Assembly: GCA_023078555.1 (NCBI GenBank)
Contig: CM041199.1
Location: 6,329,315-6,393,314, forward strand
Length of the DNA stretch: 64,000 nt
Direction of reading: 5' to 3'
From: Ulva prolifera
Taxonomy: Eukaryota > Chlorophyta > Ulvophyceae > Ulvales > Ulvaceae
The notes beneath the pieces were generated by a model. That model was not told the origin of the DNA. It did not search any database and worked only from the letters and a program-made list of their open reading frames with translations. The translations under genes and the position numbers were made by a program. This document shows, in pieces, positions 1 through 64,000 of the stretch. The first letter of the stretch is position 1. Each line of letters starts with the position of its first letter.

Positions 1-348
1 ACTGCTGTCAAGCGTGCGGCTGGGAACAGCTACCATCAGCTCCGCACAACAACCAGCCGCACGTGTGCTGTCGAGGCGGCATCTCTGACGTGAGGAGTCC
101 CAGGCCGAAAAAACAAGGTTCAGCAACGTGAACAGGCACGATGACCCGAGATATGACTGCACCTAGCTAGGGCACCTAGGGCACCAGTCCGCCGTGTACA
201 GGCGCCATATTCATTCCTGCATGGTGAATTCCATGTGTTGGATTTCACACCGACAGTCTTGTATGGGCGGCCCTGAACAAGGCTACAGATTGCACATCAT
301 CTCACACAGGCAGCTAGGTGCAGATGAGATCGAACTGCTGGCTGCAGA

Positions 349-350
<2 letters not shown>

Positions 351-381
<31 letters not shown>
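351..381. repeat. Poly-C homopolymer run, 31 bp
   Basis: An uninterrupted run of 31 C residues. Runs this long slip during replication and sequencing, so the length is unreliable. The only open frames across it are proline or glycine runs without other coding signs. Nothing else in 1-1,182 was recognised as a gene; short open frames there have no family resemblance. Confidence 0.9.
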
Positions 382-1182
382 ATGCCCCGGCCTCTGGCAC
401 CCAGGTAGCCACCTGTGCCCGCTGGAGGGGCACGGCACGCCCTCCAGCTGATCAACAGCAACAGGACGATTAAATCAAGCAGCTTCAGTCCTGTGTCAGG
501 ATGTGTTGCTGCAGATGTGCATACATTCAGCTCGTGCTTGGCATCGGGATGGATCGGGGAGCCGCTGAAGGTACGCCGCACTGACGTTCTGTGTGTGTAA
601 TTTACTATATACCTGGTACTAGTATGTGTGAGACCGCAGCGCCTCATAATCAGGGCGGAGTCGACATTTCCAAGCCGGGAAGCTTATACTTAATCACTAT
701 GTTGTATTGCTACAGACTGCCGTGTGCCGCTGCCAGCGTCGGCCTGTCGCTGCTGTTCCACGCATCACGGCACGACCCCGCCGCCCCTTCGCAGGTTCTC
801 AAGAGGAGATGGATCATGCCGATGAGGCGCATGCACTGCAGAGTGTTTCCGCTGCGCGTGGAGTGTGCGACGGCGGCGGCGGCCTGGAGGACATGCCATC
901 GTGCAGAGGTCCGTTTCGAGATCGCACCACATGCTCGCACGTCTGCACCGTCATCGCTGAAGGCAGTGAGATATACCGCAAGTTGGGAGCTATCATCTCA
1001 CGTGAGCAAGGGTTGCACTATGATTCGGGGCGCCAACTGTAGTAGTCCTGAGCCCAGGCTCAGCTATCTCGTCAGACTACATCTAGAATCTAGGTCTAGA
1101 ATTGAGTGTGTGAGAGCATGTTTGCTGCAATTGGGCACTTCAGGGCACATTCGGAACGGCAATTTGCACCGCAGGACATGGG

Positions 1183-1901
1183 GATATTTCTAGGGATGGC
1201 ACAGAGCCGAGGTGGGTGTTCATCTCGTCTCGAGCCGAGGTCTAGGTGGCACGAGATCAACCGAGGTGACCTAGGAATCGTACGAGTTGACCTAGGACTC
1301 GTACGATTTGACCTCGGACTCGTACGATTTGACCTCGGACTCGTACGATTCACCTCGGATTGCACTATCTCACCTCGGATCGGGAGTGCAGGCATGTACA
1401 AATCAGCACTACGCTTGTTCAATCAACATATAGCATTGCAATGCAATACAGTAGATATACAAACCTTACAATAGTCATTCAATTGATTCCACCTCCCTCT
1501 GTGCATCCTCATGTGCAAGTGCCTCCATGTCTGCTACTAAAACCTGCTCACCACAGGCTTCCACCACAGATGCATTTCTGTACTGTGCGACAAACACCAT
1601 CCATGCCGGGCAATTGTTTAATTCAAGTGTAGGCTCGCCAGTGGTAATCAATGTGAGTAATTTAATTATAGTTTGTTCATGCCCTGGGCTTGTGCACCTG
1701 TCTCCGCAATATGTGGTCTCCAATCAGTGTCTAGTAGTGCGTCTGAGACTTAAAGCAGTGTTCGACATAACGGGACCTAGACCCCATCCGAGGTGGGCCA
1801 TTTTTTCACCTCGGCCTCGGTACGAGACTCGTACCGAGTTCATTGACCTCGGACTAGAACGAGGTCCTCGACCTCGCCTTTGTGCCATCCCTAGATATTT
1901 C
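1183..1901. mobile_element. Non-autonomous hAT-type DNA transposon with 8-bp target duplication
   Basis: The element is 1,191-1,893 (703 bp). It starts TAGGGATGGCACAGAGCCGA and ends with the near-exact inverse (CTTTGTGCCATCCCTA), and it is flanked by a perfect 8-bp direct repeat GATATTTC at 1,183-1,190 and 1,894-1,901. A TAGGGATGGCA-like terminus together with an 8-bp duplication is the established signature of the hAT superfamily. No transposase is recognisable inside. A minus-strand frame of 82 codons (1,475-1,723) is open but matches nothing I know, so the copy is non-autonomous. Subterminal CCGAGGT/ACCTCGG motifs recur in both arms, as is usual for transposase-binding repeats. Confidence 0.85.
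1268..1350. repeat. 21-bp minisatellite inside the hAT element
   Basis: About four tandem copies of a 21-bp unit of the type GACCTCGGACTCGTACGATTT start at 1,268, 1,289, 1,310 and 1,331, with a degenerate fifth start at 1,351. The unit carries the CCTCGG and CGTACG motifs that also occur near the other end of the element. It is probably a subterminal repeat that expanded; translation gives a 7-residue repeat of no evident meaning. Confidence 0.8.
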
Positions 1902-1963
1902 GCAATAAAAGGCATGCTACCCGCACACGCCATCGCCGTCTCCCCACACAGCATATCGTTCGC

Positions 1964-2087
1964 CTGTACACTAGTGTTGGGTCGCTTTTCAGCATTTCCA
2001 GGACTGACGCCCCCAAATTAGATCTGAATATTCGGAATTATTCTATGCACATGTGTTCGGGCCCGATGACCCAACACAGGTGTACAC
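1964..2087 (+). mobile_element. hAT-type MITE, copy 1 of a ~100-bp family
   Basis: The element is 1,972-2,079 (108 bp), with ends TAGTGTTGGGTCGC and GACCCAACACAG. It is flanked by CTGTACAC (1,964-1,971) and GTGTACAC (2,080-2,087), a 7-of-8 match. The inner sequence, including ATTAGATCTGAATATTCGGA, is shared with copies at 3,891, 9,392, 50,560 and 61,092. Confidence 0.8.
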
Positions 2088-2263
2088 CCATGTGTGTGTG
2101 TGTCCTAAGGACAACTGTGAAGGCGCATGAAGCACCGCACGTATACGTTCCGCACGCACACCAAGCACAGGATCTCTGCTCACGCGCGCCACCGCCGTCT
2201 CGCCGCACTGAACATCGCCCATATGGGCATACACTCACGTGGTGTGCGACACTCGCTGCTTTT

Positions 2264-2381
2264 GCGGTGCATGCTGCCCGCCTCGCTGCCTTTGTCCTTG
2301 CACCATACAACATCGCCCACACACCCATGTGTGGGTGCAGTTGTATTACAAGGACAAAGTCGGAGTGGCCGGTAGCACCGC
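2264..2381. mobile_element. Small terminal-inverted-repeat element (GCGGTGC...GCACCGC family)
   Basis: Arms of about 32 bp face each other: GCGGTGC ... CTTTGTCCTTG on the left and CAAGGACAAAG ... GCACCGC on the right, with a few mismatches. The interior holds a small palindrome ACACCCATGTGTGGGTG. The same arm sequence recurs at 14,629-15,052, and as single arms near 8,030-8,065 and 46,011-46,056. No coding capacity and no clear target duplication are seen. The rest of 2,382-3,309 holds CA/TG-rich and GCATGCATG-rich sequence and no gene I can support. Confidence 0.6.
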
Positions 2382-3309
2382 CAGGGCAACGCACAAGCAA
2401 GGCAGCGGCACGATGTATGCCCAGCAGGAGAGCACCACGTCGAACCCCCCCGAGCACAGCGCCCAATCACAACACGCACCCAGACACAGTGCACAATCAC
2501 AGCATGGCAGAGCCTCACCGAACACGCACCCACGTACCCAGCACACCCACGCACCCGCCCCCTCTCCAGTCCCGCACACACGCAGCCCCGCGCGCCCTCA
2601 CGCAGTGGGTGCATATATGCACACATTGCGCACATATATGTGTGCTCGTGTGAGAGTGGATGTCAGAATTTTGTAGTATTTTGTGTTTGTGAGCGCCCAT
2701 TGGCTCCTCTGTAACGTTGTGATTGTGCAGCACTCCCACATGTGGCCAGCCACTGCATGGGGCATGCATGCATCATAGGTACATTTCATGCATGTGCACA
2801 GCGGTGTTGAGGAGGCTGAACTCGGCTCCACGTCACGGGTCGTCACAGCTCGCAGACGCTAGCGCTAGCCCCGAGCGCGCGCTCACAGCGGCTATTACAT
2901 GGGTGCCTCAAAGCCACATGAACATACAGTGTGTGGCAGTCTTGAAAACATTCAGCTCATTCGTGTCATGCCAATGTTTACATTACAACACATCAAACTT
3001 TGTGTGCGTATGATGCACAAGAACAGCGGAAGTTCCGCTGCGGACACACGCCACGTCGGTCAAAAACTCTGTGCATTCAGCCTCGTGAGTCATCCCAGAA
3101 CGCAGCCCTTGGACTCTGACTTTTGCGGCAAAAAAATCGATTGCCATCTATAGCTATTAGCACTGCTGTCCCGATGTGCTGGGGCGTACGTCGCACATTG
3201 CTAACGCGAATACTTACGTGCAGCGGCACCGGGTGCAGAGCGGTCGCGATATTGATATCGCGGCATCGACAGCGATCTCTGGCGAGCGCGCGGCATCTGG
3301 AGGTAGAAG

Positions 3310-6300
3310 ATGTCAAACCTGGCCAGCTTCCGGACATCGTCTCGGTCCCGGCGCACAGCAGCGAGATCTATGCTGAGATTACTGCTACTTGCCCTGGCGC
3401 TGGGCGTTGCGGATTGGATATCGAGATGTACAGCTTCTGAGCTGCCACGAGGAGGTATGCAGGTGTGGGATATTGCTGGATATTTGTGCTGAGTAGACTC
3501 TTAACAGGGGCATCAGACCTGGTGCTGCTGTCCAGTATTCACCTGCAATGACCATGGTCATGCATGATCTGCCCTGATGTGCTGATTGCACGTGCCCAGC
3601 GGCTGAGATAGACCTGGATGCATCATGGCTGTGCACACCGTTTCTGCAGCAGGCACTGACACTGTCTGAAGCAAACCTGACTTGATAATCAGGTTATAGC
3701 GAAAGCGAACCTACACAAAGTGAAGTGAGACCTTGGGCTGAGCACCACTCAAGGCCTCTCTAGATGCACTGACCGATGGCATGCAAGCTTTCGCATGCAA
3801 GCTTTCGCATCCTTTGACATCAGCCTCTCTGACCTCCTGCACTTTTGATGATACGGCAGTGCTGCCATGGTGGTGTGGGTGGGTGATTCTCAGTGTTGGG
3901 TCGACTTGCGGCATTTCCAGGGCTGCCACCAACAAAATTAAACCTGAATATTGGGAATTGTTACATATGATCGGGCCCGAGGACCCAACAGTGATTCTAG
4001 GCACCCGGTGGTAGCTCTTCCAAGACATCCCGGCTGCTTCGACTGCCTGACTCTTGTTCTGGCTAGGGCTGACCTCTAAGCTTTTCTGCGGGTGTGGGAG
4101 GTCGAAGCAGTCACGGGGAGACGGGGCTATCATGCACAAGCCTGATTGGTTAACAACTGGCGCCGTCTCTTCGACATGCATGTACCTGTGCACCGGTATA
4201 GCGCGGAACTGGGACTCCCTAGGCCTGCCGGGTTTACTTTGCAGTGCTCAAAGCTGAAGGTGACCCTTCCACCTGAGTCCGAATAGAGACCTGACGCGAT
4301 GAGAGTGGCCGGCGACCGCGAGATCCGCACAAATTCCGAAGGGCCGGTGCATGTGCAGGTCCATCCTCCACCCGGCGCCATCGGCTCGGCACTCCGGCGC
4401 CTGCAGGCAGACACCGAGACGCCTGTGGACGCGTTTGCCGAGGCCGACATCACCGTGGTTACGACTGCGGCGGAGCTGCAGGCGGCCGTGGCCACAGGGG
4501 CGCGGGATGTGCAGCTGCGCGGCCACGTCGACCTCTCCACCCTTGCCCCCTCCTTCACCGGAAACAGCACCAGCGTCGGCATTGTCACCATCCTAGGCGC
4601 GCTGAAGCCCTCGACTCGCTCGATCCGGGTGCGCCTCTGCACGCATGCGCACCATGTATGTCTATGCACTGATCCCCTCCTTCGTTCGGCAGCATCAGGC
4701 CACCAACGGGCATGCCCGTGGTGCCACAAAAACGAATCCTGTACATGTGTGCGAGTTCCATCGACATGTTTGCTCTGCTGTGGTTCCGTCCACTAGTACC
4801 GCTGGCGGTGGCTCTGGTGTTGCTGTTCATGTGCGGCGACCAGGTGCGGCTGCCTACATCCGGCTCTGTCCCTGACATGCAAAATGCATGCATAGTTGAA
4901 GCTAGTCTGCCGAGGCTGCCAGTGCATCCTGAGGCAGAAGTGCTGAGTGTGTAGCGCAGGTGTGTAGGGCAGGTGTGCACATGCGTGTACGTGCAGTGTA
5001 GATCTGTGCCATGGTTGCACCTATGCAAAACCCTTTTCACCGCCGAGACGGAAGTCATACGCACTCGTTGCATGCATACACAGCTAGCCAGCGACAACGT
5101 GCATGTACTGGACGTGATTTTGCATACACATACCAGCAAGGGGCTGCTGCGCAGAGGCCAAAGCATGCACTGGTGATGAGTGTCGATCAGCCAAACAATT
5201 ACGCCTTGTTTGAGCTGAAATAGACACTGGAAGCCGTTGTCTGACGGCCGCGGAACTCCTGGATCACGGGCCTCGTCCCACTGACGACTGCGAGCCCGCG
5301 CGTGCAGGGCAACTGCACGGAGCCGCCGCCGCCGATTGCCGAGCTCGGCCTGTCCGGGCCGCCGCTGCAGTGGCAGGCCCCGCAGTGCCTCATTATCGCG
5401 GACAGCTCCCTCTTTCTCGTGTGGAGCCGGCTGTGGCTGGACGCGCTGTACCTGCGGGCCCGGCCTTCCCGCTGGTACCTCTTCCATTTCATCGCGGCTA
5501 CCGGTGCCGTGTCTACGGCGGACGTGTACGGCACACGCCTGCGCTTCCAAGGCGATGGGCGGTGGAACACGACCGCGATTGACTCCGCCGCGGGGGCGCG
5601 CGTCTACATCCAAGGTGACCCATCTGCTGTCCCTGCTAGGCCTGCCATATAGGCGGGTCTGTGGCCTGAGAACTGTAGAATCCGAACCAGGGTTGCCCCA
5701 GATCGGGTCGCATGATCTGGGGCTGGGATCCAAGTGAATGTCTCATGAGCATGAAGGCACCTGCGGCGATTGCGACGGGTTCAGCGATCGCGAGCAGCAT
5801 CTCCCGGCTCTAGCATTGAAAATGCTCATAATCATGAGGTTATTGATACCTACAACATTGAAAATGGGGCTGAAACGTCCCCTATGTATTGTAGCTAGTC
5901 ACATATGCATGGCGTGCTGCTGGGCCCGGGCGTAAACGGCACTGCCAGTCATGATGGTATAGGCCGCAGCAGGCATGGAGGCCATGTCAGTGCTCGCACG
6001 TGTGACTATGCATGTGCACAATGAACGACGTCATGCAATGATGCCGTAAATGGCCAAAGTCCACGGAAGTACGCGCCCCAATGCTAGACAGCGCCGCGCA
6101 TGGCTGCAGACAGCTCGTTCGACAGCGTCGGCGGCGAGACCCCGACCGTGACAGCCGTCGGGGCCGCCGTCGTCCTCAACCGCACCACCTTCTCCAACGT
6201 GCAGCAGCGCTCCGCGGCGCGGGACTTCTCTGACCCACAGCTCGGAGGCCCTCTCGCCGGGGAGCACCAGGCGGACGGCCTGCATGTTGTCTCCGGCCGC

Positions 6301-9300
6301 ACCGCCTCGCTCGTGACCCTGGTGCGCTCTCTGCAGCCCATCGCAATGCCAAGCATCAGTGGCTGCTAGCTCCCTTGCCCGTAGCGCTCGCTGGCAGAGC
6401 AGGTCCAGTGCGATCTTTGGTATTGCACTCGACAACCACAAGGTACTCTGGCTCGTGTATGTGCATGATTGCTGATGGAAGTACAAGTATATATACGTAT
6501 ATACTACTGCTTTGGACACGCCTGCTTGGAACATGCCTACGGCTCCATGCTCGTTGTAGAGGACGTTCGAGCTTAGCCTGCGGTTCCCTACGGGCGCAGA
6601 GCGGGTGTGTGAATGTCTGTGCAGGACGCCACCTACTCAAACGTCTCCGCAGTCAACCTGTTCTGGGCGTTCGACGATGGCCTCGCGGTGGCTGATGGCA
6701 CTACAGGCGCTGACGATGGCGTGTACACGCCGGAGCGGGGCTCGGCGGAGCGAGCAGCCAACCTGACCGCGCTCGCCCGCCTGCCTCCGGCGCGGGTCGT
6801 GCCGCCGGGTCCTGAAGATGCTTGGTTTGCCATCGCTAGGAGCCAGCTGGTGATTTGCCTACCATCCACCTGGCCTCCGTGGCTTCACAATGTTTCGCAG
6901 TGCATGGCGCAAGCAAACCAGCCTCATGGCTCACAGATTTGTAAGGCGTCGTGCTCAGCTGACTGGGGGCAACCATGCAGCTGTACATACATGTTCCCCC
7001 TGTGAACCATGCAGCGGTGGTGCCTACATGCATGTGCCAGTAATGCTCATCGCACTTGATATCCTCTTGAAGTAAGCTGTGCAGTAGTACTACAGTACAT
7101 AGTATCGCCAGCTGCGGGGACATCAACACCAGCTGCCGCAGCAGGGCCATCCAACACGTGCACAGGGACTGCATGTACAGCCAGTGAGTCCAGCTGCACA
7201 CCAGCAGGGCCACATGCCGATCATCAGTCTTTAGGCAACTAACCATTACAAGCATGCTGGTACAGGCTGTCAGCGCCGTGACCCCAGAGCAGTATCAGCC
7301 CGCGCCGGACCCCCCGCCAAACCCGCCTCCGGCCCCCGCGCCCGCGGTGCCAGGGGATGCCGAGCCGCAGGTGGCCGCGGTGTATTCGCCGGCGCAGTTC
7401 CAGCACGCGTTCCGCACCGGCGCCCGGGACATCGAGGTCCGGGAGCACCTCGACCTCCGCACCCTCGCTGGTGGCGCGCTGGCGTGGCAGGACACGGAGG
7501 CGAACATCGGCGCCGTGCCGGGGACAATCCGGTCGATTCGGGTACGAGGCCGAGCGGCTGGTACATTCAGTATCACACAACCGTGACCGGGTCAAAACAT
7601 ATATGTTTATACACAGCACCTCAAGCTGTCCCACGAGAGCGTGCACACAGTGCGCAGTACACATAGCCGGGCGGCAGAGGTATATACACCCTCTATATAT
7701 AAATATATACTGTCTATAGTATAGATAACGTCCACTACATATGCAGCTGACTCGTGTGTTGGGCTGTGCATGCCGCAGGCCCCGCGGCAGTCATGAGCAT
7801 ACATGTGCAGTCGGAATGAAGATCTTGTCTGGTTTGTTATAAAGTGCGTTTTGGGTTCCTGGAACACGCGTGTTTCAACCAAGGCCCTCATCCGGCGGTT
7901 GCGTTGCAAAACACGTATGTAGCCTGGCTGCGGCCGGGGCGGGTGCTGACGTGTGCAGTTGCATGGGTGTGTTGGCGTGTGCTGCGTGTTGCTGATTGCG
8001 TGGGTGTGCGGCTGTTGCCCCCTGGGTGTTGCCCGCGGTGCTACCTGCCTCGCTCTGTCCTTGTAACACATATACCCTGCAGGACACCTGGTACTGTTCA
8101 TGCATTGATATCAAAACACTGCCCATCAGTCCGCCTGTCTTTGTACCCTTGAAATCAACCCGACCACTACATTTCATCGTGGCCGATCATGCGTACAGGT
8201 CACTCACCAGCGCAATCCTGCTCCCCAACCGCGAGACATATATCCATTCAACTTGCCCGACCACCCAAACTTCGTTCGGTGGGCATGCAGGGCAGGTGCG
8301 AGCAGCAGCCTCCTCGCAACCTCACAGCAGCCGGCCTGGGGCTCAACCTGCAGCACCCGCAGCCCTGGGCCGCGCCGCGCTGCGTCCTCATCACCCCCGA
8401 GACCCTCTTTGCCGTCGAGCGGCCCGGCCTGTGGCTCGACGCACTCCACATCCAGATCGCCCCCCTCCCCACAGTCTCAGACGGCGGAGACTATGATGCC
8501 GACGATGCGGCAGGCGGCGCCTTGGGCTACCTGGAGACAGTGACGGTGAAGCAGTGGGGGTCCGTGTACATCACCGACGTCGTGATTCAAGGCGACAGGG
8601 CCACAAGCGCGGTCGGCATCTCCGCCGAGGCGTCGAGAGTGGGCGTGTTCGTCAAAGGTGTCACGCCATCTAGTAGTTTCACGTGTGCATTGGCGTATCG
8701 GGAAGTGCTTTCACACGTAGGGGCTGGGGTGGCTACTGGTGGAAGGACTACAAGCATGCCTTTCAGGCCATGTGTATTCGCACAGGCCTAGGGCTGCGTG
8801 CGTGGACCCCGCCCCTCCAACTGCGCACACTATGGCATGCTTCAAAGTCCTCCCCTTGCCCTGACCGCCGGGAGCTGCTATCTCCGTGCTGCTCCAAAGA
8901 TTGACCTGTTCAACGGCAAGGCGATAGTGATGGCCTTGCGGGAAGCAGCAGCGCTGGGTTTGGCTGCTGTCCCACCGGCTCACGTTCTCACCTGCTGTAT
9001 ACCTCTCAAATGCCTGAGGCCCTCAGAACAACCATACAATCGCCGACATGTGCGATGAAGTGCTCCTGAATGTGCAGGGTCAGTGTTCTCGTACCTGCGC
9101 GGCCTCCCAGTCAACGGCGTCGCCATGTTCGTGTGGGACACGGCCGCCGTGTTCGACTCGTGCACATTCAAGCGCCTCTCGCAGCCGCCGCCGACCGTCG
9201 TCGATGAGCGGCCGCTGACGATGCGGGAGGGCCTGCCGGGGGTGCTCTCTGTGCGGGGCCTCAACGGGAGCCTGGTCCTGCGGAACAGCTCCTTCGTCGC

Positions 9301-12300
9301 GCCTCGCACCCCGTGGCCAGTCACGACGTTCTACGGAGGCAGTGTGTTCAGCGATGACGAGGAGCTGGCGGTGCGGACCTCTGCTGTGCACCAGTGCGGG
9401 GTCGCTTGGCTGCGTTTTCAGGGCTGCCACCCAGAAATTAGACCTGAATATTCGGAATTGTTACGCATGATCGGGCCCGACGCTGCTGTGCACATGCCGC
9501 CGGTAGACTGCTAGTGTACCGTTGAGCGCTGCGGCAGTGCACGTGAAATCAAAGCTGGCGCCGGGCCCTGCGGCTTCTGCTGTGGCTGTAGCTATATATA
9601 TGATGATGATGATGATATAGATATATCCTCAGGTTGTGTACACAGGCACGAACGCTGCCAGGACATAGTTTAGTACTTGAACCTGCTTCAGACTCACGTG
9701 TGTTTTAGACTGTGCAAACATGACCTGGCCATGGGCACTCGAGCTACAAGTATGCATGTGATCGTGGCAGACGAGCCCCTGCGACTGATCCGATGAGAGA
9801 CCACAACCCAATCTCCGGAACCATCAGAGCCTCAGCAGGCAGCTTCAATGCGCACTACATCCACACAGGAGCTGCACGCCGATCCCAGCCTTGGCCTGTG
9901 GCGAGCTGTCAGATGCATGCACATGTCACCTGTAGACACGGCATGCATGCCGCGGACGCAAATGGCAGATTTCCCTTCCCAGAAACATCACTCCGCGTGT
10001 CATTGCAGACTGTCGGGACGTATTCGTACGAGATTTCCCCTCCACAGCCTCTATCGGAGCTCTCTAAACACACCGCCCCGGGCCGCCGTGCCAGCCTCGG
10101 GCTGCTGGCGGAGGATGACCCCTGGTTCGTTGCGACCCGCAAGGTGCGTACGCGCATGCTACACCAATGTAGTTGGACAGCTCACCATCGCATGTTTCTG
10201 GCAGTAACCTGCTACAGGTCCCCCCGTCAGCTTCAGGGCAAGTGCTTTGTCATTGCAGACTACACACTCAACGGTCTCACATGACTCTCACAGCTGCAGC
10301 CCAAGCATGCGCGCTGGATGCAATGTATAACACGTATTCCACGTGGAACCTCTGCAAAGACGCACTAGGTACCTGTACCGCTGGCCAGTGGCAGGTGTTG
10401 CAGACGGCTTCGGCACTGCCAGGAATACATATGTACGAATGGAATCAGAGGGTACAATGTCCCCAGTGCCTGAAACGTACACGCACCAGATACATGCCTT
10501 CGCCAATGCATGTGATCTCACAGCGGATATTCGTTCTCATAAATACCGCATATTGATGCAGGCTCTGGAGTCGCCAGACAGGGCCCAGTACGACCCGAAC
10601 TTCCCGCTCCACGATGCCGCTGCCATCACTGCCAACAGCAGTATTGTGCCTGTGCCTGGCCCCGAGATCGAGCGTGGTGGCAGCTCGGGGCTGGCTACAT
10701 CAGCCGTCGTCTCGCTCGCGGTGGGCTGTTCCGCAGGGCTGCTGCTCGTGCTGGGGTTGCTTCTGCTGGTGGCACAGAGGCGGCGCAGGCGTCGTGGCTT
10801 CAAGGGTCGCCGGGCGCTGGCCTCGCATAGCACCGACCTTGAGGTGTGCATTGTCGTACCTGCCAACAACATGCTAAATGCTGTAGTGCTTTCAAAGCTG
10901 CCATTCGGGCTGACTCTGTGCTTGTGATCTGGGCGCCCAGCCGGCTAGCCTAGCCGCTAGGTGAGTCGAAGAAAGCATGTAACTTTCCAGGGGTACGAAA
11001 GCTGAATTTTTGGGCGATTGAGCATCAATCGAATTCTTTGCGGTGTCCACAGTTCTTTCCGCAACTGCCAAGTATGTACACTGGCAGCTATGTAAAGTGA
11101 TTTTGCATGTCGTCAAGGCAAAGCTGCCTATCCACAACCGTGCAGCCCAAGGGTGTCTCTTCAACGCATCCAGCGTTTGCAAGTGCAGCTCTCTTGCAGA
11201 ATGAGCACAGGGTGGACGGCGGCAATGCAAACGGGAAGGGTGCGACGGCGGCGCCGCTGAGCGTGGAATTCTCTAGCGCACCCTCCCCCGACCTGTCGGC
11301 GGCGGACCGAGACCCTCGAGTCTCCCTCAACGCTTCCACAGTCACTGCTACATCGGTCACGACAATGACCAAGCAGGACTGGACGGACTTCCAGAGGTGC
11401 ACGCACTTGCTTCTGTTCACAATTTCTGGCTTTGGCTGCTGTTGCCAGTCGCACAGCGACCTGATCCTTGTGGCACAATATAAATTAGAGCTGACTGCGT
11501 ATCAAATGCTTCACTGCAGCATGTAAAGCATGGTTGGGTCGAGCCCGATCCCCCGATGTCGGGATTGTTCAAATTGGGCCTGATAAATCGGGAATTTTCG
11601 GCTAGATCCGGATAAGCAAATTGAATATTTAGGGATGTCTACAACTGGACGCACATTGTAAAGATGGTAGACGTAGATCTCTGTGTTTGGACTGACGCTT
11701 GCTTTGCGCATCCAACAGCCCTGGCGACAACTAGATGACGGACGCATGTGCAGCAAATCACAAGTTCGCATATGTGCGTGCCAGTAGACAAACGTACTTG
11801 TTCACACAGAGCAGATTCATGGAGGCGGCCATGCAGGCTGGCACGGGAGGCAGGGTCGGCCCTTGATGAGCTGGAGGTGGCATTGGACGCGATGTACAGC
11901 ATGCAGGCGCCCTTCCGCTACCGCTACATGCTCCAGTCCTCTGTCTACCGCCGCATCGGTGGCCAGGGCGTCGTGCAGATCGCGGACATCGCCGGCACGC
12001 ATGACCGGGTGCGCTGCTGCTGCATGCAGTGTCTGTCAATCGTATCGCGTGCCATTTCCGCGTGATCTGACGCTGCTGTACGCCGGGTCGACGTCCCCGG
12101 TTGGAGGCCCCACTGGTATCAGAATTAAATGTTCAGCAATCAAGTAGCGAGATATCGATACATGTCTCTGAGAAAGGCAGCTCATGACCGTCACTGGACA
12201 AGCGGACAGCAGCACGGCGCCGCGGGTTCACATTAACTTCATGCAGGCGGCGATCAAGTTCTACCTCGACGCCGCAGCCTACCGGCGGGAGCGGAAGCTC

Positions 12301-13826
12301 TACACCGAGTCGCAGCTGCGCGAGATGATGCCGGCGACCCTCGACATCGACGACAACGCGTCAGGGGAGTGCTGCACGCCGTTCGGGTACACCTTCCCGC
12401 CGTACGTTGTCATCGAGTACGGGCAGAGCATGAACGAGTGGGCTCAGCGCAACGAGAACAAGGACTTCATCACCATCTTCCAGGTGTGAGTCCCCGAACG
12501 TCTGAGCGCGAGCGGCGTTGGCGTCGAGTTATTCTTACACAGGCGCTGAAGCCGTGCCATGCTCTGTGGCGAGTCGAGACACCTCCCTGTTTTGGAATCG
12601 TCTCTGTGCGACCAAGTGTGTGCAGCGTGCTGTGCATTCTGTGCGTGCTGTGGATGGGTGCCGCGGAGGCACTGTAGAGCAGCTTCCTCAGAGTGCACCT
12701 TCTTCGCAGGCTGCCGTTTATGGTGCCGCTCAGGCTCTGAGGCTCTGGTTATGGCATGTCTTCACGTGCTGACCTGTTCTTAACATCTTGTGCCGTCAGG
12801 AATCACTGTTTCTGTCTCAACATATCATGACAAGTTGGCACAGTTTGTACCGAGCGGGTTGTTGCGATGGTTTTGTGGCACTGCAGGCACTCAGCCATGC
12901 GGTACGGGCTCTCGCCAGGCTGCACGCATTCGGGTACGCCCACCGGGACATCAAGCCCGGCAACATCCTCCGCCGCCCCAAGCAGCACGACTGGACCCTC
13001 ATCGACTTTGGCTGTGCTGCAAAGATAGGTACGATGCTCGGGCCGCACTGCGATAGTCCACAGCAGCATGGTCGAGAGTGCATGGCATGAGCATGCGCAT
13101 GCGATGCACTCTCAGAGTAGTGCTCCAGGTGGTTCAGTCAGCAGCACCAAACATCACACAGCTTCGATTGCTGCCTTGGCAAGCTGGCTTGCGGATCGTG
13201 CCGCTGGGCAGGCCTACATGCTCTCCTCACATTGCACACCTACCAGAAGGCCTGACGGTGGTTTCATACTATCACAAGTAGTACACTATCCCAAGAACAA
13301 GCACTGCCCTCCTGACCAGCCTCAATATTCGCTGGCCTGTGTGATGCCTGTGGATGCATGTACAGGCAGCATCGCCGGCCTGAGTTACTCTCTCAAGTAC
13401 GCCGCCCCAGAGGTCGTGCACGCCGTTGAAGCAGAGAGCCACACCATCGTCTGCACCGCAGCCGTCGACATCTGGGCAATCGGCGTCATCGCCTTTGAGC
13501 TCCTCACCGGCGAGCGTGCCTTTCCGGGGGAGGTGCTGGGGTCGGCAGAGGCGGAGGAGCGCGCCCGCGACGCCCTCGCCGGGCGCGCGCTGCTGCCGTG
13601 GGAGGGCCGGGGTGCGGCCGTCGAGGGCCGGCTGGAGAAGCTGCGGGGGCTGCGGCGGACGGTGCTGCGGTGCCTGGAGCGCGACCCCGCGAAGCGGCCG
13701 TCCGCGGAGGCGCTGCTGAGCTCGTGGGAGCATGCATTTGACAACATGCAGACGCATGGCACAGACTGGAGCGCTGATGTAGATGATGGCGGTGGTGAGC
13801 GGGAAAGTGGAAATGTGAGGCTCTGA
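3310..13826 (+). CDS. Gene A: receptor-like protein kinase with duplicated beta-helix-like ectodomain
   Basis: Fifteen exons with compatible phases give about 1,293 residues: 3310-3454, 4306-4628, 5308-5614, 6110-6321, 6625-6849, 7266-7541, 8291-8657, 9078-9385, 10009-10143, 10562-10843, 11200-11396, 11810-12008, 12181-12483, 12887-13028 and 13366-13826. Exon 1 encodes a signal peptide (core LRLLLLALALGV); an internal in-frame ATG at 3,370 is an alternative start. Residues to about 765 form two homologous modules, each with an AELQ/AQFQ exon, an LWLDALxI exon, an FDS exon and an exon ending AWF/PWFVA. A transmembrane segment lies near residues 809-837, followed by an Arg run and then a kinase with all key motifs. 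Secretion to the plasma membrane and signalling by phosphorylation are inferred; the ligand is unknown. The exon 2 acceptor is the least certain boundary. Confidence 0.85.
3779..3808. repeat. Short tandem duplication in gene A intron 1
   Basis: A unit of the type GCATGCAAGCTTTC occurs twice in direct succession. This is a small example of the many GCATGCA-type motifs in the introns of this window. Confidence 0.7.
3883..3998 (+). mobile_element. hAT-type MITE, copy 2, in gene A intron 1
   Basis: The element is 3,891-3,990, exactly 100 bp, from CAGTGTTGGGTCG to GAGGACCCAACA. It has a perfect 8-bp target duplication GTGATTCT at 3,883-3,890 and 3,991-3,998. This is the cleanest copy of the family and fixes its ends. 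Confidence 0.9.
4306..6849 (+). other. Gene A ectodomain module 1 (exons 2-5)
   Basis: The four exons read, in order, VVTTAAELQAAVATGARDVQ, then LIIADSSLFLVWSRLWLDAL, then SSFDSVGG with NRTTFSNV, then NLFWAFDDGLAVADG closing at AWFAIARS. The alternation of short hydrophobic strands with Asn/Ser-rich turns resembles right-handed parallel beta-helix (pectin-lyase-like) proteins; this is a fold inference, not a recognised named domain. N-glycosylation sequons are frequent (for example NCT, NTT, NRT), as expected of a secreted region. Intron phases after these exons are 0, 1, 0 and 0. Confidence 0.75.
8009..8065 (+). repeat. Single arm of the GCGGTGC repeat family
   Basis: The stretch reading GCGGTGCTACCTGCCTCGCT and then CTGTCCTTGTAACAC matches the arm of the elements at 2,264 and 14,629. 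No convincing partner arm was found nearby, so this is a solo or degenerate arm within gene A intron 6. Confidence 0.5.
9384..9493 (+). mobile_element. hAT-type MITE, copy 3, at the edge of gene A exon 8
   Basis: The element is 9,392-9,485 (94 bp), starting CAGTGCGGGGTCGC, with a perfect 8-bp duplication CTGTGCAC at 9,384-9,391 and 9,486-9,493. The predicted donor of exon 8 (GT at 9,386) falls inside the left target duplication, so the insertion sits essentially on the splice site and its duplication repeats the donor on the far side. Confidence 0.85.
9592..9627. repeat. TA and GAT simple repeats
   Basis: A (TA)n stretch is followed by about five GAT units and more TA-rich sequence within gene A intron 8. 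No function is inferred. Confidence 0.8.
10562..11396 (+). other. Gene A transmembrane and juxtamembrane exons (10-11)
   Basis: Exon 10 begins ALESPD, as do the matching exons of genes B (ALASPP) and D (ALKSPS). It encodes a hydrophobic helix of about 28 residues (AVVSLAVGCSAGLLLVLGLL) ended by QRRRRRR, a strong stop-transfer signal that puts the C-terminus in the cytosol. Exon 11 encodes a Ser/Thr/Pro-rich juxtamembrane stretch, a plausible phosphorylation target. Confidence 0.75.
11810..13826 (+). other. Gene A protein kinase domain (exons 12-15)
   Basis: All catalytic signatures are visible in order: glycine loop RRIGGQGVVQIA (about residue 975), ATP-binding lysine in QAAIKFY (about K1018), hinge PPYVVIEYGQ, catalytic loop HRDIKPGN (D about 1114, N about 1119), metal-binding DFG (D about 1133), APE in KYAAPEVV, DIWAIGVIAFELL in helix F, and a closing ERDPAKRPSAE arginine. 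HRDIKPGN, with Lys after HRDI, points to Ser/Thr rather than Tyr specificity. Nothing essential is missing, so an active kinase is predicted. Four exons divide the domain, one boundary lying between the glycine loop and the lysine. Confidence 0.88.
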
Positions 13827-14193
13827 CCTTGGGGTAGGATGGCTTTTAGATTCGCCATAGCTCTAAGATCTACTGCAAAGTGTTGACATACATGTGATGG
13901 CGAAATGCTAGAAAGAAACCAAGGCCCTCCCATGCGTGCGTTTGTACCGCTGTCGTGCGGCTGCTTCCACACGGGTTGGAGGTGCTGTGGAGGTACATTT
14001 GCGTGCCTCTGCATGCATTGCCCGCATTTGCGGGCGGCGTGATGTGCCTTATCTCGTTATCTTATCTCGTGTCGGGTTTCTGGGCTCTGGACGTTTCTTC
14101 CAGTCTCGGTCGGTCTCGCTCTAGAGGACTAGTGCCGGATTGAATATTAGGGAACTTGCGAGCTGGTTCGGTGTTGGTTGCTTGACTCACGTT

Positions 14194-14262
14194 GGCGTCT
14201 GATGAGGCCCTTTGGCAAGGCCGAAACATGTTATGCCGGTCCGTGATGTTCATGTAATACAG
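14194..14262 (+). ncRNA. Hammerhead-ribozyme-like core
   Basis: The universal hammerhead core elements occur with correct spacing: CTGATGA (14,199-14,205), a GGCC/GGCC stem II (14,206-14,209 with 14,219-14,222), then GAAA (14,223-14,226), then a possible 5-bp stem III ACATG/CATGT (14,226-14,230 with 14,251-14,255) followed by A as the cleavage-site residue. Stem I (around 14,194-14,198 with 14,257-14,261) pairs poorly, so activity is doubtful. Such ribozymes are known in Penelope-like elements and retrozymes. The surrounding 14,120-14,300 has no gene and could be a remnant of such an element. Confidence 0.4.
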
Positions 14263-14628
14263 CATCAACCAGTGAACTTTCTACCTCAGTTAGTACACCG
14301 CTGCCGCACAATGCATGCACGGCACCGTTCATTACATGATAGCTAGTCCGAGCAGCAGCGCAAGCTTGCCCTGGCAACATGTGCGAAGTGGTGCAAGCTT
14401 GCATCATGCATCGTCAACAATGGAGGACAGCTTGACATCCACTTCAATGCCAATTGCTCATGCTGGGCTGTCAGTGTAGAAGCCCGCTGTACTATTATGC
14501 CTGAGAGCGGTTACGCCGGCCGCATGGTCTGCAGGCTGCAGCGGGAGATTGATTCACACCGCCAGGGATCTGTGTCGCTTGCTGCGCCGGTGATGGGTGA
14601 GATGTTCGTGGGTGTCTTGGTGTTTGCT

Positions 14629-15052
14629 TCGTCTGCTTGCTCCTTTCGCGGTGCTGCCCGACTTGCTGCCTTTGTCCTTGTAACACCCCGCCAGGGTCAC
14701 CCCACAACGGTTGTGTCACAAGGACAGACTTCCAGGCTTGCGCTTGAAAAAGCAGGGAGCACCGCATGCATTGCAGAGTACTAGTGTCACCTCGCCACCC
14801 ACATGTCATTCAGCGCTGCACCCAGCCGCAGAAGCGTCCTGAGTCACTACAGCCATTCCGGCGCAGCCCACCGACATCACGGCTGCACGTAGCCACTCAG
14901 ATCCCAAAACAGCGCTCAGCAGCTGCACGTGCCACAGCAGCTGCACGTGCCAGTGGACGCTCCCGTGACCGTGACCTCTGTGATCGCAAGGACTGTGTTA
15001 CAAGGACAAAGGCAGCAAGTCGGGCAGCACCGCGAAAGGAGCAAGCAGACGA
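14629..15052. mobile_element. Foldback element with 58-bp perfect inverted repeats
   Basis: Positions 14,629-14,686 and 14,995-15,052 are perfect inverted copies over 58 bp (starting TCGTCTGCTTGCTCC). They are separated by 308 bp without a recognisable gene but with a doubled CAGCAGCTGCACGTGC motif (about 14,917-14,955). The inner half of each arm matches the family at 2,264. A 26-bp direct repeat (GACCTCTGTGATCGCAAGGA...) lies at 14,973-14,998 and 15,053-15,078, bracketing the right arm. Perfect arms suggest recent mobility or ongoing gene conversion. The remainder of 13,827-15,867 shows no gene I can support; a 97-codon frame at 15,428-15,721 is open but unrecognised. Confidence 0.8.
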
Positions 15053-15867
15053 GACCTCTGTGATCGCAAGGACTGTGTGCTAGCACTGCTTGGGCTTACG
15101 AACATGGACACCAGTATCAATGCAGAACGGCATGTGTGGAGTTTTGATTCCGGAATATACATGGGAAGTGTTGTACGTGTTGTTCATGACAGGTGTACCT
15201 ACAGCACAGTGATTGTGTGCTCCTGCATCTACAGCAGACGCAGCATGAAAAGTCTCACATACACTGTACATCTGGCAGATGATCAGGTGCAGCGTGTTTA
15301 CATTCTTGCTGCTACGCGATGATACAATCTTGCAGCTAGGCAACGTTAGCACCGTCCATGCACACTGAGGCACTAGAGTTGACCAGCCTCATGATGTGCA
15401 AAGCAGACCGTCAGCGGGCCTGCGGTAATGGATTCAGGCATAGTCACACTTGCACGGCAGATCTCCTCAATTGCAACTGGCGTGGAAGTGCCAGAACGCA
15501 TGTGGAGAAAGAATCTGAAGACAGGAAATGTGGTAGAATCTGCTGCAGGTGATCGCGTCGGGATCCATACTGCAGTAGCAGTAGCAGTGCAAGTGTTAAA
15601 AGAAGGCATGTCTCACAGGCTACGGGTTTTGATTGGTGCACATGCAGTCACAAACACTTGCATGGCTCAGACCCTGCAGCTGCCTGGCGCTGATGCGATT
15701 TCACCTGCTGCACGGACATGACCATGCATGTCTGTGTACACGCACATCTGGACGAACATCAAGCCCTCACGCCCCTGCCATGGCCAGTGCATATGGCAAC
15801 ATTGGACAGTTGTGAGGTGCCCCAGCTTGTGGCCACATGCATGTGCTCCATGCATGTGCTCTCACTG

Positions 15868-16614
15868 CTACGTGGCAGGCACCCCCTTGTCGTGCGTCAC
15901 ATCACTCGCCGACTCGGCTGCTAGCGAGGGCCCCCCGCCCGGGTAGGCTGCCCCGTCCCCAGGGCGCTCGCCGTCACCAGAAGCGCTCGCGTACTGAGCC
16001 ATCTGACTCGGCTGTGGCGGCCCCGGCATTGACCCCGCCGCTGCATGCCGCTGTGGCCCCGGCATGGACCCCGCCCCCGCCGCTCCGGCCGGTGCTTGCG
16101 ACCCGGCCGACGCGTACTGCATTTGGGACGGTCGCGGCGGCCCCGGCATCGACCCCGCCGCCGCCGCAGACCCCGACATCGATGCATGTGGGTCATTTGG
16201 TAGTGGCGGTGAAAGCCAGAAGCCTGCAGCATTGGGGTGCGGTGGTGCTGCCGGGGGCGGGGCCTCGCGCAGGGATCCGTACGCATCGGGGGGACCGGCC
16301 GCGGCCGGGCCGTACTGCTGACCATGCATGTAGGGGTACCCAGGTGGATACGGCCCAGCGCCATAGCCAGGTGGATACTGATACATGTTTGGATCGTAGC
16401 AAGGGCCATTCGCTGGGGGCCCATAATAGTCAGGGTATGGGGCAGGCTGATACAGCTGCATCTGGCCGGGGGGTGCCCCGGGAGGGTATGGGTACGGATA
16501 TGGGTACGGGGCAGGCTGATCTGCTGGTCCGGGGCCCCCAGGAGGCTTGTCTGCAGCCGCCTGCGGCTCGGCCGCGGGAGCGAAGCCATATGCATGGCCA
16601 CCCGCTGCGTTCGC
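15868..16614 (-). other. Gene B cytoplasmic Pro/Tyr/Gly-rich tail exon
   Basis: A single terminal exon replaces the five juxtamembrane and kinase exons of gene A. It has three GSMPGP repeats near the C-terminus and alternating PYP/YPPG blocks near the N-terminus, a low-complexity, disordered composition. It ends VTHDKGVPAT before the stop. Confidence 0.75.
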
Positions 16615-19600
16615 CTGCACACACTCATCAGCGCAATAAGTCAGGGGTGTGCTTGCGGACTGCAGGTCTCAGGTGCCGAGGGGCTGCACTTGTACACAGC
16701 ACGGTTACTTAACCCTGCTAGAACCACATATCTGTGTATGTAATGTCACAATGGTGTGTGTTGCAATTGTCACCTCTCCAGATAGCAACACGGCCGGGCT
16801 CGGCTTCGCACCTGCGTTTGCCCTGCAGCTGCAGCTGGCGGCCCGCCAGATGCGCCACGTGTCCCTGTCTCTCTCTTCTTGCGCCGCCTCGTCAGCACAC
16901 ACGCATACACAATGCATGCGGCCACGAGGACGACAGCCGCCAACCCCGCGGCAACGATCGCGATCAGCACCCCCATGCTCAAGCCACTCTCTTCTTCATC
17001 CGGAGGCGTGTCGGGAGTCACACCGCGTGGCGCGGGCCCCGAGTCGGGGTCAGGCGGGAACTGCTCAATCTCATCCGCGGGGCTGCCGGCGGAGATCTCT
17101 GTGCCGATGTCTCCCCGGCCTGGCGCCGGAGCGTCCGCAGGCACCACAACGGGCTCTGTCGGCGGCAGCGTGATGCTACGCGGTGGGCTGGCCGTGACGG
17201 CGGGGGCCGGAGCAGGTGCGGGCGCTGGAGCCGTGGCGGTGAGCGCGGCAATGTCGCGATCTGAGAGCGGGTACGCTTCCAAGTACGCGGAGAGGGGGGG
17301 TGAGGCGAGTGCCTGCATGCATGCGCCCTGGCAGCTGCTACAATGTTTGGCGCAGCTATATGGGGGGGGCTGATTCATGTTCATAGGCCTTCATAGAATG
17401 AGAGTTTTCAGGGTGAAGCTCGACAGTAGGGTGCACGCGGGGAAACGTGTGGAAGGAGGATAGCATCGTAGCGTGCAATCACGGCGGGCCTGTGGAGGAG
17501 GACAGGGGGGCAGGCAGATGAAGGAGAAGCACCTGCTGCGCGGCCACGAACCAGGGGTCGTCAGCCTGCAGCGGCGGCGGCTGCCGGGCGGAGCGCCCCT
17601 CCAGCGCCGCCAGCGGCTGCGGAGGAGCCGTCTCTCTGTCGTAGATGTATATGATCTGCAGCGTTGTGACATCCGAGTCGTACAGGGAGCATACACTTCT
17701 CGGCTGCGTAGCACTGGTGGACACGCGCGCTCTGACAACTGGGCGTAGCTGTAGCGACACCCTTGCGGAAAGCTCAGCATTCAGGGCTCTTAGAGGCATT
17801 GATTCGTAAAGCACAAGATCACAACTATGAATTTCTGGCTCTGTGGAACGGTGCCAGGCGAGGTTAGTTTCTGTGATATTGTAGCAACACCGCCAGTTGC
17901 ATGAGCACGTGACTTCTGGTTCAATGTTCATGAGGCCGCGCATAGCTATAGAATTAATATTATATATCCACACGATGCTGCCTTGACCACTACACCGAAG
18001 TGAGGCATTGCTGCAGAAGAGTAAACGCAGACAAGGACAGCAAGTGACTCGCTTTCAGCAAGGGAGCCATAAATTCGCAGTCTTTCACTGCAGAATGGCA
18101 GTCTATGTCAGGTACCACCACACGTGGGGTGTGCCACACCGAGTGCGCAGGGTTGTCGCTGTACACCCCGGCGGCCTGCTGCACCGAGATCGGCCACGCC
18201 GACCGCATGTCCTGCAGGGTGCAGTTCTGCATCGCCAGGGTTGTATTGAGGCCGAACGTCGAGATCGTGCCGCTCAAGCCCTCCCGCTTCCACACATCGT
18301 CCGCCTCTGGAGAGAGCACCTCCCCGAGGTCGCGGAACACGCACGACTCGAAAGACGCTGTGCTCAACGAGGTGTGTATCACAAACCGCGATGTGGCCTC
18401 GCCACGCAGCCCCGCAAACACCGAATCTGCACACACAGCGCCATTGATTGCAACTTTTTGTCAGAGCTCTCGGGGGTGGCGATGCGGAGCGTGGTTGCGC
18501 TGCTGATGAACCGCAGTCCCGCTGGCGTGTGACTGCATGCGGCATGTGGGGTTCGATACTGACCCTGCCAATTCATATGACAAGACAGCATGCGAAGGTT
18601 CTCTCGAGAGTCGGTAACTCCAGTTCAAGCATGTTACACAGCACTCGCCAGTATACTAGTAGTACCACTACAGTATGCAGCTTGGTTGCCGGTCCGTGAT
18701 CACATGTGCGCGCAGCACTGCTGCAGACGTCGATCACGGCCGTGGAAACTTAGAATCTGGCCGCAGATAATTAAGTCCGCCAGATTCCAGCCTGCTGCGG
18801 AGCCTGCTGCCGCAGTGCCGGCGTGGCGTGTGGGTTGTCAACTTCCAATCAGGCTGAAGATCACATGAACCCCTGTTAGCCCGCCAATGGTAATTGACAC
18901 AACACGGGGATTCTGGTTTCAATCTGAAGTCTATCAAAGTGCAGTCGTTCGAATCTTGGGGCCGCACCACGCACATAAAGGCCGGGGCTCCTGTACGCCC
19001 AGAGCCCTATCGCGTTCGCGTAGCCATCAGACTGCACCACACACTTGCTCACGTACGCCGAGCCTCCGTCCTGCGCGATCAGAGCAACCGGATCTGTGTC
19101 CTCATCGGCATCATACGGAATCTTGATGTGCAGGGAGTCCAGCCACAGGCCCGGGCGGTCCACCAAGAACAGCCTGCTTGCGGTGATGAGCATGCACCGC
19201 GGTGCCATCCACGGCTCCTCCCCCACAGACGCAAACGCGCGAGCGGCGGCGGCCCCGCCGAGGCTCGCGGGCGGCGGATCTGTGCACCTGCCCTGCGCAT
19301 GCATCATACAGCGTCGGTGAAGGGCGTCAGATCGGTCGAGAGATGAGTTGTGACGCATGAGCTGGAATCGTGTGACAGAGGCACAAGACGGAAACTTTCC
19401 GTCTTGAAGGTAAACAGCACTACAGGCACAGAGCATAGGAGTTCAAGTCGTGTGTGTGATTGCCATGGAGCAATGTGTCAGTTGATGTACAATGGCCTGT
19501 ACCGCCTCGTGGCGCCAGGCACTGATCATGATGTCACATACGGTATCTGCTGCATAGCCTGAGGGCGAGACGCCCCGTGCGCGGCATTGAAACATACCAA

Positions 19601-21160
19601 TGCAGGCATGGACCGAGTTGAACATCTCTATCCTGTGAAAGCTTACGCCCCCTTGCCTCGTCCTGCGAAATATGGGGACGGACGCTCGCACGAACAACAG
19701 GACGCTCCAGGTGTTTGACATGTTGAGTATATAGCTGGTCATGAGTCCGTAATCGCATAGCGTGACGTTACACCGGGGGCTTGGTCCAAATCAGGTCGTG
19801 ATGGTCAACGAACTTTCAGAGACTCTTTGGACGCAGCTGAGTACTACTAGTAGGTGCTAGTAGTATACATGTGCGTGGGTCTGATTTACCCACAGTCTAC
19901 CACTCCCCCAATCATGCGCTTCATGCGTAACCAGAGGCTGCACGTTGGAGCCGCACCCGGATTGAGCGTGTCTGCCTGCCAACCCACCCGAGCTGATGCA
20001 CTCCCGGGTACCGTGCAGTGATGGGGTTTGCCTCTGCCGGAAGGCCCTGGAGGTCGAGGTGGGCGCGGATCTCGATGTCGCGCACGCCCTCGTGGAACGC
20101 GCGCTGCAGCTGCGCGGCCGTGTACACCGCGGCGACCTCCGGGACCGCGGAGCCGTCGACCCATGGCTGCGCCGGGGGAGGTGGGTTCGGGGGAGACAAG
20201 GGTGCAGCCTTGGTGTTCGCCGGCCCTGCCGCGGCCAGCGCCTGCGCAAAGGCCCGGATTCAATCATGTCACAGAGCGTCGCACAATACTAGTAGCCTAG
20301 TAGCCGGCCGGGTGATCAGCAGCTGCAGCGCGGGTGGTGCGCACAGGCGGTCATTGCGCAGTATGCATGATATACTGCAGCTAGCTATGTGGCTTGCAGT
20401 ACATGGCACACAGGATGGCTGGTCATTGCAGTTGATGTCATTCCTGATTCGTGATGCAGGGCATAGAGTCAAGAGAACAGGCCTATAGGGTTCCCCCCAA
20501 ACCCCTACGGAGCTCTGAATCGAACCCCACGCGATGACACATACGGCGATGAATCCCTGGTGTGATCGCAGGAGAATAGTGTGCAGCTGAACACAACGCT
20601 GTTTCTTGACACATGCATGCCACACGTTCCAGGCATCTAGCCACCTCGCCTGCCCTGCCAGGCCCCGGGCCCGTTCTAATCGGTACAGGATATCACACAT
20701 CTAGAGATATGCACCTGCTTGCATTGATGCCACGGTTAACTGGTCACGCCAGAGGAGCCGTGCCCAGGCAGAAGTGAGATGAGGCGCAACCCGCCCCGTT
20801 CGTGCCACCAAGCACATGCACCCAACCCACCGCGAACCAGCAGTGTCCACCATATCCTCTTTAGTACTAGTGCAACAGTCAGCGCAAGCATTCAAAATGA
20901 CAGGGAGTGCAGGGAAGGCGCACCTCCTTTGCGGACACAAACCAGGCGTCGGAAGCAGCCGGAGGTGCCACACGGCCCAACAGAGAGCCCCTCAGCACGG
21001 ACGAATCTTCGACCTGCTCCAGCCCGCCAGTTTCCAGCCTGTAGACCTGATCCAGGTCCGCCAACACCGGCCCCACTTCGGAGACGCCGTCCGCGACCAC
21101 GAGGCCCTCATCATCCGCCCAGAAGATGTTGCGTGCAGTCACGTTGCTGAACGTTGAATC
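15868..21160 (-). CDS. Gene B exons 4-10: end of module 1, module 2, transmembrane segment, tail
   Basis: Exon 4 reads DSTFSNVTARNIFWADDEGL and closes at DAWFVSAKE. Module 2 follows with VYTAAQLQRAFHEGVRDIEI, RPGLWLDSLHIKIP, SFESCVFRDLG with LAMQNCTLQD, and DDPWFVAAQQ. Exon 9 carries a long Pro/Ala linker and a transmembrane helix (MGVLIAIVAAGLAAVVLVAA) stopped by TRRRKKRE. Exon 10 encodes about 248 cytoplasmic residues rich in Pro, Tyr, Gly, Ala and Gln, with PYPYPYPYPP, YPPGYGAGPYPPGYPY and several SMPGPP repeats. There is no kinase motif. Such PY-rich tails often bind WW, SH3 or related domains; that use here is a guess. All internal boundaries are GT-AG with TGCAG-like acceptors. Confidence 0.82.
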
Positions 21161-24100
21161 CTGCATGTTGCTCAAGCTGATTGATGACCTCGGGGCAGCG
21201 CCACCAGAGTTCACCAGTACATACTTAAGTGTGGACTGGTGAGCTTTGGTAGGCTTGCTCCAGGTGACACCTAGCTGATGCACCACGGAATGCGGCATGT
21301 CCACCTCCGGAACACACATTACACTAGGAGAATGGTGACATTCCGGGGCGGAACCGAAGGCGTTCCGCTGACAGAGGAACGTTCCTACGAGGCTCTTGAC
21401 CTTCCGCCCGCGTGCGTATGCTTCACAAGGACCGATGGTGGCGGAATGTCCTATGGCTTCCTTGGTGGCCGCGGAATGTCCTATGGCTTCCTTGGTGGCT
21501 GCGGAATGTCCTATGGCTTCCTCGGCAACAGCGCTGACATGATTGTGTGCTCTTCCATAGCGCGAGACAGGCCAATCAGTCTCCGCAGATGAAAAGGACT
21601 GGAAATCCATTGCGTACTGAGGCGAACGCAGCTGCGCACAAATAAAAACATTACAAACGAGCACATGGAAGAAGACAAACATCAACGAAGCTGCGCCCAT
21701 GTACGTCCAGCAGTCCGACTGCTCAGAGTTTGAGCTGGAACAAGTTTACAAAAGAGTTAACGGAGAAGACATACATGCATGTACACCAAAGGATATTGAA
21801 AAGGATTGAGCACTCATGCCTGCAGATCCGATGCCCACGTAAGACGAGGACGTGCCTGACAAGTTGGTGCTACTCTCCTTTAGGTGATCAAGCATGGACC
21901 GCGTTCAGAGGAGACAAATGGCGTGCTCCTGTCGCTGAGTGGTCAGTGTGGCATGTTACAAAAGAGTGAACGGGAGAAAACAAACACTGAAACCGAATCT
22001 CATCCGAACCAACTGCAACATACACTCACACACACACGAACACTACAACCGCACTCACAGCTCAGTCCGGCAGGATCGCGTCCTCCAGGCCCGCATCATA
22101 TCGCAACCCTTGCTCCCGAGAGATGACAAGCCCAGACTTGGTCAGTGTGGCACCGTCCATTCCGGTCTGAATCGATGCACGTGTGCCCAGTCAGCAACAT
22201 CGTGGAATGGTCGGTGCCTCACCGACCATTACGGCCCAGTCAGCAACGTCGTGGAATGGTCGGTGCCTCACCGACCATTACGGGGTCGAGTCATGCATGC
22301 GCTAGTCACCACTGCAGTGTCGATGGATAGCCCACGAGCATTGCATCTCGCCATCAACGATCTCTGGAGCGAGTATAGTATCAACGGAGCATCTTCCCAC
22401 AGCAATGTAAGCCAATTCATATGAGCTATTATAAACGTCCGGTGTCTCTCGTCGGCGTCGATATCGTCTCATGATAATGCATTTCTAGTTTATTTGTATC
22501 GACTCTCTTTGTATTTCTCTGGTACTGTCCTGACGTGCAGGGAGGCTAGCTGAAGGTTGACAGCATGTGGCACGAATAATGCTTGCGATTCATTTTTATA
22601 GCGTGGCATAACATGTCTGGCGTGGGTGGTGAGGGCGCTGCAGCTGTGGCCTGTCTTTAAGGCGATGGTCAGCCTGATCCTGGCGTGGCAGCACCCAGAC
22701 ATGAAGGGGGCAGAGGGCATAACAACACAGAAACACCAGGTGCCACTGTGCTGCGGCAACGATGGGCAGCACCACTGTCAACCCCGCTGCACTGCGTGGG
22801 GGGGCAGAGGGGGTAACAGCACAGAAACACCAGGTGCCACTGTGCTGCGGCAACGATGGGCAGCACCACTGTCAACCACGCTGCACTGCGTGGGGGGGCA
22901 GAGGGGGTAACAGCACAGAAACACCAGGTGCCACTGTGCTGCGGCAACGATGGGCAGCACCACTGTCAACCACGCTGCACTGCGTGGGGGGGCAGAGGGG
23001 GTAACAGCACAGAAACACCAGGTGCCACTGTGCTGCGGCAACGATGGGCAGCACCACTGTCAACCACGCTGCACTGCGTGGGGGGGCAGAGGGGGTAACA
23101 GCACAGAAACACCAGGTGCCACTGTGCTGCGGCAACGATGGGCAGCATCACTGTCAACCCCGCTGCACTGCGTGGGGGGGCAGAGGGGGTAACAGCACAG
23201 AAACACCAGGTGCCACTGTGCTGCGGCAACGATGGGCAGCACCACTGTCAACCACGCTGCACTGCGTGGGGGGGCAGAGGGGGTAACAGCACAGGAACAC
23301 CAAGTGCCACTGTGCTGCGGCAACGATGGGCAGCATCACTGTCACCCCCACTTCACTGCGTGGGGGGGCAGAGGGGGTAACAGCACAGAAACACCAGGTG
23401 CCACTGTGCTGCGGCAACGATGGGCAGCACCACTGTCAACCACGCTGCACTGCGTGGGGGGGCAGAGGGGGTAACAGCACAGAAACACCAGGTGCCACTG
23501 TGCTGCGGCAACGATGGGCAGCACCACTGTCAACCACGCTGCACTGCGTGGGGGGGCAGAGGGGGTAACAGCACAGAAACACCAGGTGCCACTGTGCTGC
23601 GGCAACGATGGGCAGCATCACTGTCAACCCCGCTGCACTGCGTGGGGGGGCAGAGGGGGTAACAGCACAGAAACACCAGGTGCCACTGTGCTGCGGCAAC
23701 GATGGGCAGCACCACTGTCAACCACGCTGCACTGCGTGGGGGGGCAGAGGGGGTAACAGCACAGGAACACCAAGTGCCACTGTGCTGCGGCAACGATGGG
23801 CAGCATCACTGTCACCCCCACTTCACTGCGTGGGGGGGCAGAGGGGGTAACAGCACAGAAACACCAGGTGCCACTGTGCTGCGGCAACGATGGGCAGCAC
23901 CACTGTCAACCCCGCTACACTGCGTGGGGGGGCAGAGGGGGTAACAGCACAGAAACACCAGGTGCCACTGTGCTGCGGCAACGATGGGCAGCACCACTGT
24001 CAACCCCGCTGCACTGCGTGGGGGGGCAGAGGGGGTAACAGCACAGAAACACCAGGTGCCACTGTGCTGCGGCAACGATGGGCAGCACCACTGTCAACCA

Positions 24101-27100
24101 CGCTGCACTGCGTGGGGGGGCAGAGGGGGTAACAGCACAGGAACACCAAGTGCCACTGTGCTGCGGCAACGATGGGCAGCATCACTATCAACCCCGCTGC
24201 ACTGCGTGGGAGGGCAGAGGCGGTAATTATAACAGCACAGAAACACCAGGTGCCACTGTGCTGCGGCAACGATGGGCAGCATCACTGTCAACCCCGCTGC
24301 ACTGCGTGGGGGGGCAGAGGGGGTAACAGCACAGAAACACCAGGTGCCACTGTGCTGCGGCAACGATGGGCAGCATCACTGTCAACCCCGCTGCACTGCG
24401 TGGGGGGGCAGAGGGGGTAACAGCACAGAAACACCAGGTGCCACTGTGCTGCGGCAACGATGGGCAGCATCACTGTCAACCCCGCTGCACTGCGTGGGGG
24501 GGCAGAGGGGGTAACAGCACAGAAACACCAGGTGCCACTGTGCTGCGGCAACGATGGGCAGCATCACTGTCAACCCCGCTGCACTGCGTGGGAGGGCAGA
24601 GGCGGTAATTATAACAGCACAGAAACACCAGGTGCCACTGTGCTGCGGCAACGATGGGCAGCATCACTGTCAACCCCGCTGCACTGCGTGGGGGGGCAGA
24701 GGGGGTAACAGCACAGAAACACCAGGTGCCACTGTGCTGCGGCAACGATGGGCAGCATCACTGTCAACCCCGCTGCACTGCGTGGGGGGGCAGAGGGGGT
24801 AACAGCACAGAAACACCAGGTGCCACTGTGCTGCGGCAACGATGGGCAGCATCACTGTCAACCCCGCTGCACTGCGTGGGGGGGCAGAGGGGGTAACAGC
24901 ACAGAAACACCAGGTGCCACTGTGCTGCGGCAACGATGGGCAGCATCACTGTCAACCCCGCTGCACTGCGTGGGGGGGCAGAGGGGGTAACAGCACAGAA
25001 ACACCAGGTGCCACTGTGCTGCGGCAACGATGGGCAGCATCACTGTCAACCCCGCTGCACTGCGTGGGGGGGCAGAGGGGGTAACAGCACAGAAACACCA
25101 GGTGCCACTGTGCTGCGGCAACGATGGGCAGCACCACTGTCAACCACGCTGCACTGCGTGGGGGGGCAGAGGGGGTAACAGCACAGGAACACCAAGTGCC
25201 ACTGTGCTGCGGCAACGATGGGCAGCATCACTGTCACCCCCACTTCACTGCGTGGGGGGGCAGAGGGGGTAACAGCACAGAAACACCAGGTGCCACTGTG
25301 CTGCGGCAACGATGGGCAGCACCACTGTCAACCCCGCTACACTGCGTGGGGGGGCAGAGGGGGTAACAGCACAGAAACACCAGGTGCCACTGTGCTGCGG
25401 CAACGATGGGCAGCACCACTGTCAACCCCGCTGCACTGCGTGGGGGGGCAGAGGGGGTAACAGCACAGAAACACCAGGTGCCACTGTGCTGCGGCAACGA
25501 TGGGCAGCACCACTGTCAACCACGCTGCACTGCGTGGGGGGGCAGAGGGGGTAACAGCACAGGAACACCAAGTGCCACTGTGCTGCGGCAACGATTGGCA
25601 GCATCACTATCAACCCCGCTGCACTGCGTGGGAGGGCAGAGGCGGTAATTATAACAGCACAGAAACACCAGGTGCCACTGTGCTGCGGCAACGATGGGCA
25701 GCATCACTGTCAACCCCGCTGCACTGCGTGGGGGGGCAGAGGGGGTAACAGCACAGAAACACCAGGTGCCACTGTGCTGCGGCAACGATGGGCAGCATCA
25801 CTGTCAACCCCGCTGCACTGCGTGGGGGGGCAGAGGGGGTAACAGCACAGAAACACCAGGTGCCACTGTGCTGCGGCAACGATGGGCAGCATCACTGTCA
25901 ACCCCGCTGCACTGCGTGGGGGGGCAGAGGGGGTAACAGCACAGAAACACCAGGCGCCACTGTGCTGCGGCAACGATGGGCAGCATCACTGTCAACCCCG
26001 CTGCACTGCGTGGGGGGGCAGAGGGGGTAACAGCACAGAAACACCAGGTGCCACTGTGCTGCGGCAACGATGGGCAGCATCACTGTCAACCCCGCTGCAC
26101 TGCGTGGGGGGGCAGAGGGGGTAACAGCACAGAAACACCAGGTGCCACTGTGCTGCGGCAACGATGGGCAGCATCACTGTCAACCCCGCTGCACTGCGTG
26201 GGGGGGCAGAGGGGGTAACAGCACAGAAACACCAGGTGCCACTGTGCTGCGGCAACGATGGGCAGCATCACTGTCAACCCCGCTGCACTGCGTGGGGGGG
26301 CAGAGGGGGTAACAGCACAGAAACACCAGGTGCCACTGTGCTGCGGCAACGATGGGCAGCATCACTGTCAACCCCGCTGCACTGCGTGGGGGGGCAGAGG
26401 GGGTAACAGCACAGAAACACCAGGTGCCACTGTGCTGCGGCAACGATGGGCAGCATCACTGTCAACCCCGCTGCACTGCGTGGGGGGGCAGAGGGGGTAA
26501 CAGCACAGAAACACCAGGTGCCACTGTGCTGCGGCAACGATGGGCAGCATCACTGTCAACCCCGCTGCACTGCGTGGGAGGGCAGAGGCGGTAATTATAA
26601 CAGCACAGAAACACCAGGTGCCACTGTGCTGCGGCAACGATGGGCAGCATCACTGTCAACCCCGCTGCACTGCGTGGGGGGGCAGAGGGGGTAACAGCAC
26701 AGAAACACCAGGTGCCACTGTGCTGCGGCAACGATGGGCAGCATCACTGTCAACCCCGCTGCACTGCGTGGGGGGGCAGAGGGGGTAACAGCACAGAAAC
26801 ACCAGGTGCCACTGTGCTGCGGCAACGATGGGCAGCATCACTGTCAACCCCGCTGCACTGCGTGGGGGGGCAGAGGGGGTAACAGCACAGAAACACCAGG
26901 TGCCACTGTGCTGCGGCAACGATGGGCAGCATCACTGTCAACCCCGCTGCACTGCGTGGGGGGGCAGAGGGGGTAACAGCACAGAAACACCAGGTGCCAC
27001 TGTGCTGCGGCAACGATGGGCAGCATCACTGTCAACCCCGCTGCACTGCGTGGGGGGGCAGAGGGGGTAACAGCACAGAAACACCAGGTGCCACTGTGCT

Positions 27101-30100
27101 GCGGCAACGATGGGCAGCACCACTGTCAACCACGCTGCACTGCGTGGGGGGGCAGAGGGGGTAACAGCACAGGAACACCAAGTGCCACTGTGCTGCGGCA
27201 ACGATGGGCAGCATCACTGTCACCCCCACTTCACTGCGTGGGGGGGCAGAGGGGGTAACAGCACAGAAACACCAGGTGCCACTGTGCTGCGGCAACGATG
27301 GGCAGCACCACTGTCAACCCCGCTACACTGCGTGGGGGGGCAGAGGGGGTAACAGCACAGAAACACCAGGTGCCACTGTGCTGCGGCAACGATGGGCAGC
27401 ACCACTGTCAACCCCGCTGCACTGCGTGGGGGGGCAGAGGGGGTAACAGCACAGAAACACCAGGTGCCACTGTGCTGCGGCAACGATGGGCAGCACCACT
27501 GTCAACCACGCTGCACTGCGTGGGGGGGCAGAGGGGGTAACAGCACAGGAACACCAAGTGCCACTGTGCTGCGGCAACGATTGGCAGCATCACTATCAAC
27601 CCCGCTGCACTGCGTGGGAGGGCAGAGGCGGTAATTATAACAGCACAGAAACACCAGGTGCCACTGTGCTGCGGCAACGATGGGCAGCATCACTGTCAAC
27701 CCCGCTGCACTGCGTGGGGGGGCAGAGGGGGTAACAGCACAGAAACACCAGGTGCCACTGTGCTGCGGCAACGATGGGCAGCATCACTGTCAACCCCGCT
27801 GCACTGCGTGGGGGGGCAGAGGGGGTAACAGCACAGAAACACCAGGTGCCACTGTGCTGCGGCAACGATGGGCAGCATCACTGTCAACCCCGCTGCACTG
27901 CGTGGGGGGGCAGAGGGGGTAACAGCACAGAAACACCAGGCGCCACTGTGCTGCGGCAACGATGGGCAGCATCACTGTCAACCCCGCTGCACTGCGTGGG
28001 GGGGCAGAGGGGGTAACAGCACAGAAACACCAGGTGCCACTGTGCTGCGGCAACGATGGGCAGCATCACTGTCAACCCCGCTGCACTGCGTGGGGGGGCA
28101 GAGGGGGTAACAGCACAGAAACACCAGGTGCCACTGTGCTGCGGCAACGATGGGCAGCATCACTGTCAACCCCGCTGCACTGCGTGGGGGGGCAGAGGGG
28201 GTAACAGCACAGAAACACCAGGTGCCACTGTGCTGCGGCAACGATGGGCAGCATCACTGTCAACCCCGCTGCACTGCGTGGGGGGGCAGAGGGGGTAACA
28301 GCACAGAAACACCAGGTGCCACTGTGCTGCGGCAACGATGGGCAGCATCACTGTCAACCCCGCTGCACTGCGTGGGGGGGCAGAGGGGGTAACAGCACAG
28401 AAACACCAGGTGCCACTGTGCTGCGGCAACGATGGGCAGCATCACTGTCAACCCCGCTGCACTGCGTGGGGGGGCAGAGGGGGTAACAGCACAGAAACAC
28501 CAGGTGCCACTGTGCTGCGGCAACGATGGGCAGCACCACTGTCAACCACGCTGCACTGCGTGGGGGGGCAGAGGGGGTAACAGCACAGGAACACCAAGTG
28601 CCACTGTGCTGCGGCAACGATGGGCAGCATCACTGTCACCCCCACTTCACTGCGTGGGGGGGCAGAGGGGGTAACAGCACAGAAACACCAGGTGCCACTG
28701 TGCTGCGGCAACGATGGGCAGCACCACTGTCAACCCCGCTACACTGCGTGGGGGGGCAGAGGGGGTAACAGCACAGAAACACCAGGTGCCACTGTGCTGC
28801 GGCAACGATGGGCAGCACCACTGTCAACCACGCTGCACTGCGTGGGGGGGCAGAGGGGGTAACAGCACAGGAACACCAAGTGCCACTGTGCTGCGGCAAC
28901 GATTGGCAGCATCACTATCAACCCCGCTGCACTGCGTGGGAGGGCAGAGGCGGTAATTATAACAGCACAGAAACACCAGGTGCCACTGTGCTGCGGCAAC
29001 GATGGGCAGCATCACTGTCAACCCCGCTGCACTGCGTGGGGGGGCAGAGGGGGTAACAGCACAGAAACACCAGGTGCCACTGTGCTGCGGCAACGATGGG
29101 CAGCACCACTGTCAACCACGCTGCACTGCGTGGGGGGGCAGAGGGGGTAACAGCACAGGAACACCAAGTGCCACTGTGCTGCGGCAACGATTGGCAGCAT
29201 CACTATCAACCCCGCTGCACTGCGTGGGAGGGCAGAGGCGGTAATTATAACAGCACAGAAACACCAGGTGCCACTGTGCTGCGGCAACGATGGGCAGCAT
29301 CACTGTCAACCCCGCTGCACTGCGTGGGGGGGCAGAGGGGGTAACAGCACAGAAACACCAGGTGCCACTGTGCTGCGGCAACGATGGGCAGCATCACTGT
29401 CAACCCCGCTGCACTGCGTGGGGGGGCAGAGGGGGTAACAGCACAGAAACACCAGGTGCCACTGTGCTGCGGCAACGATGGGCAGCATCACTGTCAACCC
29501 CGCTGCACTGCGTGGGGGGGCAGAGGGGGTAACAGCACAGAAACACCAGGCGCCACTGTGCTGCGGCAACGATGGGCAGCATCACTGTCAACCCCGCTGC
29601 ACTGCGTGGGGGGGCAGAGGGGGTAACAGCACAGAAACACCAGGTGCCACTGTGCTGCGGCAACGATGGGCAGCATCACTGTCAACCCCGCTGCACTGCG
29701 TGGGGGGGCAGAGGGGGTAACAGCACAGAAACACCAGGTGCCACTGTGCTGCGGCAACGATGGGCAGCATCACTATCAACCCCGCTGCACTGCGTGGGGG
29801 GGCAGAGGGGGTAACAGCACAGAAACACCAGGTGCCACTGTGCTGCGGCAACGATGGGCAGCATCACTGTCAACCCCGCTGCACTGCGTGGGGGGGCAGA
29901 GGGGGTAACAGCACAGAAACACCAGGTGCCACTGTGCTGCGGCAACGATGGGCAGCATCACTGTCAACCCCGCTGCACTGCGTGGGGGGGCAGAGGGGGT
30001 AACAGCACAGAAACACCAGGTGCCACTGTGCTGCGGCAACGATGGGCAGCATCACTATCAACCCCGCTGCACTGCGTGGGAGGGCAGAGGCGGTAATTAT

Positions 30101-33100
30101 AACAGCACAGAAACACCAGGTGCCACTGTGCTGCGGCAACGATGGGCAGCATCACTGTCAACCCCGCTGCACTGCGTGGGGGGGCAGAGGGGGTAACAGC
30201 ACAGAAACACCAGGTGCCACTGTGCTGCGGCAACGATGGGCAGCATCACTGTCAACCCCGCTGCACTGCGTGGGGGGGCAGAGGGGGTAACAGCACAGAA
30301 ACACCAGGTGCCACTGTGCTGCGGCAACGATGGGCAGCATCACTATCAACCCCGCTGCACTGCGTGGGAGGGCAGAGGCGGTAATTATAACAGCACAGAA
30401 ACACCAGGTGCCACTGTGCTGCGGCAACGATGGGCAGCATCACTGTCAACCCCGCTGCACTGCGTGGGGGGGCAGAGGGGGTAACAGCACAGAAACACCA
30501 GGCGCCACTGTGCTGCGGCAACGATGGGCAGCATCACTATCAACCCCGCTGCACTGCGTGGGGGGGCAGAGGGGGTAACAGCACAGAAACACCAGGTGCC
30601 ACTGTGCTGCGGCAACGATGGGCAGCATCACTGTCAACCCCGCTGCACTGCGTGGGGGGGCAGAGGGGGTAACAGCACAGAAACACCAGGTGCCACTGTG
30701 CTGCGGCAACGATGGGCAGCATCACTGTCAACCCCGCTGCACTGCGTGGGGGGGCAGAGGGGGTAACAGCACAGAAACACCAGGTGCCACTGTGCTGCGG
30801 CAACGATGGGCAGCATCACTGTCAACCCCGCTGCACTGCGTGGGGGGGCAGAGGGGGTAACAGCACAGAAACACCAGGTGCCACTGTGCTGCGGCAACGA
30901 TGGGCAGCATCACTATCAACCCCGCTGCACTGCGTGGGAGGGCAGAGGCGGTAATTATAACAGCACAGAAACACCAGGTGCCACTGTGCTGCGGCAACGA
31001 TGGGCAGCATCACTATCAACCCCGCTGCACTGCGTGGGAGGGCAGAGGGGGTAACAGCACAGGAACACCAAGTGCCACTGTGCTGCGGCAACGATGGGCA
31101 GCACCACTGTCAACCACGCTGCACTGCGTGGGGGGGCGGAGGGTATAACAGCACAGGAACAACAAGTGCCACTGTGCTGCGGCAACGATGGGCAGCATCA
31201 CTGTCAACCCCGCTGCACTGCGTGGGGGGGCAGAGGGGGTAACAGCACAGAAACACCAGGTGCCACTGTGCTGCGGCAACGATGGGCAGCATCACTGTCA
31301 ACCCCGCTGCACTGCGTGGGGGGGCAGAGGGGGTAACAGCACAGAAACACCAGGTGCCACTGTGCTGCGGCAACGATGGGCAGCATCACTGTCAACCCCG
31401 CTGCACTGCGTGGGGGGGCAGAGGGGGTAACAGCACAGAAACACCAGGTGCCACTGTGCTGCGGCAACGATGGGCAGCATCACTGTCAACCCCGCTGCAC
31501 TGCGTGGGGGGGCAGAGGGGGTAACAGCACAGAAACACCAGGTGCCACTGTGCTGCGGCAACGATGGGCAGCATCACTATCAACCCCGCTGCACTGCGTG
31601 GGAGGGCAGAGGCGGTAATTATAACAGCACAGAAACACCAGGCGCCACTGTGCTGCGGCAACGATGGGCAGCATCACTATCAACCCCGCTGCACTGCGTG
31701 GGAGGGCAGAGGCGGTAATTATAACAGCACAGAAACACCAGGTGCCACTGTGCTGCGGCAACGATGGGCAGCATCACTGTCAACCCCGCTGCACTGCGTG
31801 GGGGGGCAGAGGGGGTAACAGCACAGAAACACCAGGTGCCACTGTGCTGCGGCAACGATGGGCAGCATCACTATCAACCCCGCTGCACTGCGTGGGAGGG
31901 CAGAGGCGGTAATTATAACAGCACAGAAACACCAGGTGCCACTGTGCTGCGGCAACGATGGGCAGCATCACTGTCAACCCCGCTGCACTGCGTGGGGGGG
32001 CAGAGGGGGTAACAGCACAGAAACACCAGGTGCCACTGTGCTGCGGCAACGATGGGCAGCATCACTGTCAACCCCGCTGCACTGCGTGGGGGGGCAGAGG
32101 GGGTAACAGCACAGAAACACCAGGTGCCACTGTGCTGCGGCAACGATGGGCAGCATCACTATCAACCCCGCTGCACTGCGTGGGAGGGCAGAGGCGGTAA
32201 TTATAACAGCACAGAAACACCAGGTGCCACTGTGCTGCGGCAACGATGGGCAGCATCACTATCAACCCCGCTGCACTGCGTGGGGGGGCAGAGGGGGTAA
32301 CAGCACAGAAACACCAGGCGCCACTGTGCTGCGGCAACGATGGGCAGCACCACTGTCAACCACGCTGCACTGCGTGGGGGGGCGGAGGGTATAACAGCAC
32401 AGGAACAACAAGTGCCACTGTGCTGCAGCAGCGATGGGCAGCACCACTGTCAACCCCGCTGCACTGCGTGGGGGGGCAGAGGGGGTAACAGCACAGAAAC
32501 ACCAGGTGCCACTGTGCTGCGGCAACGATGGGCAGCATCACTGTCAACCCCGCTGCACTGCGTGGGGGGGCAGAGGGGGTAACAGCACAGAAACACCAGG
32601 TGCCACTGTGCTGCGGCAACGATGGGCAGCATCACTGTCAACCCCGCTGCACTGCGTGGGGGGGCAGAGGGGGTAACAGCACAGAAACACCAGGTGCCAC
32701 TGTGCTGCGGCAACGATGGGCAGCATCACTATCAACCCCGCTGCACTGCGTGGGGGGGCAGAGGGGGTAACAGCACAGAAACACCAGGTGCCACTGTGCT
32801 GCGGCAACGATGGGCAGCATCACTGTCAACCACGCTGCACTGCGTGGGGGGGCGGAGGGTATAACAGCACAGGAACAACAAGTGCCACTGTGCTGCAGCA
32901 GCGATGGGCAGCACCACTGTCAACCCCGCTACACTGCGTGGGGGGGCAGAGGGGGTAACAGCACAGAAACACCAGGCGCCACTGTGCTGCGGCAACGATG
33001 GGCAGCATCACTGTCAACCCCGCTGCACTGCGTGGGGGGGCAGAGGGGGTAACAGCACAGAAACACCAGGTGCCACTGTGCTGCGGCAACGATGGGCAGC

Positions 33101-36100
33101 ATCACTGTCAACCCCGCTGCACTGCGTGGGGGGGCAGAGGGGGTAACAGCACAGAAACACCAGGTGCCACTGTGCTGCGGCAACGATGGGCAGCATCACT
33201 GTCAACCCCGCTGCACTGCGTGGGGGGGCAGAGGGGGTAACAGCACAGAAACACCAGGTGCCACTGTGCTGCGGCAACGATGGGCAGCATCACTGTCAAC
33301 CCCGCTGCACTGCGTGGGGGGGCAGAGGGGGTAACAGCACAGAAACACCAGGTGCCACTGTGCTGCGGCAACGATGGGCAGCATCACTGTCAACCCCGCT
33401 GCACTGCGTGGGGGGGCGGAGGGTATAACAGCACAGGAACAACAAGTGCCACTGTGCTGCAGCAGCGATGGGCAGCACCACTGTCAACCCCGCTACACTG
33501 CGTGGGGGGGCAGAGGGGGTAACAGCACAGAAACACCAGGCGCCACTGTGCTGCGGCAACGATGGGCAGCATCACTATCAACCCCGCTGCACTGCGTGGG
33601 AGGGCAGAGGCGGTAATTATAACAGCACAGAAACACCAGGTGCCACTGTGCTGCGGCAACGATGGGCAGCATCACTATCAACCCCGCTGCACTGCGTGGG
33701 GGGGCAGAGGGGGTAACAGCACAGAAACACCAGGTGCCACTGTGCTGCGGCAACGATGGGCAGCATCACTGTCAACCCCGCTGCACTGCGTGGGGGGGCA
33801 GAGGGGGTAACAGCACAGAAACACCAGGTGCCACTGTGCTGCGGCAACGATGGGCAGCATCACTGTCAACCCCGCTGCACTGCGTGGGGGGGCAGAGGGG
33901 GTAACAGCACAGAAACACCAGGTGCCACTGTGCTGCGGCAACGATGGGCAGCATCACTATCAACCCCGCTGCACTGCGTGGGAGGGCAGAGGCGGTAATT
34001 ATAACAGCACAGAAACACCAGGCGCCACTGTGCTGCGGCAACGATGGGCAGCATCACTGTCAACCCCGCTGCACTGCGTGGGGGGGCAGAGGGGGTAACA
34101 GCACAGAAACACCAGGCGCCACTGTGCTGCGGCAACGATGGGCAGCATCACTGTCAACCCCGCTGCACTGCGTGGGAGGGCAGAGGCGGTAATTATAACA
34201 GCACAGAAACACCAGGCGCCACTGTGCTGCGGCAACGATGGGCAGCATCACTGTCAACCCCGCTGCACTGCGTGGGGGGGCAGAGGGGGTAACAGCACAG
34301 AAACACCAGGTGCCACTGTGCTGCGGCAACGATGGGCAGCATCACTGTCAACCCCGCTGCACTGCGTGGGGGGGCAGAGGGGGTAACAGCACAGAAACAC
34401 CAGGTGCCACTGTGCTGCGGCAACGATGGGCAGCATCACTGTCAACCCCGCTGCACTGCGTGGGGGGGCAGAGGGGGTAACAGCACAGAAACACCAGGTG
34501 CCACTGTGCTGCGGCAACGATGGGCAGCATCACTATCAACCCCGCTGCACTGCGTGGGAGGGCAGAGGCGGTAATTATAACAGCACAGAAACACCAGGCG
34601 CCACTGTGCTGCGGCAACGATGGGCAGCATCACTGTCAACCCCGCTGCACTGCGTGGGGGGGCAGAGGGGGTAACAGCACAGAAACACCAGGTGCCACTG
34701 TGCTGCGGCAACGATGGGCAGCATCACTGTCAACCCCGCTGCACTGCGTGGGGGGGCAGAGGGGGTAACAGCACAGAAACACCAGGTGCCACTGTGCTGC
34801 GGCAACGATGGGCAGCATCACTGTCAACCCCGCTGCACTGCGTGGGGGGGCAGAGGGGGTAACAGCACAGAAACACCAGGTGCCACTGTGCTGCGGCAAC
34901 GATGGGCAGCATCACTATCAACCCCGCTGCACTGCGTGGGAGGGCAGAGGCGGTAATTATAACAGCACAGAAACACCAGGCGCCACTGTGCTGCGGCAAC
35001 GATGGGCAGCATCACTGTCAACCCCGCTGCACTGCGTGGGGGGGCAGAGGGGGTAACAGCACAGAAACACCAGGCGCCACTGTGCTGCGGCAACGATGGG
35101 CAGCACCACTGTCAACCACGCTGCACTGCGTGGGGGGGCGGAGGGTATAACAGCACAGGAACAACAAGTGCCACTGTGCTGCAGCAGCGATGGGCAGCAC
35201 CACTGTCAACCCCGCTGCACTGCGTGGGGGGGCAGAGGGGGTAACAGCACAGAAACACCAGGTGCCACTGTGCTGCGGCAACGATGGGCAGCATCACTGT
35301 CAACCCCGCTGCACTGCGTGGGAGGGCAGAGGCGGTAATTATAACAGCACAGAAACACCAGGCGCCACTGTGCTGCGGCAACGATGGGCAGCATCACTAT
35401 CAACCCCGCTGCACTGCGTGGGGGGGCAGAGGGGGTAACAGCACAGAAACACCAGGTGCCACTGTGCTGCGGCAACGATGGGCAGCATCACTGTCAACCC
35501 CGCTGCACTGCGTGGGAGGGCAGAGGCGGTAATTATAACAGCACAGAAACACCAGGCGCCACTGTGCTGCGGCAACGATGGGCAGCATCACTGTCAACCC
35601 CGCTGCACTGCGTGGGGGGGCAGAGGGGGTAACAGCACAGAAACACCAGGCGCCACTGTGCTGCGGCAACGATGGGCAGCACCACTGTCAACCACGCTGC
35701 ACTGCGTGGGGGGGCGGAGGGTATAACAGCACAGGAACAACAAGTGCCACTGTGCTGCAGCAGCGATGGGCAGCACCACTGTCAACCCCGCTGCACTGCG
35801 TGGGGGGGCAGAGGGGGTAACAGCACAGAAACACCAGGTGCCACTGTGCTGCGGCAACGATGGGCAGCATCACTATCAACCCCGCTGCACTGCGTGGGGG
35901 GGCAGAGGGGGTAACAGCACAGGAACACCAAGTGCCACTGTGCTGCGGCAACGATGGGCAGCACCACTGTCAACCACGCTGCACTGCGTGGGGGGGCGGA
36001 GGGTATAACAGCACAGGAACAACAAGTGCCACTGTGCTGCAGCAGCGATGGGCAGCACCACTGTCAACCCCGCTGCACTGCGTGGGGGGGCAGAGGGGGT

Positions 36101-39100
36101 AACAGCACAGAAACACCAGGTGCCACTGTGCTGCGGCAACGATGGGCAGCATCACTGTCAACCCCGCTGCACTGCGTGGGGGGGCAGAGGGGGTAACAGC
36201 ACAGAAACACCAGGTGCCACTGTGCTGCGGCAACGATGGGCAGCACCACTGTCAACCACGCTGCACTGCGTGGGGGGGCAGAGGGGGTAACAGCACAGGA
36301 ACACCAAGTGCCACTGTGCTGCAGCAGCGATGGGCAGCACCACTGTCAACCCCGCTGCACTGCGTGGGGGGGCAGAGGGGGTAACAGCACAGAAACACCA
36401 GGTGCCACTGTGCTGCGGCAACGATGGGCAGCATCACTGTCAACCCCGCTGCACTGCGTGGGGGGGCAGAGGGGGTAACAGCACAGAAACACCAGGTGCC
36501 ACTGTGCTGCGGCAACGATGGGCAGCACCACTGTCAACCACGCTGCACTGCGTGGGGGGGCAGAGGGGGTAACAGCACAGGAACACCAAGTGCCACTGTG
36601 CTGCGGCAACGATGGGCAGCATCACTATCAACCCCGCTGCACTGCGTGGGAGGGCAGAGGCGGTAATTATAACAGCACAGAAACACCAGGTGCCACTGTG
36701 CTGCGGCAACGATGGGCAGCATCACTGTCAACCCCGCTGCACTGCGTGGGGGGGCAGAGGGGGTAACAGCACAGAAACACCAGGTGCCACTGTGCTGCGG
36801 CAACGATGGGCAGCATCACTATCAACCCCGCTGCACTGCGTGGGGGGGCAGAGGGGGTAACAGCACAGAAACACCAGGCGCCACTGTGCTGCGGCAACGA
36901 TGGGCAGCATCACTATCAACCCCGCTGCACTGCGTGGGAGGGCAGAGGCGGTAATTATAACAGCACAGAAACACCAGGTGCCACTGTGCTGCGGCAACGA
37001 TGGGCAGCATCACTGTCAACCCCGCTGCACTGCGTGGGGGGGCAGAGGGGGTAACAGCACAGAAACACCAGGCGCCACTGTGCTGCGGCAACGATGGGCA
37101 GCACCACTGTCAACCACGCTGCACTGCGTGGGGGGGCGGAGGGTATAACAGCACAGGAACAACAAGTGCCACTGTGCTGCAGCAGCGATGGGCAGCACCA
37201 CTGTCAACCCCGCTGCACTGCGTGGGGGGGCAGAGGGGGTAACAGCACAGAAACACCAGGTGCCACTGTGCTGCGGCAACGATGGGCAGCATCACTGTCA
37301 ACCCCGCTGCACTGCGTGGGAGGGCAGAGGCGGTAATTATAACAGCACAGAAACACCAGGCGCCACTGTGCTGCGGCAACGATGGGCAGCATCACTATCA
37401 ACCCCGCTGCACTGCGTGGGGGGGCAGAGGGGGTAACAGCACAGAAACACCAGGCGCCACTGTGCTGCGGCAACGATGGGCAGCATCACTATCAACCCCG
37501 CTGCACTGCGTGGGAGGGCAGAGGCGGTAATTATAACAGCACAGAAACACCAGGCGCCACTGTGCTGCGGCAACGATGGGCAGCATCACTGTCAACCCCG
37601 CTGCACTGCGTGGGGGGGCAGAGGGGGTAACAGCACAGAAACACCAGGTGCCACTGTGCTGCGGCAACGATGGGCAGCACCACTGTCAACCACGCTGCAC
37701 TGCGTGGGGGGGCAGAGGGGGTAACAGCACAGGAACACCAAGTGCCACTGTGCTGCGGCAACGATGGGCAGCACCACTGTCAACCACGCTGCACTGCGTG
37801 GGGGGGCGGAGGGTATAACAGCACAGGAACAACAAGTGCCACTGTGCTGCAGCAGCGATGGGCAGCACCACTGTCAACCCCGCTGCACTGCGTGGGGGGG
37901 CAGAGGGGGTAACAGCACAGAAACACCAGGTGCCACTGTGCTGCGGCAACGATGGGCAGCATCACTGTCAACCCCGCTGCACTGCGTGGGGGGGCAGAGG
38001 GGGTAACAGCACAGAAACACCAGGTGCCACTGTGCTGCGGCAACGATGGGCAGCACCACTGTCAACCACGCTGCACTGCGTGGGGGGGCAGAGGGGGTAA
38101 CAGCACAGGAACACCAAGTGCCACTGTGCTGCGGCAACGATGGGCAGCATCACTATCAACCCCGCTGCACTGCGTGGGAGGGCAGAGGCGGTAATTATAA
38201 CAGCACAGAAACACCAGGTGCCACTGTGCTGCGGCAACGATGGGCAGCATCACTGTCAACCCCGCTGCACTGCGTGGGGGGGCAGAGGGGGTAACAGCAC
38301 AGAAACACCAGGCGCCACTGTGCTGCGGCAACGATGGGCAGCACCACTGTCAACCACGCTGCACTGCGTGGGGGGGCAGAGGGGGTAACAGCACAGGAAC
38401 ACCAAGTGCCACTGTGCTGCGGCAACGATGGGCAGCATCACTATCAACCCCGCTGCACTGCGTGGGAGGGCAGAGGCGGTAATTATAACAGCACAGAAAC
38501 ACCAGGTGCCACTGTGCTGCGGCAACGATGGGCAGCATCACTGTCAACCCCGCTGCACTGCGTGGGGGGGCAGAGGGGGTAACAGCACAGAAACACCAGG
38601 TGCCACTGTGCTGCGGCAACGATGGGCAGCACCACTGTCAACCACGCTGCACTGCGTGGGGGGGCAGAGGGGGTAACAGCACAGGAACACCAAGTGCCAC
38701 TGTGCTGCGGCAACGATGGGCAGCACCACTGTCAACCACGCTGCACTGCGTGGGGGGGCGGAGGGTATAACAGCACAGGAACAACAAGTGCCACTGTGCT
38801 GCAGCAGCGATGGGCAGCACCACTGTCAACCCCGCTACACTGCGTGGGGGGGCAGAGGGGGTAACAGCACAGAAACACCAGGCGCCACTGTGCTGCGGCA
38901 ACGATGGGCAGCACCACTGTCAACCCCGCTACACTGCGTGGGGGGGCAGAGGGGGTAACAGCACAGAAACACCAGGTGCCACTGTGCTGCGGCAACGATG
39001 GGCAGCATCACTGTCATCCCCGCAGCACTGCGTGGGGGGGCAGAGGACGCACTTTTGCCGACATCCCAATACATTGCCGAGCCATTGCTGCTGTAGCATG

Positions 39101-42100
39101 CTGCGTCACAGCCATACTATGCGCCTCTGCCATCTGAGAGGGGGGATGCCACGCGACACATGGTGCCCACCCGCACAAACACGCATGTACACCCACATTG
39201 GTACAACGTTCAACGGTACGTACTGCAGCAGCGGTGCATATACTACATTTTTGCCCGACTTGTCTTGCATCGGAACCACTAAAACGATTTTATTACTTTA
39301 CACGTGCACGTACATATGTATGGCTCATACTGCCGTTGTGTCTCTGCTTTCGGTGTCGCCAATCATCCGGGGTTCATGCTAGCGCCAGGAGGCACCATGA
39401 GATCTGTGTAATGGTGGCCTGGGGCTGTTTGGGTTGCGTGCATGGCTGGGTCCACTAACGCCACACTCACCGCGATGCTGTTTTTGCATGCATGCGTGTA
39501 TGCGATGTGTGGCGGTAACGCTCGCCATTCCAGGCGCGATCTCCATATGTGAGCTGTTAAAACCTAAACATCGCATCAGTGAGCATAAATGTATTATCAA
39601 TTCGTTGTGCTGTCTCAATGCGTTGGAGTGCAAGCCATGACATCCGTACTGCGTGTGCGGGCGCACCGACATGATCATTGCGGCGTATCTGGTTGAACAG
39701 AGCGCCTGAAGTCTTCTACAATCTCTGTCTGTGGGTATTATTGTATAATGTGGTTTGAATCGTAGGCGGGTCTTTCACTCCCGGGTGGCGTCTAAGTGTT
39801 AGCAAGCAGCAGCCGCAGGCGTCATCGCCGCTGCTCAACTTCCGACATGCTCAATTGAAGTATGCTGCAAGGTGTGACGTTTGTTTATGTCTGACGGCGC
39901 TGTCGTGGACATCACTTCCTTGCGAAGGCGCCGAAGACGCAGCTGATGTGCCGATATCCATGGTCGAGGCGCACACATTGTTCTGTTCGAGATGGCACCT
40001 GCCACCAGTTTAGAACTACTTCGTATATCATATATGCTGTAGCTGTATGCTGTAGCTTTGGATATGTTGTAGCTTCGGATGTGCGATGGCGCCCCATCGC
40101 ATGAACCACGTTCACCTTGCTTGCAGAGCAGCTGCTTGAGGTGATTGCCGTCCGACTCCGTGTCTCAAACAAACTGACATTCTTAGAGTACGCGTAAGCA
40201 GTAATGTTACTTGGAGCCTATCTACGCTTGCTTCTCTGCTGCTCGATCGAGATCATTGTGGTGCGCCTGGCATTTGCGTGCACCATCGGTTGTTGACCAG
40301 GTGTGTTTTCGCAGGTCACGGGTATCAGCATCTTCCGGTATACCTACGTAGCCTACCTGAGGAACACACACTCACGTGGAAGTTATTTCGAGCCGGCCAT
40401 GGGATCGTGACATCAAGCAAAACCGCATGGCATGGAGGTGGTGCGATCCTATACCAAGTGCTTCCATTGTGGAGAGCAAACATATGGAGTATGTTCTAGA
40501 TTGACTATGGTTGGACAGTACCGAACACTCTCGCGCGACTTGCATAAATCTCGGCGAACAAAGTTTACATGCACTGCTGCCATCGACAGTGACTTCGTGG
40601 CAACAAGCAGGCGCCCAAACATCGCATTTGTGTGTGCACACGTGCGTCCAAGTTTGACCTCGTTAGTACCCGCAGGGCGTCTATAAGCATGCATGGGATC
40701 AAAACTGTAAGACAAGGCAGCCAAAGGATTAAGAGGACCGGAATATGTCGACATCAGTGAGGGCTTAGAGAATTATCCGGCGGGTTCCTTGTTTGAGTGC
40801 GTTGTGTTGGGGTTGCAATCCTTCGAGTGTATACATGTATCATTTAGCTGCGTATGTGGTGCCTCCACGTGGTGTCCTGTCTCGCCTTGATAGCCGATGC
40901 ACATTGCATTTCCCAAGAGGCACGCGGAATACATCTGCACCATCGTAAGTTCGTTTAGTGTTCTTCTGCATGCCTGCTAGAGCGGGCAGTCCCGCACCGT
41001 TCGTTTTCAAGAGTCCGCGAGAGCGGATGGTGGAGCACCGTCCATTCGTAGTTACAAAAGAGTGAACGAGAGAAGAACAACACTGAAATTCTTAGTCGCC
41101 ACGCCGCGCATGGTTCGTCACATGCATGACTACTGGAATGGTTGGTGCCCCACCAACCATTCCAGGGAGCCTGCATCGTGACATGCATGACTGCCCGAAT
41201 GGTTGGTGGCCCACCAACCATTCCGGGGAGCCTGGATCATGACATATGTCATGCATATGCATGACTGCCCGAATGGTTGGTGGCCCACCAACCATTCTTG
41301 TGCGCCGCCCCGTGCATGGATGCTTACATGCATGACTTCCCGAATGGTTGGTGGCCCACCAACCATTCTGGGGAGCCTGAATCGTGACATGCATGACTGC
41401 CTGAATGGTTGGTGGCCCACCAACCATTCCGGGGAGCCTGGATCATGACATATGTCATGCATATGCATGACTGCCCGAATGGTTGGTGGCCCACCAACCA
41501 TTCTTGTGCGCCGCGCCGTGCATGGATGCTTACATGCATGACTTCCCGAATGGTTGGTGGCCCACCAACCATTCCGGGGAGCCTGCATCGTGACATGCAT
41601 GACTGCCCGAATGGTTGGTGGCCCACCAACCATTCCGGGGAGCCTGGATCATGACATATGTCATGCATATGCATGACTGCCCGAATGGTTGGTGGCCCAC
41701 CAACCATTCTGGGGAGCCTGCATCGTGACATGCATGACTGCCCGAATGGTTGGTGGCCCACCAACCATTCCGGAGAGCCTGGATCATGACATATGTCATG
41801 CATATGCATGACTGCCCGAATGGTTGGTGGCCCACCAACCATTCTTGTGCGCCGCGCCGTGCATGGATGCTTACATGCATGACTTCCCGAATGGTTGGTG
41901 GCCCACCAACCATTCCGGGGAGCCTGCATCGTGACATGCATGACTGCCCGAATGGTTGGTGGCCCACCAACCATTCCGGGGAGCCTGGATCATGACATGC
42001 ATGACTGCCCGAATGGGTGGTGGCCCACCAACCATTCTCATGCGCCGCGCCCCACATTCCCTGACAGACCCATCTGATGTAGACGTTGTGCTACTGCAAA

Positions 42101-45100
42101 ACAAACACATTGGGCAACAACGTACCAGTGCGCGTGAACGAGCGCAAGCCACTGACACATCACCTATCCATGCAGTTGTCCAGAATCGGAGCGAGGACTG
42201 CTTACGGCGAGGGCACGATGAAGCCGGCCGCGCAGTGGGCACAAGAAGACGGACTGTATGTGGCTGACTACGAGTACTTCAAGAAATTCATCCTTGGCGC
42301 ACTAAAAACGGAGGGGACAGCGGAATCTCCGTTGCATCCCACCCATAAGAGAGCCAGAAGGTTGGCCTCGCGTTGCAGATTACCCGGAAGAAGTTTGTCG
42401 ATTAGTTGTATACCAACGTGGGCTCGGAAAGAAACTGTACACATGCGGTGATCGTGATTAAATGTATGAGTGGAGTATATGACATGTTAGAGGTGGCACT
42501 ACATGTGATCGTCGTATCATCGTTCCTTATGGACATGATGAGGGCACCCAAGGTGACGAGATATCAATGTAAGCAATGTCTATGATATGCCTATACAAGC
42601 CATGACCACCCCTGCCTACGAACTCGTGTGAACACATCAATAAATCTGTCTTGTTCCGCAATCACGGTGTACAGTTGATGACATGCTGCTTGTATATGCA
42701 CTCGAAACTGCCTTTCCCGCAGGACCGTATGTCCTGTGCACTAATCGCGATTCTCTGTCGAAAACGTGGTGCACATGTTACAATAGAGTGAATGGGAGAG
42801 AACAAACATTGAGACCGAGTTGCATCCGAATCAACGGCAACCTACACGTGGCACGCATGTAAAGAAGGCCTTGATGACCTCACCACTTACGTAATCTGTC
42901 TCCAGCACATCCGGGCAGAGAGTAACCTCTCACGAACCATCCTGTTCTTCCAGGCTTCCGGGAGGCTTCCGCAAGGCTCTGCCGGAACGTTATCGGATCC
43001 GTAACCATTCCGAAATTTTAAGCATTCTTCCTCAAACAGTCCTCTGGAAGCATTGCGGATCCTTCGCACGTTCCGGCATCACTCCGGAAACGTTCCGGCG
43101 GAACCCCCACGTGGAGTGCCCGTTGAAACACCCCGTCCGGAACGCTCGCGGAACTTCCGTCCACAATCCGGGCTGCCTTCCGGGCCCTCCGCCAACGGTC
43201 CTTTCGCCGTTCCGGGGGCTCCGCCACGCATCCGCCCCTCTTCCGCGAGCCGTCCTCGCACGTTCCTCACCACCACGTCACCATTCTCCTAGTGATTTGT
43301 ACAGATCCCATGCAAGCCACGGCTTGGGCCATCGCCAACTCGGACGCCGAGACCTCAGAATCAGCAACCTTGTTCCTCTCGTCCAGCCAAATGAATCTTT
43401 AAATTTGAATCAATGAGAAATAGAGGGAGTAGCCTACGCATTTTGTGTTAACAGGAATTTCTATCAATGGAGACTCAGACAGACACGCCGTACTGACAAG
43501 TCGCATTCAGGTGTTTGAGCGCTCTGCAGTGATGCATGCATATGCGCGTCAGCTGCGATCGGCAGCTGATGCAAGTCGGCAGCACCACTCGGCAGCACGT
43601 ACAAGCGATCATTGATGATGGCGGCAGAGAGTGCTGATGATCACACCAGGATGACGACCGAGGCGGAGTCGCCGCTGACTGCAAAGATGCCGTCCGCGAT
43701 GTACTGCCCCGCATAGGGGCCTGTGTCGGAAAGGGGTATCCTCGACAGGTCGGATCTTGACTTGGACATGTCGGAGAACGACGAGCCGTTGACCACGAGT
43801 GAGGCGTTGATGGACTGGAAGGGCCGCGGGCTCCCGCCTATGCTGTCGAATTCACAGCCTGCATCGGTGCGGCAGCGTCGACGCTGCCAACATCAGATTT
43901 TTTAGCGGCGGCTTACAGACACGCTGCCAGGTTCTGAGAACCTACAGGTTCTGAGAGCCTACAGGTTCTGAGAATGTAGCGGACGTTCTGACAGGCTGCG
44001 CTTACAAACCGGCTGCCAGAACCTAGCGGACGTTCTGACAGGCTGCAGTATGCGTACGAAATGAGGGTCCCGCGACCGAATGTCATACTATAGTATCAGC
44101 ACCTGGTTATAACTGAGTATTGCAAGGATGAAGGTGGCCAGGCAGGGAGCAGCAGCATCCACCGTGCAAGTACAACCACCAAATTGTCCAACGCACACAT
44201 GCTACAGGCGCAACCATCGCACGTAAAACCCACACCGCCTCCAATAACCGACACACACACCCAGACTGCCACTCAAACCCCCACAGAGACCCCACACCGC
44301 ATGTAGCAGGGAAGCCCACACCCAAACCTATAGCTACTTTAGTGCGGACGCTCACGGTCACATGTCAAGCAAGCGTCAGTGCGAACGACAGTCGCGCACA
44401 CGCTAAAACACTGCACATGCAACTGAATGAATCAAGTAGATTGCGTGCAGCTGCAAGATGAAGCTGACTGTCTTGTGGTTGAAACACCGATCGTTTCTCT
44501 TCGAGATGAGAAATTTCTTGGCGTATGTCCCAATGGGTGCGTTCGTGGGAACGGCCCAGACAGGCTGAGCTCCCGCACACGGCCCTGTCAGTGGCTATAT
44601 ATGGCTTCAGCACAGCGCGGTGGATTCATCCAGATTGATCCTGTTGGTCGGACTAGCATCGGGAGTGCGTACCTTCCATGTAGGCGCGCGCCCCTCCGTC
44701 GTACATGTACACCAAAGTCGTATTCCACTGTCCGTCACTTTGCAGTGTGACACCAGTCGCGTACAGCTCAGCAAAAGAGTCCAGGACGAGGAAGAAGAAG
44801 CTCGGCCACTGCGAAGGCTTCGCACGGATGAGCAGCGAGTCCAGCCACAGCCTGTGCGTGATGAAAAAGAGGTCATGGTCGGCAATGATCAGACACTGCC
44901 CCGCGCGCCACTTCAGTGCTTCGCCGGAGAGGCCATAGGATGACGCTGCATCGGGAGGAGTCCCGCATCTCCCCTGTACATCTCCACCCTTAAGGGTTCA
45001 ACATGCATTTCGTCATCCGGCGCCACCATTGGGTAGCCAACATGCAGCTCTGCCATTCTGCAGTCTCGTTCGGCACGCAGGTGCTCGATTCCAACGGATA

Positions 45101-45653
45101 CAGCGTCTGTCCCATCCTTGCGCAGGAAATCGCGGGCTGGGGTCGCGCTAGTTTGAGGATGCGCTAACCGGTGTCCCCCGTATGCAGCGACAAGTCAGAT
45201 ATCTGCAGTGTATCCGCTGTATGTACAATCACATCAGCCTGGAGAAACTCAAAGGCTCACCCGGATGGAGCGTGTGGCGCCCCCGATGTGAGCTAGCGCG
45301 CTCGACCCGCTCCGCTCGCTGCGGACGTAGTACGCCAATGGCAGCCCCCCCTCGGCAGACAGGTCCAGGTGGGCCTCAATCTGGATGTCCAGCACGCCGG
45401 CCGACACCGCGGCTTGCAGCTCTCGGGGAGTCTTGACGATGGTGATGTCGGCGGCGTCCGAGCCCGATGCAAGAAACGCCCCCTCGGAATAGTCCGATTC
45501 AACGTAATCCGAGTAGTCGGATGTGTCCACCAGATGGCGCCGCCGCTGACTCAGCCGCAGACTAGGATGACGGTGTGAGGTGGGCGTCGTTGAAGTGGCG
45601 GTGGGGGGCTCGGAGCCGAGTCCGCCGCGGCTCGGGCCTTCGTCTCGATCTGC
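15868..45653 (-). CDS. Gene B: receptor-like membrane protein with Pro/Tyr-rich tail, split by a 22.5-kb intron
   Basis: Ten minus-strand exons in transcript order are 45653-45261, 44973-44673, 43858-43647, 21160-20924, 20241-19957, 19292-18968, 18426-18119 (end approximate), 17655-17533, 17312-16812 and 16614-15868, together about 1,143 residues. They match gene A exons 2 to 10 one for one, with identical phases, and then add a new terminal exon. The signal-peptide exon was not found and should lie above 45,653. The join across 43,646-21,161 is inferred: the upstream block supplies exactly the three module-1 exons missing from the downstream block, both ends are phase 0, and strand agrees. 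The alternative is two partial paralogues flanking a satellite array, or a scaffolding join. The role is inferred as a plasma-membrane receptor or adhesion protein. Confidence 0.65.
19800..20500. other. Gene B introns 4 and 5 surroundings, nothing extra found
   Basis: Apart from exon 5, the interval holds TACTAG-rich palindromic stretches near 19,840-19,870 and 20,285-20,305. No RNA gene was found: a TTCGATTC motif on the minus strand near 20,515 lacks the flanking stem of a tRNA T-arm. Confidence 0.5.
21441..21530. repeat. 30-bp minisatellite, three units
   Basis: Three tandem 30-bp units begin GCGGAATGTCCTATGGCTTC at 21,441, 21,471 and 21,501, nearly identical. They lie in the long open minus-strand frame above gene B exon 4, but this stretch is intronic by comparison with gene A, whose matching exon begins at the equivalent of 21,160. 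A 100-bp neighbourhood (21,330-21,420) is dense in TTCCG/CGGAA. Confidence 0.85.
21744..21990 (+). repeat. Dispersed repeat carrying a TTACAAAAGAGTGAACGG motif, two copies
   Basis: GTTTACAAAAGAGTTAACGG at 21,744 and GTTACAAAAGAGTGAACGGG at 21,955 are copies of one motif, also found at 41,051 and 42,777. The 21,955 and 42,777 copies stay alignable for about 66 bp. They accompany the hairpin repeats on both sides of the satellite array, which suggests one mobile or foldback family. Confidence 0.6.
22191..22282. repeat. Two hairpin units left of the satellite array
   Basis: A unit of about 47 bp (GTCAGCAACRTCGTGG then AATGGTCGGTGCCTCACCGACCATT) occurs twice. Each contains an 11-bp perfect stem with a 3-nt loop. 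The stem is related to the GAATGGTTGGTGG stems at 41,135-42,037. Confidence 0.8.
22283..22698. other. Left flank of the satellite array, no gene
   Basis: This is moderately AT-rich sequence within the inferred giant intron of gene B. It holds short open frames only and no recognisable motif. Confidence 0.5.
24460..28431. repeat. Higher-order duplication inside the satellite (1,986-bp offset)
   Basis: Rare unit variants recur in the same order 1,986 bp apart (21 units): the CACTTCACTG variant in units starting at 25,218 and 27,204, the CGATTGGCAGC variant at about 25,593 and 27,579, the CAGGCGCC variant at 25,954 and 27,940, and long units ending near 24,610 and 26,590. A third, shorter partial copy follows after 28,620. 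This shows segmental amplification by unequal exchange. Confidence 0.8.
31130..38830. repeat. Right-hand satellite variant class
   Basis: About ten units carry a distinct combination, GGCGGAGGGTATAACAGC with GGAACAACAAG and often CTGCAGCAGCGATGG. They occur only right of 31,130 (near 31,137, 32,387, 32,857, 33,421, 35,141, 35,717, 35,999, 37,141, 37,807 and 38,761). The CACTTCACTG class occurs only left of 28,650. The array is therefore zoned, not homogenised end to end. Confidence 0.8.
39047..41050. other. Right flank of the satellite array, no gene
   Basis: No family exon, RNA gene or transposon end was recognised. Short open frames are scattered on both strands, and AT content is higher than in the genic parts. 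By the gene B model this is intron. Confidence 0.5.
41051..41090 (+). repeat. Dispersed TTACAAAAGAGTGAACG motif, copy 3
   Basis: GTTACAAAAGAGTGAACGAG followed by AGAAGAACAACACTGAAATT matches the copies at 21,955 and 42,777. It lies 45 bp before the first hairpin of the large hairpin array. Confidence 0.65.
41135..42037. repeat. Array of 14 near-perfect hairpins (cruciform-prone)
   Basis: Fourteen copies of a 27-bp palindrome occur about every 60-76 bp: a 13-bp arm GAATGGTTGGTGG, a 1-nt centre and the arm CCACCAACCATTC. Spacers are themselves of three recurring types: CGGGGAGCCTGCATCGTGAC, the palindromic GACATATGTCATGCATATGC, and TGCGCCGCGCCGTGCATGGA. The first and last hairpins are slightly degenerate. 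The open frames across it (up to 216 codons) are repeat translations with GWWATNHS-like units. The identical stems in each copy make CRISPR unlikely, since the spacers are also repeated. Related stems lie at 22,204-22,281. Confidence 0.93.
42086..42451 (+). other. Unassigned 121-codon open frame
   Basis: The frame starts near the end of the hairpin array. Its middle (YGEGTMKPAAQWAQEDGLYV, then ADYEYFKKFILGALKTEG) has protein-like composition, unlike the repeat translations next to it. I recognise no family. It could be a remnant of a protein carried by the repeat element, or an exon on the opposite strand to gene B. There is no start context or splice evidence. Confidence 0.25.
42777..42842 (+). 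repeat. Dispersed TTACAAnAGAGTGAA motif, copy 4
   Basis: GTTACAATAGAGTGAATGGG and the following bases align with 21,955-22,020 over about 66 bp, with roughly one mismatch in six. It marks the right side of the hairpin region. Confidence 0.6.
42940..43270. repeat. TTCCG/CGGAA-dense stretch
   Basis: Many copies of TTCCG, CCGGAA and GGAACG occur at irregular spacing, for example TCCGGAAACGTTCCGGCGGA near 43,084. The palindromic TTCCGGAA-type motif resembles the dense patch at 21,330-21,420. Function is unknown; it may be a degenerate repeat. No coding frame is convincing. Confidence 0.5.
43647..45653 (-). CDS. Gene B exons 1-3 recognised here: upstream part of ectodomain module 1
   Basis: 45,653-45,261 encodes an acidic stretch (DTSDYSDYVESDYSEG) followed by ITIVKTPRELQAAVSAGVLD and a TRSIR donor. 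44,973-44,673 encodes GRCGTPP, QCLIIADHDLFFITHRLWLD and VTLQSDGQWNTT. 43,858-43,647 encodes CEFDSIGGSPRPFQSINASL, NGSSFSDMS and ASVVIL. Each aligns with gene A exons 2, 3 and 4, with phases 0, 1 and 0 at the donors (GTGAGC, GTACGC, GTGTGA) and TGCAG or TACAG acceptors. No stop or frame break is present, so this block looks functional. Its continuation is inferred to be exon 4 at 21,160. An upstream signal-peptide exon is still unidentified. Confidence 0.75.
43929..44046. repeat. Short tandem repeats in gene B intron 2
   Basis: Three units of ACAGGTTCTGAGARCCT type, about 17 bp each, are followed by two copies of AGCGGACGTTCTGACAGGCT 45-46 bp apart. No function is seen. The region 44,100-44,350 is CA- and C-rich without a gene. 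Confidence 0.75.
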
Positions 45654-45805
45654 CTGCACTAGTGTGCGAGACAATGTTTTGTAGACCTGTAAGGATTGAC
45701 AGACGAGTCGATGTAGGCTGGGAAGATATGTTGATGCTCTAGTACCAGTGATGACTCGCTGTCTGTGTATATGCCATACATACATACAGCGTGTGTATTC
45801 CTGGC

Positions 45806-45936
45806 AACGGCTCGCTGCCCGGCCTCTGTCCTTTGTAACTACATACAGCGTTGCACAGTGAATGGATTTGCGGATGGATTCCTAGGACCGGCCCGTTGCC
45901 CGGCCTCTCTCCGTTGTAACTACAGCGTTGCCCTGT
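45806..45936. repeat. Direct duplication of about 47 bp
   Basis: TGCCCGGCCTCTGTCCTTTG ... CTACATACAGCGTTGC recurs 79 bp downstream with small changes (TGCCCGGCCTCTCTCCGTTG ... CTACAGCGTTGC). It lies in the upstream flank of gene B's first recognised exon. It is loosely similar to the GCGGTGC element arm. Confidence 0.6.
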
Positions 45937-46010
45937 GCGTACGCAGGGTGAAAGCCTGCTGCCAGTGAGGTGCAGCACAGGGTGCGAGTCAAGGTATGCC
46001 GAGATGTCAT

Positions 46011-46056
46011 GCATGTGTTAAAAGGACAAAGCCATCGAGGCAGGCAGCACCGCGGG
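46011..46056 (-). repeat. Single arm of the GCGGTGC repeat family
   Basis: AAAGGACAAAGCCATCGAGG then CAGGCAGCACCGCGG matches the right arm of the elements at 2,264 and 14,629. No clear left partner was found. Confidence 0.5.
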
Positions 46057-46100
46057 CCACAACGGAAACCGCTCCCTATAGCTAGAGATGCATTGAAACG

Positions 46101-46120
46101 CGTTTCTTTCGAAAGAAACG
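46101..46120. other. 20-bp perfect palindrome
   Basis: CGTTTCTTTCGAAAGAAACG is perfectly self-complementary and is surrounded by further GAAACG/CGTTTC half-sites from 46,094 to 46,160. It could be a regulatory dyad near the expected promoter of gene B, or a repeat remnant. Confidence 0.6.
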
Positions 46121-48356
46121 TCACGTTTGCAACCGCGTTTCTTGTTTCAACGTTTCATATATCAAACCGTTTTAATGCAACTCTGCCGCTCACAGATGTC
46201 ATGCATGTGTCCTCTTACCGCATTTGCCTCATCATCCATGCATGCGGCTGCATACTGCAGCGGCAAGTGTGAGTGAATACACAGAAATGATTCACAATAA
46301 TCTTGTCCCGGTGGCACTGTTGAACGACAAGTGCCAACCCCGGAGGATTGTCAACTCTTGAGGATGGGATGTCTATATAGTGCTACTTGCAAGTCAATTG
46401 AGTGGCAGCTCCACTCATAACAGGCACAGATGCCAGCTGCGCAGCCCCATGATCACGACACAACCGATCAAGAGGCATCCGATCAACTTGATCCGATCGG
46501 ATCCAGGCAATTTGAAATAGGGGATCTCGCTCTTGCTATTGTGGAAGAGACCGTTAGAAAAGATGCGTGAGAGCATTTCCGCGTGCACTCACACGGGAAC
46601 AGCAGCATGAGACGCAGCTGTAGGCCTCACGATGTTTCTGACACGTTTTTGGAGTACTGCATGATCTAACAGCACTAACTATGTATGTGCTCCATCGTGA
46701 TGTATCTTGCGGTCGTGGGGTCCATGCAGCTGCAGTTGCCACTGCAAACCATGGGCTGACAGGTTTACTATTATAAGAGGCACAGATACTTTCATTATGG
46801 CCGCCGCGGCGGGAGCTGGCCTGTGGCGTGGTTATCCTCACACGGACTCCCAGATGTGCACTCCTGAGTCACGAGTCGCATGAGAGGCAGCGATTGAAGA
46901 GGCCGCACCTGATGTGGAGGCGGAGTCGCAGAGCATGGCTGCAGCAGCTGCATAAGAGTCTGCAGCTGAAGCCCGAGCACGCAGAGGGCCATGGTGAACG
47001 CCCGGCAGCGAGCGACACAGCGCAGCATACTTGGAGTGGCTGCCCTGCACTTGCATGTGGCTTCGTTCACTCTTTTGTAAACATGTGGCTTCGTGAGGTG
47101 TAGCAGTGGCGTGTGCGCGTGGGCTGCAGCGGTGTTCAGCGTGCCATGAGATTCATATAGCTATTCATATCGAGAGTTCGAGCTGTGTGCGTCAGCGCTG
47201 GTTTGGAAGCGATTCTTCCGCTGTGCTGATGTACTTGCGACAGTGTTCAGTTCTTTATAATCAAAAGGGTGTGAGCTCGAACTCGAGGCTCGGCAGCAGC
47301 AGGCATGGCTCGTCACTCTACTGGTCAAAGCCATGCAGCGCGACTGGGTCGCTACGAACAGCACGATACGGTGGCAAAATCTCTTGCAGCACTGAACTGC
47401 TTCAGACAATTACAGTCAAATCGTCTCTTCCTAATCACTGTATGCGTGCACACACGCAGCCACACCGCAACAGCTCTCATGCCACACACGCACACACGTT
47501 CTAGTCCGGCAGGATCGGAGTTGCAAGGAAGTCTCTGCAACATAAATAGTGCTTGAGGTAAGGCCACGGCAGTGGATGATGCCCGCACGCCTGAGCAGAC
47601 AAGCCGGGCGGGCGCATGCAGGCGTGGAAGCACTGCCCAGCTGCTGCTGCAGGAGGCAACGCGCAGACACTCGGCGTACAACACGAGACTGCAGCCACAT
47701 CTCTGGATGTGTAATTCCAAATAGCATCAAGTAGGCGACTTGTCGTGGCAGGGGCGCAAAGATACGTACGCTGGAGTTTGCGTCTGCCCGTGATGCAGTC
47801 GACGGAAGCTTGAGCCGGCTGCCGTGACAGCGCTGCAGCAGCAGCCGTGACAGCGAAGCAAGCCTCTCAGACTATCGAGATGTAGCTACACACTTCTGCT
47901 GTACGGCTGCGTGCGCTATCCACGTTGTCACGCCCAGATCTGTGCGCGCATAGACCCGCAGGGATCTCCTGACGGAACAGATCTCAAACACCAGAACTAC
48001 TCCGAACAGACAACTAACGACCAGTAGCTACTCAATGTCACACGGCTATTTCACTGTCCAAGATTCCGTGTGAAGAATGTGATGATAAAGCGCGGCAGAC
48101 GTGCTGCTTCAGGTTCATGAACAAACATACAGGCGCAGCTGCAGGCGAAACAGATATCTGCACGTCACACATGTATCCCCACCGGGATCCACGCCTGCGG
48201 TATACATCGCATATCGAGACAACCGCATGCTGGCCCCATCCTCCGCACTGTGACTTCACGCAGCGCCGCTTCGGCACGCTGCGGCCCGCGCTTTGCGCTC
48301 ACACCGGCTCGCGCTGTGAGGAGAAGGTGCGCTCCAGCAAGCTTGCCTGTGTGACC

Positions 48357-48613
48357 TTGTCGTCACCCGGGTCTGCACATGCATGCAGCTGCAGGACCCT
48401 CGACTTGAAGGTGAAGTCCCCAGTAAAGAACATCTGCATGTTGCAGCGTCCATTCACATGGGCCGCGGCTGTCACCGTCAGCGGAATGCTGTCAGCATGG
48501 TCTGACGTGGACATGCCCAATGCAGAGCAGCCTCGCCTTCCAGACGTACTCTGGAGGCCCTCTTCGGCACGCGCATGCTCGGAGGATGGTCCCCCATCTG
48601 TCTTGACTAATCA
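48357..48613 (-). other. Possible unassigned exon
   Basis: A minus-strand frame reads SIPLTVTAAAHVNGRCNMQM then FFTGDFTFKSRVLQLHA and closes at DDK before a GTCACA donor-like site. Composition and the lack of repeats suggest coding sequence. I do not recognise the family; it might be a further exon of gene D or of an upstream gene. Evidence is weak. Confidence 0.25.
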
Positions 48614-49496
48614 CAGCCAGCGCCACTTGCCCGCTCGGGATGTGGCTGAAATACAACGTCTGCAGTTTGCCTGATGCAACATTCACAACAGACAATTAAG
48701 GAAGGGGTGTTTCTGGATTGCAATGACAGTCCTATCTGGGTCGCCTCTGGTCCATGCGATAATAAGCTATATACAGTGTACAGCCAAGCCAGCAGAGGGC
48801 ATGCGCTTCCACCTCAAGATCTTGAGATCTAGATATATCTCCCAAAGCTCCAGTTTTAAATTTATTGATCGAAATAGTATGCGAAATCTATTAAACCTGC
48901 CACAACACTGTACCTCATCCCCGGCTGCTGCATCAACAAACACCGCGTGGAGCTCGAGTGCTACAGCAGCCCACTGGTCTGCTACCCTGTGCTATGTAGT
49001 TCACGGGTTGAACTGTATGTGCAACGTGCGCCCAGCGACGTCTGACCATGCACGCACGAGCAACGCTCTCCAGTGCTTCTACACGCTCATACAGCGCCCA
49101 TATTAATTATAATTAATCAATTGATGGCCTCCGCACACCAACGCAGAAAATACTGAAGCTGCAACAGTATAACAGCACATGTGCCGCTGACGTGGCAGTG
49201 GCGCAGGGTGGTGGCAGCGTCCTGCCGCCCTCGCCGCCCTCGCTCACTGCCGGGGGAGAACTCAAGCTGGCTCGACGGAACCTTGGGCGTCTCACCTACA
49301 GTGATGTTGAATGCCAGGAGTATTTTGGCCTAGGCAATCGGGCCGAACACCCAACCCTATCCACGCCTGTGGCCATGCATGCCTCACAACGCATGCTCCC
49401 ACACACCATCGCATGCGCCTTGCGTGCATGGCATGGAGTGCACGCATCTCTTGAGGACATGAGCTATCACGCTGATGGGCTTCGTCCCCCGCCTAC

Positions 49497-49895
49497 CTGC
49501 TCCGGACTTTCTTCTTCTGCAGAAGAGCCCTCTCCCTGTACCGGCAGCTTGCCGGGTGGCTGAGGTGCCTGGCTGGTAGCCACACCGCCAGCCGCGCGCC
49601 CCGCCCACTGCCGCCGGGCCACCACCGCAGCAATGCACGTCGCAGCGCCCAGCAGCACCAGCGCGCCCAGCACGATGCCAAAGACTGCAGCGTTGCCCAG
49701 CTGGGTCTTTGTTTCCGCACCCCGCAGGCCGAGCTCCGTGAGCGGCGCGCGGCCCTGCGGCGGAGGCAGCAGCGAGGCCGCCGCCGGCCCCAGGCCCGGC
49801 GCAGCCGCGGACGGGGCCGGAGCCGCAACGGCCTCAGGAGGAGGACCTGTGCTGTACTCGGAGAGGTAGGCTGCAGGGCTTGGGGACTTGAGGGC
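49497..49895 (-). other. Gene D transmembrane exon
   Basis: This exon starts ALKSPSPAAYLSEYS after a TTGCAG acceptor, parallel to ALESPD of gene A and ALASPP of gene B. The helix is followed by VVARRQ, so the tail is cytosolic. The exon is 399 bp, phase 0, ending at ESPEQ before a GTAGGC donor; reading through gives nine more residues and a stop. No kinase motif occurs anywhere downstream on this strand before gene B. Confidence 0.65.
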
Positions 49896-50559
49896 CTGCA
49901 ACAGATGCATTTGTGAACTGCAACTCATTGCGGGCTGCCAGATGCAAGCGAAACTTTTTTTTTCAACTGACACTGGCAGGACTGGGGCGCGCAAAGCACT
50001 TGATTTGTTTTTCCAATTGCAGCTGCCGGATTTGCCTAGTGTAGGGTCAGGCATGCATTTGCATCCGTATCAACTGTCGAGGTTGGGTCCCTCACAGACA
50101 CAGATCTGCACATCTACAGATGTGGTCGACCGGAGACAGCACACATCCGATCGATTGGAAACATCAATACTTTTGGATCCTCAAGCGAGGCCAGACACAA
50201 GCAGGTCCGCATGCATGGACAACCCATCAAACTACAGGAGACTCACGGATCATGCGGCAAGCAAAACTGCCTCGGGCGGAAATACTCTAGGCTGCGCAGC
50301 ATTAGTACCGCAGGCAGCGTGCACAGCTTCCAGCCGCAGATCAGGGTCATCGCTCCCACTTGGCAAGGCACACCTGGCGCGCTGCAACAAACCAGGGGTC
50401 GTCTGCTTGGGGTGGCGCGGGGGTGCGGGCCGGAAGGCCCTCCGGCCACGACTCCGTCAGCACTGCGGCAACCTGGGTTTGACTGCCGGCGCCAGCCTCC
50501 CGCTCAGGGCTGTAGTCGTCTAGCTCTTGCAGCTCCTGCAGGCGCGTCATATGTAACAA

Positions 50560-50649
50560 CCCAGCCTCCCGATCACATGTAACAACTTTGAATACTTAGG
50601 TCCAATTTCTGGGTGGCAGCCCTGGAAATGCGGCAAAGCGACCCAACAT
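50560..50649 (-). mobile_element. hAT-type MITE, copy 4, in gene D
   Basis: This copy is in reverse orientation relative to copies 1-3. It includes TTCTGGGTGGCAGCCCTGGA and ends GCGACCCAACAT. The other end is degraded, and no target duplication is clear. Confidence 0.65.
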
Positions 50650-51500
50650 TTCATCACAGTCATCAGCCAGCGCAACCAATGCGCCAAGACACGGGCTCTG
50701 TTGCGAAACGGAGCCAACGCACACCGCATGTACGACAATACTCAATGTAGTACCGGTACCGCAGCTCTGCAAGCAATAGCCACGGTGCTGACTCCGGCTT
50801 AACACCACACGCAAGTATATATCCGCACCCATCCAAGCAAGCACGACTGCACAGCCGCTCGGCACAGCATCACATCAGCAGCGCACCATCTGCTCCGGAG
50901 AGTCGCTCAAGACAGACCCTGTCGGCGAAAGTGCAGTTGCGCAGCGCCAAGGTCGCATTGGCTCCATGCACTTCAAAGCCGCCGGAGCGGCCAGCCCAAA
51001 GCTCACTGTAGTCGTAGGGGGATGCGTACGACATGTACGCGAGGTCGACGGCAGACATGCCAGAGTGCTTGAAGGCACAGGAGTCGAAGAGGGCGGCGCC
51101 GTACGCCACGTACGCAAACGGCGCGCTCGATCCGAGAGGGCGCCGCCGCCCGGGCATCGCGTTCACCACCGAATCTGCAGGCACATCAGGACGGCGTGTG
51201 CTCAGCCTGGTATACTGGTACGTTTCCTTCAACACGGCGCCAGTGCTTAAGGTCCCAATGAGCACTTATTCATAAAGAAGCACTGTTGATAGGAGTAATT
51301 CGTCGGCAGTCACTCAGCTCATATCGTTGACGATGCGGCACGGCACAGTGACGCAGTGCATAGACAGTGTCCAAATGTTCCGGATCGAAGCTCGGGACAT
51401 CACTTGTGCGCAGACGTGCACAGCAGGATGCAATCATGCCTGGAAGAGTGCGTGTCTAGACAATTGGCATGCATGCCGCACCTCGCATGTAGAGCCCCCC

Positions 51501-51722
51501 TGTCGTGGCCTAGCTATGTAACTGAGCCATGCTCGTTGCTAGCATTGCTCGAGCCAGCGCAGCTGCGCGCAAATGCACTCACGCTGCGTGCATCCGTCTG
51601 CACATGCATGCATGCGCGACTGTGCGCTCAGCCGTGCCATCAGCTCTGACGCACGCTTGTCTCTGCTCTGCTTGATGTAGTTGCAGTGCTCATAAGCCTT
51701 CTCATCCTTGAGGAAGCTCGGC
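51501..51722 (+). repeat. Left terminal direct repeat of the LTR element
   Basis: This 222-bp stretch is repeated at 60,017-60,238 with three differences (98.6% identity). It begins TG, as LTRs do. TGGTGAAGGGTCAGG at about 52,641 is a possible primer-binding site, which would make the full left LTR longer than the shared part. Confidence 0.8.
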
Positions 51723-52716
51723 TTTTTGGTGGCTGGAACTTGAAAGTGCGTATGCGATCGCTGTTTGTGTGACCGGAGGTCGATTCCTTCTGAATTTTTG
51801 AGTAGTCTCTGAGCAGGTTTGGTGGAGCTACAAGAGAAAATTACAACATGCCAAGACCTTTCAAACAATCAGATGCTGCTCGTCCAGGTATGCGTTGCTG
51901 AGTAGCGAGCGAGAGTCGATCGAGCCGCTCACTCGACCTTCTTGTGCACGCACCCGCGTCCGCTAGCATCGCCGCGCCGTGAACCGCTGCACACACTGCA
52001 TAGATCTGTCGATTTAGCAGCTGCACTGCGTGTTCACTTGTTCCTAGAGTCCTCGAGTGCAGTGTGTACGGCTGGTCCGGGCGCTCGACATGCTCTCTCA
52101 TCGAGCCCCGTGAGCCTCACCTGCCTCGATTTGTCACGAATCATACAAACGCATTGACACTGCAAACATCTGTGATTGTTGCAGCCTTTGTTGTGCATCA
52201 TTGTGCTTGCCGCACTGCTCTGCATTGCCTGCACGCTCACTCGCACCGTAACCCAGGTGTCATCGCGTAGGGGTCATCATTGCACCCTATTACCAGTGAC
52301 TACAGCGTCACGTAGCACCCTGACATCAGCACTTGTGCACACAAGCATCAACTGAGCTTGCATCACGACACGCACAAACTAACCTTGCATTGTGCCTCGC
52401 GTCGAGCTGTGCTCCGTGCCGCGTTGAGCTGTGCTCCGTGTTTCCATCGTAGCGTCTGTGCTAGCGAGCTCCAGCCACCGGCTGTTGAGCGTTTGTAGCT
52501 ACACAGTTAACTCGCGGCCTCGCCGTAGCTACTGATTACCGCGTGCGTTGGCCCCTTGTGTCGCGCCCCGCGCTGACCTAGCCGCGTGCTGTGCAACGCG
52601 CGAGAACAGTCTATAAGGACCACCCTCTGACACCAACTAGTGGTGAAGGGTCAGGCAAGTCGGCCTGCTAGTCCTAAGTGTACCATCACTTACTCCGGAC
52701 ACGGCTATTAATTGTC

Positions 52717-55700
52717 ATGGCTGCCCTACAGCAGATGTCACAGCAAGAGCTCCTGCGTGCGATTGTACAGGACTCACAAGCTGCACGCGCTGAGTTGACG
52801 CAGTCCATTCAGACACTGTTGGCGCAGGCCACCACGCATACTGGCATTATTTCTCGTGTGAGTGAGCAGCAAGCCAGCATCAGGATTGCCCTTCAGCAGA
52901 GTGAGGATAGGCACCGTGACTTGCACAATGAATTGCTCGAGGAGATTCGTGCTCTCCGAAACGACATCACTACTCTTTCACGAGCTGCGGCGGCAGAAAC
53001 GACCGCTCAAGCCGAGTCCCGGTCTGTACTGGCAGCGGTGTCCGCGCGAGTTCAGGCATTGGCCAACGTCAGCACTGGTTCGTCCTCGTCGACGTCCGCA
53101 CCATATGCATCCGGCACCAGCCTGCCCCCTTTGGTCACAGACATTGATCTGCTCGACTTCACTAGTGGGTTGCCACGTGCATCGTCCGGCTTGCCAGCGC
53201 ACCACCTTCCGGTGTCGGCGGTGATGCCGCCGCGTCTGCCTTCGCAGGCCTCGTGTGCGTCTCCGGTGCCTGTCGCGGCATCAAAACCACCGGCACCAGG
53301 TGCAGCTGCGATCGTCCACGCGGAAGACACAGGCACACGGGCAGAGGCTAAAGCTTCGTTGCTTGCTGCTGGTATCACCTCGGACGCCGCTGTTACAGAA
53401 CTCATGACCATGCTTGATTCCGCAGACGATGAGAAAAATCCTACCAAACGCCTAGCTTTGGCTGAGTTTTGGGGGAAAACTTTAGTGGACAAGTCGTTGC
53501 AATTTGTGCACGGCGTCACGGACGTTGGTGACTGGCTGGCACGCGCCCACGAGACTTCTGTGAAGTTTCGCGCATTTGCTGCACGGTTGCCGGGGGTGAT
53601 TTCGGACAGGTGGATACATGACCGCTTGTTGGCCATGTTCCCGGTGGAATTCCACGTGCGCCTGAGCGCGTCCAGCGATGCGAATCGCACCCCGGAAACC
53701 TTGCTGCGTTTAGTGCGGTCCAACTTCCAAGACAAACATTCGGAGTTGGCGACCAGCCTCACTATGCTTCCAGACCGGCACATGCAACAGCCGGACAAGC
53801 TGTTCACGCGTCACATAGACGATAATGTGCGTGTGTATAGATTGCACAACGTGCGCGCCAAACTTACCCCGGCGCTGTACATAACGTTATTTGGGGGTAC
53901 ACATCGCGCCGACACGCTCGGTCGCGTCTTCCATACTGTGGCTCGCAAACACTTGCTTGAGCAGGGCATCACGGAGACATCCGACGAGTATAACTTGGGG
54001 GATCTAGAACCCATTCGCGCGTTGTGCCATATGCTTGATCGTGAGCAAGCCGAGCATTCATCACAGCCCCGGCGTGCTCCTTCGGTAGCTGCGTCTGCAG
54101 CTGTCGCCGGGAGTGGTTCAGCTCCGACAGAGCGGGGCACTCCCACCGGGCGCGGCAGAGGTCGCGGCCGTGGCCGTGGCGGTGGTCGTGGTGATCGCGC
54201 CCCTGGCCCGGTTTGGGACCAGCCAAACGCGAACCAACCGGTCCAGCAAGATTTCTCCCCTGACATGCTGATGGCGTCTGATCCACATATGTCAGTCAAC
54301 ACCAATGCTCTGAGCGCGCACATGTCCACTGCAGTCGTGGCAGCGGTGAATTCGCATGCCCTCCAGCACGGCCGCTCCCCAGCCGTTGGGCCCACCGTGT
54401 GGCCGCTTAAAGACCATTGGGAAATGTTGGCAGCGAGCGTGGAGCCGGCAGCAAAGCCAGGCCATGCTTCGGTCGCTGCTGCCACGCGCTCCCGCAGCAC
54501 AGTTGAGTTCAGTCCTACTGCCCGCGAACGCTCATATGATCCTGAGGAGCAACCTCGTACCATATCAGCGCAGCCCCCAGTGGAAGTGCCGTTGAAGAGT
54601 CTGGACGCCACGGCTCCCACGCCTGTCCAGGACGCGCCTTCGGCACTCCCGATTGTTGCGAATAAGGTGGAGTCCGCTGCCCGCTCTGGCGCGGATGACC
54701 GCGCAGCTACGGCGGGGGGGCACAAAGGCAGACGTAACAAGCGCACAAAGACGCCCTCCCCTGCTGGCGCCAGCAGCTCGCACGGCGGCACTACTGATGC
54801 TCTTGCTCAGAATTCTCAAGATGGGGTCATTGCCCCTCCCGTGGGTGCCAAGGAAGTGCACCCAGCCCGCCTAGCGCGGAAGCCGTCGGCACGCCGGCCC
54901 AATTTGCAAGCGGACCGCGGGGATGTGTGTGATGAGCAAGACTCCGACACAGTCGCTGCGCGCCGAGCGCACCTCGATGAGTTCCGTCGCGAAATGGCAG
55001 ATCGTAAAGTGCCCACGCGTGTGTACCGCGCAATTCTGCAGTCCACGGTCACCCTTTCTCTGGCAGAGTTGGCTGCGCTCGCTGTGCATGACCGACTTGT
55101 GACGCTCCTTGTGCAACTTGCCGAGACGCTGCGTGAAGCGGACGATGCTCATGCGCTCGACGGCCCACGCAAACGCGTTGATGCTGTCCTGGCTGCCGCG
55201 CTCCGTCGAGTCGTGACTGCCCATGCCGGCGCCACTCCGGACACGATGAAAGTGTTGGCTACTGCCATTTCCACGTGCGCAGACCCTAGCGGTGTCAGCG
55301 CTCGGTGGTCCAAGATACTCTGTTCCAGCGCAGAATGGACAAAAGTGCCGGGCAAGACTACAAACTTTAAAGTTCCGTTCGCTGGCATGCGGAAGTGCAC
55401 GGGGTTCTTGACATCTCAGGTTCCCCGCGCCGGCGCGCCAAATCACCCTCAGGGGTTGAAAGTCGCTTTCGATGAGGGCGCAGAACTCAATACCATCACC
55501 AAATCTGCCTGGCAGAAGCACAAAGCGGATTGGGAAAAGGGTCACCCTGCATTCAATGACAACCATGACATTGGCGAACCTCATGGTGTTAAAATGCAAC
55601 AGCCTGTCACCCTCACTGGTTTCCATGGGGACGCGACGCGGCATGACCATATGGTTCTAATTCACTTGCGCCTTGGTTGTGCGTGCTATCCAGTGTATTG

Positions 55701-56013
55701 TACGCTCGTCGACGTCGCCCCGGCAGATGTTGTCCTCGGACTTGGGTTCCGCAGGAAATTCAATGCCCCCTATCCGCCGGCATACCCTTTGTCGCAGTCA
55801 ATGGGAGTAAGTTCCATCTGCCCGGGCGTGCCAAAAGGATATGGGCTGTATTTCCCAAAAGGGCTTCAAAATCTGTTTCGGGGCCGCGACCCCGCTGATG
55901 CTGGGTTCTGCCAGATTCTCCATCTCCAGACCCCCTGGATGACATGGAATGTTACCGGCAAACGCCTCACGCCCACGCAACTCAGTGGAGCCGTCACCGA
56001 TGCATCTCAATGA
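52717..56013 (+). mobile_element. Gag-protease frame of the LTR element
   Basis: The first ATG of this frame is at 52,717 (MAALQQMSQQELLRAIVQDS), giving about 1,098 residues. The N-terminal part is predicted alpha-helical and Gln/Glu-rich (coiled-coil-like). A capsid-like central part is followed at about residues 473-498 by a Gly/Arg run (TGRGRGRGRGRGGGRG) that takes the place of the usual CCHC zinc knuckle as nucleic-acid-binding region. A retropepsin-like site VAFDEGAELNTI lies near residue 918, with the partner motif VVLGLGFRRKF near residue 1006. The frame overlaps the pol frame by 70 bases in the -1 frame, as in families that use -1 frameshifting. Confidence 0.8.
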
Positions 56014-59000
56014 CTGAGTTGAGAGTGTCTGCACGGCGCTGGGTCCGCTCGTTTAAAGACCCGTCCCCCACAAATGCTGCATTGGCGGGTGTTTTCGATA
56101 GCATTTCGAAGGGGACATATAACTGTTCCATAGACTCTCAGGGTTGTGCCCTTGTGGATATGGCCTTAGGCAGCAAAGCTTTCTGCAAGCCGCGCTTGCC
56201 CTTTATTATTACACCAGTCATCGACGGTGGTGATTTAGTGGGTGACGAGTTCGCCCACGTCAACTCGTGTTGCAGGTCGCACACGATGTGTGACATGCCT
56301 GAGGAGGGGGAGGACACTGCGACACAATCTTCGTTACGTGTGCCTGACCCTTCACACGACCAGGCGCTAGGTTTTGACCCTGGCGCAATTCCGGAGGAGC
56401 ACCGCATCCTGATCGAGGCTGCACCTCCCGGAAATAATTTCACGGAACTGCCGAAATCTGCAGCAGCTTCATGCGCGGAGCATTCAGGCGTGCCCCGCAC
56501 ATTCTGTAGGCGTACTCAGTATCACCTTAGGCAAAGGCAATTGCGCACAGAAGAGTCTATCCGCAGAGCCGCGGTCGAGAAAGCACAACTCGCCAGTGCC
56601 ACAGCGGAGGTAGCTCAAGTCACGAGCGACCAGCTCACAGACGAGCAGACTCAAGAGCTACAAGCTCTGATTGAAAAGCACAAGGACCAGATCTCTTGGG
56701 ACCCTAATGACATTGGGTGCCTATCTGAGGATTACAAGGAGTTCTACCTCCAGATTCCCACGGAGGAAGGTGCCAAATGTAAGCAGAGGCCTTACAGGCT
56801 CTCATACAAAGAATTGGAAGCTTTCAGAACGCAAGTTTCCCTGCTCTTGCAACAGGATGTTATAAAGAAAGCTGACGGTCCAACCGACTTTCTCTCTCCG
56901 GTGCTATTTGTGCCGAAGCCACGTAAGCCGGACGAGCTGCGTATGTGCGTAGACTTCCGCAGATTGAATGCTGTGTCGAAGCGCGACTACCATGCCCTCC
57001 CGCATATCCGTGACCTGCTTCAATCCATGTCCGGCTGTAAATACTTCACAGCCCTAGATTTGACCTGGGGATTCTGGGCCCTTCCAGTGGTCGAACAGGA
57101 TCAGCACAAAACGGCCTTTACGGGCCCCGATGGAGAAGTTTATGTCTGGACGAAGGCTCCTATGGGTCTCTCCAACTCGCCTGCTGCCTTCCAACGTCTC
57201 ATGGCACATGTGCTGAGAGATATCAAAGGCGTGTCAGTCTACATAGACGACATCACAATCTTCTCCAAGACATGGCAGGAGCACCTCAGCATTCTTGCCA
57301 GGGTGTTTGAGAGACTGCGCAAGTCAGGTCTGAAGGTTAAATATGCCAAATGCGTCTGGGCAGCTGCGGAGTGCCGAGTACTGGGCTCTATTGTCAGTGA
57401 GGCCGGCATTGCGCCCGATCCTGACAAAGTGGCTGCGGTAAACAAGCTGCCGGTGCCTCGAAATGTTGCGGACGTTCGCAGCTTCTTGGGTGCCACTGGA
57501 TATTTCCACGAGCACATACAAGCGTATGCGGACAAGTCAGCACCTTTGAGGGCGCTGCTGAAAAAGAACGTGCAGTTCATCTGGTCTGAGGAATGCCAGC
57601 GCGCCTTTGAGCAGCTAAAAGCTGACCTGGTGTCTCCGGCGTGCTTACGCATGCCAGACCCAGAACGACCGTTCATTCTCACCACAGACTGGTCCAAACT
57701 AGTTGTTGGTGCGGTTTTGAGCCAGATCCAGCCAGAGGATCCAACAGATCCGGACTCTGCAGAGAAAGAGTATGTCATAGCGTACTCTAGCAGATCTCTG
57801 AACCAAGCTGAGAGCCATTATGCTCCCACGGAAGGGGAGTGCCTGGCCCTTGTATGGGCCACCAGAAAATTCAGACCGTATTTACACGGCTACAAATTTC
57901 GTGTTCGCACTGACCACGCGGCCTTGAAATGGTTGTCCACGGCTCGCTTCGAAAATTCTAAGCTAGAGCGATGGGCGATGCGCCTGCAAGAATTCGACTA
58001 TGAAGTTGAATACCTGCCGGGAGATCAAAATGTTGTGGCCGACCACCTGTCGAGACACTACTCCCACATGGAAGCGGGCAGCGTGACCGCAGTTGCTGGT
58101 CACCTGGCCTTTGCCACCGAGGGCCGCGTTCTTGATATTGAAGACGAGGGCCGTGATGTGTTCGATCCCCAGTCATGGTGCATGCATAGCCTGCAGGAGC
58201 TGTGGTCATCGGGCGACACGCAAGCAAAGAACAAGCAACCCTGCACCATTTGCGGTGCTGCAGAGGGTTACGCTCACATGGTGTTATGCGATACCTGCAA
58301 CCGGCCATACCACCTGCAGTGTATGCACCCCCGACGGTCTGTGGTACCCGATGGAGCGTGGCACTGCCATCAATGCGATGAAGCGTATTCAAACGTCGAC
58401 GAAGTCCGCCGCAACGACCCTATCTTGTTTGCGCGGCGTGGAGATCCGCACCACCCAGATCTAGTGGATTTGGTACGTGCGTATGTTGAGCGACAGGAGC
58501 GGGCAGTGGTCGAGTCCTTGAACTGCAATGCATCAAGCGGTGACCGCGACCCGGAAGCAGCGTCGCAGCACGCGCGTGCTGCGGCGGAAGCAGTGTTCCA
58601 CCCCGATATGCCCAAAGCGCTGAAACGCAAAGTCCGTAAGAAGGCTGCCACCTTGCGATTGCATCCGACTCGCCCAGAATGGCTGCTCGAGCATACGCAA
58701 TTGCGCACCGGCGACCGTTTGTGGCTAGCAGTGCCCCCTGTGGAATTCCGCTGGGGACTGATTGGAGCGTATCATGATCGCATGGGACATGCCGGCGTGA
58801 GCCAAAAACTGGCCGTGCTGCATCAGCACTACCATTGGCAAGGCATCAAGCTAGATGTAGCAGCTTATGTTGAACAGTGCCATGCTTGCCAAGTCAAGCG
58901 GTTGGAATTGCAACATGTGGCAGATGTGCAGCTTCCCCGCATGAGCAAGCCGTTCTGCCATGTGCACATTGACCTGGCTGGCCCGTTTCCCCTCCGTGAG

Positions 59001-59972
59001 GTGAAAGCGGCGCCAGTGCGTGGCAAGGCAGGGCGCACCAAAGCCACCTTGTCCACGGCACAGACCGGCCAAGGGTATGTGTGCCTAATGGTGGATTATT
59101 TCACAAAGGCAGCGGAATTCGCACCGCTGCGAGACAAGAGTGCCGACACAGTCGCTCGTGCCGTGCATGACTTCTGGTTCATGCGCTACGGCATCCCGGA
59201 ATGGGTGACCACGGATAACGGGACAGAGTTTGCTGGAGCCTTCCGGCACCAGCTAGAACGGTTTGGCATTGACCACGTCCAGACCTCTGCATACCATCCC
59301 CAGTCCAACGGCGCCGTCGAGCGACTCGTGCGCACAATGAAGACCATGTTGGCGGCAAAAGTTGCCGGTGCCATCCATGATTGGCCCGCGCTGCTTCCGC
59401 AGACACGCATGGAATACATGCAACGCCGGCATACAGTGACCGGTTATGCGCCGAATGAGTTGGTGATGGCACACCGCCTCCGGCTGCCACCTCCGGTGGG
59501 CGCGCGCGATGCGCACCCCCGCATGGCAGCCGTCGAGATTTCTGCCATGCCCGAGGACGATTATGTGCGTGCGCGCGACGCCCGCGCAGAGCGTGTGGCT
59601 GCGCGCGTATACGATTGCATCCTCCGTTCGCAGCAACGTAATGCTGACAGGCAAGCCCACCTTCTGGCCATTCGCAAGCCTAGGAGGGGGAGGAAATTGC
59701 AAGCTGGAGACCTTGCTTATGTCCTAGAACGCGGACTGGGCAAGAAAAATGCGGTCACAGGCCCATTTGTTGTCGAAAGCATATCTGAAAATCAGGCTTT
59801 CCTGCGTACAACGCGCCAAGTGCCAGGTCAGGAAGTGCGCCACTTTCCAATACACTTAGAACGTGTGGCCCGATGCACGACTGTGACGGACGTGTTAGAG
59901 AAGCTCTTGCACGCCGCAGGCATGTCGATGCGGCCACCGCCCGATCACGCGGCGGCGCAGCTCACGAGCTAG
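55944..59972 (+). mobile_element. Pol frame of the LTR element: RT, RNase H, PHD finger, integrase
   Basis: The frame is about 1,342 codons. Reverse transcriptase spans about residues 320-490 (MCVDFRRLNAV, ALDLTWGFW, SVYIDDITIFS). RNase H is at about 575-670 (TTDWSKLVVGAVLSQ, PTEGECLALVW, RTDHAAL). A C4HC3 PHD finger is at about 766-811 (CTICGAA, CDTCNRPYHLQC, WHCHQC). An integrase HHCC zinc domain is at about 942-985 (HDRMGHAG, CHACQ). The catalytic core has D in HIDLAGPF (about 1,010), D in TTDNGTEF (about 1,090) and E in SNGAVERL (about 1,126). The C-terminus has a GPFVVESI barrel-like segment and no recognisable chromodomain. Confidence 0.9.
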
Positions 59973-60016
59973 CGCACGCTGGCCCCATCGGCGCCTTTGT
60001 AAGATCATGACATGAA

Positions 60017-60238
60017 TGTCGTGGCCTAGCTATGTAACTGAGCCATGCTCGTTGCTAGCATTGCTCGAGCCAGCGCAGCTGCGCGCAAATGCACTCACGC
60101 TGCGTGCATCCGTCTGCACATGCATGCATGCGCGACTGTGCGCTCAGCCGTGCCATCAGCTCTGATGCACGCTTGTCTCTGCACTGCTTGATGCAGTTGC
60201 AGTGCTCATAAGCCTTCTCATCCTTGAGGAAGCTCGGC
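60017..60238 (+). repeat. Right terminal direct repeat of the LTR element
   Basis: Partner of 51,501-51,722. The 45 bases between the pol stop and this repeat contain GCCTTTGTAAGATCATGACA, which also occurs in the host exon edge at 60,653-60,672. That points to a local duplication or a complex insertion event. Confidence 0.8.
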
Positions 60239-60652
60239 CGATTGGGGCTGAGAACGAAATTAAAATACTATCAATTACATCGGGATGAACGGCCTCTATG
60301 TTGTGACGTGCCGAGCTGACAGTGAAGAATAGGCAGTGCTCTGTGTTATGAGCATGTAAGGAGAAGCAAAGGCGTCGGTGCGGTGCGGTGTTGAAAGGGA
60401 GTGTAAGATGGTGCATTTAAAGTAATAAAGATATCAAGATACAAGATTCAAGTTCAAGTCAAGCAGTACCAAGTCAAGATCAAGCAAGACTGGCGTTCTC
60501 ATAGGTACTTTAGGGCATTGTATTAGCACTTAAGACTGCATCAATTCGCATGGTGACAGTTAGTTCAGCTTACTCCCTATTACTTGAACTCATAAGCTTT
60601 TGTTGTCTAGGCCACTCACATGCCTAGCTGCCTTGGAACCATCCTGGTTCAG
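60239..60652. other. Sequence between the LTR element and gene D exon
   Basis: AT-richer than its neighbours, with a CAAG/CAAGT-rich stretch at about 60,432-60,489 and no gene. It may be original gene D intron or the end of another retroelement. Confidence 0.45.
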
Positions 60653-61083
60653 GGCCTTTGTAAGATCATGACACCCCCCGCGCAGTGGTCCGCCCACGCC
60701 GCTGCCGCCAAGGCCACGCCGTCGCCCTGGATGGCTGTGTTGGTGATGTATACGGCCGCCCACTCGACCAGCCTCACCGCCACAAGTCCGCCGTCCTGCT
60801 CTTCGAAGTTGTACCTGCAGCGACTTCGATGGCCGAGCTCAGGAGTCAGTACCAGCATCGGCATACTCCGTGCATGCTACTCATAGGGCTCCATGGTAAA
60901 GCCTGTGCTAGCAGCCTACAAACAGCAGCTGGGCATGTGAGCCGGGTCCGTCAGGCAACGGTGGTTTCACACGGTCAGTGCGGCAAGGGTGTGGATTAAT
61001 ATTCGGCCGCCCGGCGCAGTCTGGTGGCGCAGCTGGGGACCCACGTGTTGGGATGCCTCGGGCGCGGCTGCGATGATAACATG

Positions 61084-61201
61084 ATGTGAACCAGTGTTAA
61101 GTCGACGGGCCCGATCATATGTAACAATTCCGAATATTCAGGTCTAATTTCTGGGTGGCAGCCCTGGAAATGCTGCAAAGCAACCCAACACTGATCTGAA
61201 C
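61084..61201 (-). mobile_element. hAT-type MITE, copy 5, in gene D
   Basis: The element is 61,092-61,193 (102 bp), from CAGTGTTAAGTCGACGGG to GCAACCCAACACTG. It is flanked by ATGTGAAC (61,084-61,091) and ATCTGAAC (61,194-61,201), 7 of 8 identical. It sits inside the stretch that splits the LWLDSLHIQ exon of gene D from its VYITNTAIQGD part; in gene A and gene B these are one exon. Confidence 0.85.
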
Positions 61202-61845
61202 TCCCGAGTGTGTGCGGAGGTGGGTATGCCATGCATATGTCACACAGACTCTATGTGACAGTGACTGGGTTCCTGTGTTTGGGTGTGCGTGGAGGGAAGC
61301 TGTGGGAAAGAGCGTGGGCACTAGTAGCATCAGAGTGTGTGTGCATCGGTGAGGCCGCATTGGGGTCTACGTGTGCAGCCTACGGCGTGAACGCGTTGTG
61401 CTGGGTTGGTGGACGTGACTCTGAGCCGCTCCCTGTTCCCACGGTGCAACCTGCCTCACTGGTTCGCTCCTTGCAACACGCGGTCAAGAGACTGCAGACG
61501 GTAAACAGAGAGCGGTCAGTGATTAGACTGCACAGCAACTTTGATTGCCCTGCCGGGCGGGTGGCATTCAGGGCTCCTGGACACATGAACCCACAGCCAT
61601 GCCCAGCAGCGTACAAACGTTGGGTCGCCTTGCAGCCAGGTACCAGGACCAGCACGAGGAAATCTTCTATATGATCGGGTGTCACGGTGTATGACGAGCC
61701 AGCACTGGTGCCGAGCGTCATGTAGGCCTGAATGGCCAAAAGACACACAGCAGGTCTGGTCTGCACACAGAGCTGCGTGGAAACTCCAGACCTCAAACGA
61801 CATCCAGCCTCCGACACCAGTGCAGGCACAATGAAAAATAGACAC
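61202..61845. other. Inserted or intronic sequence unique to gene D
   Basis: No gene, repeat or RNA was recognised. Together with the MITE it separates two parts of an exon that is continuous in the paralogues, so it is either a gained intron or an insertion. Confidence 0.4.
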
Positions 61846-63664
61846 CAGATGTTCAAATGCGCACGAGTAGTGAAATGCGGGTCCATAATCGGGTCCATAA
61901 GCGTCGTAGCCTGCGCCGGCGAAGTCCAGCGCTGGGGCAACCTGGATGTGCAGGGAGTCCAGCCACAGGCCGGGGCTGCTGGCCACGAGGAGCTGCTCAG
62001 CCACGGCCAGCACGCAGCGCGGGGCACGCCAGGGCTCCTCGGCCGGGATGCTGGCGCCAAGGCCTTCAGGTGTTAGGCGAGTCAGGGGCGGACCCTCGCA
62101 TCGGCCCTGCAGCAGGGCGGAGCTGATGCCACTTCAACAAGATGGCAATGCAGTGCACTGGTCGCATCTGCCAATTCATCATACACATGCACAACATTGG
62201 TGAGTCTCGTGGTGGATGTGCCACCCAGGTAAAGCAGGTGTGTGCACAGACAAACGAAAACCCTACAGCGTCGGCTCTGTGGACTGCACTTGGGAAGATC
62301 ATGACCCCCTCCGTCGAGGAGAGTCGTTGATTGCAGCGGGTCATTTCTGATTTTTTTTATTTTGACTGATTCCGAGTCGAATGAAGAGAACTGCAGTGCG
62401 ACTGCACACAATCATGCAGCCGAACCTGAGTGATATCTTCTCTACGGTGGAGTCGTTGCTGTAGACCTCATACCTGAAATCGGGCAAGGACAGTTCTTAC
62501 CACTGCATCCGTACACACCCAGTGGCAGCTGGAGCTGTCCATGCATACCATGCATTGCGTAGCAGCGGGCAAGAAAGCGAGAAACACAGTGAAAGAAAAC
62601 ATGCATGTATGCCGGCATGCTGCCTTCCACAGCTTATAAGCCAATTAGCACAGGTGCCTGTCGAGTCGGAGGGCACACCCGGATGGAGCGGGTCCCTCTC
62701 CCCACAACCCCGAGCTGGTACAAACGCCCCCGGCTCACGGCCCGTCACAGGGTCCTCCCACCGCGGCAGACCTCGAAGGTCGAGGTGGCCGCGGATCTCG
62801 ATGTCGCGCACCCCCGCGTGGAACGCGCGCTGCAGCTGCGCCGCACTGTACACCGCGGCGATCTGCGGCGGGGCCCCGCCGGGCACCCCCGGAGGCGGTG
62901 GCCGCGGAGGATTCGGCGGGGGCTCCGGTGGATCGTGGATCTGCCCCGGCTGTGCTCCCCCAATCGCCTGCGGTCGGCACGCAGTTCAATCGGAACAGCG
63001 TCTCGGCTGTGTTGGTTGCTCGTGCACTCGTGTGCCTGCCTGCATGCATTCGTGCGCATGCTTGTGTACACGCAGAAAGCCACGAGAGGCGGTGGCGCGA
63101 GCCAAGCGATTCAGACCCACCTCTTGCAGTGCCACGAACCATGGGTCGCGTTCCGTCGCGAGTGGGACGCGGATCTCAGGGCACTCATCGAGCGTGGCCA
63201 CTGGGGCCGCCGGTGAGGTTTCCGTGACCCTGGTGAATGTGCCATCACCAATGCCGTGGCTATACTATAGTCGTAGCTGACCGTACACATCCTCCTCTGC
63301 GCCGGCCGTGCCGTCCACGACCAACAGGCCACCCAAGAAGGATGAAAACAGTTGCCCGCCCGCAGTCGTTACGTTCAACTGTGAAGTTCTCAAATGTTGT
63401 GTTTCGCATGCACAGCCACCAGGTGCAGTTCAGATACATGCGCCTTGCAGCGTCATGCGTGGCGCGTACAGCCGCACGGTGCTGTATGTGTGGAGGAAGC
63501 GCAGCCGCGGCTGCCGCGACGGCTGGGCCCGCAGGAATAACGCGTCCAGCCACAGCCTGCCTCCATCTTCCACGTTGAAGATGCCGTGATCTGCGATGAG
63601 GACACACTGTGGGGCCCGCCAGAGGAAGGGGGGAGCGCTGAGGCCCCAGTCTTCGACAGGCGGC

Positions 63665-63686
63665 GGGGGGGGGGGGGGGGGGGGGG
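63665..63686. repeat. Poly-G run of 22 bp inside a gene D exon
   Basis: On the coding (minus) strand this C run encodes most of a nine-proline stretch after GNCA. The length given keeps the downstream VEDWGLSAPP in frame. A change of one base would break it, so the run is both biologically slippery and error-prone in assembly. Confidence 0.85.
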
Positions 63687-64000
63687 CGCAGTTGCCCTGC
63701 ATGCATGGCGCTGGATATGTGTGGGTGTGTGCATCGGTGCTGGCTCCGATTCGCCTGCAAAATTTGTTTGTGGCTGCCGACCAGAGATCAGACCTGGTCA
63801 CAAAAAGTACACATTATGCTAGTACCGGGTCAAAAGTCACTTCAAATATACTCGCTTGGCACTTGCACGTACGCGTGCTGCCGGCAGCACTCCATCCAAA
63901 TTGCCTATAGCACAGAGGCTGGCCTGCAAGATTTGATGCTACATATTGACGATGCGCAGAGTTGATGTGCATAGATCATATGGAGTCAGGTCACAAATAC

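Follow-up and report, generated by a model that had tools for sequence, protein, structure and literature searches.

A tandem cluster of receptor-like genes with and without kinase domains in the green seaweed Ulva prolifera

Results

Receptor-like genes in the window

The window analysed here is a stretch of 64,000 nucleotides of Ulva prolifera contig CM041199.1 (positions 6,329,315 to 6,393,314). Gene A lies on its forward strand and has 15 exons with GT-AG introns, which give an open frame in the spliced model. Exon 1 (3310..3462; the MLRLLLLALALGVAD stretch of the splice model) has a hydrophobic, signal-peptide-like start. It is followed by ectodomain module 1 in exons 2-5 (4359..6849; 4359-4628, 5308-5614, 6110-6321, 6625-6849), module 2 in exons 6-9 (7266..10143; 7266-7541, 8291-8657, 9078-9370, 10009-10143), a transmembrane helix in exon 10 (10562..10843), which ends in phase 0, and a shortened linker exon 11 (11200..11396), which ends SLNAST..TDFQR. 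Exons 12-15 (11837..13826; 11837-12008, 12247-12483, 12887-13028, 13366-13826) encode the full protein kinase that a sequence-only reading of this DNA had recognized. The gene product matches PF00069 with an E value of 7.5e-24. With respect to a possible RLK/Pelle affinity, this score is higher than that for PF07714, and GSK3-like proteins are the best PDB matches of the kinase among the 60 listed. Signal peptides and transmembrane helices were judged from the sequence.

Ten exons of gene B were found on the reverse strand, likewise with GT-AG introns and an open frame after splicing. The first of these encode ectodomain (43647..45653; 45653-45261, 44973-44673, 43858-43647), and the end of module 1 together with module 2 lies at 17533..21160 (21160-20924, 20241-19957, 19292-18968, 18426-18140, 17655-17533). 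The two halves of the gene (45653-43647 and 21160-15868) are thus separated by a single 22.5-kb intron (21161..43646), which is in phase 0 on both sides, lies between exons whose homologues are neighbours in A, and holds a tandem array of about 16 kb made of 172 copies of a 94-bp satellite (22706..39046). Arrays of this satellite unit are present on other contigs as well. A transmembrane exon (16812..17312) is followed by a tail exon (16614-15868) of 248 residues, the length previously reported, that is rich in Pro, Ala, Gly and Tyr and ends in a stop. A search downstream of B for a kinase or a clear remnant of one found none (best E 0.10). The signal-peptide exon was not found upstream, where position 46576 was the single poor candidate; given this and the satellite-bearing intron, gene B may be dying.

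Pseudogene D is also on the reverse strand, and its first exons fall outside the window. Its 5' part (60674..63696) retains a remnant of exon 3 (63696-63441), exon 5 (~63425-63106), exon 6 (62967-62675), exon 7a (~62109-61880) and exon 7b (60824-60674). The 3' part (49467..51500) holds the end of exon 7b (51500-51465), exon 8 (~51174-50890), exon 9 (~50545-50374) and a transmembrane exon that includes a short tail (49895-49467). Exon 7b is broken by a forward-strand LTR retrotransposon with RT, RNase H and integrase (51501..60673, with outer limits deduced from the break in the exon), whose 240-bp direct repeats (51501-51740 and 60017-60256) are 96.7% identical. In addition, exon 3 has lost its end, exon 4 is absent, exon 5 has an in-frame TAG, exon 6 a 4-base insertion, and exon 8 deletions of 28 and 7 bases. 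With these frame-disrupting lesions, set against an open paralogue, D is a pseudogene. That paralogue, gene E (L034, L035), lies 4.6-11.5 kb past the window, is open over exons 2-10 and has a short tail as in D; its first exon was looked for and not found. Past D, the search for a kinase remnant gave a best E of 0.02, and a kinase-like match past E (E 1.3e-4 in a 1.3-kb search) was provisionally taken for a composition effect.

The proposed exon-by-exon alignment of A, B and D holds for A and B, where A exons 2-10 and their nine counterparts in B end in the same intron phases (0,1,0,0,0,1,0,0,0); the pseudogene D lacks exon 4. A change of cytoplasmic part at the phase-0 intron that follows the transmembrane exon, said to be invariable, is found in A and B; in D and E the short tail is encoded within the transmembrane exon, and their switch is therefore not at an intron.

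The ectodomain and its predicted fold

The division of the ectodomain into two modules was borne out. Modules 1 and 2 of gene A match one another (27% identity, E 2e-18), both carry the same intron phase series, and the two separate in the tree at 100/100. No Pfam family scored above cut-off for the ectodomain, LRR was not supported by any test, and the ectodomain alignment profile found no convincing match by sequence among solved structures. Pfam Beta_helix was reached by two of four proteins, with a best E value of 0.0094, below the family cut-off. From a structure model with a mean pLDDT of 43.7 and a pTM of 0.37, for which Foldseek returned no matches at E 0.001 (best 1.7e-3), module 1 is predicted with low confidence to be a pectate-lyase-like right-handed parallel beta-helix. 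This predicted fold is that of pectate lyases and pectin-lyase-fold proteins (1jrg, 1ooc); the identity is 16%, and the Ulva protein, unlike these, would be a membrane receptor and not an enzyme.

A tandem cluster and its cytoplasmic parts

The window lies at the margin of a tandem cluster of about 390 kb, with at least 17 ectodomain loci at 6.33-6.73 Mb of contig C4, and not the site of just three receptors as first believed. Kinase exons lie downstream on the same strand in 12 of the 17 loci, of which A and K1-K4 were read and the other seven were paired by position and strand alone. The five loci with none are B, D, E, a truncated wreck with stops (K3b, 6.666-6.671 Mb) and a lone ectodomain exon at 6.5854 Mb. 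The idea of varied outputs is supported, and no foreign cytoplasmic domain was seen on any of the eight members with two modules that were read (A, B, D, E, K1-K4). K1-K4 all have the order transmembrane exon, Pro/Gly-rich linker exon, kinase; exons 4, 5 and 9 of K4 were not identified. The donor after the transmembrane exon is in phase 0 in A, B, K2, K3 and K4, and that of K1 was not pinned down. Between cluster members identity is 38-62% in the ectodomain versus 67-86% in the kinase.

Of three loci examined beyond the cluster, two combine the kinase with a different ectodomain, and the ectodomain of the third was not identified. Where shuffling is seen, it therefore affects the ectodomain. 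A single-module receptor on contig C2 has the same transmembrane-linker-kinase order as the cluster, and a PAN domain on a receptor of contig C5 scored below Pfam cut-offs. Only six protein relatives were found, all from Ulva mutabilis (P0001-P0006), among the roughly 8000 candidates sharing most words, a scope that may have missed relatives elsewhere. Gene A and P0001-P0003 and P0005 have a signal peptide, an ectodomain, one helix and a cytoplasmic kinase, as in transmembrane receptor kinases. E and P0004, the latter kinase-less in its public gene model, have the shared ectodomain, a transmembrane helix and a short tail, as in receptor-like proteins; B is of this kind with a longer tail. No paper on this receptor family was found among the literature matches listed.

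Exon 11 of A aligns to the linker exons of kinase members with z 7.5-11.6 for seven of eight and z 2.8 for the eighth; by this comparison it is an ordinary, homologous linker exon that has been shortened. The B tail occupies the same exon slot and is similar in composition. Against eight linkers its alignment z did not exceed 2.2, and residue-level homology was not demonstrable; in ungapped comparison the best score (K2) was equalled by 41 of 1000 shuffles, and with the kinase-proximal end cut off z stayed at or below 2.4 (P0003, 6 of 400 shuffles). As positive controls, the four U. mutabilis linkers gave z 9.8 to 23.3 with one another and K1-K2 gave 15.4, while the other five K1-K4 pairs gave -0.4 to 2.2 and the 16 comparisons of U. 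mutabilis with K1-K4 linkers -0.6 to 2.5. Since genuine linkers of two species fail it, the test is valid for close linkers only, and it therefore neither proves nor disproves homology of the B tail.

Trees of modules and kinases

The clade that unites E with P0004 spans two species, which makes the kinase-less form, on these trees, old and probably functional. The first fork of the module 1 tree has A, B, E, P0004 and P0006 on one side (98/93). In the module trees the main kinase group excludes A and K4, yet both bear a kinase. One common origin for the kinase-less members (B, E, P0004) is not rejected by module 1 (AU p 0.415) and is weakly present in module 2 (73/53); two independent kinase losses are consequently not forced. 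Both B and E have synonymous distances above 1 to other members, conserved splice sites, and open frames in all exons found.

K1, K2 and K3 are together in the whole-kinase tree (97/97) and in the module 1 tree (92/90). In the tree of exon 15 alone, K4 groups with K3, J, L and fragment Mb (92/89). Four-fold sites agree at 482 of 854 positions in kinase halves versus 346 of 874 in ectodomain halves, the ectodomain deficit being absent or nearly so in A-K4 and K1-K2, two of the ten pairs. Paralogues may have exchanged kinase halves, as exon 15 and the four-fold sites suggest; those two pairs, and the tree of exons 12-15, in which a K3 + K4 clade has an AU p of 0.0497, do not suggest it.

Discussion

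We consider it fairly probable that these genes belong to a clustered ulvophyte receptor-kinase family whose tail types derive from a kinase-bearing ancestor and whose kinase-less members serve as co-receptors or decoys. The full form comprises a signal peptide, two tandem modules, probably both right-handed parallel beta-helices of pectate-lyase fold, a transmembrane helix, a flexible Pro/Gly-rich linker and a Ser/Thr-type kinase. Because exon 11 of A is a linker, the B tail is in the linker's place and E ends before the linker, the cytoplasmic tails probably differ by truncation: A would have retained the kinase with only a small part of the linker, B would have kept a linker-like tail and lost the kinase, and E and the wrecked copy D end just past the transmembrane helix, in a cluster that may grow and decay by duplication. 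As a likely mechanism, kinase-bearing members would bind wall or microbial polysaccharide and then signal, and kinase-less members would act beside them on ligands of the same class.

The receptor family with differing cytoplasmic outputs that the sequence-only reading proposed is retained here, with a kinase in A, a tail in B and a short end in E. Its mechanism, in which 3' exons are exchanged for unrelated cytoplasmic ones at the intron that follows the transmembrane exon, we regard as highly improbable. The common phase-0 intron would allow such swaps, the closer four-fold agreement of kinase halves is what exchange between members could give, and the B tail is not alignable to a linker beyond composition; but exon 11 of A is an ordinary linker exon, the B tail shares the linker's place and general composition, D and E have no such exon and simply stop, the eight members read carry no foreign domain, and kinase and module 1 trees alike keep K1, K2 and K3 together.

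It is also unlikely, if less so, that all kinase-less copies are decaying duplicates without function. Decay is plain in D, K3b and the lone exon, and the satellite in the B intron and the missing first exons of B and E would fit it; the open exons, conserved splice sites and synonymous distances of B and E, and the clade that E forms with P0004, point the other way. Least probable of all is an ancestral kinase-less form to which some members later added a kinase. The first fork of the module 1 tree, with A, B, E, P0004 and P0006 on one side, could be read in this sense, but A and K4 carry a kinase outside the main kinase group, and the C2 receptor has the same transmembrane-linker-kinase layout with a single module.

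Several known systems can be compared with this family. Land-plant tandem arrays of receptor-like kinases such as the OAK cluster of Arabidopsis (PMC3136440) are likewise variable; in contrast to OAK, the Ulva ectodomain has no Pfam family above cut-off and its best solved kinase relatives, among the 60 matches listed, are GSK3-like. Tomato Cf receptor-like proteins (PMC13425104) combine an ectodomain, a transmembrane helix and a short tail without a kinase, whereas the kinase-less Ulva members are not LRR proteins by any test and lie in one cluster beside paralogues that bear a kinase. In animals, the FGF receptor FGFRL1 (PMC3820611) lacks a kinase but has the ectodomain of its kinase paralogues; the Ulva ectodomain is unrelated, and its arrangement would have originated independently.

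The molecular means by which green seaweeds sense walls, bacteria or mates are little known. Clustered receptor kinases whose fold is probably of carbohydrate type, together with a relative that lacks the kinase and is shared by two species, provide named candidate genes, and would be an instance of the arrangement of receptor kinase and kinase-less relative outside land plants and animals. More speculatively, and as a doubtful possibility at present, the cluster may be a rapidly evolving locus for recognition in green seaweeds. Its tandem-beta-helix kinase receptors would read polysaccharide codes belonging to the alga's wall, to microbes or to mates, and kinase-less paralogues of ancient conservation would set the response as decoys or co-receptors. 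Such a receptor/co-receptor system, in which a lyase-type fold serves as the sensor, would have evolved independently of the one in land plants.

A cluster of receptor loci with and without kinases

The genome (88.9 Mb, 44 contigs) was searched with the ectodomain of gene A (69 matches), the ectodomain of the kinase-bearing Ulva mutabilis protein P0005 (66 matches) and the kinase of gene A (114 matches). These searches revealed a receptor cluster on contig C4, from 6.333 to 6.726 Mb, with at least 17 ectodomain loci (A, B, D, E, F, H, I, K1, K2, J, L, K3, K3b, K4, M, N and O), all cluster counts being lower bounds. Kinase exons lie downstream on the same strand in 12 of these 17; the five without them are B, D, E, K3b, which is truncated and carries stops, and I, which consists of one exon. 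Among the twelve kinase loci, A and K1–K4 were read at exon level (K4 with exons 4, 5 and 9 not identified) and the other seven were paired by position and strand. Two further kinase loci, at 6.4856 and 6.7004 Mb, are not paired with any ectodomain match, and outside the cluster the A ectodomain gave three weak matches, on C3, C5 and C2. The sequence-only reading, which described three paralogous receptors, was right that kinase-bearing and kinase-less forms coexist and fell far short of the number of members. Six protein relatives were found in a very large database, all from U. mutabilis; two of the three protein searches scored the ~8000 candidates with most shared words.

Gene models and repeats

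Spliced by GT-AG rules, gene A has 15 exons and 1242 residues and gene B has 10 exons and 1069 residues, both with open frames. The residues of B are counted from a start picked inside the first exon found, whose acceptor is 201 bases further up, at 45653; a signal exon of B was looked for and not found. The ends of A exons 2–10 have the same intron phases as the nine corresponding B exons. B is a single gene split by a 22.5-kb intron, flanked by exons whose counterparts are adjacent in A. The A kinase contains the Lys, HRD and DFG motifs expected of such a domain.

The B intron holds a 94-bp satellite array (22706–39046, ~16 kb, 172 copies). Arrays of this satellite also occur on other contigs; the unit has at least 569 matches, and those listed lie on C1–C5 and C7–C10. 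A second tandem array, with periods of 61 to 341 bp, is found at 41115–42037. A dispersed ~80-bp repeat, possibly a short mobile element, is present at 50568–50648 and 61110–61190, with similar sequences at about 3.9 and 9.45 kb; it sits in introns of the receptor family and genome-wide (863 first-look candidates, 42 matches).

D is a dead gene with an open near copy

The first exons of D are outside the window. Its near copy E lies at 68.6–75.5 kb in window-extended coordinates and has open exons 2–10 with usable splice sites; its first exon was searched for and not found. Compared to E, D has neither exon 4 nor the last part of exon 3. Its exon 5 contains an in-frame TAG, exon 6 has an insertion of 4 bases, and exon 8 has two deletions, of 28 and 7 bases. 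In addition, exon 7b of D is interrupted by an LTR retrotransposon (51501–60673) with plus-strand reading frames at 52678–56010 and 55899–59969 and RT, RNase H, PHD finger and integrase domains. Both flanks of the insertion match E's exon end, and a short run of G is repeated. The element's 240-bp direct repeats are 96.7% identical, and the repeat stops about 417 bp short of the far end. D is thus a dead gene, and the exon-by-exon alignment proposed for A, B and D holds for A and B, which are open with matching phases, but not for D, a wreck without exon 4. D and E have a common short tail; since the possible donor GTA in D is GTT in E, the last exon probably runs on to its stop.

The tails and the linker exon

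In K1–K4 the transmembrane exon is followed by a Pro/Gly-rich linker exon, ending in a kinase-proximal motif, and then by the kinase exons. This order recurs in four of the six U. mutabilis proteins; P0004 has neither linker nor kinase, and P0006 (596 residues) stops within module 2 and looks incomplete. A exon 11, compared to eight linker exons, scored z 7.5–11.6 for seven and 2.8 for that of K4; it is homologous to the K-type linker exon, with most of the linker missing. The B tail occupies the linker's exon position and resembles it in composition. It has 22.6% Pro (7.7–25% in the eight linkers), 14.9% Gly (13.8–22%), 19.8% Ala (11–20.3%) and 8.5% Tyr (0–6.8%). Alignment cannot decide the identity of the B tail, because genuine linkers (cross-species ones and most K1–K4 pairs) also fail this test, which close linkers pass. 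D and E end before the linker exon. No clear kinase remnant was found after B (best E-value 0.10) or D (0.02); after gene E, whose stop is only about 1.3 kb from the next copy, a kinase-like match, probably due to composition, has an E-value of 1.3e-4. The swapping of 3' exons previously suggested for A, B and D is therefore not upheld: a linker homologue in A, a tail in the linker slot in B and earlier ends in D and E argue that the tails probably differ by truncation.

Age and direction of change

Trees of both modules place E and P0004 in one clade (support 98/98 and 99/95), so that, provided the P0004 gene model is right, the kinase-less short-tailed form is older than the divergence of the two species. 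B may have lost its kinase separately or together with these two: a single kinase-less origin including B gave an AU p of 0.415 in module 1, and a grouping support of 73/53 in module 2. The kinase is probably the ancestral state, because a receptor kinase on C2 (7439500–7448420), in which the ectodomain module apparently occurs only once, has the same transmembrane-linker-kinase layout; it is perhaps an older form of the family. A stretch on C5 (3909500–3919499), which begins in a long TG/CA repeat, encodes a kinase of the same type joined to another ectodomain, whose PAN similarity is below threshold. In the wider family, shuffling where seen thus lies at the ectodomain end. In the third locus read outside the cluster, the ectodomain was not identified.

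Paralogues are 38–62% identical in the ectodomain and 67–86% in the kinase. Four-fold sites of A and K1–K4 agree at 346/874 in ectodomain exons 2–8 and 482/854 in kinase exons 12–15, chance agreement in exon 15 being 0.33. All parts of one gene are expected to share a synonymous clock, so the higher kinase agreement hints at conversion between the paralogues' kinase halves; the excess may reflect either such conversion or composition. The whole-kinase tree shows no conflict, and two of the ten pairs (A–K4 and K1–K2) have no or almost no ectodomain deficit at these sites.

Possible function

Both plants (PMC13425104) and animals (PMC3820611) have kinase-less relatives of receptor kinases. None of the titles listed in our literature searches describes this receptor family. 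A beta-helix hint in the ectodomain points to polysaccharide binding. Together with the kinase motifs in A and the kinase-less relatives in plants and animals, this leads us to propose that A and the K types would act as signalling receptors, and that E, and perhaps B, may be kinase-less co-receptors or decoys.
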